47,375 nt of DNA from an uncultured Clostridia bacterium. Its GTDB lineage: Bacteria; Bacillota; Clostridia; Oscillospirales; Ruminococcaceae. The notes beneath the pieces were generated by a model. That model was not told where the DNA came from and ran no database searches. It worked only from the letters and a program-made list of their open reading frames with translations. The stretch is taken from the NCBI GenBank assembly GCA_944386455.1, contig CALXBC010000018.1:1-47375 (forward strand). The letters run 5' to 3'. Positions 1-47,375 of the stretch are shown piece by piece; the first letter of the stretch is position 1, and each line of letters opens with the position of its first letter. The translations under genes and the position numbers were made by a program.

Positions 1-128
1 TTTGTGTGTGTTATTTTTATACTTGTGGTATGTATTATAAATTATATCCATTCAAATTATCAATATCAACTATGTAAGTAACTGCTGCTTCTGATAAGCA
101 GCAAGGCGCTCAGGGCAGACCAGCGCAT

Positions 129-163
129 AAAAAATCCCTCCAAACTCAAAACGGGTTAGAGGG
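129..163 (-). terminator. Probable rho-independent terminator (minus strand)
   Basis: Read on the minus strand, an imperfect stem (CCCTC around 159-163 with GAGGG around 136-140) is followed by a run of T (plus-strand A run at 129-134). It would end transcription arriving from higher coordinates, where the coding remnant at 549-773 lies, but about 390 nt separate the two. Confidence 0.4.
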
Positions 164-193
164 CTGTGATATTTTGTTCAGGCGTGACAGAGC

Positions 194-227
194 AGCCCAC
201 CAAAGCACCGTTTTTTTTTGGTGGGCT
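194..227. repeat. 11-bp inverted repeat with T-rich loop
   Basis: AGCCCACCAAA at 194-204 and TTTGGTGGGCT at 217-227 are perfect inverted copies with a 12-nt loop that contains a T run. It may be a hairpin or protein site in accessory DNA. No gene is attached to it. Confidence 0.5.
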
Positions 228-245
228 TGTCCAAGTATAAGAGAA

Positions 246-285
246 AGAGCCGATGACTGTGATTACTCACAAGTTCATCGGCTCT
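246..285. repeat. 11-bp inverted repeat, 18-nt spacer
   Basis: AGAGCCGATGA at 246-256 and TCATCGGCTCT at 275-285 are perfect inverted copies. No T-run follows, so it is not an obvious terminator. Apart from these hairpins, I see no supportable gene in the first 548 bases. Confidence 0.5.
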
Positions 286-548
286 GCGTCTGTGCGTCTG
301 GCTCTTTGATGACGGTTAGGATAACAGATATTCCCTCTGAATATCAACTGCTAATTGACTTTTTTTATAAAATTGAAACTATCAATCCATTTATCAATCA
401 GTAATGATATATTACTCCCATTGAGCACCCGTATACGATGCTCTGTTTGTCATACGATTTTCAAGGTACAACCATCTCTGATATGCGTTTCCGCAATTCA
501 TTCGTAACTTCTTCTTTATTTGACTTGACTTTTAATAGTTAGTCTTTC

Positions 549-773
549 TTAATCCGTGATAGGTTCAACCTCTTCGCCAATCGGCTGCCCCTTTTCATTA
601 TATTTGAAAATATGCCGGTGTCGCTTCAAATACTGACCTGATTTTTTATCATAGTGAGGTCTTCCGGCTAAATCATCTCGATAAGGAAAATCTGTATTTA
701 TTTGAGAACAGCGGCATTCTCTCATAACCGTATTTGGTACTTTATGACAAATGAATGTCCCTCTGTCAAACAG
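549..773 (-). pseudogene. Remnant of an unrecognised protein gene (C-terminal part)
   Basis: An uninterrupted minus-strand frame of 74 codons ends at a TAA at 549-551 and is closed upstream by a stop at 774-776. It looks coding: the C-terminal half is rich in charged and aromatic residues (for example GRPHYDKKSGQYLKRHRHIF) and ends EEVEPITD. An ATG at 723-725 would give 58 residues but has no ribosome binding site. I read it as the tail of a larger gene whose 5' part was lost when it was joined to the region upstream of sigG. I do not recognise the family. The style resembles small proteins of conjugative or phage elements, but that is only an impression. Confidence 0.45.
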
Positions 774-812
774 TCAATACTGTCACCAGACTGTTCGACA
801 GGGGGAAGTTTT

Positions 813-1583
813 GTGATCTATAACAAGGTGGAAATCTGCGGCGTTGACACGTCAAAGCTGACAGTTTTAAAAGAAGCGGACAAAATAGACCTTTTAAAAA
901 AAATGCATGCGGGGGACAAAACAGCAAGAGAAAAGCTGATCAACGGGAATCTTCGACTGGTTTTGAGCGTCATCCAGCGGTTTGTCAACCGCGGAGAAAA
1001 TCTGGACGATCTGTTCCAGGTCGGCTGCATTGGTCTGATGAAGGCAATCGACAATTTTGACATTACCCTGGACGTACGGTTTTCCACCTATGCGGTTCCG
1101 ATGATTATTGGGGAGATCAGGCGCTATTTAAGAGACAACAATGCGATCCGCGTCAGCCGCTCCTTAAAGGATACTGCCTATAAAGCCATGCAGATCAAGG
1201 AACGGCTGACAAACCAGGGACAGACAGAACCGCCGATTGAAGCAATTGCCAAAGAAATGGGGATGCCAAAGCACGAGGTTGTGCTTGCACTGGACGCGAT
1301 TGTCGATCCGGTTTCTCTTTATGAGCCTGTTTATTCCGACGGCGGGGACACCATCTATGTGATGGACCAGCTGGGAGACAACAGTGATGATGTGAACTGG
1401 CTCGATGAGCTGTCCATGAAGGAAGCGATCGCACGGCTCAATGACAGGGAAAAGCGAATTCTGTCGCTGCGCTTTTTTCGCGGGAAAACACAGGTCGAGG
1501 TCGCAAAGGAAATCGGGATTTCTCAGGCTCAGGTCTCGCGGCTGGAAAAGCATGCGCTGACAAAAATCAAAAAAGAAATCTGA
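813..1583 (+). CDS. sigG: RNA polymerase sporulation sigma factor SigG
   Basis: Sigma-G directs late forespore transcription during endospore formation. The product is 256 residues, close to the usual 260. It starts at GTG 813 with GGGGGAAG at 801-808; the N-terminus (MIYNKVEICGVDTSKL) is the typical SigG start, so the open frame upstream to 702 is not part of it. Region 2 is clear (RLVLSVIQRF, LDDLFQVGCIGLMKAIDNFD, RFSTYAVPMIIGEIRR), as are region 3 (RVSRSLKD) and region 4, whose helix-turn-helix ends the protein (TQVEVAKEIGISQAQVSRLE). In most relatives sigG follows spoIIGA-sigE. Here the upstream DNA is gene-poor accessory sequence with a coding remnant, so that linkage is absent within the window. 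The assignment is very secure. Confidence 0.97.
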   Translation: MIYNKVEICGVDTSKLTVLKEADKIDLLKKMHAGDKTAREKLINGNLRLVLSVIQRFVNRGENLDDLFQVGCIGLMKAIDNFDITLDVRFSTYAVPMIIGEIRRYLRDNNAIRVSRSLKDTAYKAMQIKERLTNQGQTEPPIEAIAKEMGMPKHEVVLALDAIVDPVSLYEPVYSDGGDTIYVMDQLGDNSDDVNWLDELSMKEAIARLNDREKRILSLRFFRGKTQVEVAKEIGISQAQVSRLEKHALTKIKKEI

Positions 1584-1661
1584 ACCGCCCTTCAAAGCCT
1601 GGTGACGCAGAAAGCAGAAGCATATTTTTTCGTTATATTTCCCAAAAAAGAGAAAAAAGAA

Positions 1662-1691
1662 TTGACATATCATACCATTCAGGTATATAAT
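1662..1691 (+). promoter_or_regulatory. Sigma-A promoter of the rubredoxin-fprA-hrb operon, with an ATACC/GGTAT element
   Basis: TTGACA at 1662-1667 and TATAAT at 1686-1691 are separated by 18 bp. Between them, ATACC (1672-1676) and GGTAT (1682-1686) form an inverted repeat with a 5-nt centre. The layout resembles the CsoR-type operator at 4349-4366 upstream of the metal ATPase. Confidence 0.75.
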
Positions 1692-1720
1692 TAAAAAAGA
1701 ATAAAAGAAAGGAGTGTGTC

Positions 1721-1882
1721 ATGATGGCACGTTATGTTTGCACAGTCTGCGGTTATGTCTATGATGAAGCAGAAGGGGCTCCTGATGCCGGAATTGCTCC
1801 CGGAACCAAATGGGAAGATGTTCCTGAGGATTTTGTCTGTCCGCTTTGCGGCGTAGGCAAGGATGAATTTGAGGCCGAGTAA
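1721..1882 (+). CDS. Rubredoxin
   Basis: A small cytoplasmic one-electron carrier of 53 residues with a single iron held by four cysteines. The two knuckles are seen: CTVCG (C7, C10) and CPLCG (C40, C43), spaced as in classical rubredoxins. Two ATGs (1721, 1724) follow the RBS AAAGGAG at 1708-1714; either is possible. It is the first gene of an operon with a flavodiiron protein and a flavin-reductase/rubredoxin fusion, so its likely role is to pass electrons to FprA for oxygen or nitric oxide reduction. The promoter is clear at 1662-1691. Confidence 0.93.
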
Positions 1883-1973
1883 ACGACTGGCCGCGGTTAT
1901 GACCGGCAGGATGCATGCTCCTGCCGGCCATGCCGGTTTTACAGCTTCTTAGATTTAGAAAGGATAGTCGATC

Positions 1974-3167
1974 ATGGCAGCGATAAAAGTTACAGACCGT
2001 ATTTATTCAGTTGGGGTTTTAAATCCGAACATGAGGATTTTTGATATCATTATGGAAACAGCGTACGGCACCTCCTATAATGCATATCTGATCAAGGGCA
2101 GTGAAAAAACAGCCCTGATTGAAACCACCCATCACGATTATTTTGACGAACTGCTGGACAACCTTTCTGCCGCGGATGCCCGGCAGCTGGATTATATTAT
2201 TTTAAACCATACGGAGCCGGATCATTCGGGCGCGCTTGCTCTTTTGACGGAGCATTGCCCCGATGCTGAGATTGTTTGCTCTCAGGCCGCGGGCATCTAT
2301 TTGAAAAACATTGCCAACAAACCGCTGAAGATGCGGATTGTGAAGGACGGGGAACAGCTTTCTCTGGGCGATCAGACGCTTCGGTTCATCAATGCGCCTT
2401 TCCTTCACTGGCCGGATTCGATGTTCACTTTTTGCCCGGAGCAAAACGTTCTTTTCACCTGTGACTTTCTGGGCGCGCATTATTGTGAGCCGCGGATGTT
2501 CTCTGATCGTGTCACCTATCCAAAAGCCTATGAGGAAGCATTTCGGAACTATTATGACGCGATTTTCAGTCCGTTTCAGGAATATGTGCTCAAGGGACTG
2601 GACAAGATTTCGGATCTGTCTCCAAAGTATATTTGTACCAGCCATGGCCCGATATTGACAGGAGACAGCATCGAAACAGCCCGGAAATGTTACAGAAGCT
2701 GGAGCCTTCCGGCAGTTCATGAGGACACTGTGATCAGTATTTTCTATGCCAGTGCTTATGGCTGCACTAGGACGCTGGCAGAACAGATAAAGGACGGTAT
2801 CTCCTCCGCTCTGCCTGCTGCCGAGGTATCGCTGTATAATGTGAATGAACATACAACCGCCGCGCTTGCAGTCAAAATGGCGGAATCCGATGCATTTTTG
2901 CTCGGAAGCCCTACTCTGAATAAAGATGCAGTGGCGCCGATCTGGGACCTGCTGGCCAGAACCGATTCTATCAGCGCCCGTAAAAAGACTGCCGCAGCCT
3001 TTGGCTCCTTTGGGTGGAGCGGAGAAGCAGTCCCTGCCCTGACCAGCCGTTTAAAAGAGATGAAATTCAAGGTGCCGTCTGACGGGCTGAAGGTCTGCTT
3101 TGTCCCGTCCGAGGAGCAGAAACAGGAAGCGTACCGGTTTGGCAGGGATTTTGCCGCAGCCTTGTAA
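1974..3167 (+). CDS. fprA: A-type flavoprotein FprA (flavodiiron O2/NO reductase)
   Basis: A 397-residue cytoplasmic flavodiiron protein. The N-terminal metallo-beta-lactamase-like domain carries the diiron ligands H79, E81, D83, H84 (in NHTEPDHSG), H145 (FLHWP), D164 (TCDFLG) and H224 (TSHGP). The C-terminal flavodoxin-like domain begins near residue 250 (SIFYASAYGCTRTLAEQI) and binds FMN. The family reduces O2 to water and/or NO to N2O with electrons from rubredoxin. All metal ligands are present, so it should be active. It lies between rubredoxin and an Hrb-like reductase, the arrangement known for the Moorella FprA/Hrb pair, which makes a complete NAD(P)H to O2/NO chain plausible. Confidence 0.95.
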   Translation: MAAIKVTDRIYSVGVLNPNMRIFDIIMETAYGTSYNAYLIKGSEKTALIETTHHDYFDELLDNLSAADARQLDYIILNHTEPDHSGALALLTEHCPDAEIVCSQAAGIYLKNIANKPLKMRIVKDGEQLSLGDQTLRFINAPFLHWPDSMFTFCPEQNVLFTCDFLGAHYCEPRMFSDRVTYPKAYEEAFRNYYDAIFSPFQEYVLKGLDKISDLSPKYICTSHGPILTGDSIETARKCYRSWSLPAVHEDTVISIFYASAYGCTRTLAEQIKDGISSALPAAEVSLYNVNEHTTAALAVKMAESDAFLLGSPTLNKDAVAPIWDLLARTDSISARKKTAAAFGSFGWSGEAVPALTSRLKEMKFKVPSDGLKVCFVPSEEQKQEAYRFGRDFAAAL

Positions 3168-3217
3168 GCAAGACCGGCTGCAGCCGGTCAAATGATAACA
3201 GAAAGGCGGAACAAAAA

Positions 3218-3853
3218 ATGGATGAAACAGTATTGTGGAAACTTTCTTATGGGATGTATGCGTTATGTGCAGATGACAATGGACGTCCGGTCGGATGCAT
3301 TGTCAATACTGCGTCCCAGATCACCAGCGTGAATCCGATCATCGCTGTGAGCGTCAACAAGAATAATTACACCTACGGCGTCATTGGAAAAACGAAGAAA
3401 TTTGCACTGTCCATCCTGTCCGAAGAGACGCCGGCCGCTGCAATCGGTGTGCTGGGTTATCAGTCCGGGAAGAATACCAACAAATTTGAAAAGGTGGCGT
3501 ACCGTCTGGAACAGGGACTTCCGATTCTGGAGGAAGCGATCTGCGGCTGGCTCATCTGTGATGTTTTATCGATCGTGGACTGTGAAACACACGGAATTGT
3601 GCTGGCGCGTGTTTCTGCCGCGGAGAACGGGACTGCCGGTCAGCCGATGACATACAAGTACTTCCACGAGGTCATCAAAGGCAAGGCGCCGAAAAACGCG
3701 CCTACCTATCGTGAGGAAAAACCGGCAGCAGAAGCGCCGAAATATGTCTGTTCGGTCTGCGGATACATTTATGAAGGGGATATTGCACGGGAGCCTGATA
3801 CTTACGTCTGCCCGATCTGCAATGCGCCAAAATCAGCTTTTGCAAGGAAATAA
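3218..3853 (+). CDS. hrb: Flavin reductase-rubredoxin fusion (high-molecular-weight rubredoxin, Hrb-like)
   Basis: 211 residues. The first ~150 form a flavin-reductase-like FMN-binding split barrel (NPIIAVSVNKNNYTYG, FALSILSEE). After a linker rich in Pro, Ala and Glu, a compact rubredoxin domain follows with C178, C181 (CSVCG) and C198, C201 (CPICN); the loop between the knuckles is short, as in rubrerythrin-type rubredoxins. In Moorella, Hrb takes electrons from NADH and reduces FprA. The same order and domain composition here support that role. The RBS is AAAGGCGG before ATG 3218. It is the last gene of the operon, ended by the hairpin at 3856-3903. Confidence 0.92.
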   Translation: MDETVLWKLSYGMYALCADDNGRPVGCIVNTASQITSVNPIIAVSVNKNNYTYGVIGKTKKFALSILSEETPAAAIGVLGYQSGKNTNKFEKVAYRLEQGLPILEEAICGWLICDVLSIVDCETHGIVLARVSAAENGTAGQPMTYKYFHEVIKGKAPKNAPTYREEKPAAEAPKYVCSVCGYIYEGDIAREPDTYVCPICNAPKSAFARK

Positions 3854-3855
3854 AC

Positions 3856-3903
3856 AAAGCAGGATATCATGCTTCCATAAACGGGATTTTGATATCCTGC
3901 TTT
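3856..3903 (+). terminator. Terminator hairpin of the fprA operon
   Basis: Perfect 14-bp inverted repeat, AAAGCAGGATATCA at 3856-3869 and its complement at 3890-3903, with a 20-nt loop. It starts three nucleotides after the hrb stop. The T tail is short (TTTCG), so termination may be weak. Confidence 0.7.
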
Positions 3904-3937
3904 CGCATATCTGCGGTGTCAGAAAGCAAAAGACTTC

Positions 3938-3966
3938 TTGACAAAGCGATTCCCGCGGAATATGAT
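3938..3966 (+). promoter_or_regulatory. Promoter of csoR with a palindrome in the spacer
   Basis: TTGACA at 3938-3943 and TATGAT at 3961-3966 are separated by 17 bp. ATTCC (3949-3953) and GGAAT (3957-3961) flank CGC in the spacer and could be an operator. The sequence differs from the ATACC/GGTAT elements nearby. Confidence 0.55.
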
Positions 3967-3990
3967 ATACTTATATGAAAAACAAGGAGA

Positions 3991-4272
3991 ATGAAAGTGA
4001 AACAATGCATGGACTCTGAAAATCTGCACCGCAGATTAAAAAAAATTATCGGTCAGGTGCAGGCGATCGACCGGATGATCGATGAGGATATTCCATGTGA
4101 GGATATTTTGTCACAGCTGAATGCGGCAAAATCTGCGCTTCATAAATGCGGGCAGGTCGTTTTGGAAGGACATATCAAGCACTGCGTCCGCGACGGGATC
4201 GAGCATGGAGATGCAGATAAAACGATTGAGAGCTTTACCAAGGCTGTGGAACGGTTTTCCAATATGGGATAG
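3991..4272 (+). CDS. csoR: CsoR-family metal-sensing repressor
   Basis: 93 residues, an all-helical DNA-binding repressor of the DUF156/CsoR family. Counting from ATG 3991, the Cu(I) ligand set is intact at C36 (IPCEDIL), H61 and C65 (GHIKHCV), the same spacing as in studied CsoR proteins. This argues against CstR or FrmR types. When copper binds, CsoR leaves its operator and the target exporter is made. The target is probably the ATPase 120 bp downstream, whose promoter holds a CsoR-type site. The AAGGAG at 3984-3989 is only one base from ATG 3991, so GTG 3997 may be the true start. A strong terminator separates it from the ATPase gene. Confidence 0.88.
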   Translation: MKVKQCMDSENLHRRLKKIIGQVQAIDRMIDEDIPCEDILSQLNAAKSALHKCGQVVLEGHIKHCVRDGIEHGDADKTIESFTKAVERFSNMG

Positions 4273-4280
4273 GAAAGGCT

Positions 4281-4313
4281 GCAAACCATTTTCGGATGGT
4301 TTGCGGTTTTTTT
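4281..4313 (+). terminator. Rho-independent terminator after csoR
   Basis: GCAAACCAT (4281-4289) pairs with ATGGTTTGC (4296-4304), followed by GG and seven T. Confidence 0.88.
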
Positions 4314-4338
4314 GCATGGAGCGAAGGAGCCATACGTC

Positions 4339-4368
4339 TTGACATACCTATACCCCTTATGGTATAAT
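4339..4368 (+). promoter_or_regulatory. Metal-ATPase promoter overlapped by a CsoR-type operator
   Basis: TTGACA at 4339-4344 and TATAAT at 4363-4368 have an 18-bp spacer. TATACC (4349-4354) and GGTATA (4361-4366) form a perfect inverted repeat around CCTTAT, giving the ATACCCC...GGTAT form typical of CsoR operators. It overlaps the -10 box, so bound repressor would block RNA polymerase. An extra ATACC half-site lies at 4344-4348. Confidence 0.75.
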
Positions 4369-4394
4369 CTCCGTGAACATATTAGAGGAACCGG

Positions 4395-6281
4395 GTGACC
4401 TTGATGAAAAAACTTCTAAAACAAATCGAACGCCTGCTGGGATTTGGGGGCATCAAAAAGGATATTGCTTTTCTTGCGGTTTCCGGCCTTGCGCTGGCTG
4501 CAAGTATTTTTCACTGGCCGCATCTCCCCTTTGACGCTGCTTGGATCGCGATTATTCTCTGCGGGATTCCCATTGTTTTAGAGGCGATTATCGGCTTAGT
4601 GACTGCTTTTGATATCAAAGCGGACGTTCTTGTCTCGCTCGCACTGATTGCCGCCGTTTTTATCGGAGAGGATTTTGCGGCAGGCGAGGTCGCTTTTATA
4701 ATGCAGCTCGGCGCTCTTTTGGAGGACCTGACGGTTGCGAAAGCAAGAGCGGGAATCGAAAAGCTGGTGAACCTGACGCCGCAGACGGCAAGGGTGCTCC
4801 AAAACGGGACGGAAAAAACAATCTCTGCCGAAGCAGTACAGGTCGGGGATATCCTGCGTGTGCTTCCGGGCGAAACCATACCGGTGGACGGCGTAATCCT
4901 GGCCGGTCAGACTTCAGTCAATCAGGCGGTTATGACGGGGGAGTCCCTTCCGGTAGACAAAGCCGCCGGCGATGAGGTCTCAAGCGGGACGGTGAATCAG
5001 TTCGGTGCGTTTGAAATGAAGGCTGCAAAGGTTGGGGAAGACAGCTCTATTCAGCGTATGATCCGCCTGGTACAGTCAGCAGATGCGGGAAAAGCGAAAA
5101 TTGTGGGGCTGGCAGACCGCTGGGCAACCTGGATTGTTGTGATCGCACTGACCGCAGCAGTATTTACCTGGATATTTACGGGGCAAATCATTCGCGCGGT
5201 GACGATCCTTGTCGTGTTCTGCCCCTGTGCTTTGGTTTTGGCGACGCCTACCGCGATTATGGCAGCGATCGGAAATGCCACAAAACACGGGTTCCTGGTG
5301 CGGATGGGAGACGCTCTGGAACGGCTGTCCGCGGTTAAAAAGATTGCTTTTGACAAGACCGGGACACTCACCTATGGGAAGCCCAGGGTGATAGCGGTGA
5401 AAAGTACAACAGCTAGAGTCGGCGAGGATGAGATCTATGCATGGACTGCCGCTGCGGAACAATTTTCGGAGCATCCGCTGGGAAAAGCAATCGTCAGCTG
5501 CTGGCGCCGGGAGAAAAAGCAGACGCCGCTTCAAGCGGAAGCATTTGAAATGTATCCGGGCAGGGGTGTTTCTGCTATGGTCAGCGGCAGAAAAATACTG
5601 GCAGGAAACATCGAGCTTTTGAAAGAACATCAGATATCGGCTGCTGACAGCGAAGAGATAAAAGCGTTTTTTCGGCAGGGCTGTATGATTACTTATGTCG
5701 CAATTGACGGAAGCGCCGTTGGTTATGTCGTTCTTTCCGACACCGTCCGCCCCGAAAGTGCACAGATGATTGGCGCACTGGAAAAAAACGGGGTTCAAAC
5801 CGTGCTGCTGACCGGAGACCATGAAAACACGGCACAGAATATTGCCGATCAGCTGCATATAAAAGAGGTACATGCAAAATGCCTGCCGGAGGACAAGCTG
5901 CGTTATATTGACGCATCTCAGCAGAGCGGGATTGGTATTTGCATGGTCGGTGACGGAATCAATGATGCTCCTGCACTGAAAAAAGCAGCCGTCGGCATCG
6001 CGATGGGCGGAGTCGGCAGTGATATCGCAGTTGATGCCGCCGATATTGCTCTGGTTGATGATGAGTTGAAAGAGCTTCCGCATCTTTTGGCCTTGTCCAA
6101 ACGGATGATGAAAACAATTAAATTAAATCTGATCTTTTCCATGAGCCTTAACTTTGCGGCCATCATACTTGCCATAACCGGGGTGCTGAACCCGGTCGTG
6201 GGTGCACTTGTCCATAATGCGGGCTCGGTGCTTGTGATTGTTAATTCTGCCTTTTTGCTTCGTTGGAGAATGAAAAAATAA
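4395..6281 (+). CDS. P1B-type heavy-metal translocating ATPase
   Basis: A 628-residue integral membrane pump that exports a transition metal using ATP. Seen: actuator motif TGES, membrane metal site CPC (C276-C278), phosphorylation motif DKTGT (D320), HP motif (SEHPLG) and hinge GDGINDAP. It has no N-terminal CxxC metal-binding domain. The last membrane helix reads VHNAGS (H607, N608); it has neither the MxxSS of CopA-type Cu(I) pumps nor the Asp-Gly of zinc/cadmium pumps, so the metal is not certain. The CsoR gene and operator upstream point to copper. GTG 4395 (RBS GAGGAA 4385-4390) or ATG 4404 starts it. It is transcribed alone and ends in a long hairpin. Confidence 0.9.
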   Translation: MTLMKKLLKQIERLLGFGGIKKDIAFLAVSGLALAASIFHWPHLPFDAAWIAIILCGIPIVLEAIIGLVTAFDIKADVLVSLALIAAVFIGEDFAAGEVAFIMQLGALLEDLTVAKARAGIEKLVNLTPQTARVLQNGTEKTISAEAVQVGDILRVLPGETIPVDGVILAGQTSVNQAVMTGESLPVDKAAGDEVSSGTVNQFGAFEMKAAKVGEDSSIQRMIRLVQSADAGKAKIVGLADRWATWIVVIALTAAVFTWIFTGQIIRAVTILVVFCPCALVLATPTAIMAAIGNATKHGFLVRMGDALERLSAVKKIAFDKTGTLTYGKPRVIAVKSTTARVGEDEIYAWTAAAEQFSEHPLGKAIVSCWRREKKQTPLQAEAFEMYPGRGVSAMVSGRKILAGNIELLKEHQISAADSEEIKAFFRQGCMITYVAIDGSAVGYVVLSDTVRPESAQMIGALEKNGVQTVLLTGDHENTAQNIADQLHIKEVHAKCLPEDKLRYIDASQQSGIGICMVGDGINDAPALKKAAVGIAMGGVGSDIAVDAADIALVDDELKELPHLLALSKRMMKTIKLNLIFSMSLNFAAIILAITGVLNPVVGALVHNAGSVLVIVNSAFLLRWRMKK

Positions 6282-6288
6282 ATCCTGA

Positions 6289-6332
6289 TTCGGCCATGTA
6301 TGGTTTGTCATCGCAAACCATACATGGCCGAA
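6289..6332 (+). terminator. Long perfect hairpin after the metal ATPase
   Basis: A 19-bp perfect stem, 6289-6307 with 6314-6332, around a 6-nt loop, 7 nt after the stop codon. No T run follows, so it may act as an RNA 3'-end stabiliser as well as a terminator. Confidence 0.7.
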
Positions 6333-6787
6333 CTGTTAAACCAAGCCAATTTGCATTGCACACAGGTTAATCCATGCTAATGATTTTATATAATGGCGGC
6401 AGATTGCCGCAGCAATAAAATCTGTGCGCTCTCCCCTTTTGTGTGACCTGTTTTGTACTTGCGCAAAAACAGGATGCAACATAAAACATAATCTGCTGAA
6501 ACAATACGAAAAAACCGATTGAATACCGGAATGGAGGCTGATTTAGATAAAAAAGGGAATTGCAAAATGAAATGAAAAAATAGATAAAAATATCCAAAAA
6601 CATTGGCGATATTTCGGCTTTTATTTTTTGAAAAAGACTTGTAATTTTCAATTAATTCACTATAATTATTATACGCTTAACTGTTTCCTGCATATTCTCC
6701 TTATGACCAGAGCTTTGCCGGAATGATCCAAACATATCCATAGGAAAGGATATTGGTGTCAGCCGCACCAATACATAGGTGAATGAT
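6333..6787. promoter_or_regulatory. Intergenic stretch with the putative ABC exporter promoter
   Basis: About 450 bases without a convincing gene. TTGTAA (6639-6644) and TATAAT (6661-6666), 16 bp apart, could drive the ABC operon. A 94-codon minus-strand frame at 6367-6651 has no ribosome site and no recognisable features and is not accepted. GGTGTCAGCCGCACC (about 6754-6768) can form a small hairpin in the leader. Confidence 0.4.
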
Positions 6788-8575
6788 ATGTTTCAGCTGA
6801 AATGGATTTGGAGCAACATGAGGGGGTGTCGGTGGCAGTTTGTTCTTGCACAGGTTCTTTCTATGGTCTGTGCGGCCATGCTGCTGATCAACCCAATTAT
6901 TTCACAAAACATTATCGACCAGGTGATCGTTGGCGTTACCGACCCGGTAACCAAACAGACGACGCACCATGTGGAGTTTCTGGTCCCGCTGGTCGTACTG
7001 CTCATCGGCGCCAGCCTGCTGCGTGACATCTTTTATTATCTGATGCTGATGTTTGCAGAAAAATCATCCCAGCGGACGGTGTACCGTATCCGCAACAGGC
7101 TGTATCAAAATATGCAGCGGCAGGATATGAACTTTTATGCCAAAAACCGCACGGGTGATCTGATGACCCGTACAACGGGAGACCTCGATCTGGTGCGCCA
7201 TGTGATCGCATGGGTGGCGCGTGTTGCGGTGGAGGCGGTGACCATGTTTGTGGCCACGACAATCTATCTGATGACAGTGGATCTGGTGCTGACCCTGATT
7301 TTGCTGGCGATTACACCGCTGATTTATTTTGTCACCACCAGATATTCCAAAAAGGTGCGGCCGCTTTATCACGACTTGCGGGAACGGTTGTCTGAGCTCA
7401 ACACCTCGGCTCAGGAAAACATCGCGGGCAATCGTGTGGTGAAAGCCTTTGCACGGGAAGATTACGAGATTCAGAAATTTGATGAAAAGAACAGAGAGTA
7501 TAAAAAAGCGAATCTGAAAGCCGCACTCACCTGGCTGAATTATTACCCCGCGATTGAGGGGCTGGCACAGTCGCTTTCTGTTGTGACTCTGCTGGTCGGC
7601 GGATATTTTATCATTTTGGGACGGCTTTCCATGGGCGAGCTGATGGCGTTTTCCTCTCTGGCGTGGACATTGTCCAATCCGATGCGGCTGCTGGGCACGA
7701 TCCTGAACGATCTGCAGCGGTTCTTTGTCAGCGCGGATAAGGTCATTGAGCTTTATTATACCCAGCCGATGATCCAGAACCGCGACAATGCGCGTCAGGT
7801 GGAAGGAAGACTCAAAGGCGGCGTTGAATTTGAAAATGTATCGCTTGCCTTTGGCAACAATACCGTTTTATCGGACATCAATCTTTTGGTAAAACCGGGC
7901 GAAACCATCGCTATTATGGGAAATACCGGTTCCGGCAAGACCATGCTGCTCAGCCTGATTCCCCGCCTTTATGACATTACGAGGGGAGCCGTCAAAATCG
8001 ATGGTACCGATGTAAGGAACTGGGATCTGCATGGTCTCAGAAAAAGCATTGGCATAGCGACTCAGGACGTTTTTCTGTTTTCGGATACTGTGGACGGGAA
8101 TATTGCATATGGGGATTCTTCCATGAGCGAAGAGGATACCCGTAAATATGCAAAGCTTGCAGCCGTTGATTTTGTGGAAAAAATGGAGGATGGCTTTGAT
8201 ACCATCATCGGGGAACGCGGCGTAGGACTTTCGGGCGGCCAGAAGCAGCGCATCGCGCTCGCCCGCGCGCTTGCAGTCCGGCCGTCGATCCTGATACTGG
8301 ATGACACCACATCTGCTGTGGATATGGAAACGGAAAAATATATCCAGCACAGTCTGGAATCCCTGGATTTCCCCTGTACGAAATTTATAGTGGCACAACG
8401 GATTTCATCTACCAAGAAAGCAGATAAAATCGTGATCCTCAATAACGGCAGAATTGTTGAGATGGGCACGCATGACGAGCTTTTAGCGAAAAAGGGATAC
8501 TATTACGAAATCTATGCGATTCAGCAGGCTCTTCCCGAAGAAGAAAAGGAGGCGGTAAGCTGTGGCACGAAATAG
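6788..8575 (+). CDS. ABC exporter half-transporter, degenerate-site subunit
   Basis: About 595 residues: six membrane helices (ABC_membrane type 1) then a nucleotide-binding domain. Walker A is GNTGSGKT and the signature is LSGGQKQR. Walker B reads ILILDDTT, so the catalytic Glu is replaced by Asp (D506), and the switch His is Gln (Q537, in VAQRIS). These are the marks of the degenerate-site partner of heterodimeric exporters such as BmrC/BmrD, LmrC/LmrD and TM287/288. ATG 6788 has AGGTGA at 6777-6782, better placed than GTG 6779. It overlaps the next gene by 14 nt, so the two are co-translated. The substrate is unknown; multidrug or lipid-like compounds are usual. Confidence 0.93.
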   Translation: MFQLKWIWSNMRGCRWQFVLAQVLSMVCAAMLLINPIISQNIIDQVIVGVTDPVTKQTTHHVEFLVPLVVLLIGASLLRDIFYYLMLMFAEKSSQRTVYRIRNRLYQNMQRQDMNFYAKNRTGDLMTRTTGDLDLVRHVIAWVARVAVEAVTMFVATTIYLMTVDLVLTLILLAITPLIYFVTTRYSKKVRPLYHDLRERLSELNTSAQENIAGNRVVKAFAREDYEIQKFDEKNREYKKANLKAALTWLNYYPAIEGLAQSLSVVTLLVGGYFIILGRLSMGELMAFSSLAWTLSNPMRLLGTILNDLQRFFVSADKVIELYYTQPMIQNRDNARQVEGRLKGGVEFENVSLAFGNNTVLSDINLLVKPGETIAIMGNTGSGKTMLLSLIPRLYDITRGAVKIDGTDVRNWDLHGLRKSIGIATQDVFLFSDTVDGNIAYGDSSMSEEDTRKYAKLAAVDFVEKMEDGFDTIIGERGVGLSGGQKQRIALARALAVRPSILILDDTTSAVDMETEKYIQHSLESLDFPCTKFIVAQRISSTKKADKIVILNNGRIVEMGTHDELLAKKGYYYEIYAIQQALPEEEKEAVSCGTK

Positions 8576-10331
8576 ATTTGACGTAGACGAGGTGCTGGAA
8601 AGCCCCTTTAGTATGACGCATTTGAAGCGTGCGATGAAGTATGTGAAAAAACACGCATGGAAAATGATAACGGCCATGGTGTGCAGCGCGCTTGCGGTGG
8701 TGGCGACACTGTTTACCCCGATGATCCTGAGCTATGCGGTCGATGTTACGATCCCGGCAGGCGATGTCACGATGCTGCTTCTGCTCAGCTTGCTGATGCT
8801 GCTGACCATTGTGGCCAGCATTATCCTGACCACTGTCCGATCCAGGATCATGACGAAGGTCGGTCAGGAAATAGTTTATGACATACGCAAGGATCTGTTT
8901 GACCATTTGCAGCTGCTGCCGTTCCAGTATTATGACGACCGGCCGCATGGAAAGATCCTGACCCGGGTCGTCCATTATGTCAACTCGGTTTCAGACACGC
9001 TTTCCAATGGTATCATCAACTTTGTGCTGGAAATATTTAATCTGATTTTTATTGGCATCTTTATGTTTCTTGTGGACGTGCGGCTGTCCTTTATTGTCCT
9101 TGCGGGACTTCCGCTGTTTGTAATCATTGCGATGATTCTCAAGCCCAAACAGCGCCGCGGCTGGCAGCTGATTTCCAATAAGGGCTCCAACATGAATGCC
9201 TATTTTCAGGAGAGCATCGATGGTGCAAAAATCACGCAGGTTTTCGCTCGGGAGGAAGAAAACCGTGAAATTTACGACCGCCTGAACAAAAGCCATGTCA
9301 GTGTCTGGCTGAAAACCCAGTATACCGCCAATCTGATCCCAATTTCAGTGGATGTTCTTTCCGTCTTGGTGTTGTCCTTTATGTATCTTGCCGGGGTACT
9401 GTGGTTTGTTCCGGCAATTACATTCGGCAAAATCCTGTCGATGAGCAACTATGCCTCCCGGTTCTGGCAGCCGATTTTGAACATCTCCAATCTTTATAAC
9501 AGCTTTGTCAATACGATTGCATATCTGGAACGTATTTTTGAAACCATGGATGAGCCGGTCACGGTGTGTGACGCTCCGGGCGCAACGCTGCTTCCGGAGG
9601 TCAAGGGCGCCGTCTCATTCGATCATGTGACCTTTTCCTATGATTCCAGCAAGGTGATCTTAAACGATCTCAGCTTTACAGTCCGTCCTGGCGAAAGCAT
9701 CGCTTTGGTTGGTCCGACCGGCGCCGGAAAGAGTACCATTGTAAATCTGATTTCGCGGTTTTACAATTTGGACAGCGGTGCGGTGCTGATCGACGGCAAC
9801 GATATTGCAAAGGTGACGCTCCATTCCCTGCGTTCTCAAATGGGGATCATGCTTCAGGACAGCTTTATTTTCAGCGGCACGATTCGGGATAACATTCGCT
9901 ATGGCCGGCTGGACGCCACGGATGAAGAGATCGTAAAGGCCTGTGAGACCGTTTGCGCCAATGAGTTTATCGAAGAAATGCCAAAAGGATATGATACCCA
10001 TGTCACGGAGCGGGGCGGCGGTCTGTCTCAGGGACAGAAGCAGCTGATTGCCTTCGCACGGACGCTGCTTTCCGACCCGAAGATTTTGATTTTGGACGAG
10101 GCAACATCATCGATTGATACCAAGACAGAGCGTCAGCTTCAAATCGGACTGAACAAGCTGCTGGAGGGAAGAACTTCCTTTATCATCGCTCACCGTCTGT
10201 CCACCATCAAAAACTGCGACCGGATCATGTATGTGTCAAACCAGGGGATCACCGAATGCGGCAGTCATGAAGAACTGATGGCTGCAAAGGGAGACTATTA
10301 TCGTTTATATACAGCTCAGCTGGCCGGATAG
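8562..10331 (+). CDS. ABC exporter half-transporter, catalytic subunit
   Basis: 589 residues with six membrane helices and a nucleotide-binding domain with consensus catalytic residues: Walker A GPTGAGKS, Walker B ILILDEATS with E513, and switch His H544 in IAHRLST. Its signature is LSQGQKQ rather than LSGGQ. In heterodimeric exporters the consensus ATP site combines this Walker A/B with the LSGGQ of the partner, which matches the intact signature of the upstream protein. GTG 8562 is preceded by AAGGAGG. It is the last gene of the operon, with a strong terminator at 10401-10436. Confidence 0.94.
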   Translation: MARNRFDVDEVLESPFSMTHLKRAMKYVKKHAWKMITAMVCSALAVVATLFTPMILSYAVDVTIPAGDVTMLLLLSLLMLLTIVASIILTTVRSRIMTKVGQEIVYDIRKDLFDHLQLLPFQYYDDRPHGKILTRVVHYVNSVSDTLSNGIINFVLEIFNLIFIGIFMFLVDVRLSFIVLAGLPLFVIIAMILKPKQRRGWQLISNKGSNMNAYFQESIDGAKITQVFAREEENREIYDRLNKSHVSVWLKTQYTANLIPISVDVLSVLVLSFMYLAGVLWFVPAITFGKILSMSNYASRFWQPILNISNLYNSFVNTIAYLERIFETMDEPVTVCDAPGATLLPEVKGAVSFDHVTFSYDSSKVILNDLSFTVRPGESIALVGPTGAGKSTIVNLISRFYNLDSGAVLIDGNDIAKVTLHSLRSQMGIMLQDSFIFSGTIRDNIRYGRLDATDEEIVKACETVCANEFIEEMPKGYDTHVTERGGGLSQGQKQLIAFARTLLSDPKILILDEATSSIDTKTERQLQIGLNKLLEGRTSFIIAHRLSTIKNCDRIMYVSNQGITECGSHEELMAAKGDYYRLYTAQLAG

Positions 10332-10400
10332 CCATAGGCCGGCTCAAACTGTTTGGCTTTTGTTTTCAGCCGAACAGGATAGCTGCAATTGACACGCTTT

Positions 10401-10436
10401 CAGCAGGAAACGTTTCAACGTTTCCTGCTGTTTTTT
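10401..10436 (+). terminator. Rho-independent terminator of the ABC exporter operon
   Basis: CAGCAGGAAACG (10401-10412) pairs with CGTTTCCTGCTG (10419-10430) across a 6-nt loop, followed by six T. Confidence 0.92.
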
Positions 10437-10577
10437 CAGGAAAAACACACAAAATTCCGATTTAAAATTTCACAGGCCCGCGGAAGTACAGCGGAGAAAA
10501 AAGATTGCATTTAGAGACGGAAAGGTATAAAATAAATAAGAAGAAAATTGTCTGCTGCGAAGGGAAGAAAACAACGC

Positions 10578-11864
10578 ATGGAACAAATAATCAAAAAACT
10601 GAGGACGGCTGGATTTCTGGTGGCCGGTATTTCGGTTTATCAGCAGATTAAGTCGGATCCGGTACTGCAATGCTGGATCGATCTGATTGAAAATCTTTCT
10701 GATGAAGACGCAGATGCGCCGCTTCATTATGTGACCGCGGAATATGCTGCATTTTGCGCCCATCTTTATGAGTCTAAATTCCGGGGAAACCTTTCAGATT
10801 ATTTGTACAACAGGGTGCTGCTTGACGAAAATGTTTTCACGACAGAGTCTGCGAAGGGCAATTATGAAAAGCTTCCCGCACAGATTCGCGATGCTGCGAC
10901 CAATGATTTGAACGCGCTGTATGCAGTGACCCGCATTTCAGCGGATGATTTTCGGGATGCAATGCTGTACCGCTATCCGGAGGATGCAGAGTTGATTTCT
11001 CTCCTGCCCTGTTATACCACAGAGCCGTATCTGTATAGCAATGTTGGCTGCTGGGGAGACAATGCTGCCAAAATTGCAGAATATCACCGTCATAACGGAA
11101 CAGGCGTATTTTCGGAGGAGATTGCATTTATTTTTGACAACGGACGGCTGGTCCCGGTCAAAAACATGGACTCTGTGCGGCTGAGCGATTTAAAGCATTA
11201 TGAGGTGCAGCGAAACAAAATCGTTGAAAATACGCTGAGTTTTCTGCATGGCAAGCCCTGCAACAATGTTTTGCTATATGGAGACCGCGGCACAGGAAAA
11301 TCATCTACCGTCAAAGCACTGCTTAACGAATACTATGGGCTCGGTCTGCGGATGGTCCAGATCGAGAAAAAGGATCTGAACAGCCTGTCAAAACTGATCG
11401 GCCTTTTGGCTGACAACCCGCTGCGGTTTATTATTTTTATCGATGACCTGGCATTTAGTGAGAATGATGACGGCTTTAATGCACTGAAAGCCTGTCTGGA
11501 GGGCTCCTTATCCAAAAAAGCGGACAATACTGTCATTTATGCGACATCCAACCGGCGCCACCTGGTGAAAGAAACGTTTTCCTCCCGTGAGGGAGATGAG
11601 GTGCACCGCGCAGACACCATTGACGACAGCCTTTCCTTATCCGACCGGTTTGGGCTGACCGTGACCTTTATGGTGCCTGACAAGGCGAAGTATCTTGACA
11701 TTGTGTTGAAAATTGCACAGGACCGCGGACTGAAGGTGGATGAGGAAATCCTGACAAAAGGCGCAGAACGCTTTGCACTCCAAAAAGCAGGCCGTTCTCC
11801 GCGGATCGCCCGTCAGTATGTTGATATGGTACAGGGCAGACTGGAAATGGGACTCGAACTATGA
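10578..11864 (+). CDS. AAA ATPase of the DUF815 family
   Basis: 428 residues from ATG 10578; an in-frame TTG at 10548 would add ten residues but is less likely. The N-terminal ~200 residues are specific to the family. The ATPase core has Walker A GDRGTGKSS (K241), Walker B FIIFIDDL (D289, D290) and an ATSNRRH sensor-1 stretch with arginines. The C-terminus (KAGRSPRIARQYVD) resembles sensor 2. DUF815 proteins are widespread, uncharacterised cytoplasmic AAA proteins, and I cannot give a substrate. No partner gene adjoins it: a terminator lies upstream and the next gene has its own leader. Confidence 0.85.
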   Translation: MEQIIKKLRTAGFLVAGISVYQQIKSDPVLQCWIDLIENLSDEDADAPLHYVTAEYAAFCAHLYESKFRGNLSDYLYNRVLLDENVFTTESAKGNYEKLPAQIRDAATNDLNALYAVTRISADDFRDAMLYRYPEDAELISLLPCYTTEPYLYSNVGCWGDNAAKIAEYHRHNGTGVFSEEIAFIFDNGRLVPVKNMDSVRLSDLKHYEVQRNKIVENTLSFLHGKPCNNVLLYGDRGTGKSSTVKALLNEYYGLGLRMVQIEKKDLNSLSKLIGLLADNPLRFIIFIDDLAFSENDDGFNALKACLEGSLSKKADNTVIYATSNRRHLVKETFSSREGDEVHRADTIDDSLSLSDRFGLTVTFMVPDKAKYLDIVLKIAQDRGLKVDEEILTKGAERFALQKAGRSPRIARQYVDMVQGRLEMGLEL

Positions 11865-11890
11865 TCACTTGTTGAAGTTCCGATTATGAA

Positions 11891-11934
11891 GAAAGGAACC
11901 ATGCAAAAATATATTTTGCATTTTGTATAGTACC
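11891..11934 (+). promoter_or_regulatory. Leader ORF and hairpin ahead of the BtuF-like lipoprotein
   Basis: A good RBS (GAAAGGA, 11891-11897) precedes ATG 11901, but this opens only a nine-codon frame ending TAG at 11928-11930. ATGCAAAA (11901-11908) and TTTTGCAT (11914-11921) are perfect inverted copies. The lipoprotein ATG (11935) lies four bases after the leader stop and has no RBS of its own, so translation of the leader probably controls it. Confidence 0.55.
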
Positions 11935-12924
11935 ATGAAAAAAATACAATTCATTTTTCTGCCGCTGCTATTGGTATCGCTTGTTTTTTCCGGATGCGGC
12001 GGTCCCGGAAAACAGGAGGATGAGCCGACCCCTTATCCGGTCAGAGTGGCCAGCGTAACCATTGAAAAGGCACCGCAGAAAGTGGTCTGTCTGTCGCCGT
12101 CTCTGACGGAGCTGACATGCGAGCTCGGATTTGAAAGCAGACTGGTTGGCAGAACCGATGACGCGCTGTATCCAGACGAGGTCGCCTCGCTGCCGTCAGT
12201 CGGAAAGACAGGGCATATCGATACCGCCGCTTTGGCTGCGCTTGCTCCTGATACGGTGGTTTCCCATGAATCTCTGTCCAAAAAGGAAATGGAGGCGCTG
12301 GATGCGGCCGGAATTCAGGTTGTGGTACTGCCGATGGTCCATTCACTGGAAGAATGGGAGAACTTGTACAGCCAGCTGGCGCTGCTCTACGCCGGCCAGA
12401 TTGAGGCGGACAGCATCGCAGCCTCACATTATCAGAAGATTACAGACGGACTGGCAGAAATTCAGAAAAAGCTTCCGTCAGATGAACTACAAAACGGATT
12501 TTTATATGTGATTAATCCAACGAGTAATATTATTGCAACCGGCGATACCTTTGAAAGCAGCGTGCTGTCGGCCGTGTTTGGACAGAATGCAGCCGCTTCG
12601 GGGAGTGACTATCAAATTGAGGCGGAATCGCTTGCAAAGCTGAATCCTTCGGTTGTTTTCACTGCTGATCCTTATGGTCAGCCGCATTTGGAACAGAGCA
12701 GTACTTATCAAAATTTAGAAGCAGTAAAAAATGAAAAAACAGCCTCTGTGGACAGCACTCTGTTTGCCGTTCAAAGCGTGCGGGTGCTCGAGGCCGTCAA
12801 AGAGCTTGCTGCATCGCTTTATCCTGATTTTTTTGAGGATGAGATAAGCTCTTCGGCCATATCATCCGCAGGAGCTGCTTCGGAAAGTGCCTCCTCCGCC
12901 GGAGTGGCGTCGGGCACAGATTAA
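11935..12924 (+). CDS. BtuF-like helical-backbone metal/corrinoid receptor lipoprotein
   Basis: 329 residues from ATG 11935. The N-terminus is a lipoprotein signal (KKIQFIFLPLLLVSL, then FSGC), so it is tethered outside the membrane. The body is a periplasmic-binding domain of the BtuF/FepB class (PF01497-like): KVVCLSPSLTELTCELG, a GRTDD turn, SVGKTGHIDTAALAALAPD and VVVLPMVHSLEEW. Proteins of this fold capture cobalamin or ferric siderophores for an ABC importer. No permease or ATPase is nearby, so it is an orphan receptor that may serve a transporter elsewhere. The C-terminus is a Ser/Ala-rich tail after residue ~305. No cobalamin riboswitch was seen upstream. Confidence 0.85.
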   Translation: MKKIQFIFLPLLLVSLVFSGCGGPGKQEDEPTPYPVRVASVTIEKAPQKVVCLSPSLTELTCELGFESRLVGRTDDALYPDEVASLPSVGKTGHIDTAALAALAPDTVVSHESLSKKEMEALDAAGIQVVVLPMVHSLEEWENLYSQLALLYAGQIEADSIAASHYQKITDGLAEIQKKLPSDELQNGFLYVINPTSNIIATGDTFESSVLSAVFGQNAAASGSDYQIEAESLAKLNPSVVFTADPYGQPHLEQSSTYQNLEAVKNEKTASVDSTLFAVQSVRVLEAVKELAASLYPDFFEDEISSSAISSAGAASESASSAGVASGTD

Positions 12925-12941
12925 TTAGACAGGGGGATAAT

Positions 12942-15881
12942 ATGAAGGATTTAAAACAAATGTGGAATGACCCGCCGAAGGAGTACCGTCCGGTACCGTT
13001 CTGGTCATGGAATGAAAAGCTGGACACAAAAGAGACGGCGTGGCAGATCGAACAGATGGACAAGGCAGGCCTCGGCGGTTATTTTATGCATGCGCGGGGC
13101 GGGCTGCAGACCGCATATATGGAAGACGAATGGATGGATAATGTCCGCTGCGGGCTCGCAGAGGGACAAAGGCGCGGGATGTCGGCATGGGGCTATGACG
13201 AAAACGGCTGGCCCAGCGGCTTCGGCGGCGGACTGGTAAACGGTCTGGGATTAAAATATCAGCAGAAATATCTGCGGTACGAGCGGACAAAGGATGCCAG
13301 ACAGACCGATTCGACCATTTGCAATCTGCCGTATGAGGGCGAAAACCTCCATTTTTATTATGAGGTCAACCCGTTTTATGTAGACACGCTTGACGCCGAA
13401 GTGATTGCGAAGTTTATTGAAGTGACACACGAGCAGTATCTGAAAACGCTTGGCCCGGATTTTCAGAGGATGGCAGGCTTTTTCACGGATGAGCCGCAGA
13501 TTTCCCGCAATGGGATCCCGTGGTCACTGGTCCTGCCGCAGGAGTATCAGAAGCGTTACGGCGAGGAGCTGCTGCCGTCGCTGTCTGCGCTGTTTTTTGA
13601 AACAGAAGACTTTGAACAGGTCAGGTTCCGTTTCTGGCAGCTGGTACGCGATCTGTTTACCGATGCATTTATGAAGCAGATCTATGACTGGTGCAATGCC
13701 AACGGCTCCCGTCTGACCGGTCACATGGTGCTGGAGGAGACTATGGAGTCCCAGATAGCCAGCAACGGCGCGTGTATGCCGAGCTATGAGTTCCTGCATA
13801 TCCCGGGGATAGACTGGCTGGGCAGGAGCACCGGACCCAGCACCGCCCCCGTGCAGGTGGCATCGGTCGCCGCCCAGCTTGGAAAAAAGCAGGTGCTCAG
13901 CGAGAGCTTTGCGCTCTGCGGCTGGGATGTCAGCTTTGAAGAGCTTCGGTGGGTGCTGGAGTGGCAGCTGGTGCGCGGCGTAAACTTGCTGTGCCCGCAT
14001 CTGGAGGGCTATTCTCTGAGAGGAATCCGAAAGCGTGACTATCCTGCCACCCTGTTTTATCAGCAGCCCTGGTGGGGAGAATATAAAACGCTCAACGATT
14101 ATTTCAGCCGCATCGGGATGTTGCTGTCTGAAGGAGAGATCCATTTTCGGACGCTGGTTCTCCATCCGATGGCATCGGCATGGCTCTGCTTCAATAACGG
14201 GGACAACGGCAGACTGCGTGAGCTGGACGAAAAGCTCGCTTCCCTGCTGACCGCGCTGGATGAGGCGCAGATCCCATACCATCTCGGAGACGAGCGGATC
14301 CTTGCCCGCCACGGAAGCATATCGGGCAAGCATTTTCAGGTAGGACAGCAGACTTATGACGTCGTGCTTGTCCCGGATGCGCTGGTCCTTTCTGAAGAGA
14401 CGGTTTCCTTGCTGGAAAAATATTCCGAAAACGGCGGTCTGGTCATTTTTGCGGGAACGGTGCCGTGTTATGTGGACGGTAAACCGTCCGGCAGAATCGC
14501 CGGGCTTGCCGCGCGGAGCGTGGTGTGCACAAGCCATGCTGCCGCTGTCGCCGCTGTTCCGCGTCAGGCGGACGCACTGCGGCTTTCGGGCGGGGAGCAT
14601 TCCGGCGTGGTATCCACCATCCGCCGCTTTGCAGATGATACCACACTCTATTATATCGTCAACACTGCAAAGGAGCCGCGCAGCTTTACGGCTCAATTTA
14701 ACGGCCGGTCCGTCCGGCTGCTGGATGCGCTGTCAGGTGAGATCCTGCCGGTGGCTTATCAGATGCATGAGGATGCTGTCGTATCGGTGGACATCAGTTT
14801 GCCCGGAATGGGCTCGGTGCTGTTGCTGTCCTCACCGGACAAACAGACAGGGCCGGCGCCGCTTTCCAAAAACAGCCGCCCGCTCAACGGACTGCTCAAA
14901 CAGGAGTGGACGCTTGCGGAAAGCGACCCCAACGCTCTGACGCTGGATTTCTGCGACTGCTGGTTTGACGGGAAGCTGGTGGAGGAAAACTGTCCGGTCA
15001 ACAATATTCAGGAGATGGCATGTGACCTGCTGCGGCCGGTAGATATCGACCTGGTGTTCCATGTCGCAGTTGGAAGCCTTCCGCGCCGACCGCTCTATCT
15101 TGTGCTGGAAACGCCGGAAAAGTTTTCGCTTTCTGTCAACGGAAGGCCGATAGAGATGACAGACTGCGGCTACTACCGGGACAAAAGCTTCCGGAAGATT
15201 CCCCTGGGCGACAGTCTGCGTGTGGGAGAAAACGAGTTGCGGCTGTCGATACATTTCACGCAAAGGCCGGAGACATATAAAAACATTCAGAATTCTCTGA
15301 TGTTTGAGTCTGAAAAAAACAAGCTGACCTATGACACCGAGATCGAAGCCGTTTATCTTATCGGAGAGTTCGGGATCGCGACGCCCGGCCGCTTTACAGA
15401 GCTGGACCGCCGCGGAACCCGTTACAGCGGTCAATTTGCGCTCACCGACAGGCCGGAGACGCTTCGCTGCGGCAACGTGATACAACAGGGTTTTCCGTTC
15501 TTTAACGGCAGGATGCTGCTTAAGCAGACTGTTACGCTGACAGAGGAGGAATGCAAAGACCGGAAGCTGGTATTTTCAGACCGCTGCTCGACGGTCACCA
15601 GAGTCTATGTCAACGGTGTACAGGCAGGTACGGTGCTCTGGCAGCCCTATGAGGTGGAGCTGGGCGATCTGCTGCGCCCGGGAGAAAATGAAATCGCGGT
15701 GGAGATCATCGGAAATCTGCGGAATCTGCTGGGGCCCCATCATCTGGAGGAAGGGGAATGCTATGCGGTCTGTCCCTCAAGCTTCTTCCAGGAATCCAAG
15801 GTGTGGTGCGGCGGAACAAATCCGGCTTGGAACGACGATTATTGTTTTGTGCGATACGGATTGTTTTTACAGGATAAATAA
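12942..15881 (+). CDS. Large GH106-like glycoside hydrolase
   Basis: 979 residues without a signal peptide, so probably cytoplasmic. The N-terminus (VPFWSWNEKLD, QIEQMDKAGLGGYFMHARGG, YDENGWPSGFGGG) is the pattern of the large glycoside-hydrolase group related to GH106 alpha-L-rhamnosidases. The middle contains FFTDEPQ and a TIM-barrel-like segment. The C-terminal third has galactose-binding/jelly-roll features (RPGENEIAVEIIGNLRNLLGPHH). The substrate is likely an oligosaccharide from plant or microbial polymers taken up by the cell, but no sugar transporter adjoins. ATG 12942 has AGGGGG upstream. I am sure of the general class and unsure of the exact family and specificity. Confidence 0.65.
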   Translation: MKDLKQMWNDPPKEYRPVPFWSWNEKLDTKETAWQIEQMDKAGLGGYFMHARGGLQTAYMEDEWMDNVRCGLAEGQRRGMSAWGYDENGWPSGFGGGLVNGLGLKYQQKYLRYERTKDARQTDSTICNLPYEGENLHFYYEVNPFYVDTLDAEVIAKFIEVTHEQYLKTLGPDFQRMAGFFTDEPQISRNGIPWSLVLPQEYQKRYGEELLPSLSALFFETEDFEQVRFRFWQLVRDLFTDAFMKQIYDWCNANGSRLTGHMVLEETMESQIASNGACMPSYEFLHIPGIDWLGRSTGPSTAPVQVASVAAQLGKKQVLSESFALCGWDVSFEELRWVLEWQLVRGVNLLCPHLEGYSLRGIRKRDYPATLFYQQPWWGEYKTLNDYFSRIGMLLSEGEIHFRTLVLHPMASAWLCFNNGDNGRLRELDEKLASLLTALDEAQIPYHLGDERILARHGSISGKHFQVGQQTYDVVLVPDALVLSEETVSLLEKYSENGGLVIFAGTVPCYVDGKPSGRIAGLAARSVVCTSHAAAVAAVPRQADALRLSGGEHSGVVSTIRRFADDTTLYYIVNTAKEPRSFTAQFNGRSVRLLDALSGEILPVAYQMHEDAVVSVDISLPGMGSVLLLSSPDKQTGPAPLSKNSRPLNGLLKQEWTLAESDPNALTLDFCDCWFDGKLVEENCPVNNIQEMACDLLRPVDIDLVFHVAVGSLPRRPLYLVLETPEKFSLSVNGRPIEMTDCGYYRDKSFRKIPLGDSLRVGENELRLSIHFTQRPETYKNIQNSLMFESEKNKLTYDTEIEAVYLIGEFGIATPGRFTELDRRGTRYSGQFALTDRPETLRCGNVIQQGFPFFNGRMLLKQTVTLTEEECKDRKLVFSDRCSTVTRVYVNGVQAGTVLWQPYEVELGDLLRPGENEIAVEIIGNLRNLLGPHHLEEGECYAVCPSSFFQESKVWCGGTNPAWNDDYCFVRYGLFLQDK

Positions 15882-15897
15882 ATACATATATTGGCTG

Positions 15898-15930
15898 AAA
15901 GAGACTTCCCTTATCGGAAGTCTCTTTTTT
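15898..15930 (+). terminator. Rho-independent terminator after the glycoside hydrolase
   Basis: AAAGAGACTTCC (15898-15909) pairs with GGAAGTCTCTTT (15916-15927) across a 6-nt loop, and the T run extends to 15930. Confidence 0.9.
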
Positions 15931-15938
15931 GCCGCTGT

Positions 15939-15962
15939 TAACAAAATGCAACCATTTTGTTA
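15939..15962. promoter_or_regulatory. 10-bp palindrome upstream of the LTA-synthase-like gene
   Basis: TAACAAAATG (15939-15948) and CATTTTGTTA (15953-15962) are inverted copies around CAAC, 77 bases before the next start codon. It could be an operator. No convincing promoter pair was fixed next to it. Confidence 0.35.
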
Positions 15963-16038
15963 TATTCCTGTCGTTGTTCTGCAGGCAGTAATGTGTTACA
16001 CTGAATGCAGCAGACCTTTAAAACAAGGGGGAGTTTTC

Positions 16039-18054
16039 ATGCCGCAGGCAGCATATCGGATAGATGACACCAGGGCGAAGGACGGATGGAAGGTCATGCT
16101 GTTTTATCTGTGGTTCCCGTTTCTGTTTATTTACTGCGAACTGATCTTTTTTCTGTTTTCCTTTCACAGACTGAGCGTGGGTTTTGCCTATGCCGCTGCT
16201 TTTGCTGTTCCGGCAGGACTGCTGTGTGCGCTGGTATGCGGCCTGCTGCCGAAAAGAGCGAGCCATGCTGTGGCTGTCGTACTTTCGTTTTTGATCGTCT
16301 TGTTTTACAGTGTGCATTTGATATACTTCCGGCTGTTTCGTCAGCCGCTTATGCTGTTCACCCTTTTCAGCGGAACGGGACAGGTACTGGAATTTCCGGA
16401 ACAGATCGGCAGCAGTATTCTGTCCAGTGCAGGCTGTGTTTTGCTGCTGCTTCTGCCTGCTGTTTTGTTTGCAGTTTTCAGCGGCAGACTCGTCCGGTTC
16501 GGGCGCAGACGATGGTGGATGTCTGCTCTGCTTGCAGCGGGCGCCGCACTTTCACACGTTGTATGTCTGCTTCTGCTGCTTCTCCCCGGAACGGCGCTGT
16601 ATACCCCTTATGATTTATATTACCACACCAATGCTCCGCTGATCGCGGTGGAAAATTATGGGCTTCTTACGACCGCAAGACTGGACGTCAGGCGCACGCT
16701 GTTTGGCTTTGAAGAGAATGCGGGTACTGCAGAAAAGCTCCCTGATGTGAAAACCGATGCGGTCTCCTCCGATGTATCCTCTGATCCATCGGCACAGGAA
16801 CAGCCCGTCGACCGTTCTCCCAATGTTCTGCCGATCGACTTTGACAGCCTGATCGCGGAAGAAAAGGATGAAACGCTGCGGCAGATGCATCAGTATTTCC
16901 AGTCGGTTGAGCCTACCCGTAAAAACCAGTATACAGGGATGTTTCAGGACTGCAATCTGATTTTGCTGACTGCGGAAAGCTTTTCACCTTATGCGGTGGA
17001 CCGCGAGCTGACGCCTACTTTGTATAAGCTCACCCATGAGGGCTTTGTTTTCAACAATTTTTATACGCCGTCCTGGGGCGTCAGCACCTCCGACGGAGAG
17101 TATGTCGCCTGTACAGGCCTGATTCCAAAATCCGGCGTCTGGAGCCTGTACGAATCCGGAAAAAACAAAAATTTTATGCCGTTTGCGCTTGGCAGTCAGT
17201 TTCAAAAGTTGGGTTGTACCCCGCGCGCTTATCACAACCATACCTTCAACTACTACCACAGGGATGTTTCCCATCCGAATCTTGGATACATCTATAAAGG
17301 CTTGGGCAACGGGCTGAATGTGAAAGAAACGTGGCCGGAATCTGATCTCGAAATGATCGAGGCAACTCTTCCCGAGTATATCGGGGAAAAGCGGTTCCAT
17401 ACCTATTATATGACGGTCAGCGGGCATATGCTTTATACTTTTTCGGGAAACTACATTGCCTCCAAAAACCGAAACCTGGTGGAGCATCTCCCTTATTCAG
17501 AAGGGGCAAAAGCCTATCTTGCCTGCAACATCGAGCTGGACCGTGCGCTCCAAAAACTGATCGAGGAGCTGGAAAAAGCGGGGATTGCAGAAAAAACCGT
17601 CATCGCGCTCAGCCCTGATCACTATCCCTACGGACTGCCGAAGGAAAGCCTCGATGAGCTTGCAGGCCACGAAGCGGAAGAAAATTTTGAGCTGTACAAG
17701 AGCACCTTTATTTTGTGGAAAGAGGGAATGGAGACCACAGTGGTGGACAAGCCCTGCTCCAGTCTGGACATTTTGCCGACACTGTCCAATCTGTTTGGAC
17801 TGCCTTATGACTCCAGACTGCTGATGGGACAGGATATCCTGTCGGACGCTCCCGGTCTGGTGATATTTGCCAACCGCAGCTTTATTACGGACTGCGCAAT
17901 GTACAACAGTCAGACAAAACAACTGACGCCAACGACAGGGGCAGAGATTCCGGAGGGCTATGTCACATCTGTCAATAAAACGGTCAACCAGAAATTTATT
18001 TACTCTGCTAAAATTCTTGACCATGATTATTACCGTCATGTGCTTGAAAATTAA
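16039..18054 (+). CDS. LTA-synthase-like membrane sulfatase-family enzyme
   Basis: 671 residues from ATG 16039 (RBS AAGGGGGAG); the longer open frame upstream overlaps the previous gene and is not coding. About five membrane helices occupy residues ~15-190, a Ser/Asp-rich linker follows, then an extracellular alkaline-phosphatase-like domain. The LtaS catalytic set is visible: metal ligand E313 (LTAESF), nucleophile T350 (STSDGEY) and D527-H528 (SPDHYPY). LtaS enzymes polymerise glycerol-phosphate from phosphatidylglycerol; relatives transfer other phospho-groups to glycans. It may act in envelope polymer synthesis. A kinase-like gene follows 23 nt later. Confidence 0.87.
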   Translation: MPQAAYRIDDTRAKDGWKVMLFYLWFPFLFIYCELIFFLFSFHRLSVGFAYAAAFAVPAGLLCALVCGLLPKRASHAVAVVLSFLIVLFYSVHLIYFRLFRQPLMLFTLFSGTGQVLEFPEQIGSSILSSAGCVLLLLLPAVLFAVFSGRLVRFGRRRWWMSALLAAGAALSHVVCLLLLLLPGTALYTPYDLYYHTNAPLIAVENYGLLTTARLDVRRTLFGFEENAGTAEKLPDVKTDAVSSDVSSDPSAQEQPVDRSPNVLPIDFDSLIAEEKDETLRQMHQYFQSVEPTRKNQYTGMFQDCNLILLTAESFSPYAVDRELTPTLYKLTHEGFVFNNFYTPSWGVSTSDGEYVACTGLIPKSGVWSLYESGKNKNFMPFALGSQFQKLGCTPRAYHNHTFNYYHRDVSHPNLGYIYKGLGNGLNVKETWPESDLEMIEATLPEYIGEKRFHTYYMTVSGHMLYTFSGNYIASKNRNLVEHLPYSEGAKAYLACNIELDRALQKLIEELEKAGIAEKTVIALSPDHYPYGLPKESLDELAGHEAEENFELYKSTFILWKEGMETTVVDKPCSSLDILPTLSNLFGLPYDSRLLMGQDILSDAPGLVIFANRSFITDCAMYNSQTKQLTPTTGAEIPEGYVTSVNKTVNQKFIYSAKILDHDYYRHVLEN

Positions 18055-18077
18055 AAGCCGGACAGGAGGATGATACG

Positions 18078-18602
18078 ATGGGCGCAGGAATCATGGTATG
18101 CGGTTTGAACGGCAGCGGAAAAAGCACGTTGGGAAAGGCGTTGGCCGAAAAGCTGGGGTTTCACTTTATCGATAATGAAGATTTGTTTTTTCCAAAAACA
18201 AATCCGAATTACCGATATGCTGCACCACGCACCCGTGAAGCAGCAGAACGACTGTTGGCAGAAGAAGTCAAGATACATGAAAATTTTGTCTTTGCCGCTG
18301 TGAGAGGGGATTATGGAGCAGAGCTCCTTCCATTATATCAATATGTGGTGCTGATCGAAGCGCCAAAGGAACTTCGGCTCCAACGGATCAAAAACCGCTC
18401 TTTTCAAAGGTTTGGCACCAGAATGCTGCCGGGCGGGGATTTATACGAGATGGAAAACGCTTTTTTTGAGATGGTAAGTACCAGAACAGAACAATATGTG
18501 GAAGAATGGGTTCGATCTTTAGACTGTCCCGTTATTCGGGCAGACGGAACAAAACCGGCTGAAGAAATCCTGCTTTCTGTCATGGCGCAGATGAAGATTT
18601 GA
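18078..18602 (+). CDS. Small P-loop kinase-like protein
   Basis: 174 residues. Walker A is GLNGSGKST near residue 9, followed by GKALAEKLGFHFIDNEDLFF, the start typical of shikimate-kinase, adenylate-kinase and other small nucleoside/nucleotide kinase-like proteins. A lid-like segment (LRLQRIKNRSFQRFG) and conserved Arg residues suit phosphoryl transfer. I cannot name the substrate. The RBS is GGAGGATG. It follows the LTA-synthase-like gene closely and probably shares its transcript. Downstream lies the convergent cspA gene, with repeat element A between them. Confidence 0.75.
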   Translation: MGAGIMVCGLNGSGKSTLGKALAEKLGFHFIDNEDLFFPKTNPNYRYAAPRTREAAERLLAEEVKIHENFVFAAVRGDYGAELLPLYQYVVLIEAPKELRLQRIKNRSFQRFGTRMLPGGDLYEMENAFFEMVSTRTEQYVEEWVRSLDCPVIRADGTKPAEEILLSVMAQMKI

Positions 18603-18642
18603 TCTTCGGCTGAAAATACGGGTGCTTGGATAAATAGAAAAA

Positions 18643-18669
18643 CAGCGCTGTCCAGACGGACAGCGCTGT
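18643..18669. repeat. Direct repeat flanking element A (left), cspA terminator hairpin copy with T-tract
   Basis: A 27-nt copy of the cspA terminator stem-loop, matching 18846-18872 with one mismatch (18645). Read on the minus strand it is followed by five T, so this copy is the functional rho-independent terminator. The plus strand reads CAGCGCTGTCC-AGAC-GGACAGCGCTG. Confidence 0.88.
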
Positions 18670-18845
18670 AGTCTGTAGAAAAAGGGAATATTTTAGGGAA
18701 AATCCCCTTTTAAATGGAGCAACCGAGGACATGTGCATCGGTTGCGACCTCGACAAACCGCGTCGAAACGCGGTTTGTTGGGGGGTGATATTATAAGAGG
18801 GGGATGCCCCCTCTTATAGAGCGTGTCGACTTTTTCGACACGCTC
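18670..18845 (-). mobile_element. Terminator-associated repeat element, copy A (176 bp)
   Basis: Lies between two copies of the cspA terminator hairpin. In the cspA direction it begins GAGCGTGTCGAAAAAGTCGA (a 27-nt hairpin) and ends CTTTTTCTACAGAC, the same ends as copies B and C. Its interior is unlike theirs: four consecutive hairpins (about 18720-18743, 18752-18778, 18791-18818, 18819-18845). No coding frame is visible. The ends form an imperfect inverted repeat sharing TGT-GAAAAAG. Confidence 0.75.
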
Positions 18846-18872
18846 CAACGCTGTCCAGACGGACAGCGCTGT
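18846..18872. repeat. Direct repeat flanking element A (right), cspA-proximal hairpin copy
   Basis: Second copy of the cspA terminator hairpin, 13 nt from the cspA stop codon. It lacks a T run because element A begins directly after it in the cspA direction. Confidence 0.88.
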
Positions 18873-18885
18873 TTTAACGCTTACA

Positions 18886-19089
18886 TTAAAGAGGCTTGAC
18901 GTTGGCAGCTTTCGGGCCGCGTGCGTCCTGCTCAATGTCGAAGGTTACTTTCTGGCCTTCGTTCAGGGTCTTATAGCCTTCTGTCTGGATCGCGGAGAAA
19001 TGGACGAACACATCGTCGCCTCCGTCGTCGTTGGAGATAAAGCCGAATCCCTTTTCTGCGTTAAACCATTTTACAGTACCATTGTTCAT
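18886..19089 (-). CDS. cspA: Cold-shock protein (CspA family)
   Basis: 67 residues, a single cold-shock domain that binds single-stranded RNA/DNA. Both RNP motifs are present (KGFGFI and DVFVHF), and the N-terminus [14 protein letters not shown] is typical. A strong RBS (AAGGAGGT) precedes the ATG, with a 54-nt leader from the promoter at 19150-19177. Its terminator has been duplicated around element A. Upstream, a hairpin with its own promoter (19250-19371) may be a separate small RNA. Confidence 0.97.
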
Positions 19090-19149
19090 AATAAGGTACC
19101 TCCTTACCTTAAAGAAGCCTGATCTCGATCCAAAACTACTGGAAGTGCT

Positions 19150-19177
19150 ACTGTAACATTTCAGCGAAGGCTGTCAA
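19150..19177 (-). promoter_or_regulatory. Promoter of cspA
   Basis: On the minus strand TTGACA (19172-19177) and TACAGT (19150-19155) are 16 bp apart. A 7-bp inverted repeat (AATGGTT 19176-19182, AACCATT 19194-19200) overlaps the upstream edge of the -35 box. Confidence 0.6.
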
Positions 19178-19249
19178 TGGTTCAATATAACTTAACCATT
19201 TGTTTCTGAGCTTGAAGCAGGTTCTGAAATTTTTGGTATTTTAGCAGCA

Positions 19250-19336
19250 CAAAAACGAAAAAACACATAGCTTCAATCAGTAGGGATAAATGATTGAAGC
19301 TATGTGCGAATCACTTAAATACCAACCAAAATACTA
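19250..19336 (-). ncRNA. Candidate small RNA or terminated leader upstream of cspA
   Basis: A promoter (19343-19371) would start transcription near 19336. A 16-bp perfect stem (19291-19306 with 19264-19279, 11-nt loop) followed by six T ends it near 19255, giving about 85 nt. It may be a free small RNA, or a leader that stops transcription before cspA. The same hairpin can also terminate the upstream repair operon. Confidence 0.45.
19251..19306 (-). terminator. Rho-independent terminator, 16-bp stem
   Basis: Perfect inverted repeat 19264-19279 / 19291-19306; on the minus strand it is followed by TTTTTTCGTTTTT. It ends the AlkD-like operon and/or the small RNA described above. Confidence 0.85.
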
Positions 19337-19337
19337 T

Positions 19338-19371
19338 CATGCAGTATAGCATGTTTTGACGGTTCTGTCAA
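19338..19371 (-). promoter_or_regulatory. Promoter with flanked -10 box, overlapping the AlkD-like gene end
   Basis: On the minus strand TTGACA (19366-19371) and TATACT (19343-19348) are 17 bp apart. CATGC (19338-19342) and GCATG (19349-19353) flank the -10 box as an inverted repeat, suggesting a regulator site. The -35 box overlaps the stop codon of the upstream gene. Confidence 0.65.
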
Positions 19372-20111
19372 GCTTTTTTCTGTCGTTTCATGCTGCGGAA
19401 CAATTCTTTATCTTCCTTTGAAATCCGGTCGGACTCGATTGCTTTTTGCAGCGTCTTGTTGTAGGTGAAATCGTCCAGCCCACATTGCTTCAAAAATTCC
19501 AGCGTCCTGTCCCGATACTTCACCAGACAGACCGAAAGTCCCCATGCGGCCGCCATTTTGACATAATATCCCGGATGCCGCACGGCACCGTATTTGTCCA
19601 GTACCAGATCAATATAGCGGTCGTCGATATAATAGTCCATCAGCATGACCAGCGCAAACCGCAGCTCAAATTCCTGCTCAGAGCAAAGATATTTTTGAAG
19701 ATAGGCCAGCATTTCCTCCGGGTATTTTTTCGCTGCTTTCAGACCGGCACAGCAGGTATCACAGACCGCCCAGTTGTCGATCAGCGGAACAAAGCGGTCA
19801 AGCTGACAGTACAGCTTAGGAAGGTCAAGCCTTGCCAGCCCGATCACCATGCCGTACAGCATGACTTCCTCATAATAGGCATTTCCCGTCAGTGCAAAAT
19901 AAGAATGACAGCCATCCGTTCCTCCTTTGGCGATCTCTTTCGCCAGTCCGCGCAGGATAGGAATGCGGATACCCAGCAGGTTTTCCACACCGGGCACCAG
20001 CTTTTGGTGAAAACTCAGATAGCTTGGATCAGCCAGCTCTTTTAAATGCTTTTTGAGGCGCTCATAGTCTTCTGCTGTCCAGTCAGACAGACAAAAATCC
20101 GTGTTTTGCAA
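19368..20111 (-). CDS. AlkD-like DNA alkylation repair protein (HEAT-like repeats)
   Basis: 247 residues from TTG 20111, chosen because AAAGGAG lies 7-8 nt upstream; the ATG at 20141 has no RBS and overlaps the previous gene. The protein is helical throughout, as in the DNA-7-methylguanine glycosylase AlkD (PF08713): VPGVENLLGIRIPILRGLAKEI, then pairs of helices with WAVCDTCC, EFELRFALVMLMDYY and VKMAAAWGLSVCL. Family members remove alkylated bases or are non-enzymatic relatives. It is the third gene of a small operon behind two membrane proteins with no evident link to repair. Confidence 0.87.
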   Translation of the reverse strand: MQNTDFCLSDWTAEDYERLKKHLKELADPSYLSFHQKLVPGVENLLGIRIPILRGLAKEIAKGGTDGCHSYFALTGNAYYEEVMLYGMVIGLARLDLPKLYCQLDRFVPLIDNWAVCDTCCAGLKAAKKYPEEMLAYLQKYLCSEQEFELRFALVMLMDYYIDDRYIDLVLDKYGAVRHPGYYVKMAAAWGLSVCLVKYRDRTLEFLKQCGLDDFTYNKTLQKAIESDRISKEDKELFRSMKRQKKA

Positions 20112-20124
20112 AAGATTTCTCCTT

Positions 20125-20490
20125 TCATGGAATGATGCCAAGTGAAAGCCGTATGATATAAATTACGGCAAACAGCGCCGCACCGCCCGCCAGAATGCCG
20201 ACCCGCACCGCCTTGCTGAGACGGCGGAGAAAGCGGGCATTATAATGAAACAGGAAAAACAGATAGGGATAGACCACAAACACAAAGGGGTGGTTGGAAA
20301 AGGCGCCTGCAAAATCCAGCCGCAGCAGGTCAAAGGTGGCGCGGGTCATCCCGCAGGACGGGCAGGGGATTCCGGTCAGAGCACGAATCGGACATCCCAT
20401 CCCGCTCCAAAATACCAGGACTGCCAACAGGCACAGACCGCCCGCGATTACAAAATGCAGGACAATCAGCTTTTTAACTCTGTCTGTCAT
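20125..20490 (-). CDS. DUF2752 membrane protein
   Basis: 121 residues. The family signature is clear: CPIRALTGIPCPSCGMTRA, followed by helices and an RLDFAGAFSNHPFVF segment. About three membrane helices are predicted by eye. The cysteine pattern could bind a metal, but the function is unknown. Its start overlaps the upstream stop codon (ATGA), showing translational coupling with the preceding membrane protein. DUF2752 proteins often sit beside other small membrane proteins, as here. Confidence 0.85.
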   Translation of the reverse strand: MTDRVKKLIVLHFVIAGGLCLLAVLVFWSGMGCPIRALTGIPCPSCGMTRATFDLLRLDFAGAFSNHPFVFVVYPYLFFLFHYNARFLRRLSKAVRVGILAGGAALFAVIYIIRLSLGIIP

Positions 20491-20927
20491 TTGGCATCAT
20501 CCGGTTTGTCGAGCTTTTTCATCGCAATACACTCAAACACGACTGCCAGCAAAAGCAGTACCGTGATCCCCCCGCCCAGCAGGGAATAATATTCCAGCCC
20601 AAGCATCAGCAGCGGCATCAGAGAGGTAGCCAGCGCCACAAAGCCAATCACCAGCGCGGCGGTTCGCAGCGGCACCAGCGGCTTTTTGGCAAACAGCAGG
20701 ACCAACAGCATAATTACCAGCGCCGTGCTCAAAACAGCGGTGATCAGCGGGCCGAAATTAGCATAACCATAGGGAGTCAGACTGAAATAGGAATAGGTAC
20801 GTCGGATGATCTCACCTGTTTCCGCATTTCCCATAAAGCGCAGAACCGCCCCGTAGGGAAGCAGCTCGCAGAGAATGGCCGCGGCCATCGCGGCAAAGGA
20901 TAAAGCCGTCCACTTTTTCTCGGTCAT
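20487..20927 (-). CDS. Four-helix membrane protein of unknown function
   Basis: 146 residues with four hydrophobic segments (about residues 7-30, 58-82, 88-106 and 113-133) and a short charged C-terminus. AAAAGGAG lies upstream of the ATG, and the promoter at 20994-21022 precedes it. It is coupled to the DUF2752 gene by a 4-nt overlap. I do not recognise the family. It may form a unit with the DUF2752 protein. Confidence 0.8.
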   Translation of the reverse strand: MTEKKWTALSFAAMAAAILCELLPYGAVLRFMGNAETGEIIRRTYSYFSLTPYGYANFGPLITAVLSTALVIMLLVLLFAKKPLVPLRTAALVIGFVALATSLMPLLMLGLEYYSLLGGGITVLLLLAVVFECIAMKKLDKPDDAK

Positions 20928-20993
20928 GTCAAACCACTCCTTTTCTGTTACCGCAACTGTTTCAAAAGAATGAGAGAAATTCTGTCTGTTTTC

Positions 20994-21022
20994 ATTATAT
21001 CCCGGTCCGGCAGGAATGGCAA
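20994..21022 (-). promoter_or_regulatory. Promoter of the membrane protein / DUF2752 / AlkD-like operon
   Basis: On the minus strand TTGCCA (21017-21022) and TATAAT (20994-20999) are 17 bp apart, 67 nt before the first start codon. Confidence 0.7.
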
Positions 21023-21032
21023 GTTACAATCC

Positions 21033-21066
21033 ATAAACAAAACCAGCCGCAGCATACTGCGGCTGG
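21033..21066 (-). terminator. Rho-independent terminator of galK-galT
   Basis: CCAGCCGCAG (21043-21052) pairs with CTGCGGCTGG (21057-21066). On the minus strand TTTTGTTTAT follows. Element copy E lies between this hairpin and the galT stop codon. Confidence 0.82.
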
Positions 21067-21152
21067 CCAGACTGTCCCAAAACAATAAATAATATAAAAT
21101 TGTCACGCAGGCGGCGCATGTCCGCCTGCGTGACCCCTTGAGCGCGTGTCGG
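21067..21152 (-). mobile_element. Short copy (E) of the terminator-associated repeat
   Basis: An 86-bp stretch next to the galKT terminator. Its hairpin-side end (CCAGACTGT, then an AT-rich run and TGTCACGCAGGCGG) matches the distal end of copies B and C. It holds a 13-bp stem (GTCACGCAGGCGG with its complement). Its other end, GAGCGCGTGTCGG, resembles the GAGCGTGTCG end. It looks like an internally deleted copy. No second hairpin copy lies beside galT. Confidence 0.6.
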
Positions 21153-22124
21153 TTATTTCTTTTCCAAAAAGCGCCGATAGGCCTGCCGCAGCTCCTCTGC
21201 CGTGTCCTCCGGGCAGGTAGGATTGCAGTGTGCCCAGGCTCCTGTTTCACTGGAAGCGTTATATTTGATTTTGGTTTCGCTGCGCATCGGCGGAAAAAAT
21301 TCAACATGAAAATGATAATACTCCGATGTGTCCTCCCCGTTGACCGGCGCGTTATGCATACACATCATGTAGGGAAAGCGGTAGCCAAACAGACTGTCCA
21401 GCATTCCCACCGTATTCCGCAGTGTTTTTGCAAAAGAGGCCTTTTCCTGTGCCGTAAATTCTGCGATATTCTGGCAGTGCCGGTTGCTGATGATATAGAC
21501 GCCGTACGGATACTCCGTAAAAAACGGCAGAAAGACCGTGAAATGCTCATCCTGAAAAATAATCCGTTTTTGCGCGGCCAGCTCTTCCCTGCGCATATCA
21601 CAGAAAATGCAGTTACCCTTTTCCTCTTTGTACGCCTTGGCGGACGCCAGCTCCAGCTCGAGCTTCTTGGGAACAAACGAATAGCCATAGATCTGCCCGT
21701 GCGGGTGCGGCATGGTGACGCCGACGGCCTCTCCCCTGTTTTCGAAAATAAAAACATATTTGATTTTTGGGTCGCTGCTGATTACATGAAACCGTTCGAT
21801 CCAGAGGTCCACCAGCTTTTCGATATGCTCCACCGACAGTTCGGGCAGCGTAACAGTGTGCCCGGGTGAATAGAGAATGACCTCGCATTTTCCATAAGCG
21901 GGTTTTACTCTAAAAAAGTCATTGGCAACGTCATCCGGCTCCGGCGGATTCTGGCTCAGCGCCGGAAAGTCGTTGTCATACTCATAGACTTCATAATCGT
22001 CAGGCACCTTGCCGGAGCCGGGACAAAACGGACACCAGTCCTTTGGCATCTGCGGCCGGTCCTGCCGGTTGGACGCAATCATTACCCAGTCCCTTGTCAA
22101 TGGGTGCCATCTTAATTCTGCCAT
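21153..22124 (-). CDS. galT: Galactose-1-phosphate uridylyltransferase
   Basis: 323 residues from ATG 22124 (MAELRWHPLTRDWVMIA), the typical GalT start; the longer frame to 22169 runs into galK. GalT exchanges UMP between UDP-glucose and galactose-1-phosphate in the Leloir pathway. The catalytic motif HPHGQIYGY is intact, and Cys pairs (CPFCPG, CIFCDM) can bind the structural metal. It follows galK after 22 nt and is transcribed with it. The terminator is at 21033-21066, with repeat element E in between. No epimerase galE adjoins. Confidence 0.95.
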   Translation of the reverse strand: MAELRWHPLTRDWVMIASNRQDRPQMPKDWCPFCPGSGKVPDDYEVYEYDNDFPALSQNPPEPDDVANDFFRVKPAYGKCEVILYSPGHTVTLPELSVEHIEKLVDLWIERFHVISSDPKIKYVFIFENRGEAVGVTMPHPHGQIYGYSFVPKKLELELASAKAYKEEKGNCIFCDMRREELAAQKRIIFQDEHFTVFLPFFTEYPYGVYIISNRHCQNIAEFTAQEKASFAKTLRNTVGMLDSLFGYRFPYMMCMHNAPVNGEDTSEYYHFHVEFFPPMRSETKIKYNASSETGAWAHCNPTCPEDTAEELRQAYRRFLEKK

Positions 22125-22146
22125 TTCAAAACACGCTCTTTTCCTG

Positions 22147-23424
22147 TTATTTGATTTCGATCCCGCCATAAGGACGGATGCTCAGCACATGACAGCTTCC
22201 TGTTCCAAAGACCGCTTCCATACGGTTTTGAAACGATTCCAGCATTGACAGCGGTACAAAATTCTGCGTTGTTCCGCCGAAGCCGCCGCCATGTACCCGC
22301 CATGCTCCGCCTTTGTCCGAAAGCAGATCTTCGGCCAGGCAGAGCGCGACAGACAACCCCTGCTCTTTGGGATTGGAGCAGGAATAAACATTTTGCAGAT
22401 AGCAATAGGAAGACTCACCGGATTCGATCACCAGCTTAAGGAATCGGGAAAAATCGTTTTCCCGCAGCGCATCCACCTGTTTCCCGACCCGCTCGTTTTC
22501 CTTCAGAAAATGAACGGCGCGCAGCAAAGCTCTGTCACCGTGCTTTGCACGCAGCTCTGCCGCTTTTTCCAGTACAGCGGAAAGCGAAGTCTCCCGCAGG
22601 TATTCACACCCCATGCTGTCAGCGATTTCCCGCATTTCCGCAGGGATCGCCGCGTATTCGTGTGTCAGGTCGGCGTGGTTCCCGCCGGTGTCAACGATAC
22701 AAAGCGCATATCCGGATTCTGTAAAGTCAAAGTCCGCTTTTTCAATCAACGGCGTCTGAGGATCGGCAAAGTCAATGGTAATAATACCGCCGACAGAAGA
22801 AGCCATCTGATCCATGAGGCCGCAGGGCTTGCCGAAATAGACATTTTCTGCATACTGGGCAATCTGAGCAATCTCTACTGCATCCACTTTGCCGTCGTTG
22901 TAGCCTTCGCTCAGGATCCGCCCGATCAGGACTTCAAATGCTGCGGAGGAGGAAAGGCCGGATCCCTTGAGCACATTGGAGGTCGTATAGGCGTCAAATC
23001 CGCCGATCTGATAGCCAAGCTGCTGAAACCGCGCCAGGATGCCGCGGATCAAGGCGATTGCCTTGTTGTTTTCTTCCGGATGGATATCCAGCTCGTTCAG
23101 ATTGACAGTATCCATGTCATAGCCCTCAGACTTGATCCGTACGACGCCGTTGTCGTGAAATGCTACGACAGCAATCACATCCAGATCGACGCTCCCCGCC
23201 AGAACGCAGCCGTGATTGTGATCGGTATGATTTCCGCCGATTTCTGTCCGTCCCGGCGCCGAGAATAAACGCAGTTCTTCTTCTGCACCATAAAGAGTCC
23301 TGAACTGCTCTGCTGCCTTGTAAATGCGGTTTTTCTTTTCCTCCAGCCTGCTGTTCCCATATAATGCCGCCACCAGACCGTCCAGTTCTCCCGCATGCAG
23401 CCGCTCAAACGTATTCACTTTCAC
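22147..23424 (-). CDS. galK: Galactokinase
   Basis: 425 residues, a GHMP kinase that phosphorylates galactose at C1. Seen: the substrate motif SAPGRTEIGGNHTDHNHG (residues ~55-72), the ATP motif KGSGLSSSAAFE and the C-terminal glycine motif VHGGGFGGTTQ. It is slightly longer than the E. coli enzyme, as in clostridial relatives. The ATG is preceded by GGCGGGTGTG, a modest RBS. Divergent from it is an AraC regulator, probably the activator of this operon; the -10 TATACT lacks a good -35, as expected for an activated promoter. Confidence 0.95.
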   Translation of the reverse strand: MKVNTFERLHAGELDGLVAALYGNSRLEEKKNRIYKAAEQFRTLYGAEEELRLFSAPGRTEIGGNHTDHNHGCVLAGSVDLDVIAVVAFHDNGVVRIKSEGYDMDTVNLNELDIHPEENNKAIALIRGILARFQQLGYQIGGFDAYTTSNVLKGSGLSSSAAFEVLIGRILSEGYNDGKVDAVEIAQIAQYAENVYFGKPCGLMDQMASSVGGIITIDFADPQTPLIEKADFDFTESGYALCIVDTGGNHADLTHEYAAIPAEMREIADSMGCEYLRETSLSAVLEKAAELRAKHGDRALLRAVHFLKENERVGKQVDALRENDFSRFLKLVIESGESSYCYLQNVYSCSNPKEQGLSVALCLAEDLLSDKGGAWRVHGGGFGGTTQNFVPLSMLESFQNRMEAVFGTGSCHVLSIRPYGGIEIK

Positions 23425-23508
23425 ACCCGCCTTTACTACTTTTTATTTTCAGTATACTACGTCAAAAGTAAATTTTCCATTTTTTTAGCGTTCATTTTAT
23501 GGAGAAAT

Positions 23509-23538
23509 GTTGCAATCGCAACCGTAATATAATATAAT
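23509..23538 (+). promoter_or_regulatory. Promoter of the AraC-type gene with overlapping palindrome
   Basis: TTGCAA (23510-23515) and TATAAT (23533-23538) are 17 bp apart. GTTGC (23509-23513) and GCAAC (23518-23522) form a palindrome over the -35 box, a likely autoregulatory or shared operator in the galK divergent region. Confidence 0.6.
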
Positions 23539-23571
23539 TGGAATATCATAATATGATTATGGGGGGATCAT

Positions 23572-24423
23572 ATGCAAACGGCATTCAAGCATTCCTACAA
23601 GGATACTCTGCGGGAAAATCTGAGCCTTGCGGTGTATAACACCGGCTATGAAAAATGCCGGAGCGGATATACCTGGGGTCCCGCCGTACGGGACCACTAT
23701 TTGATCCATTATGTGATATCGGGCAAGGGAACGCTGTCCTCCGGCGGAGCAATCTACCCCGTTATGCGCGGGGATCTGTTTTTCATCAAGCCGGCCAGCA
23801 TTGTTTCCTATTCGGCAGACCGGGACGAGCCCTGGGAATACTGCTGGGTAGGCTTTAACGGAACGGAAGCCGACCGTCTGGTCGGACTGACGGATTTTGC
23901 CAAGGGGGTTCCGGTGATCCATTATACAAACCACGATCACTTAAAGCGTCTGCTGCTCAATATCTATAATTCTCACGGCAACAATCCATCCAATGAAATG
24001 AAGATGAGCGGCTTCCTCTACCTGTTTTTAAGCGAGCTGGTCAGCAGCAATGAGCTGCATGCTGCAGGACAGTATTCCAGTGAGCGTTCCTATCTGGAAA
24101 AGGCTATGCGGTTTATCCAACGCAATTACTGTGAGATGATCAGCGTTGACGGTATTGCTGAATTTGCAGGGATCAGCCGCAGCCATCTCTACCGCGTTTT
24201 CATGAAAAACACAGGAATGTCACCCAATGAATATCTTTCTGCCTACCGGATCAATAAGGCGTGCGGCCTGCTGAGGAATTCCGGTCTGAAAATCAATGAG
24301 ATCGCCAGCTCTGTGGGGTTTCAGGACCAGCTTTATTTTTCCCGTGTCTTTAAAAAGATGAAGGGGGTTTCGCCATCCGGTTATTTGAAGCAGTTTCAGC
24401 GTGAGACAAAAGAAACACAATAA
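23572..24423 (+). CDS. AraC-family regulator (likely of galKT)
   Basis: 283 residues: an N-terminal cupin-like sugar-sensing domain (DHYLIHYVISGKG, MRGDLFFIKPASIVSY) and a C-terminal double helix-turn-helix (SVDGIAEFAGISRSHLYRVF, KINEIASSVGFQDQLYFSRV, then FKKMKGVSPSGYLKQF). It is divergent from galK with 147 nt between, so galactose-responsive control of galKT is a reasonable inference. The RBS is GGGGGGAT before ATG 23572. Confidence 0.92.
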   Translation: MQTAFKHSYKDTLRENLSLAVYNTGYEKCRSGYTWGPAVRDHYLIHYVISGKGTLSSGGAIYPVMRGDLFFIKPASIVSYSADRDEPWEYCWVGFNGTEADRLVGLTDFAKGVPVIHYTNHDHLKRLLLNIYNSHGNNPSNEMKMSGFLYLFLSELVSSNELHAAGQYSSERSYLEKAMRFIQRNYCEMISVDGIAEFAGISRSHLYRVFMKNTGMSPNEYLSAYRINKACGLLRNSGLKINEIASSVGFQDQLYFSRVFKKMKGVSPSGYLKQFQRETKETQ

Positions 24424-24459
24424 AAAACGCTTGATATATGAGAAAGGAGTCAACAAACG

Positions 24460-25344
24460 ATGTTTGTTCTTGATGCAACGACAGAGGCAGAAAAAGTGGT
24501 AGACCAGGGGCTTGGAATCCTGGATAAAATATGGAACTTTATTTTTGACAACGGACCGCGCTTTTTGGGGGCTGTTATTGTACTGATCGCCGGTCTCCTG
24601 CTTTGCAAGGCTGCGGGAAAGCTGATGAAGAAGGCACTGAAAAAAAGCCATATTGACGAGACGGCACATAAGCTGATTTTACAGATTGCGGACATCATGC
24701 TGAAGGTCCTTGTACTGTTATGCGCTGCGGGCACACTCGGCATTAACACGACGTCGCTGATCACTCTGCTGGGCGCCGTTGGCCTTGCCGCCAGCCTTGC
24801 AGTCAAAGACAGCCTGGCAAGCCTGGCGGGAGGCTTTATGGTGCTGTTTTCCAAGCCGTTTTCCAAAGGGGACTTTATCGAGACCAATTCCGTTTCCGGA
24901 ACGGTGGAAAACATCACGCTTACCTATACGACCCTGAAAACACCGGATAATAAGAGAATATATATTCCAAATGGGGAGATCTCCACCTCCAAAATCGTGA
25001 ATTATTCGGCCGAGGAAACTCGCCGGCTCGATTTGGTATACTCCATCAGCTATCAGGATGACATTCTTCTGGCCAAAAAAATTCTGGCGGAGATCGTCGA
25101 GAGGTCCGGCCTTGCACTGCCAGACCCTGCGCCTGCTTATCTGGTGGCGGAGCAGGCTGCCAGCTCGGTCAATCTTGCAGTACGGGTCTGGGTCAAGACG
25201 GCAGACTATTGGGATTTGAATTTTTACATGAATGAGCAGGTCAAGCTGGAGTTTGACAAAGCAGGGATCACCATCCCATTCAATCAGCTTGATGTCAACC
25301 TGCATGGAGACAAGGCGTCTGTTACCGGTCACAAAGAGGCGTAA
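24460..25344 (+). CDS. mscS: MscS-family mechanosensitive channel
   Basis: 294 residues. Three membrane helices come first; the third is the Gly/Ala-rich pore helix (LLGAVGLAASLAVKDSLASL), followed by the MscS beta domain (GDFIETNSVSGTVENI, DNKRIYIPNGEIS). Such channels open under membrane tension and release solutes after osmotic downshock. It starts at ATG 24460 with AAAGGAG and may be co-transcribed with the next small gene, 26 nt away. It follows the AraC gene after 36 nt. Confidence 0.94.
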   Translation: MFVLDATTEAEKVVDQGLGILDKIWNFIFDNGPRFLGAVIVLIAGLLLCKAAGKLMKKALKKSHIDETAHKLILQIADIMLKVLVLLCAAGTLGINTTSLITLLGAVGLAASLAVKDSLASLAGGFMVLFSKPFSKGDFIETNSVSGTVENITLTYTTLKTPDNKRIYIPNGEISTSKIVNYSAEETRRLDLVYSISYQDDILLAKKILAEIVERSGLALPDPAPAYLVAEQAASSVNLAVRVWVKTADYWDLNFYMNEQVKLEFDKAGITIPFNQLDVNLHGDKASVTGHKEA

Positions 25345-25370
25345 CAGGCGGCGGAAAGGAGAAATGCGGT

Positions 25371-25688
25371 TTGGATGCTGATTGGGAGGTTTGGCTGGGT
25401 GCCGTTGTGCTCCTGCTGATTGCGGCGATGTCGGTCTACCTGCTGACCGGCAGGGGCAGCTGGCTGGTGGCAGGCTATAATACCGCTTCTCAGGAAGAAA
25501 AGGAACGGTATCATGAAAAAAGACTGTGCCGCGTGGTTGGCGCCGGTATTCTAGGGGTGACAGTCCTCATTTTCGTGCTTCTTTTTATGCCTGAGCCGCC
25601 GTCCTGGTACGGCTGGCTGATAGTTTTGGATCTGGCCGTTACGCTGGTACTCGGAAACACGGTCTGCAAAAAGAAAAATAAGGATTAA
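25371..25688 (+). CDS. DUF3784 membrane protein
   Basis: 105 residues with three membrane segments. The family stretch LTGRGSWLVAGYNTASQEEKERY is visible in part after the first helix, followed by KRLCRVVGAG. TTG 25371 is the start, with AAAGGAG nine bases upstream. The function is unknown. Its stop codon overlaps the stop of the opposing terminase gene by three to four bases, and its natural terminator (25736-25770) lies inside the terminase frame. Confidence 0.8.
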   Translation: MDADWEVWLGAVVLLLIAAMSVYLLTGRGSWLVAGYNTASQEEKERYHEKRLCRVVGAGILGVTVLIFVLLFMPEPPSWYGWLIVLDLAVTLVLGNTVCKKKNKD

Positions 25689-27127
25689 CCGCCGCTGACA
25701 AGCCAGGGGGCTGCTGCCGGCGGCTCGTCCCTCAGAAACTGTCCGGCTGATGCCGGACAGTTTTGCTTTACCGGCTGCAGGATCGGACGGAACATGCACA
25801 TATAGCGCGTTTCGTCATAGATGTGGTCTTCTCCGCCTGTGTCAATGTCTTCTACAAAGCAGCTGTCATAAACAAGAGAAGGAATGGTGCGGATAAAGTC
25901 CCGGCAGCAGTCGAAAACATACAGCATCGGAAAGCCGTCCTCATCAAAAGCGAAACGGTTATGCAGCTGCATTTTCCCGGCGATCCGTTCGTGATCGCCC
26001 TTTTCAAAATAGATGCCGTATCGTTCAAACACCTTTGCGACACAACCGTCTGAACCCCGGCTTTCATCAAAAATTGCGGGGTCGGCAATCCCGATGATAT
26101 GCTGCCCCTTTTCATAGCGGTTTTCATACTGCCGGATCATGGCGGCGGTCTGCTCGGGGGATAGGCGCATTCCTGTGTTGGGCTTTCGGGTCAAACGGGT
26201 GTGCGGGTCCTTTGGGCTGCCATATATCTCTGCATAGCGATACAGTCGTCCGTCTTCGTCCTCTGCCCAGTATCCCACGGAAAAGGGGCGGGAATATCCC
26301 CAGTCAAAGCTGCGGTAACGCCGCCAGCCTTTCGGAATGCGAAAAGCCGGGATGACATGGGTATACCGACGGTCTGCCCTGCATTCTGAGCGAAATTCTG
26401 TAAAAACCTGACCGTCAAAGACGTTCCAGTCCCCGAGCAGCAGGGCTTTTCGCAGTGCTTCAGGCTTTTGCTCCAGCTGAAAGGCATATTCTCTGCCGAT
26501 ATAGGGATTGTCTTTGAGTGTAGCCGGAATATACTGCCGGGTGACCGCGGCGCTGTGTCCCAGCACAGAGGAATAAACCGTTTCCGAATAGATTTGAAAC
26601 GGCTGTTTCCCGTCGATAAAAAGAGCTTTTACCCAGCCATGTCCAACTCCGCCGGGATTGGAGGTGCAGCGGATCCGCGGGCGAATACCGGGCATATTTG
26701 CTGTCCGTACCCTGGTTTTCAGATAATCATAGGTCTCCTGTGTGAAATGGGTCAGCTCGTCGATATAGAGCCGGTGCATCTCTGTCCCCTGATAGCAGTA
26801 CGCGTCCTGCAGGTTCCGGCAGAAGCGAAAGTGCAGGACAGAACCGTTGACTAACAGATAATCATGGCGCTGGGAAACATAATGTCCCAGTTCGGCGGGA
26901 ACAGAAGAGAGCGCCTCCTTAAGCAGCGTATCCTGCAGTTCCGGATAGCTGCGGCGGAACAGATAGCTGTGGATGCCGGGATGCTCCAGTGCATCGATCA
27001 GAGCCTCCATGACGATTGCTTTTGACTTTCCGCCGCCGGCCGCGCCGCCGTAAAGCAGCTCATCCGCCGTGCTTTGATGGAACAAGGCCTGCTTGGGCGT
27101 GGGTTGATAGGCCAGATGTACGTTCAT
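25685..27127 (-). CDS. Phage terminase large subunit (orphan, 3' end probably host-derived)
   Basis: 480 residues. The ATPase motor has Walker A LYGGAAGGGKSKA (near residue 30) and Walker B RLYIDELTHF with catalytic Glu; a TSNPGG coupling motif follows. The nuclease half begins near RSFDWGYSRPFSVGYW, with a later FVEDIDTGGEDHIYDETRY. This motor packages DNA into phage capsids. The last ~25 codons read through a 12-bp terminator hairpin that belongs to the opposite gene, so the natural C-terminus may be lost. It overlaps its small upstream partner by 4 nt. No capsid, protease or tail genes are nearby. Confidence 0.9.
   Translation of the reverse strand: MNVHLAYQPTPKQALFHQSTADELLYGGAAGGGKSKAIVMEALIDALEHPGIHSYLFRRSYPELQDTLLKEALSSVPAELGHYVSQRHDYLLVNGSVLHFRFCRNLQDAYCYQGTEMHRLYIDELTHFTQETYDYLKTRVRTANMPGIRPRIRCTSNPGGVGHGWVKALFIDGKQPFQIYSETVYSSVLGHSAAVTRQYIPATLKDNPYIGREYAFQLEQKPEALRKALLLGDWNVFDGQVFTEFRSECRADRRYTHVIPAFRIPKGWRRYRSFDWGYSRPFSVGYWAEDEDGRLYRYAEIYGSPKDPHTRLTRKPNTGMRLSPEQTAAMIRQYENRYEKGQHIIGIADPAIFDESRGSDGCVAKVFERYGIYFEKGDHERIAGKMQLHNRFAFDEDGFPMLYVFDCCRDFIRTIPSLVYDSCFVEDIDTGGEDHIYDETRYMCMFRPILQPVKQNCPASAGQFLRDEPPAAAPWLVSGG
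25736..25770 (+). terminator. Terminator of the MscS/DUF3784 genes, inside the terminase frame
   Basis: AAACTGTCCGGC (25736-25747) pairs with GCCGGACAGTTT (25752-25763), loop TGAT, then TTTTGC. It lies 48 nt beyond the DUF3784 stop and within the 3' end of the terminase frame. Confidence 0.85.
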
Positions 27128-27384
27128 GCGGTCTGGCCTTCTTCCTTTTCTGCAGTTTCATCCGTGCGCGGGATATGATGCGTGACAACAACCGGAGCCT
27201 GTTTGCCGTCTTCCGGCTGTGTTTCTTCGGTCATGCGGATATCCTGGAGCTTTTTTAAGGTAGACGCCGCTTTGTCAATATCTCCGATCGGAAGGGACTC
27301 GGGGTCTGCGCTCCAGCGGCGCAGCATATCGCACAGTTCATCAACAAGCGTAGATATTTCAGCCTTCTGTTTCTGTTCTTTCAT
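27124..27384 (-). CDS. Small protein upstream of terminase (possible small-terminase role)
   Basis: 86 residues, charged and helical with no clear helix-turn-helix; the C-terminus is Glu/Thr-rich. It overlaps the terminase start by 4 nt, so the pair is translationally coupled. Position suggests a small terminase partner or packaging accessory, but the sequence does not prove it. The RBS is AAAGGA before the ATG. A promoter-like motif shared with the portal gene lies at 27422-27457. Confidence 0.65.
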   Translation of the reverse strand: MKEQKQKAEISTLVDELCDMLRRWSADPESLPIGDIDKAASTLKKLQDIRMTEETQPEDGKQAPVVVTHHIPRTDETAEKEEGQTA

Positions 27385-27421
27385 TTATACGTTCCTTTCT
27401 GTTGCAGCTTGTGTTTTTTTC

Positions 27422-27457
27422 ACAATACCACAGAAAGAAAGAGACATACAAGGACAT
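27422..27457 (-). promoter_or_regulatory. Promoter motif ahead of the terminase genes (shared with portal)
   Basis: On the minus strand GTCCTTGTATGTC (-35 TTGTAT at 27446-27451), an 18-bp spacer and TATTGT (27422-27427). The -35 region and T-rich spacer match those at 33313-33348 upstream of the portal gene. Confidence 0.5.
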
Positions 27458-27536
27458 ATGTGAATATGGCATTATTCATCATGCTTTTTCCGGGGGTTGG
27501 AGCTGCCGTCGTTTAGGGACCTGACACATGATAGAA

Positions 27537-27570
27537 AAACCGCAGGAAGCGGAATAGCTTCCTGCGGTTT
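27537..27570. terminator. Terminator hairpin split from dtxR by element D
   Basis: A 14-bp perfect stem (27537-27550 with 27557-27570). ATGATAGAAAAAC at 27528-27540 is the inverted copy of GTTTTTCTATCAT at 27862-27874, which includes the dtxR stop. Together they suggest one long palindromic dtxR terminator interrupted by the element. Confidence 0.65.
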
Positions 27571-27870
27571 GAGCGTGTCGAAAAAGTCGACACGCTCTCG
27601 GGGGACAAACACAATCACTGCGGCAAAGCCTTGTTCTGCGTTTTCCCCCGACTCCCCTCTTTTCCATCCAAAAACGATTCGCCGAATCATTTTTGGATGA
27701 CACCTCTCCGTTCGCGGCCGTATGTCATGGCCGCGTTGCCGCAGCAGCGGCAACCACATCGAGGTGCTGTGCAGAGCAAACAATAGAATAGATACCGCAG
27801 TTTGTCAAGGCTGCAACTGGCGGCGTATGTCCGCCTGCGTGACGATTTTTTATTTTTTATCGTTTTTCTA
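27571..27870 (+). mobile_element. Terminator-associated repeat element, copy D (300 bp)
   Basis: Begins GAGCGTGTCGAAAAAGTCGA. Its first ~90 bp match copies B and C (through TCGGGGGACAAACACAATCA). The middle is different, with hairpins near 27665-27697 and 27713-27753. The end (CGTATGTCCGCCTGCGTGAC, T-rich, CGTTTTTCTA) returns to the shared sequence. It stops directly at the dtxR stop codon. No protein frame was found inside. Confidence 0.72.
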
Positions 27871-28242
27871 TCATTCCTGATGCTCGGCACCGTGCTCTTT
27901 GATTTTTTGAAAGGTTTCTTCGCTGATGACATGTTCGATGCGGCAGGCATCCTCCACGGCGGTCTTCTGATTGACGCCCAGCCGCATCAGCAGCTGAGAT
28001 ATCGTGGTATGCCTGTCATAAACCGACATTGCGATTTTTTCACCTTTTCCGGTGAGCAGAATATAACCGTCTCCGTCTGTTTCAATGTATCCGTTTTCCC
28101 TCAGATTTTTCATGGCCACACTTACACTGGGCTTGGAATAATCCAGTTCATTGGCGATATCGATGGAACGGACGGCGCCGATTCTGTTGCGCAGCACAAG
28201 GATGGTTTCCAGATACATTTCCGCAGACTCCTGTATTTTCAA
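27871..28242 (-). CDS. DtxR-family metal-dependent repressor
   Basis: 123 residues: N-terminal winged helix (VRSIDIANELDYSKPSVSVAMKNL) and dimer/metal-binding domain, without the SH3 domain of DtxR. Metal ligands are M9 (AEMYLE), H78 (DRH), and C100, E103, H104 (ACRIEHV). The Met and Cys match iron-sensing DtxR/IdeR rather than manganese MntR, which has Asp and Glu at those places. TTG start with GGGAGGG upstream. No metal transporter adjoins. Its terminator appears split by element D. Confidence 0.87.
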   Translation of the reverse strand: MKIQESAEMYLETILVLRNRIGAVRSIDIANELDYSKPSVSVAMKNLRENGYIETDGDGYILLTGKGEKIAMSVYDRHTTISQLLMRLGVNQKTAVEDACRIEHVISEETFQKIKEHGAEHQE

Positions 28243-28292
28243 TAAAGACCCTCCCTTAGATGCGGATGCCCGAAAGGCTGAGATATATTACT

Positions 28293-28312
28293 ATTATATA
28301 CAATTATATACA
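28293..28312. repeat. Tandem 10-bp repeat in the dtxR promoter region
   Basis: ATTATATACA occurs twice in tandem, 51-70 nt upstream of dtxR. The minus strand contains TATAAT within it, so it may be a promoter and repressor site. Confidence 0.5.
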
Positions 28313-28347
28313 ATTTTTCTTCAAAATACAAGAGAAACCTGAAATAC

Positions 28348-29367
28348 TCATGCGCTGTGCAGAGATGGTTTTTTCGGCTTGAGATTATGTCTGATCCAGG
28401 TCACCGTATCTGTTATTGTGCGCAGCAAGTCACGGGGACGGTATCCGAGCTCACTGGTAGCCTTGTCGTGAGAAAAACGGTCGTTGCTTTTGAGCGTATA
28501 CAGGGAATATTTTGTATAAAGCGGTCTGCTTTTTTTTCGTTTTGCATCCAATTGAATAAAAGGAGCTGCCGCTTTTGCCATCCACATTGGCAATGTTGGG
28601 ATTTTTCTGCCGCCGCACACCTTTTTGACCATTGCCAGGACCTCCCGGATTTCATAGTGCCTGTTTGATAAAATATAGCACTCCCCTGTTTTTCCTTTTT
28701 CTGCCGCCAGCAGACAGCCGCGTGCCACATCGCGCACATCTACAAAGTCGTATCCGCCGTTGACGCAGGCAGGGAGCTTCCCTGTCATATAGTCTTTGAC
28801 CAGCTGGACCAGGTGATTCCCAGACGAATCATATGGCCCCAGAATCCCTGACGGATGAACAACAACAGCGTCCAGACCTTGTTTCACAAGGTCAAGGACT
28901 GCCTGCGTGGCTTCCGCTTTTGTTTTGGCATAAGCCCCGACGACCTCCTCTGCGGAAAAATGATCGACTTCCTGCAGCACATCAAGCTTTGTCTTTTCCG
29001 GGATGGCGTGGACGGAGCTGACGTATACCATCCGCACCTGTTTCTCCAGACAAAGCCGGGCAACTGTTTTCGTGCCGTTGACGTTGACGTCGTATAGCAG
29101 AGGAGAAATCTGGCCGGAAATGTCTATGATTCCTGCTGTGTGTATGACAACGGTGCTTTGAGGAGAAATTCCGTTAAACAGCGGCAGTAACGAGCCGGGG
29201 TCGCGGACATCTCCCATAAAATAGGTGACATTTTTATGATTCGTTACAGAAGCAAGCTCTGCCGGCAGAACAAGTCCTCGTACAATACAGTCCTGCCTTT
29301 CCAGCAGCCGGATAATTGTACTGCCAAGATGGCCATGGGCACCGGTAACAATATATGTTTTTTTCAT
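28348..29367 (-). CDS. NAD-dependent epimerase/dehydratase (extended SDR)
   Basis: 339 residues from ATG 29367 (RBS GGAAGGAG); the longer frame to 29463 is promoter DNA. The Rossmann motif TGAHGHLG binds NAD(P); the catalytic YAKTK (YxxxK) is present, preceded by VYVSSVHAI. It resembles dihydroflavonol-reductase-like epimerases. The substrate is unknown. A TetR regulator is divergent from it and probably controls it. Confidence 0.9.
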   Translation of the reverse strand: MKKTYIVTGAHGHLGSTIIRLLERQDCIVRGLVLPAELASVTNHKNVTYFMGDVRDPGSLLPLFNGISPQSTVVIHTAGIIDISGQISPLLYDVNVNGTKTVARLCLEKQVRMVYVSSVHAIPEKTKLDVLQEVDHFSAEEVVGAYAKTKAEATQAVLDLVKQGLDAVVVHPSGILGPYDSSGNHLVQLVKDYMTGKLPACVNGGYDFVDVRDVARGCLLAAEKGKTGECYILSNRHYEIREVLAMVKKVCGGRKIPTLPMWMAKAAAPFIQLDAKRKKSRPLYTKYSLYTLKSNDRFSHDKATSELGYRPRDLLRTITDTVTWIRHNLKPKKPSLHSA

Positions 29368-29465
29368 GATGATAACACTCCTTCCATTCCCAATAAAACA
29401 GATGAAATACCGACAAAAACAAATACAATAAAATGTCATATTGATTTTATATTCTGTACACAATG

Positions 29466-29494
29466 TTGATTATCTTTTCTAATTGTATTATAGT
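29466..29494 (+). promoter_or_regulatory. Promoter of the TetR-type gene
   Basis: TTGATT (29466-29471) and TATAGT (29489-29494) are 17 bp apart in the divergent region shared with the epimerase gene. Confidence 0.5.
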
Positions 29495-29586
29495 ATAAAT
29501 AGAAATGGGATACAATCGTCAATCCCGGGTTAGATAGATGGATATTGAACAAAATAGACGTTTTGTGTTGGAATGGGGTGGCTGTT

Positions 29587-30168
29587 TTGAAAAAGTTTAC
29601 AAATGATCATCGCACACGGGTGACAAAAATGCTGATCCGCAAAGCCTTTACACAACTGCTTGTAAATAAACCCATACAGAGTATATCCATTAAGGAGCTG
29701 TGTGAAAAAGCAGGGATTAACAGGGGAACATTTTATGCGCATTATAAAGACATTTATGATTTGCGCAGTCAAATTGAAGATGAAATGCAAAAAGAGCTTG
29801 AAGCGGCGTTAAAGCCCCTGACAGATCAGGCGGACAAAGGGCTGACTCCCGTGCGAATCACAACGGAGATCTTTCAGTGTCTGAAGGATAATTCTGATCT
29901 CTGTACCGTGACGCTGGGGGAATATGGGGATAAGGATTTTTTTCTGCGTTTACTCAGAATGGGACAGCAAAAATGTGTGGATGCCTATTCAAAATATTTT
30001 GAAACAGTTTCTCCGAAAAAGATAGAATACTTTTATGCTTTTGCCAGTTCCGGCTGTGTTGGCTTGCTGCGGCTATGGCTGTCTGACGGAATGACGGCTT
30101 CCGCTGAAGAAATGGCGCAATTTGCAGAAGATATCATGATGAAAGGAATTGCCTGCCTGAAATCATAA
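29587..30168 (+). CDS. TetR-family regulator
   Basis: 193 residues from TTG 29587, chosen for GGGGTGG five bases upstream; the frame extends to 29545 without an RBS. The N-terminal helix-turn-helix is standard (ISIKELCEKAGINRGTFYAHYKDIYDL). The C-terminal ligand domain is helical. It is divergent from the epimerase gene (219 nt apart), so it likely represses it and itself. Downstream lies element B between convergent genes. Confidence 0.9.
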   Translation: MKKFTNDHRTRVTKMLIRKAFTQLLVNKPIQSISIKELCEKAGINRGTFYAHYKDIYDLRSQIEDEMQKELEAALKPLTDQADKGLTPVRITTEIFQCLKDNSDLCTVTLGEYGDKDFFLRLLRMGQQKCVDAYSKYFETVSPKKIEYFYAFASSGCVGLLRLWLSDGMTASAEEMAQFAEDIMMKGIACLKS

Positions 30169-30205
30169 TTCCCGCTGTGGAATAGAAAAATACAGAGAAT
30201 AAAAA

Positions 30206-30240
30206 AATTGAGACCCTGTTTCACACAGGATCTCAATCCA
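30206..30240. repeat. Direct repeat flanking element B (left), Xre-gene terminator hairpin with T-tract
   Basis: 35-nt copy of the Xre gene's terminator hairpin, one mismatch (30230) from 30461-30495. On the minus strand seven T follow, so this is the complete terminator. Confidence 0.92.
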
Positions 30241-30460
30241 GTCTGTAGAAAAAGGATAAATCATAAAAAATCGTCACGCAGGCGGACATGCGCCGACGAA
30301 GTGACTCCTTGCGAGAAAGCCGGCGGTGAGCAGAGGCAAAGCCTTCTGCGGAGCCGGTTTTTGACTAAAAAGGGGGAGTCGGGGGAAAAACGCAGAACAA
30401 GGCTTTGCCGCAGTGATTGTGTTTGTCCCCCGAGAGCGTGTCGATTTTTTCGACATGCTC
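30241..30460 (-). mobile_element. Terminator-associated repeat element, copy B (220 bp)
   Basis: Exactly 220 bp between two copies of the Xre terminator hairpin. In the Xre direction it begins GAGCATGTCGAAAAAATCGA and ends CCTTTTTCTACAGAC. The interior folds into several hairpins, including a TCGGGGGA/TTCCCCCGA stem and a CCGGC/GCCGG stem enclosing GCAGAAGG. It is about 90% identical to copy C by eye. No protein frame is credible. Confidence 0.8.
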
Positions 30461-30495
30461 AATTGAGACCCTGTTTCACACAGGGTCTCAATCCA
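30461..30495. repeat. Direct repeat flanking element B (right), containing the Xre stop codon
   Basis: 35-nt copy that begins, in the Xre direction, with the last codons and TGA stop of the Xre gene and includes the whole hairpin. Element B replaces the T run after it. Confidence 0.92.
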
Positions 30496-30862
30496 TTTCC
30501 ATCAGAGATTCCAGGATTTTTGTGATTTGTGAGATTCTTTCCGGCTTTTGCACCAGCATGCGGAGAATATCCTTTAGCTCGGGATATTCTTTTATATAGG
30601 ATATATATTCAGCAAGATCGTTGTCAGCAAGAAAAACAGAAAAATCCTGGTCGATCTGACTGCCGCTTGAATTGCCAAGCAGATAGTCAACAGAAACGTT
30701 AAGAAACTTCGCTATTTTAACCAGCACTTCGGCAGAGGGCTTGCTTCGGCCGCTTTTCCAGTCGCTGACGTTGCCCGGCGACACACCGATGGCGTCGGCA
30801 AGCTGTTTGTTTGAGATATTGCGTTTTTCCATAATCTCAAATATTTTAGATACATCTAACAC
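30488..30862 (-). CDS. Xre-family transcriptional repressor
   Basis: 124 residues from GTG 30862 (RBS AGAAAGG). The HTH is IEKRNISNKQLADAIGVSPG-type: NKQLADAIGVSPGNVSDWKS, then KPSAEVLVKIAKFLNVSVDYLLG. The C-terminal 45 residues are helical and may oligomerise. Upstream, twin operators (30899-30912, 30929-30942) lie between this gene and a divergent small gene, one inside the divergent promoter, so it likely represses that gene and itself. This layout is like a phage or island immunity switch. Confidence 0.87.
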   Translation of the reverse strand: MLDVSKIFEIMEKRNISNKQLADAIGVSPGNVSDWKSGRSKPSAEVLVKIAKFLNVSVDYLLGNSSGSQIDQDFSVFLADNDLAEYISYIKEYPELKDILRMLVQKPERISQITKILESLMEMD

Positions 30863-30898
30863 AGTCTCAAACACCTTTCTGTATAAAACGACAAAATT

Positions 30899-30949
30899 TT
30901 CGTAAATACGAATTTTTATCTTGAAAAATTCGTATTTACGAAATATAAT
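30899..30949 (+). promoter_or_regulatory. Twin operator and divergent promoter between Xre and the 94-residue protein gene
   Basis: TTCGTAAATACGAA (30899-30912) and TTCGTATTTACGAA (30929-30942) are each near-palindromes and together form a 19-bp-arm inverted repeat, 30 bp centre to centre. A plus promoter, TTGAAA (30921-30926), 17 bp, TATAAT (30944-30949), has the second operator in its spacer. Confidence 0.8.
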
Positions 30950-31066
30950 AGAACCAAGATATTCTTTGACTACCTCCACAGCAATGATCTGTATGAAAAC
31001 AATTATAACAGATATTGTAAAATTTGCAAGAGAAAACGGGGAAAAAGTCAAATGTAAACGGAAAGG

Positions 31067-31351
31067 ATGATTGTGATGCAAAAGGTGAAGGAAGATCTGT
31101 TTTATGGTGAAAACAAATGTCACCAGCGCTTTGAAGCGGATGAAAACTTTCGGGCTGCAAGCTTGCAGGCTGATGAAAGCATTCGCAGACTGGAAGCCGA
31201 TTTAAAAGGAGAAGATCTCGAAGCAGTACGGGCATTGGAGGACGCGCATGCTCAAATGAATGCAAGTACGGCAATCGAATGCTATGTGGAAGGATTTTTC
31301 AATGCGGCAAGGTTATTTATCGCCATGCTGTATGAGGAGCCAAAAGAATAA
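31067..31351 (+). CDS. Small helical protein of unknown function under Xre control
   Basis: At most 94 residues. GAAAGG lies directly before ATG 31067, so GTG 31073 or ATG 31076 is the more likely start. The protein is acidic and helical with no Cys pattern or membrane helix. The C-terminal part (ECYVEGFFNAARLFIAML) resembles small DUF6809-like proteins. Its promoter contains the Xre operator. The terminator hairpin follows the stop at once and is duplicated around element C. The function is unknown. Confidence 0.75.
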   Translation: MIVMQKVKEDLFYGENKCHQRFEADENFRAASLQADESIRRLEADLKGEDLEAVRALEDAHAQMNASTAIECYVEGFFNAARLFIAMLYEEPKE

Positions 31352-31381
31352 TCTGTTGGCTGCCGGATTTCCTCCGGCAGC
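31352..31381. repeat. Direct repeat flanking element C (left), first hairpin copy
   Basis: 30-nt copy of the upstream gene's terminator hairpin (GCTGCCGGA...TCCGGCAGC), starting right after the stop codon and lacking a T run. It matches 31602-31631 except at 31362. Confidence 0.9.
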
Positions 31382-31601
31382 CTGAGCGCGTCGAAAAAGT
31401 CGGCATGCTCTCGAGGGACAAACACAATCACAGCGGCAAAGCCTCGTTCTGTGTTTTTCCCCCGATTCCCCTTTTTCAGTCGAAAACCGGCTCCGCAGAA
31501 GGCTTTGCCTCTGCTCACCGCCGGATTTCTCTCAAGGAGTCACTTCGTCGGCGCATGTCCGCCTGCGTGACGATTTTTTTATTTTTTCCGCTTTTCTACA
31601 G
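31382..31601 (+). mobile_element. Terminator-associated repeat element, copy C (220 bp)
   Basis: 220 bp between two copies of the terminator hairpin of the 94-residue protein gene. It begins CTGAGCGCGTCGAAAAAGTC and ends CGCTTTTCTACAG. The interior matches copy B at about nine positions in ten, with the same paired segments. It has the same orientation relative to its gene as A and B. Confidence 0.8.
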
Positions 31602-31631
31602 TCTGTTGGCTGTCGGATTTCCTCCGGCAGC
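31602..31631. repeat. Direct repeat flanking element C (right), hairpin copy with T-tract
   Basis: Second copy of the hairpin, followed by TTTTCTTT, giving the functional terminator. It stands 14 nt before the end of the opposing portal gene. Confidence 0.9.
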
Positions 31632-31644
31632 TTTTCTTTGAAAT

Positions 31645-33270
31645 TTAATGAATCAGCTGCTTTAAGGATTGGATGATACTATCCTTGTTTTCCAGCATCA
31701 TTGCCTCCAATGCTATGATAGCACTGGATGCGCGTTCCGGAGTAAACGCGCCGGCATTAAACAATTCTTTGATCAGCAGATTGTGCTGCTCCGTGTCAAA
31801 GGCATTCTTTTTTCTGGGAATAATTTTGATGTCGAAGATTGCCTTGCGGTAATGCCGGCTTTCGTCTGTGCCTGCGCCTTGCTTTGTTTTCAGTCCCTGG
31901 TTGTTCACAGATAGATAAAGGATGCTTCCGTTTTGTCCGATCACGCGAAACGTGCGAGATTCGTCATAAAACTGTCTGATCAATTCGATGCAAAGCTCGG
32001 TGATACGGCGAAATGCACGGTAGGAGGATTTCAGCAGATCGCGCGAGAGCTTGTTGCCGGCCTCCTGCAGCGCAGAGATCGACTTATAAGCCGTGACGCC
32101 GCCGGTGGTATCGCCTTGAGAAAAATCCCGGTTTCCAACCACTTCTTTCAGCTCGTCTACCTTATTTTGACGGTGTTCCATAATATGAGAGGGAAAGGCA
32201 GCGGCCTGAAGCGGCCGAATAACGCTGTCATCTGCTGAGGAATCACATTCTATAAAGCTGCGCGACAAATCCCGAACATCATCAGGACGAATGCCGCTGG
32301 ACCGTTTTATGATAAACCGCTGTCGGCCTGCGACTAAACAGTTTGTTTCAATCAGATAGTCAAGGCGGTCGATATATTCCTGTGTTGGGCGGGCGATTTC
32401 CACCAATCCCATGCCGTATACACTGTTTTCCATGGGAATAAAAGGATCCAAAACAAAAGGATATTGTCCGTGCTCGTATAAGCCTGTGTTCATAAATGCG
32501 GCGTCCGTTTTGGTCGAATAGAGAATCTTGTCTCCAACCATTTTAGTAAGATGAACGACATCCTTTCCAGCGGCATTTTTAGATTTTTCATAACAATCTA
32601 TTAAGCAGGATTTCCCGGAAAGCTCATCTGCACCAAAGCTGCCGCAATAAGACTCTAGGAGCACAGCAGCCGGACTGTCTGTTATTTTTTTGTCGGGATA
32701 TTGCTGCTTCAGCTGTTCTGTTTCGACCAGAGACAGTACAAAGATATATTGTGATTTCTGAATGTCATCTACATGGGGCTGTGCATAAAAACGAAGCAGA
32801 TCTATTTTTTGAACGGTAATGTCCCCAAGCCCGTTCTCTTTGCTGCTGTCCCAGCCCACATAATAGATGCCGGTGCCGTACTTGATTTTTTGCCACCACA
32901 CGTCCGAATAGACCCGTTCAAAATCGTTTTTTTCCAACACAAGGGGTATGATCTTGGACAGCTTTTCTGCCAGCGGACGGTCTTCCGGCTCCCGTTCCAG
33001 AAAAATCGGATCAGGGTAGTTGTCCATGGCGTCTGCGTGCTTATTCCAGACGGCATTCAATAAAAACGGGGTGGTTGGTTCATGTCCTAAGTACGGCTGA
33101 CTTCCTTTCATATGCTTCCAATGCTTTGCACGAAACCAGTCCTCGTTTATGAATACATTGTGGTCAAGCTCCTGCTTTGCCTTTCGGTAAAGCTCCAATG
33201 TTTTTTGAAGCCGGACGGCTTCTCCGTCCGACTGCGACGGGGCTTTTTTCATTTGTGACAATTTGTTCAC
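31645..33270 (-). CDS. Phage portal protein (P22-portal-like, orphan)
   Basis: 541 residues. The N-terminal part (FRAKHWKHMKG, PFLLNAVWNKHADAMDNYP) and the middle (YPFVLDPFIPMENSVYGMGLVEIARPTQEYIDRL) are typical portal features, and the helical C-terminus (GDTTGGVTAYKSISALQEAG) lines up with portal crown/stem regions. A portal is the dodecameric ring through which terminase drives DNA. It starts at GTG 33270 or TTG 33261 (RBS AAAGGAG). Terminase lies 4.3 kb farther along, with unrelated genes between, an atypical order. No capsid genes are present. Confidence 0.85.
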   Translation of the reverse strand: MNKLSQMKKAPSQSDGEAVRLQKTLELYRKAKQELDHNVFINEDWFRAKHWKHMKGSQPYLGHEPTTPFLLNAVWNKHADAMDNYPDPIFLEREPEDRPLAEKLSKIIPLVLEKNDFERVYSDVWWQKIKYGTGIYYVGWDSSKENGLGDITVQKIDLLRFYAQPHVDDIQKSQYIFVLSLVETEQLKQQYPDKKITDSPAAVLLESYCGSFGADELSGKSCLIDCYEKSKNAAGKDVVHLTKMVGDKILYSTKTDAAFMNTGLYEHGQYPFVLDPFIPMENSVYGMGLVEIARPTQEYIDRLDYLIETNCLVAGRQRFIIKRSSGIRPDDVRDLSRSFIECDSSADDSVIRPLQAAAFPSHIMEHRQNKVDELKEVVGNRDFSQGDTTGGVTAYKSISALQEAGNKLSRDLLKSSYRAFRRITELCIELIRQFYDESRTFRVIGQNGSILYLSVNNQGLKTKQGAGTDESRHYRKAIFDIKIIPRKKNAFDTEQHNLLIKELFNAGAFTPERASSAIIALEAMMLENKDSIIQSLKQLIH

Positions 33271-33312
33271 TCTCCTTTTATTCAGACGCTTTGCGCGCCT
33301 TGTTCTGCAGAC

Positions 33313-33348
33313 AGCGTATCATAAGAAAAAACGGACATGCAAGGACGT
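33313..33348 (-). promoter_or_regulatory. Promoter motif ahead of the portal gene (shared with terminase)
   Basis: On the minus strand GTCCTTGCATGTC (-35 TTGCAT at 33337-33342), an 18-bp T-rich spacer and TACGCT (33313-33318). It matches the motif at 27422-27457, and both -35 boxes lie about 65 nt from their start codons. Confidence 0.5.
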
Positions 33349-33405
33349 CTTTCCGGATACGGTCTTGTCATAAGCATAGCTTTGGCGGAAGAGGATGCTC
33401 TGACA

Positions 33406-33434
33406 TTGACAAAGCTTCAGAAAGAGAATATTAT
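33406..33434 (+). promoter_or_regulatory. Promoter of the CmpB-like gene
   Basis: TTGACA (33406-33411) and TATTAT (33429-33434) are 17 bp apart. Confidence 0.7.
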
Positions 33435-33470
33435 TTTAAAAAGAAGAAAAATAAGAATGGGGGACTGGCT

Positions 33471-34295
33471 TTGAATGGATTGGTGTGGGCATGCAGAGTG
33501 TTTTTATGGCTGATTGTTTACAGTGTGATCGGATGGCTCTATGAAAGTACGTTGTGTTCCATTACACAGCGTAAGCTGGTCAACCGCGGCTTTTTGAACG
33601 GGCCGCTGTGCCCTGTTTATGGATTCGGCGCTTTGACGGTCATTGCGGTCTTTCATGATAAATCTCCCGGCATCGTGGAACTGTTTTTATCCTCTGCTGT
33701 TCTGACAACCGCACTGGAATATGTAACATCTTATCTGCTGGAAAAGCTGTTTCATACCCGCTGGTGGGATTATTCCCACTATCGTTTCCAGCTTAACGGC
33801 AGAATATGCCTGGCGGGATTTTTGGCGTTCGGCGCGTTGTCGGTGGTGCTGATGAAATGGGTGCATCCCTTTGTCAGCGGATTGATCGACCGCCTTCCAC
33901 AGACTTGGCTGATCGGTGTTTCAGCTATCCTGTTTGTAATTTTGGCGGCAGATTGCATTGTTACAGTAGCAAGTATTCTGAAGCTCAATCAGAAGCTGGA
34001 AGAAATTCAGTCTATACTCGATGGATTCCAGGAAGAGGCAAAAATAAAGCTTGCAGAATGGAAAAAAGATACAAACAATAAAATTGTCAGCTCCAAAGAA
34101 AAAATGACGCATTTGAAAGCCAGGCTGGAAGTTCAGTTGGACGACAGGCGCTTTCCTTCTGAACGGGTCAGAGAACTGCTGTTCCGCAGAAAGTTTCAGG
34201 AGCGCCGTTTGCTTCGCGCCTTTCCTAAAATGATATCAACTAGATATAACGATGCATTACAGCAGCTGCGGGAAAAACTGCAGAAGAAAAAATAA
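33471..34295 (+). CDS. CmpB-like membrane protein (putative ABC-transporter type IV)
   Basis: 274 residues from TTG 33471, chosen for GGGGGA at 33459-33464; the frame upstream overlaps promoter DNA. The N-terminal two thirds hold about five membrane helices with the PF06541 signature (YSVIGWLYESTLCSI, RGFLNGPLCPVYGFGA, TRWWDYS). The C-terminal ~90 residues are a charged cytoplasmic helical region. Members are called ABC-transporter type IV but lack a proven transport role. The CAP lipoprotein gene follows after 12 nt. Confidence 0.85.
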   Translation: MNGLVWACRVFLWLIVYSVIGWLYESTLCSITQRKLVNRGFLNGPLCPVYGFGALTVIAVFHDKSPGIVELFLSSAVLTTALEYVTSYLLEKLFHTRWWDYSHYRFQLNGRICLAGFLAFGALSVVLMKWVHPFVSGLIDRLPQTWLIGVSAILFVILAADCIVTVASILKLNQKLEEIQSILDGFQEEAKIKLAEWKKDTNNKIVSSKEKMTHLKARLEVQLDDRRFPSERVRELLFRRKFQERRLLRAFPKMISTRYNDALQQLREKLQKKK

Positions 34296-34307
34296 AGGGG
34301 GTTTTTT

Positions 34308-35108
34308 ATGAAACTCAAAATATTACAATTAGGCGCAGTTAGCATACTGGCTGCAGCGGTGCTGTTATCTTCCTGCGGCAGGACGACGCCAAATTCCGTG
34401 TCAGAAGAAGGCACAACGACGTCGGGCGCAGCCGGCAGCACCTCGGAATCCGTTTCGGGCGGACATTCCTCTTTAGAAGCATCCGGTTCTGCAGCAGTCG
34501 AATCAAGTGTGTCCCCGGCTTCTTCGACAGCAATGTCATCCAAAATCACATCCAGCCAACCGCTAAAGTCGAGCTCGGCCAGTACTCAGCCAAGCTCCGC
34601 CGCTGCACAGCCAAGCTCAAAGCCGGCGGCTTCGTCCAGCTCGTCTGCTGCTGCAAAACCGCAGGAGCCGAATGATACGGACGACATGTCATCTGTGCAG
34701 CTTAAACAGGCGCAGCAGGATATTTTGCGTCTGGTAAACGAAGAAAGAGAAAAAACAGGAGCCGCGCCGCTTAAGCTTCATGAGCAGCTTTGCAGAGCAG
34801 CCCAGCTGCGCGCTGAAGAAACGACCGTGCTGTTCGAACATACACGGCCGGATCAGACCAGCTGCTTTACGGTTTTAGAGGAGTTTGAGATCACGAATTA
34901 TCAGCTTGCGGGTGAAAACATTGCATGGGGAGAAAGCTATCTTGGCACTGCGGAGAACATCATGATAGGCTGGATGAACTCCCCGGATCACAAGGCTAAC
35001 ATATTGGAGGCGGAGTTTACCCATCTTGGCGTAGGATGTGTGGAAAAGGACGGCACCTGGTATTGGGTACAATTATTTTTAACGCCGGCAGACTCGCAGC
35101 CCGCCTAA
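34308..35108 (+). CDS. CAP-domain (SCP-like) lipoprotein
   Basis: 266 residues. A lipoprotein signal ends at LSSC (C24), then a ~100-residue linker very rich in Ser and Ala, then a CAP/SCP domain (residues ~140-262): DILRLVNEEREKTG, FEHTRPD, AGENIAWGES, GWMNSPDHKANIL and LGVGCVEKDGTWYWVQLF. The conserved His and Glu residues of the CAP cleft are present. Bacterial members are secreted, with roles in envelope or spore biology mostly unknown. The RBS is AAAGGGGG. It is probably co-transcribed with the CmpB-like gene. Confidence 0.9.
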   Translation: MKLKILQLGAVSILAAAVLLSSCGRTTPNSVSEEGTTTSGAAGSTSESVSGGHSSLEASGSAAVESSVSPASSTAMSSKITSSQPLKSSSASTQPSSAAAQPSSKPAASSSSSAAAKPQEPNDTDDMSSVQLKQAQQDILRLVNEEREKTGAAPLKLHEQLCRAAQLRAEETTVLFEHTRPDQTSCFTVLEEFEITNYQLAGENIAWGESYLGTAENIMIGWMNSPDHKANILEAEFTHLGVGCVEKDGTWYWVQLFLTPADSQPA

Positions 35109-35512
35109 AATCGAGTGCAGGCTGTCCTCGTCCGATGATTAAAATGCATGGTAAAATGGTTGCTTTTATGCCGTAACAGAACAGAAAGATGTACCAAAAT
35201 GAGGCAGTGTTTTGTTTTTGTCTCCTGTTTGTTCAAGTTTTATTCACACATTTTCAGGCCAAATATGTTACAATTTGTAATATATTTGTGAAAATGGGCT
35301 GATAGGTGAATGTTTTGCCTGCTGTTTTTTTGTCTGGCGGTAAAAACTTGTGTTTTTTGCTGACAAGCCTTGATTTTTTGTTTATTTTTATGTATGATTA
35401 AACTGTATAGGTATTTTATTGGTTCTATAGAAAAATCCCGTTGATTACGGCGGACGGGATGGGAAAATTGCTATACAAATTTTCATGCCGGGAATTTATT
35501 GGAGGTTTGTTT
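35109..35512. other. AT-rich intergenic region, no gene seen
   Basis: About 400 bases rich in T runs. The only structure noted is a short inverted repeat, ATCCCGT/ACGGGAT around 35436-35460. A promoter for the CdaR-like gene must lie here, but no -35/-10 pair stands out. Confidence 0.4.
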
Positions 35513-36598
35513 ATGTCTAACAGATTATTTCAAGGTTTGATCCATCAGATGAAGGATACGATCGACCGTGTGATCGGCGTGGTGGATGATCAGGCTAATA
35601 TCATTGCCTGCAGCGAGCTTTCTAAAATCGGTCTGACCAATGAGTTTATTTCCCTGGAAAATGCAGATTCACATGACACCTTTATCCGGGACGGATATAC
35701 TTACAAGCCGTTTGGCCAGCATATGAAGCCGGATTTTGCGGTGTTTGTCGAGGGCGTGGATGAAACCGCGGCAAAATATGCGCAGATTCTGACCATAACC
35801 TTGTCCAGCATCAAACAGTATTATGATGAAAAGTATGACCGGAATAACTTTATCAAGAACGTGGTAATGGATAATATCCTGCCGGGAGATATTTATGTCA
35901 AGGCGCGCGAGCTTCACTTCAGCGGCGATGTATCCCGTGTTGCGCTGCTCATTCGGATTTTGTCGACCAACGATGTTTCGGCGTATGATGTGATTCAAAA
36001 TTTGTTCCCGGATAAAAACAAGGATTTTGTGTTTAACATCAGTGAAAACGAGATTGTGCTGGTTAAAGAAATCAAAGCCGGGATCGACAGCAAGGATCTG
36101 GAAAAGCTGGCGCGTTCTATTGTGGATACGCTCAGCAGTGAGTTTTATACCCGTGCTACGGTAGGGATCGGAACGCCGGTGACAGGAATCAAGGATCTGG
36201 CACGCTCCTTTAAGGAAGCTCAGGTCGCGCTTGAGGTTGGAAAAGTATTTGACACGGACGAAGCAATCGTCAGCTATGACAACTTGGGAATTGCGCGGCT
36301 GATCTACCAGCTGCCGACCACTCTTTGCGAAACCTTCCTGAAAGAAGTGTTCAAGCAGGGGTCCATTGACTCGCTGGATCAGGAGACGCTGTTCACAATT
36401 CACCGCTTCTTTGAGAACAATCTGAATGTTTCTGAAACATCCAGAAAGCTGTTTGTTCATCGGAACACATTGGTTTACAGGCTGGAGAAAATCAAAAAAC
36501 TTACAGGGTTGGATTTAAGAGAGTTCGACCATGCAATCGTATTTAAGATCGCACTCATGGTAAAGAAATATTTGACCTCTAACCCGGTAAAGTTCTAA
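35513..36598 (+). CDS. CdaR/PucR-family transcriptional regulator
   Basis: 361 residues from ATG 35513 (RBS GGAGG); the frame from 35441 lacks an RBS. The N-terminal domain (GLIHQMKDTIDRVIGVVDDQANII) resembles the sugar-diacid recognition domain. A central GGDEF-like segment includes YTRATVGIGTPVTG and SFKEAQVALEVG. The C-terminal HTH is LNVSETSRKLFVHRNTLVYRLEKI. In studied cases the family activates carbohydrate or nucleobase use. No target gene is evident; the next operon is cell division (ftsEX). Confidence 0.87.
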   Translation: MSNRLFQGLIHQMKDTIDRVIGVVDDQANIIACSELSKIGLTNEFISLENADSHDTFIRDGYTYKPFGQHMKPDFAVFVEGVDETAAKYAQILTITLSSIKQYYDEKYDRNNFIKNVVMDNILPGDIYVKARELHFSGDVSRVALLIRILSTNDVSAYDVIQNLFPDKNKDFVFNISENEIVLVKEIKAGIDSKDLEKLARSIVDTLSSEFYTRATVGIGTPVTGIKDLARSFKEAQVALEVGKVFDTDEAIVSYDNLGIARLIYQLPTTLCETFLKEVFKQGSIDSLDQETLFTIHRFFENNLNVSETSRKLFVHRNTLVYRLEKIKKLTGLDLREFDHAIVFKIALMVKKYLTSNPVKF

Positions 36599-36623
36599 AA
36601 TTTGCATGAATGCTGCAACAGGT

Positions 36624-36660
36624 TACGGGCGGACAGGAGGAATAGTCTGCCCGTAGCTGT
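36624..36660 (+). terminator. Terminator after the CdaR-like gene
   Basis: TACGGGCGGAC (36624-36634) pairs with GTCTGCCCGTA (36645-36655) with one G-U pair; GCTGTTTTAT follows. The ~200 bases from here to ftsE hold no credible gene. Confidence 0.65.
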
Positions 36661-36867
36661 TTTATCTCCTGTATTGTATGGAGAAATAACAGAATGGCAG
36701 CCGCCGGCTGCCGGTATTCTCTTTTCTATCGCTGCGAAAAAGGAGGATAGCAGAAACAATGCAGCGCTGAATTTGAAAATTACTGCAGGGCAACCTGCTG
36801 ACAGGATATAGATGGCTGACCCTAATTGCGGGTGTGTTTGAACGAAGAGAAAGGCTAATATTTTACT

Positions 36868-37671
36868 ATGATAGAATTAAAAGATGTTAGTTTAAAGTAT
36901 GAAAACGGTACAACTGCGCTTTACGACATCAACCTGAGTGTTAAGGACGGAGAAATGGCATATATTGTCGGCGCGTCAGGTGCCGGCAAGAGTTCTATTC
37001 TGAAGCTGCTGCTGCGGGAAAAGATCGCAACAAAAGGCAGTGTTGTGGTAAACGGATATAATCTTGGAACTTTAAAGCAAAGGGAGATTCCTTATTTCAG
37101 ACGGTCGATCGGATTTGTCTTTCAGGACTTCCGCCTGATCCCGACGATGACGATTTATGACAATGTTGCATTCGCGATGCGTGCAATCGGTGCGCCGTAT
37201 AAGCAGATACGGACAAGAGTCCCGTATGTGCTGGAACTGATGGATATGCTGCGAAAGGCCAAGCGGTATCCTCATGAGCTGTCGGGCGGCGAACAGCAGC
37301 GGGTTGCAGTTGCAAGAGCATTGGTCAATGATCCGCCGCTGATTATTGCGGACGAGCCTACCGGTAACATTGACCCTGAACTTTCTTATGAGGTTGTCGA
37401 TCTGTTTACTCAGATCAATAAATGCGGCACCACGATTTTGATGGTTACCCATGAGCATGATATGGTGAAATACTTTGGCGGCCGTACCATCGAAATCGAA
37501 GGCGGCAGAATTGTTTTTGACCGCGTGCTGAAGGGAGAACGCGATCTGCTGCGGGAACGTGCGGCACAAAAGGAAAAGAAAAGAAAAGAACAGCAGGCAC
37601 ATGAACTGGATAAAACGAGAGAGATCGGTCATATCGAACCGAAACCGGAGCAGGAGGTAGGTAAGATATGA
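36868..37671 (+). CDS. ftsE: Cell-division ATP-binding protein FtsE
   Basis: 267 residues. ABC ATPase with Walker A VGASGAGKSS, Q-loop FVFQDFRLIP, signature LSGGEQQR, Walker B LIIADEPTG and switch His THEHD. FtsE with FtsX forms an envelope complex that activates peptidoglycan hydrolases at the septum. It has a basic/acidic C-terminal extension of ~45 residues beyond the usual FtsE end. The stop overlaps the ftsX start (ATGA). The context ftsE-ftsX-M23 hydrolase confirms the role. Confidence 0.95.
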   Translation: MIELKDVSLKYENGTTALYDINLSVKDGEMAYIVGASGAGKSSILKLLLREKIATKGSVVVNGYNLGTLKQREIPYFRRSIGFVFQDFRLIPTMTIYDNVAFAMRAIGAPYKQIRTRVPYVLELMDMLRKAKRYPHELSGGEQQRVAVARALVNDPPLIIADEPTGNIDPELSYEVVDLFTQINKCGTTILMVTHEHDMVKYFGGRTIEIEGGRIVFDRVLKGERDLLRERAAQKEKKRKEQQAHELDKTREIGHIEPKPEQEVGKI

Positions 37672-38573
37672 AAGGCGGCAGTGCGAAATATTTAATAAAA
37701 GAAGGATTCCGTAATCTTTGGACAAACCGTTTGATGACGTTTGCATCAGTAGGCGTCCTGACGGCCTGTTTGCTGCTGGTCGGGTTTGCCGTGCTGTTTT
37801 CAGAAAATGTCAGCAGTATTGTCGGCTATGTGGAAGAACAGAATGAATTGGTCGCTTTTTTGAAAAAGGACAACACAGAAGAAGAAAATCTTGCACTCCA
37901 AAAGCAGATTGCGGCAATGGAAGACGTTGACGAGGTTGTCTATGTAACCAAGGAGGAGGCCTGGGACATTCAGAAGGAAAAGCTCGGTGATGCGGCCTCT
38001 CTTCTGGAAGAAAACGGAGACAATCCCTATTATGCTTATTTTACGATCAGGGAAAAGGATCTGGAAAAAATCGACATCACAACCGCTGCAATTGAGAAGC
38101 TGGATGGAATTGAAAAAGTGAATTCCTCCAACGGGTTTGCAAAATCTATTGTCCAGATCCGGAAAATGGTGAATATTTTTGGCGGGGCAGTGATTGCCGC
38201 CCTGGTGCTTGTTTCGCTTGTTATTATCGCGAACACCATTCGTTCGGCTGTATTTTCCCGCCGGAAGGAAATCAACATTATGAAATATGTTGGTGCAACA
38301 AATGGATTTATTCGTGTCCCCTTTTTGGTGGAGGGCGTGATACTTGGCGTCATAGCGGCTGCGGTTTCGTTTTTGCTGATCTGGGGCGGTTATTCCCTGC
38401 TTTATGATGCCCTGACCGGGGACATGATGGCGTCATTCGTTGCAAATGCGCTGAAGAGCATGCTTCCGTTCCGGGAAGTTGCGCTGCAGGTTGGCTTGCT
38501 GTTTTTAGGAGCGGGTGTTTTAACAGGTACGCTTGGAAGCTTGATCAGTGTCCGCAATCATTTGAAGGTATAG
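37668..38573 (+). CDS. ftsX: Cell-division permease-like protein FtsX
   Basis: 301 residues: one membrane helix near the N-terminus (FASVGVLTACLLLVGFAVLF), an extracellular domain (residues ~50-160) that contacts the hydrolase, then three C-terminal helices with the FtsX signature (FSRRKEINIMKYVGATNGFIRVPFLVEG). FtsX passes the FtsE ATPase signal to the extracellular M23 protein encoded next. The gene is coupled to ftsE by a 4-nt overlap. Confidence 0.95.
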   Translation: MKGGSAKYLIKEGFRNLWTNRLMTFASVGVLTACLLLVGFAVLFSENVSSIVGYVEEQNELVAFLKKDNTEEENLALQKQIAAMEDVDEVVYVTKEEAWDIQKEKLGDAASLLEENGDNPYYAYFTIREKDLEKIDITTAAIEKLDGIEKVNSSNGFAKSIVQIRKMVNIFGGAVIAALVLVSLVIIANTIRSAVFSRRKEINIMKYVGATNGFIRVPFLVEGVILGVIAAAVSFLLIWGGYSLLYDALTGDMMASFVANALKSMLPFREVALQVGLLFLGAGVLTGTLGSLISVRNHLKV

Positions 38574-38610
38574 GATCAGGATCAGTTGTACTGAAAGGAG
38601 TGTTTTCAAG

Positions 38611-39792
38611 ATGAAATCCCGAAAAGCTAGAATCACGGCAGTTGTTTTGGCCGTTGTCATGCTTCTGGGGGCAATTGGAGGCGTCATGATTCTGCCTGCC
38701 TTTGCGGCAGATACTGCAATGACGGAAAAGGAGATCCAGGATGAGCTGGACAGGCTGGAAAAGGAACAGAAACGGCTCGCCAATGAGATAGACAAGCTGG
38801 AAGATGATGCAGAGCAGCAGGAGGAATACCAAGAAGCACTGGCACAGCAGATCAGCAGCATTGAAAAACAGGTGGATACGCTGGAAAAGCAGATCCAGGA
38901 ATATAATGACAAGATCACGGCCAAAGAAAAAGAAATTGAGCAGAAAAGCGCAGATATCGAGGCAAATTACGACAAAATGCTGGAACGCCTGGCAGCGATG
39001 CAGCTGGCGGGAGAAAATTCGATGCTGAACGCGCTTCTGACTGCCGAAGATTTTACGGATTTGCTGACTCGCGCAGAAATGCTCCAGTCTATTGTGGAAC
39101 AGGATCAGGAGCTGATCAACCGTCTGGGCGCGGAAAAGCGGGATATTGAGGCTGCAAAGCAGGAAATCGTGGACAGCAAAGCAAAGCTGGAAGAGAGCAA
39201 AAAAACGCTGGACGCAAAAAAATCCACGTTGCAGACATCCTATGCAAAGAGCCAGGCTCATATGCAGGCGATTAATGAAGAAAAAGAGGCATATGAAAAG
39301 GATAAAGCTGCCGTTGACGCTCAGGAAGCCGAAATGGAAGAAGAACTGAATAAGTTTTATCAGGAAAATCCCTCTGAAGGAACGCTTTCTCCGGGCGGTT
39401 GGCTGTTTCCGCTGGCGGCTAAAAATTATTATATTTCCTCTCCTTATGGACCGCGCTGGGGCTCCTTCCATAAGGGCGTTGACCTGTCCTGCTCCGGCGG
39501 AAGCTCCGGAAAGCCGATTGTGGCGGCGAAATCCGGCAAGGTTATCCGCGCAGTGACGAGCTATACGCCGGGTGTTGGCTATGGTAAAAATATCATCATT
39601 GACCACGGCGGCGGATATTCCACACTGTATGCTCACTGCAGTGAAGTCTTGGTGACAGTCGGGCAGACGGTCGAACAGGGTGAAGTGATTGGAAAAGTTG
39701 GCAATACCGGCCACTCCTTTGGCGCTCATCTTCATTTTGAGGTGCGGATCAACGGCGTTCATCAGCAGCCAATGAACTATATCAGTCTGTAA
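38611..39792 (+). CDS. M23 murein hydrolase activated by FtsEX (EnvC/PcsB-like)
   Basis: 393 residues: signal peptide ending near AFAADT, a long coiled coil (residues ~35-250, with many Glu/Lys/Gln heptads) and a LytM/M23 metallopeptidase domain. The zinc ligands are present, H287 and D291 (HKGVD) and H375 in HLH (373-375), so unlike E. coli EnvC it should be an active endopeptidase. It follows ftsX after 37 nt. In Firmicutes, FtsEX controls such hydrolases through the coiled coil. Confidence 0.93.
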   Translation: MKSRKARITAVVLAVVMLLGAIGGVMILPAFAADTAMTEKEIQDELDRLEKEQKRLANEIDKLEDDAEQQEEYQEALAQQISSIEKQVDTLEKQIQEYNDKITAKEKEIEQKSADIEANYDKMLERLAAMQLAGENSMLNALLTAEDFTDLLTRAEMLQSIVEQDQELINRLGAEKRDIEAAKQEIVDSKAKLEESKKTLDAKKSTLQTSYAKSQAHMQAINEEKEAYEKDKAAVDAQEAEMEEELNKFYQENPSEGTLSPGGWLFPLAAKNYYISSPYGPRWGSFHKGVDLSCSGGSSGKPIVAAKSGKVIRAVTSYTPGVGYGKNIIIDHGGGYSTLYAHCSEVLVTVGQTVEQGEVIGKVGNTGHSFGAHLHFEVRINGVHQQPMNYISL

Positions 39793-39851
39793 ATGGCACA
39801 AACGGGTTAAGGAGGGATTGGCGTCCCAAAGGCGAAAGGGACGAATGGTTT

Positions 39852-41057
39852 ATGAATAAAAAAATACCACTGGGCGCGGCGATCTGCTTTATGGGGATTA
39901 TTGCTGCAATTACATTTGTCATTACCATGATTTTTTCAATGGGATGGTTCAACAGCAAAATGTCCCGCGTGAAAGAACGGGAACAGCTATATGCAAAAAT
40001 TGCGGAAATTGACGGGATTGTTCGTGCGAATTATGTTGACGAGGCAGAAATTGACAAGGAAGCACTGTTTGATGCCATGTCCCGCGGTTATATTGCAGGA
40101 CTGAACGATAAATATGCTGCGTATTTTACACCAGAAGAACTGAAAAAAGAGCAGCAGGACGATGAAGGAATTTTAGTTGGCATCGGGATCGCAGCCAAAC
40201 AGGATGAAAGCGGCTATATTCAAGTCAGTGACGTTTACGACGGTTCACCCGCCAAGGAAGCGGGACTCCAAAAGGGAGACCTGATCGTGAAGGTTGACGA
40301 TCAGGATGTAGCGGTTGTAGGATATTCTGCCGCGGTTGATATGGTTTCGGGAGAGGCTGGAACAAAAGTGAAAATCACTTACCGCAGGGACGGCGCGGAC
40401 AAGGATCTGGAGCTGACCCGAAAGCAGGTTGAGATTCCGTCGGTATCCTATCGGATGATTGAAAATAATGGCTATATCAAGATCACAACATTTAATGCCG
40501 CAACAGTTAAGCAGTTTGAAACCGCAGTTGACAGCTGCATTGAGCAGGGAGCAAAGGGATTGATCTTCGACCTGCGGAACAACGGCGGCGGAACGCTGGA
40601 TTCTGTCAAACAGATGCTGGACAAGCTGATTTCGACAGGGGTAACTGCCTATCAGCGCGGACAGGATGGGGAGAAAAAGGTTCTGTGTGAGGCGACAGAT
40701 GCAGGAGAAGTAGATCTGCCGATGGTAACGCTGACAAACGGAAATACTGCCAGCGCAGCGGAGCTTTTTGTCAGTGCACTGAAGGATTATGACAAGGCAA
40801 AATCCGTCGGAACAACAACGTTCGGCAAGGGCATTATGCAGGACATGTATACGTTAAGCGACGGCAGTGCAGTGAAAATAACGACCGCTTATTTCGATCC
40901 GCCAAAAAGCGAAAACTTCCATGGTGTCGGGATCAAGCCGGACTATCCGGTATCTCTTACCGCAGAGCAGGAGCAGAGCTTTGATCTGCTGGATGAAACA
41001 ACAGACCCACAGCTGAAAAAAGCCATTGAGGTCGTATCTGCGGCACAGGCGGGATAG
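39852..41057 (+). CDS. S41 C-terminal processing protease (CtpA/CtpB-like)
   Basis: 401 residues with one N-terminal membrane anchor, then a PDZ domain (ILVGIGIAAKQ, GSPAKEAGLQKGDLIVKV) and an S41 protease domain. The catalytic Ser-Lys dyad is S301 (GNTASAAE) and K326 (TFGKGI), 25 residues apart as in CtpB. It acts outside the membrane; in sporulating relatives CtpB cleaves a signalling protease. Conserved order after the FtsEX hydrolase suggests a role in envelope or hydrolase turnover. A 6-bp CGTCCC/GGGACG hairpin lies in the 59-nt gap before it. Confidence 0.93.
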   Translation: MNKKIPLGAAICFMGIIAAITFVITMIFSMGWFNSKMSRVKEREQLYAKIAEIDGIVRANYVDEAEIDKEALFDAMSRGYIAGLNDKYAAYFTPEELKKEQQDDEGILVGIGIAAKQDESGYIQVSDVYDGSPAKEAGLQKGDLIVKVDDQDVAVVGYSAAVDMVSGEAGTKVKITYRRDGADKDLELTRKQVEIPSVSYRMIENNGYIKITTFNAATVKQFETAVDSCIEQGAKGLIFDLRNNGGGTLDSVKQMLDKLISTGVTAYQRGQDGEKKVLCEATDAGEVDLPMVTLTNGNTASAAELFVSALKDYDKAKSVGTTTFGKGIMQDMYTLSDGSAVKITTAYFDPPKSENFHGVGIKPDYPVSLTAEQEQSFDLLDETTDPQLKKAIEVVSAAQAG

Positions 41058-41101
41058 ACTGCATACAAATCAGCCTTTTCGCATAAAATGAAATGAAGCA
41101 G

Positions 41102-41139
41102 CAAGGCTTTTAAAAGGAAATTTCCTTTTAAAAGCCTTG
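41102..41139 (+). terminator. 38-nt perfect palindrome after the S41 protease
   Basis: CAAGGCTTTTAAAAGGAAA and its exact inverted copy run without a loop from 41102 to 41139. No T run follows; it is probably a transcript end or RNA-stabilising hairpin. Confidence 0.65.
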
Positions 41140-41176
41140 TCGTATTCCCATCATTTAGCGGAGAGGATGAAACAGA

Positions 41177-41971
41177 ATGCTTGCTGTGATTCGCTGTGAA
41201 AACCAGCAGAATGGAATCGCCGGAATTTTCTCCAGGCAAAAATATTATTTGGATTCTGTGAATGAAGGCGAAATCAAGTTTATGATTTTGACAGTAAAAG
41301 GAGGAAAACGGATAAACTGGGGACAGGCAGCTCATATTTTAGGGGAAAACGGAAAGAATGTGTTGTTGGAGCAAGGCCTTTCGTTCCCGGAGGAAAGCGG
41401 TCTAAGACTGGCAGACGGTACGCCGTATAAGCGGCGCATGCTGTACCGCGCAGTGGAAAAACTATTGCGTCAGTCCGCCTCTCTCAAAAGAAAAATTGCG
41501 GTCCTTCTGGCTGATGAAAATATGGAGTTTATCAACGAGGCTGAATTGGTCTTGCATTATGGCGGCAGCCTGACAATTGCTTCAGACCGCGGAGAATACT
41601 GCCATGCCCTGCCAAAGCAATCTGTAACAACGGTACCATTCAGTGAATTGAAGGAATTGAGTGATTACACCTTGATTCTGGCGCCTGTTCTTACCCAGCG
41701 GTTTGCAGACAGAATGAACGAAACCGCACGCACTGCGGTTTTGACAGCGGACATGGGGCGCAATATCACCATAGAAGGCATGGTGATGACTGATTTTTAC
41801 AGCCCGTTGCCTGAATATTATGCAGCGTTCCTTCCGGCGGGAATTGATCAAAGCGAGTTTGCAGCCGCCCTGTATACTTTTTGCGGAGCAAAATCGCTGG
41901 GAGAGCTGGTCCCGAATCAATGTGCCATATATCTCAATGGGAATAAAGTCGCTGCCCGGGCTGATTTTTAA
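41177..41971 (+). CDS. Unrecognised conserved-looking protein
   Basis: 264 residues, soluble, without a signal peptide. There are two parts by eye: residues ~1-35 and the rest, which contains alternating strands and helices (KIAVLLADENMEF, YTLILAPVLTQRFADRMNETA, RTAVLTADMGRNITIEGMVMTDFYSP) of Rossmann or flavoprotein type, like a phospho-/flavin-binding decarboxylase fold. No catalytic motif can be named. It sits between the S41 protease and greA with its own gap of 119 nt upstream. I do not assign a function. Confidence 0.7.
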   Translation: MLAVIRCENQQNGIAGIFSRQKYYLDSVNEGEIKFMILTVKGGKRINWGQAAHILGENGKNVLLEQGLSFPEESGLRLADGTPYKRRMLYRAVEKLLRQSASLKRKIAVLLADENMEFINEAELVLHYGGSLTIASDRGEYCHALPKQSVTTVPFSELKELSDYTLILAPVLTQRFADRMNETARTAVLTADMGRNITIEGMVMTDFYSPLPEYYAAFLPAGIDQSEFAAALYTFCGAKSLGELVPNQCAIYLNGNKVAARADF

Positions 41972-41988
41972 TTGTGTGAATCATTCAG

Positions 41989-42017
41989 TTGACAACAGAA
42001 TGGTTTTTTACTATAAT
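41989..42017 (+). promoter_or_regulatory. Promoter of greA-lysS
   Basis: TTGACA (41989-41994) and TATAAT (42012-42017) are 17 bp apart, 85 nt before greA. A near-consensus sigma-A promoter, as fits housekeeping genes. Confidence 0.88.
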
Positions 42018-42101
42018 AGTAAAGTATATATTGCGGAGAGAAAAACGGTTATCCCGATACTGATAAAAATTTTACAGAAACTGTGATGGAGGAATTATAA
42101 A

Positions 42102-42581
42102 ATGTCAAATGTAAAGCAAACGATTCTGACAGATGAGGGCTTGAAGAAACTGGAAGACGAACTGGAACAGCTCAAAACAATTACAAGAAAAGAAGTAGCA
42201 GAAAAAATCAAAGTTGCATTGTCTTTTGGAGACCTTTCGGAAAACAGCGAATATGATGAGGCGAAAAATGAACAGGCATTGGTAGAGTCCAGAATTGCAC
42301 AGATTGAAGCAATGTTGAAAAACGTTAAAATTCTGGATGAACATGAAATATCCAATGATATCGTTTCGGTTGGCTCCAAGGTCAGACTGTTTGATAAAGA
42401 GTTTGATGAAGAGGTTGTTTACCAAATCGTCGGTTCAACCGAGGCAGACCCCATGCAGGGTAAAATCTCGGATGAGTCTCCGGTGGGCAAGTTTTTGCTT
42501 GGGCACAAAGTGGGCGATGTCGTGGAGGTAGAGACCCCCGGCGGTATTTGCTTATACGAGGTTTTGGAGATTACAAAATAA
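42102..42581 (+). CDS. greA: Transcription elongation factor GreA
   Basis: 159 residues, full length. The N-terminal coiled coil ([19 protein letters not shown], then [19 protein letters not shown] with its tip acidic residues) enters the RNA polymerase secondary channel and stimulates cleavage of backtracked RNA. The C-terminal FKBP-like domain ends [17 protein letters not shown]. The RBS is TGGAGGAATT. The neighbour lysS starts 28 nt later; the greA-lysS pair is conserved in many Firmicutes. Confidence 0.97.
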
Positions 42582-42609
42582 ACATCGGAGAAGGGACGTC
42601 AAAGCGCAA

Positions 42610-44121
42610 ATGAACGATAATAAAACAAACCAGCAGATGGAGCCTTCTGTGGAAGAATTCAGCGAGCAGGTACGGATCCGCCGCGACAAGCTGAGTCAGC
42701 TAAAGGAATCAGGGCATGATCCTTATCTTTTGACGACGTTTGATGTCAATGCGACGGCGAAAGAAATCAACAGTCAGTTTGAGCAGCTGGAAGGCAAAAC
42801 GGTTGTGATCGCCGGACGGATGATGAGCCGGCGGATCATGGGAAAGGCCAGCTTTTGTCATATCCAGGACAGTACCGGACGGCTGCAGTCCTATGTCCGA
42901 AGAGATGATGTCGGCGAAGAAGATTATGCAGCTTTTAAAAAATGGGATATTGGCGATATTATTGGTATTGCAGGGTTTGTGTTTCGTACACAGACCGGTG
43001 AAATTTCCGTTCATGCGAAAGAGATTAAGCTGTTGTCCAAATCTCTGCTCCCTCTGCCGGAGAAATGGCATGGGTTAAAGGATACCGATCTGCGGTATCG
43101 GCAGCGTTATGTTGATCTGATCGTAAATCCGGAGGTGCGTGACACCTTTTTAAAGCGCAGTAAAATCATCCGGGAAATTCGCAATTATCTGGATGAGCAA
43201 CATTTTATAGAAGTAGAAACGCCTACCCTGCAAACAATCGCGGGCGGAGCTGCCGCCCGTCCGTTTATCACACACCACAATGCTTTGGATTTGGAAATGT
43301 ACCTGCGGATTTCGCTGGAATTGTATTTGAAGCGGCTGATTGTCGGTGGGTTTGACCGTGTTTATGAAATCGGCAGGGTATTTCGAAATGAGGGGACGGA
43401 CACAAGGCACAACCCGGAGTTTACTTTGCTGGAACTATACCAAGCGTATACTGACTTTAACGGAATGATGGACTTGACAGAAGAAATGATCCGTACGGTG
43501 TCCAAAAAGGTCCTGGGGACTGCTCAAATTCGCTATGGCGATCTTGATATAGATCTGGACAAGCCTTTTGCACGGATGTCAATGGTGGAGGCTGTCAAAA
43601 AATACGGCAATGTCGATTTCAGTGAAATTACAACGTTGGACGAGGCACGGGCTCTGGCAAAACAGCATCATATTGAATATGAGGAACGTCATAAGTTTGG
43701 AGATATTGTGAATCTGTTCTTTGAAACCTACTGTGAAGACAAGCTGATGCAGCCAACCTTTATTACCGGCCATCCGGTTGATATTTCGCCTCTGGCCAAG
43801 CGGCAGCCCGGCAATCCACAGTATACAGAGCGGTTTGAATTGTTTATCGTTGGGCGGGAGCATGCAAATGCTTTTTCTGAATTGAACGATCCGATTGACC
43901 AGCGGGAGCGCTTTATGGAACAGGCAAGGCTGAAGGCCATGGGAGACGATGAAGCCTGCGATGTGGATGAGGACTTTTTGAATGCTTTGGAGTATGGAAT
44001 GCCGCCGACCGGCGGGCTTGGGATTGGTGTTGACCGCCTTGTTATGCTGCTGACGGACAGCGCGTCGATCCGGGATGTTTTGTTGTTCCCTACAATGAAG
44101 TCCTTACCGAACGACAAGTAA
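42610..44121 (+). CDS. lysS: Lysyl-tRNA synthetase (class II)
   Basis: 503 residues, full length. N-terminal OB-fold anticodon-binding domain ([20 protein letters not shown]), then a class II core: motif 1 ([21 protein letters not shown]), motif 2 ([18 protein letters not shown]) and motif 3 ([15 protein letters not shown]). It charges tRNA-Lys. Transcribed with greA. After its stop the base composition falls and accessory genes begin, so its 3' end marks an island edge. Confidence 0.97.
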
Positions 44122-44328
44122 GAAAACCCCAGTATTTATGCGGGTTTCGGGACTTTCCAAACCGAATAAATTTACCTCTTTACACCAAATTTACACCAAT
44201 CGGTGCTAAAAACGGTGCAGAGACTAAAAAATCGCATAATTTACGGAATGAATGGGCAGTCCCATAGTGGGATTGCCCATTTCTAATAAAGGATACATTC
44301 GTATCTGAGTGCAAAAGGAATGTTTATT
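44122..44328. other. Junction region after lysS with direct repeats
   Basis: TTTACACCAA occurs twice (44179-44188, 44190-44199), and CGGTGC twice (44201-44206, 44213-44218). On the minus strand a frame ends ...APIGVNLV-stop through these repeats, like the tail of some tyrosine integrases. A 14-bp hairpin (44251-44264 with 44268-44281) precedes the next gene. It may be an integration scar. Confidence 0.4.
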
Positions 44329-44934
44329 ATGGAATTAAGTGAAAAATTACAAGAGTTGAGGAAAGAAAAAGGACTCACGCAGGAAGAACTTGCGGAAGCG
44401 TTATTTGTGTCTCGCACTGCAATTTCTAAGTGGGAATCCGGCAGAGGAGTTCCCAATATCGAGTCATTAAAAGCAATTTCAAAGTTTTTTTCAGTGTCAA
44501 TAGATGAGTTATTGTCCGGTGAAGAAATACTTAAAATTGCTGACGAGGATAATAAGCAAAAGGAAAAACATACAAGAGACTTAGTGTTTGGTTTACTCGA
44601 TTGCAGTTTGATTATGTTTCTGTTTCTGCCTTTCTTTGGACAAAAGGGTGATGAGATTATAAAAGAGGTATCTTTACTTTCGCTGACAGGTACCCCGCAG
44701 TATATCAAAATACCGTATTTAATTATTGTATTTGGAATTGTACTTACAGGTGTTTTGCTTCTCGCTCTACAAAATTATGAAGCAGTGTTTTGGTTGAAAC
44801 ACAAACATCAAATATCCATTGTGTTAAGCACAGTTGCTACAATAGAATTTATGATAACACTTCAACCTTATGCAGCCTTTTTCACTTTTGTTTTCTTGGC
44901 GATAAAGTCTCTGATGCTGATAAAATGGCGATGA
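44329..44934 (+). CDS. Xre-type HTH protein with membrane domain
   Basis: 201 residues from ATG 44329 (AAAAGGA about nine bases upstream); ATG 44320 is too close to the RBS. The HTH is clear (LTQEELAEALFVSRTAISKWES, then PNIESLKAISKFFSVSIDELLSG), followed by about four membrane helices (residues ~85-200). Such fusions are common in Firmicutes, where the membrane part may sense an envelope signal. It is AT-richer than the core genes and part of the right-hand accessory region. Confidence 0.85.
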   Translation: MELSEKLQELRKEKGLTQEELAEALFVSRTAISKWESGRGVPNIESLKAISKFFSVSIDELLSGEEILKIADEDNKQKEKHTRDLVFGLLDCSLIMFLFLPFFGQKGDEIIKEVSLLSLTGTPQYIKIPYLIIVFGIVLTGVLLLALQNYEAVFWLKHKHQISIVLSTVATIEFMITLQPYAAFFTFVFLAIKSLMLIKWR

Positions 44935-45042
44935 TACGAAGCGTGTCGCCAATGTGACGGTGAAATTCTTTTCATTTTTATTCATTCCACCTATATTGTA
45001 AACAGGCGAAAGCCAAATAATTATGGCAAAGGATTGATAAAA

Positions 45043-45708
45043 ATGAAAAAAGAAAAAAGTCAAAAAGTATTGCTTTCAGGAATAGCAATGGTAGTGTTAT
45101 TTATTTTGTGGACAGTGGCAATAAGCCTTATTGATGTTCAGCCCATCGGGCCACAAAACTCTTCTGTTGGATTTGCAACCTTGAACGGCTTTATCCACAG
45201 CCTGACAGGTGTGCATATGGCAATATATACCGTTACGGACTGGTTAGGACTGATACCGCTTTGCTTTATTTTGGGATTTGCGTTGCTTGGACTTATACAG
45301 CTTATTAAAAGAAAAAGCTTATTCAAGGTCGATTCCAGTATTTTGGTGTTGGGAGCATTCTATATTGTTGTAATGGCGGCATATTTGTTTTTTGAATTTT
45401 ATGTTGTCAATTACCGCCCGGTATTGATTAACGGTTTTCTTGAAGCTTCGTATCCATCATCGACAACCTTGCTTGTTATGTGTGTTATGCCGACAGCTGT
45501 TATGCAGCTAAACAGTAGAATTAGAAATACAAAAATGAAAAGAGCATTTGCCTTTGCTTTAATTGCATTTACTGCTTTTATGGTAATTGGCAGGTTGATA
45601 TCCGGTGTTCATTGGATTACTGATATTATTGGCGGGGCAATTTTAAGTGCGGGTTTAGTGATGATTTATTATAGTGTAACCACTCTTATTGCCCGACAGG
45701 AAAGATAA
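45043..45708 (+). CDS. PAP2-superfamily membrane phosphatase, variant motif
   Basis: 221 residues from ATG 45043 (AAAGGA nine bases upstream). Six or so membrane helices. PAP2 motif elements are partly present: NYRP for motif 1, YPSSTT where PSGH is usual, and GRLISGVHWITDIIGG for motif 3 (R-x5-H-x3-D). The SGH histidine appears replaced, so activity is uncertain. Family members dephosphorylate lipid phosphates such as undecaprenyl-PP. AT-rich like its neighbours. Confidence 0.8.
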   Translation: MKKEKSQKVLLSGIAMVVLFILWTVAISLIDVQPIGPQNSSVGFATLNGFIHSLTGVHMAIYTVTDWLGLIPLCFILGFALLGLIQLIKRKSLFKVDSSILVLGAFYIVVMAAYLFFEFYVVNYRPVLINGFLEASYPSSTTLLVMCVMPTAVMQLNSRIRNTKMKRAFAFALIAFTAFMVIGRLISGVHWITDIIGGAILSAGLVMIYYSVTTLIARQER

Positions 45709-45843
45709 AATTCTAACTGAGGAATCACTTATTGACCTTGAGAGATATTTTCTCCCAAGGTCTTTCTTATTATTCGCAAACTACACCAATCCCGATTTTC
45801 TCAATATAATTGGGATAATCACAAAGGAAGGGGTGGTTGTACT

Positions 45844-47235
45844 ATGACGGGCAGTTTAGCAAGCGTTCATCCGGAGCTTATTCCTGAATGGTCAGAGAAG
45901 AACTTACCGCTAACGCCGGATAAGATAACCTTCGGTTCAAATAAAAGAGTGTGGTGGAAAGGTGCTTGCGGACACGAGTGGGAAACGAGCGTCAAAGCTC
46001 GTTCAAAGGGCGAGAAATGCCCGATATGCTCAGGAGCGAGAGTAATAGAGGGTATCAATGATTTAGCCACATTGAAGCCCCTGTTGGCTCAGGAGTGGTC
46101 TAAAAAGAACAAATTAAAGCCTACCGAGGTATCTGTCGCTTCTCATAAGAAGATTATTTGGAAATGTAAACACGGACACGAATGGGAAGCAAGCGTTAAA
46201 AGCAGAACGGTAAACGGCACAGGCTGTCCATACTGCTCACATAATAAAGTCCTTGCCGGATTCAATGACCTTGCTTCACAGTATCCCGATATTGCTGCTG
46301 AATGGTCTGACAGAAATCTTCCGTTGCTGCCTACAATGGTAACAGCCTTTGCAAACAGTAAGGCTTGGTGGAAATGCAAAGATTGCGGAAACGAGTGGTA
46401 CACTCTTATTTCAACCCGTTCCGGTGGGAGCAGATGTCCGTATTGTAGCGGATATACATTGCTCAAAGGATTTAATGACTTGGCGACTACGCACCCTGAC
46501 CTTGCGGCTGAGTGGTCAGAAAGAAATTATCCCCTAATGCCTGATGAGGTAAACGCAAAATCAAGACACAATGTTTGGTGGAAGTGTAAGACCTGTGGCA
46601 ATGAGTGGAAGTCCGTTATCAATGCTCGTGTAAAAGGAACAGTATGCCCGGTTTGTGCGGACAGGGCGGTTCTTGCAGGATACAATGATTTAGCCACAAC
46701 GGACAGGAAACTGCTTGCTGAATGGGATTACGAAAAAAACTCTCTGCTCCCGACACAAGTGTCAAGAAAGTCAATGAAAAGTGTGTGGTGGAAATGTTCA
46801 CTTGGACACTCTTGGAAAGCAAAAATCAGCGACAGAACAATTATCGGAGAAAAATGCACTGTGTGCGAAAACGAATATCGCTCCGTGTTCCCCGGCTTGG
46901 CTGTCGCCTATTACGCCAATCAAAAAGGACTAAAGGTACAGCTCGGTTCGGATAAACTATTGGGAATACCTCTTGAAACATACATTCCGTCAGAAAAGCT
47001 GGCGATAGAATTTACGAACGGCTCAGAACATATGGAGGTTCTCAAAAGCCACTTATGCAAGCAACGAAATATAAAACTCGTAAAACTCCCTTTTAAGACA
47101 ACCGAAACGGAAGCGGAGTATGCCGACAGAGTAAAAGCAGTTTTCAAAAGCGTACATATCTTTATTTATTCTGATGTCGAAGCAGATGTTTCGGTAATCA
47201 GAGCAAAATTCAATGAATGGAGGAAGCGACTGTGA
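45844..47235 (+). CDS. Zinc-ribbon repeat protein (DUF4379-type) with Vsr-like C-terminal domain
   Basis: 463 residues. Five ~67-residue repeats (from about residues 5, 70, 137, 204 and 271) share the pattern HPELIPEWSEKNLPL...VWWKCKHGHEW...R...CP-C, each giving a CxxC/H and a second Cys pair for zinc. The C-terminal ~110 residues (LETYIPSEKLAIEFTNG...LCKQRNIKLVKLP) resemble a Vsr/DUF559-like nuclease fold, but the usual first Asp is Thr/Glu-shifted (ETYIP). Roles of such proteins are poorly known; they occur on mobile islands. RBS AGGAAGGGG upstream of ATG 45844. Confidence 0.8.
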   Translation: MTGSLASVHPELIPEWSEKNLPLTPDKITFGSNKRVWWKGACGHEWETSVKARSKGEKCPICSGARVIEGINDLATLKPLLAQEWSKKNKLKPTEVSVASHKKIIWKCKHGHEWEASVKSRTVNGTGCPYCSHNKVLAGFNDLASQYPDIAAEWSDRNLPLLPTMVTAFANSKAWWKCKDCGNEWYTLISTRSGGSRCPYCSGYTLLKGFNDLATTHPDLAAEWSERNYPLMPDEVNAKSRHNVWWKCKTCGNEWKSVINARVKGTVCPVCADRAVLAGYNDLATTDRKLLAEWDYEKNSLLPTQVSRKSMKSVWWKCSLGHSWKAKISDRTIIGEKCTVCENEYRSVFPGLAVAYYANQKGLKVQLGSDKLLGIPLETYIPSEKLAIEFTNGSEHMEVLKSHLCKQRNIKLVKLPFKTTETEAEYADRVKAVFKSVHIFIYSDVEADVSVIRAKFNEWRKRL

Positions 47236-47375
47236 GAGAAGAAAAGTTCCATATCTATCTTAATGATGACGAATATAGCAGAGTAATACAAACACTTATC
47301 CGCTTAAAGAACAGTCTGATTTCACAAGGCAGATACACCGACGGAGTTGACGATGTTCTCTGCAAGGTGCTTTCA
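47232..47375 (+). CDS. 5' part of a small conjugative-element-type protein (cut by window end)
   Basis: Starts at GTG 47232, overlapping the previous stop by 4 nt, and runs 48 codons open to the window end. The N-terminus (REEKFHIYLNDDEYSRVIQT, then LKNSLISQGRYTDGVDDVL) looks like the short proteins found in Firmicutes conjugative transposons. Translational coupling indicates one operon with the zinc-ribbon gene. Confidence 0.65.
   Translation, partial: MREEKFHIYLNDDEYSRVIQTLIRLKNSLISQGRYTDGVDDVLCKVLS

Follow-up and report, generated by a model that had tools for sequence, protein, structure and literature searches.

How does a short repetitive element come to lie between two copies of the terminator hairpin of its neighboring gene, and what kind of mobile element is it? 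This question is raised by five related elements, designated A to E, in a 47,375-nucleotide contig of an uncultured Clostridia bacterium, which was analysed as a whole and is referred to as the window. A first-pass annotation had placed A, B, and C between direct repeats of 27, 35, and 30 bp with one mismatch each, and these coordinates were confirmed (Table 1). As had also been proposed, the two repeats at each site are nearly identical and comprise an entire hairpin specific to that site; a hairpin fold is predicted for each of them. In anchored alignments the repeats measure 23, 32, and 26 bp, respectively, since their outermost bases either end at the mismatch or are shared with the terminal bases of the right end of the element. 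Elements D and E, described earlier as touching terminators, indeed adjoin hairpins, D on its left side only, with no second hairpin at the site of its truncated right end.

Table 1. Elements of the repeat family and adjoining hairpins in the window.
Feature	Position	Strand	Remarks
Hairpin copy, right-end side of A	18643–18669		Direct repeat of 18846–18872, 1 mismatch
Element A, 176-bp subfamily	18670–18845	-	Left-end palindrome 18819–18845, right end at 18670
Hairpin copy, left-end side of A	18846–18872		27 bp
Host hairpin touching E	about 21043–21066
Element E, internally deleted and decayed	about 21068–21152	-	Right end 21068, left-end remnant near 21140
Host hairpin before left end of D	about 27537–27570
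Element D, about 300-bp subfamily	27571–27870	+	Left-end palindrome 27571–27597; right end truncated
Hairpin copy, right-end side of B	30206–30240		35 bp; adjoins T-run (minus strand)
Element B, 220-bp subfamily	30241–30460	-	Left-end palindrome 30434–30460
Hairpin copy, left-end side of B	30461–30495		35 bp
Hairpin copy, left-end side of C	31352–31381		30 bp
Element C, 220-bp subfamily	31382–31601	+	Left-end palindrome 31384–31410
Hairpin copy, right-end side of C	31602–31631		30 bp; then T-run

The left end of the family reads GAGCG-TGTCGAAAAAG followed by its own inverse complement, and the right end, read inward, is CAGTC-TGTAGAAAAAG. The TGT-GAAAAAG motif that had been recognized as common to the ends was recovered as TGT(C/A)GAAAAAG, located 5 bases in from the boundary at both ends. 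With up to three mismatches allowed, the genome contains 54 occurrences of the left-end palindrome and, at the same threshold, none of its uncomplemented reverse, used as a control. Both ends are conserved in 45 elements of about 170–330 bp, counted in own-genome stretches around the listed left ends (a few of the 54 lie outside these stretches) after the removal of pairs that had both four mismatches in the right end and a repeat score below 12. Hairpin direct repeats of 13–33 bp flank 34 of these 45 elements, and the identical test on flanks displaced by 100–1300 bp yielded an anchored repeat in 0 of 378 cases. This proportion supersedes those obtained with a looser left-end pattern that allows insertions and shifts the element start (33 of 51) and with unmerged orientations (37 of 60). 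The two repeats are identical in 17 of the 34 elements, and all 34 hairpin sequences differ from one another; in the other 11 of the 45, no intact anchored hairpin repeat is present. The features used to define bacterial MITEs, namely short length, terminal inverted repeats, target duplication, and many copies, are all present, and the view of a non-autonomous mobile element that duplicates a whole hairpin while leaving gene and terminator in place is upheld. Right-end sites without a left end in the own genome (at C4, C8, and C51) resembled chance matches or coding sequence and revealed no full-length element.

Insertion is directed at palindromes, of which terminator hairpins are the most frequent, and the earlier idea that terminators are recognized as such could not be maintained. 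For example, one copy occupies a 13-bp palindrome lacking a T-run, another is located in a hairpin loop, and in an Onthomonas MAG (L071) one element carries a second one that is inserted between two copies of its left-end palindrome, with 3 mismatches in 27 positions. The center of the repeat coincides with that of the hairpin within 1 bp in 29 of the 34 elements and in 17 of 17 full-length insertion sequences (IS), and the length of the repeat, which ranges from 13 to 39 bp with the palindrome, is correlated with that of the hairpin (Spearman 0.70, n = 51). The constant orientation relative to gene and T-run that had been noted for A–C holds for these three, but over the 34 elements it is only a bias: the T-run is longer on the right-end side in 18, the A-run is longer on the left-end side in 6, and 10 are ties (p = 0.023). 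A strict orientation rule was tested and rejected; full-length IS lean in the opposite direction (6 versus 11).

The ends and the targeting behavior have a counterpart in full-length elements of the IS1182 family, in which the length of the repeat is variable. Among the loci from the order of the window that encode an IS1182-type transposase (NF033551), 9 of 32 lie between complete hairpin repeats of 29–39 bp, with ends of the form CAGNYTGT(C/A)(G/A)A, and the other 23 showed no hairpin repeat. Of 13 named plasmid loci encoding an IS1182 transposase, 9 are also flanked by hairpin repeats, here of 19–30 bp, the hosts being Enterococcus faecium (two), Sutcliffiella, Lactococcus, Bacillus, Rhizobium, Aminobacter, Vibrio, and Providencia; no hairpin repeat was found at the remaining four, and at two of these the hairpins at the two ends differ. 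Whole-palindrome repeats of 19–39 bp lie around many full-length IS1182-family IS, with hosts ranging from Clostridia to Proteobacteria. In addition, 13 identical bases, TGTCGAAAAAGTC, are found 5 bases in from the left end of the MITE and from the transposase-upstream end of four full-length loci (L169, L170, L173, and L178), although as a bare BLAST match this string is weak (E = 0.23). The transposases of three relatives carry the DDE_Tnp_1_6, DDE_Tnp_1, and DUF772 domains. The short element shares with palindrome-targeting IS1182 elements with CAGNCTG ends its end sequence and terminal inverted repeats, its insertion at palindromes with palindrome-spanning direct repeats, and its terminator-like hairpin sites. 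It differs in its size, which leaves no room for a transposase, and in its GAGCG left end with adjoining inverse complement. Inspection of full-length elements revealed no such palindrome, and no full-length IS with the exact GAGCG left end occurred among the loci examined.

An empty site was expected from the first-pass annotation to carry a single hairpin, and the alleles of full-length relatives agree: at two Enterococcus plasmid sites, five of six insertion-free records have one hairpin and the filled record has two identical ones, the sixth record being uninformative. Such alleles were found for full-length relatives only; for the short element itself, no precise insertion-free site was recovered. 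In a genome of the same genus (G001), matches to B, C, or D were found at 26 or more places and matches to A at 9 or more (40 of 95 candidates scored), with no insertion-free site precise enough for comparison. In this genome, the cold-shock gene at the locus of A terminates in a single unrelated hairpin without an element, which lends weak support. Related elements with hairpin repeats are present in other Clostridia, and MITE copies occur in Acetanaerobacterium elongatum; the genome presumed, from identical positions, to represent this species (G034) yielded IS1182 fragments at contig ends and no assembled full-length element with matching ends. The exact left-end palindrome had no occurrence in the viral collection.

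In the source assembly (97.8% complete), NF033551 gave no match at E ≤ 0.001, leaving the elements without a visible driver. A MITE by definition lacks a transposase, but as its driver was not seen here, the family is filed as a derivative of IS1182 rather than as an IS. A 308-aa rve-like transposase is present in the same genome in two copies at contig ends (L110 and L122), which match NF033594, a model that we take to be the nearest profile for the IS1202 family, weakly (8.9e-10 and 5.0e-8). Neither element ends nor hairpin repeats were found beside these copies, apart from two right-end-like strings with two mismatches in a neighboring frame of L110, and a role of these transposases for the elements is conceivable. 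A generic search for hairpin repeats at long spacing, covering a first set of loci, returned none.

The repeat family is very probably a MITE-type, non-autonomous derivative of a palindrome-targeting IS1182-family IS, a reading carried by the shared ends, the dyad-centered whole-palindrome repeats, the one-hairpin alleles of the relatives, and the nested insertion. An IS1182-family DDE transposase, acting in trans, would bind both ends of the element and insert it into a palindromic site, in most cases the hairpin of a terminator, probably in the form of an extruded cruciform. Each arm of the palindrome would be attacked at its 5' foot, where one transposon 3' end would be joined to one of the two target strands, in an arrangement symmetrical about the dyad. 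Gap repair would then copy the whole hairpin, so that the length of the repeat would follow the palindrome. The gene would keep one hairpin, and beyond the element a hairpin with its T-run would be restored. A target presented instead as a hairpin in single-stranded DNA, on the lagging strand or in a transcription bubble, would leave family and duplication unchanged; it agrees with the mild orientation bias of the MITEs, and the data do not fix the form of the target, but the dyad-symmetric repeats fit attack on both strands and full-length IS lean the other way, making this variant rather unlikely.

Descent from the IS1202 family, which includes a subgroup (IS1202) with long target duplications, had been hinted at by the first-pass comparison, and the TGT...ACA motifs near the element ends, the duplications of 16–28 bp given for one subgroup in the portion of PMC10132070 considered, and the two weak NF033594 matches of the source genome are in its favor. 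It is nevertheless very improbable. According to that portion of PMC10132070, the outer ends of IS1202-family elements are 5'-TGT and ACA-3', whereas here TGT begins 5 bases inside the boundary at both ends, and the account given there for the long-duplication group reports neither a specific target nor a length tied to a hairpin. The repeat length here follows the palindrome, NF033594 matches occurred in 13 of 81 genomes with none over the cut-off of the model, and it is NF033551 elements that have the right ends and repeats; in both its ends and its choice of hairpins the family agrees with IS1182. An IS1202-type element bearing CAGNCTGTCGA ends and hairpin repeats would revive this already disfavored reading. 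Replacement of the hairpin, with the paired copies coming from elsewhere, for example from ends carrying host sequence, has a precedent in IS1272 and TnSha1, which target hairpins, including several terminators, and eliminate these in full or in part (PMC5678879, PMC4923244), and it would suit the own-genome copies in which one hairpin is wholly or partly lost. For the palindrome-duplicating subgroup it is already contradicted by the single hairpin of insertion-free alleles against two identical ones in filled alleles, by 34 different hairpins with 17 identical pairs, and by the nested case in the Onthomonas MAG; as an explanation of the family it is highly improbable.

Group IIC introns insert at terminators without target duplication and possess a reverse transcriptase and a ribozyme. 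An RNA-linked or intron-like element of this kind, with repeats arising by target-primed synthesis, would share the preference for terminators and accord with the constant orientation of A–C. However, orientation is not fixed over the family, insertion also occurs at non-terminator palindromes, the ends match a DDE transposon, and the elements offer no room for a reverse transcriptase gene; neither this enzyme nor a ribozyme was seen, and an Rfam scan of positions 18000–32500 at gathering thresholds found cspA only. Such an origin is extremely improbable.

Among described systems, IS1272, an IS1182-family member, and TnSha1 of staphylococci resemble the family in choosing hairpins by structure without a sequence consensus. 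IS1272 deletes the target hairpin and leaves no duplication (PMC5678879, PMC4923244), whereas the family described here duplicates the whole hairpin. Whole-hairpin duplication, previously drawn as a hypothetical branch (pathway b, Fig. 13 legend of PMC5678879), is here found in sequence data. RUP, BOX, SPRITE, Chunjie, and QMITE are likewise short, mostly intergenic, and present in many copies, but none is described with whole-hairpin duplication in the sections of the bacterial-MITE paper PMC10969869 drawn on here, and IS1182 is absent from that paper.

The IS1182 family comprises known but little-studied jumping genes, whose machinery the short element apparently borrows. Most DDE transposases generate target duplications of a fixed length, set by the geometry of the protein. 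A length that instead tracks the palindrome, together with a dyad-centered repeat, points to structure-directed integration, probably cruciform-based, which is directly testable. It is likely that this clade of IS1182-type DDE transposases selects its target by DNA shape, with strand transfer at the four-way junction of a cruciform and a duplication equal to the palindrome, and that MITEs thereby colonize terminators with little harm, the terminator being copied each time and units of hairpin and element sometimes stacking as hairpin-element-hairpin-element. Landing at gene ends with the terminator rebuilt is offered as a reason why dozens of copies can exist without gene breakage. The hairpin-deleting mode of IS1272 and the hairpin-duplicating mode would then be joined in one family as attacks at opposite feet of one stem-loop.

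When element B was used as a query against the own genome of the window (G000), 46 matching places were identified, 37 of which cover at least 188 of its 220 bases. The 27-base palindrome of the left end, GAGCGTGTCGA-N5-TCGACACGCTC, occurs 54 times in this genome with up to three mismatches, and its reversed control 0 times. Stretches around most of these 54 left ends, containing 56 left-end palindromes at up to five mismatches, were taken, and a left end paired with a right end (the opposite terminus) within them served as the scoring unit. The 45 two-ended elements measure 220-229 bp (28), 300-309 bp (seven), 170-179 bp (four) or other lengths (six), and 34 of them are flanked by a direct repeat of 13-33 bp anchored at both ends, compared with 0 of 378 when the flanks were shifted by 100-1300 bp. 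No two of the 34 repeats have the same sequence, the copies are identical in 17 of the 34 pairs, and in 31 the hairpin is edged by a run of at least four T on one side or at least four A on the other, as expected of terminators on either strand. Elements A, B and C are each flanked by hairpin direct repeats with one mismatch, as the first-pass annotation described; D and E, which it had added as further copies, are also elements, but the right end of D is truncated and E has decayed. Additionally, element A is housed in the terminator of a cold-shock gene over which the Rfam cspA thermoregulator (RF01766) is matched, the match reaching the edge of A's left end.

The IS1182 family is listed as palindrome-specific, with direct repeats of variable length. 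Its transposase model, NF033551, counted at E ≤ 0.001, has matches in 20 of 81 genomes (six over the cut-off) and, across the order of the window, taken as Oscillospirales, in 129 of 395 genomes (30 over the cut-off). The transposase with matching ends that had been proposed as a check was encountered at IS1182-type loci in other genomes, but no NF033551 match at E ≤ 0.001 was found in the window's own genome. Complete palindromic repeats of 29-39 bp flank nine of the 32 loci checked for flanking repeats (L136-L139, L169, L170, L173, L175 and L178), all nine having ends of the form CAGNYTGT(C/A)(G/A)A. Among the remaining 23 are fragments at contig ends, members of other IS1182 subgroups whose ends differ (e.g., L141, L183 and L185) and L140, which has two unlike hairpins. 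The left end of the MITE and the end upstream of the transposase gene at L169, L170, L173 and L178 share 13 identical bases, TGTCGAAAAAGTC, a match with a bare BLAST E of 0.23 that counts only together with its position five bases in from the end. Pfam assigns DDE_Tnp_1_6, DDE_Tnp_1 and DUF772 to the three transposases scanned. By eye, an extra hairpin lies just inside the terminal repeat at one or both ends of the insertion sequence (IS) at L137, L139, L169, L170 and L178, perhaps as a terminator shielding the transposase gene.

The own genome also contains two near-identical genes, at contig ends, for an rve-like transposase of 308 aa (L110 on C37 and L122 on C13). This is another insertion sequence, distinct from the IS1182-type finding, and no element ends were found beside its two copies; because it may have a role, confidence that the element is a non-autonomous derivative of a palindrome-targeting IS1182-family IS is slightly reduced, though still high. 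In an Onthomonas MAG (L071), a second element, with the left end GAGGCTGTCAAAAAAG, is nested within the left-end palindrome of a first and flanked by two copies of that palindrome with 3 mismatches in 27. Since each element of the family carries one left-end palindrome, the empty site of this insertion is known from the family consensus, and the case suggests a palindrome-targeting insertion sequence as the driver.

Using the L169 transposase as a query, 370 records were retrieved from a plasmid collection, and 13 places were picked for variety. Hairpin repeats of 19-30 bp were observed at nine (two Enterococcus faecium, Sutcliffiella, Lactococcus, Bacillus subtilis, Rhizobium, Vibrio, Aminobacter and Providencia), the hairpins at the two ends differ at two (Thermocaproicibacter and Exiguobacterium), and none were found at the ISEfa7-type Enterococcus and Staphylococcus simulans places inspected. 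For two Enterococcus sites of the full-length IS, six insertion-free records were compared, five of which (L208, L210, L211, L212 and L213) hold a single uninterrupted hairpin, slightly altered in L210, and the sixth (L209) diverges inside the hairpin. The filled records have two, with a 1,517-base element between identical 27-base hairpins in NC_017962.1 and a 1,516-base element between identical 22-base hairpins in NZ_LR134109.1. The single-hairpin empty site that the first-pass annotation proposed to look for was recovered in five of the six records of these full-length relatives, L209 being uninformative.

The exact left-end palindrome was located in 29 stretches of the GTDB genome collection, 27 of them from Clostridia by title, including Acetanaerobacterium elongatum, Gemmiger, Onthomonas and Metaruminococcus MAGs and others; the occurrences in one Bryobacterales MAG and one Actinomycetota MAG look like chance. 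When both ends were demanded, anchored repeats of 19-35 bp were present in 13 of 21 candidate pairs, 12 of the 13 being identical, and the sequence adjoining the ends varies from species to species. The same-genus genome G001 contains many copies of both A type and B type. Its sites matching E and C (L190 and L193) carry a separate intergenic palindromic repeat, ATACTAAAATCTAATTGAAA...TTAGATTTTAGTAT.

The repeat centre coincides with the hairpin dyad within one base in 29 of 34 MITE copies and 17 of 17 full-length IS, and repeat length tracks hairpin length (Spearman 0.70, n = 51, 34 MITE and 17 IS; L138, with one flank of N, was excluded from both statistics). DDE transposases normally generate a target duplication of set length. 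The palindrome itself could draw the two attacked phosphodiesters together, as would happen where a cruciform is rooted in the duplex, in which case a palindrome-dependent repeat length would be expected; we infer the cruciform intermediate, the chemistry of strand joining and mobilisation in trans. Stem-loops are reported to be replaced by IS1272, an IS1182-family member for which attack at the 3' feet was proposed (PMC5678879), and TnSha1/IS1272 is reported at hairpins that include several terminators, its insertions being accompanied by deletions (PMC4923244); both credit the palindrome targets of some IS1182 members to a review by Siguier et al. Compared with the IS1272 scheme in PMC5678879, the elements here agree with pathway b, a hypothetical branch in which the whole hairpin is duplicated, and one copy (C6:25546) with the loop-only branch drawn as pathway c.

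Neither recognition of terminators as such, as previously proposed, nor a fixed orientation relative to the gene, as previously noted for A, B and C, was borne out over the family. L008, one of the 34, lies in a 13-base palindrome without a T-run, so the target is the palindrome, and terminators are probably hit most often since they are the commonest palindromes. When the runs flanking the 34 elements are compared, a longer T-run beside the right end is seen in 18 and a longer A-run beside the left end in 6, and 10 are ties (p = 0.023); the same counts for 17 full-length IS are 6 and 11. Open frames 70 codons or longer enter from the left-end side only in nine, the right-end side only in six and both in 19 of the 34. 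Any preference in orientation thus amounts to no more than a bias.

An intact anchored hairpin repeat is absent in 11 of the 45 two-ended elements, classified by reading their flanks (see table). At L020, two successive elements occupy one terminator with a hairpin copy between them; the second has a hairpin on each side, the left hairpin of the first was not found there. Hairpin-element-hairpin arrays seem to arise when the same target is used again and again. Solo left-end palindromes lacking the remainder of the element, placed at L050 and L053 between an A-run and a T-run just as a host terminator hairpin, are either domesticated left ends or hairpin-replacement products.

Locations of elements, departing copies and other features
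Feature	Location	Observation
Element A	window 18670-18845	
Element B	window 30241-30460	
Element C	window 31382-31601	
Element D	window 27571-27870	
Element E	window about 21068-21152	
Departing copies (n = 5)	C13:51704, C2:63076, C26:19685, C3:50290, C30:23479	one hairpin copy wholly or partly lost
Departing copies (n = 2)	C6:61784, C43:6960	hairpin copies degenerate or partial
Departing copy (n = 1)	C41:9645	stem same, loops different
Departing copy (n = 1)	C12:55074	two hairpins oppositely oriented
Departing copy (n = 1)	C39:1751	10-base AT-rich repeat without hairpin
Departing copy (n = 1)	C6:25546	within loop of stable hairpin, 6-base repeat AATATT
L020	G000:C1, about 128,450-128,880	
Solo palindrome L050	G000:C9:61983	
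Solo palindrome L053	G000:C25:11490	
Solo palindrome L048	G000:C37:2254	
L103	G000:C14:11645-11745	element of ~100 bases, two facing right ends, no left end
RF01766	window 18842-19222 (-)	
Repeat family D3	window 45844-47235	single open frame with diverged internal repeats, each ~48 bases long

In open-access titles and abstract openings, covering part of the matches, no description of an IS1182 MITE or of observed whole-hairpin duplication was found. Hairpin duplication by IS1182 elements may well be already familiar to ISfinder curators.
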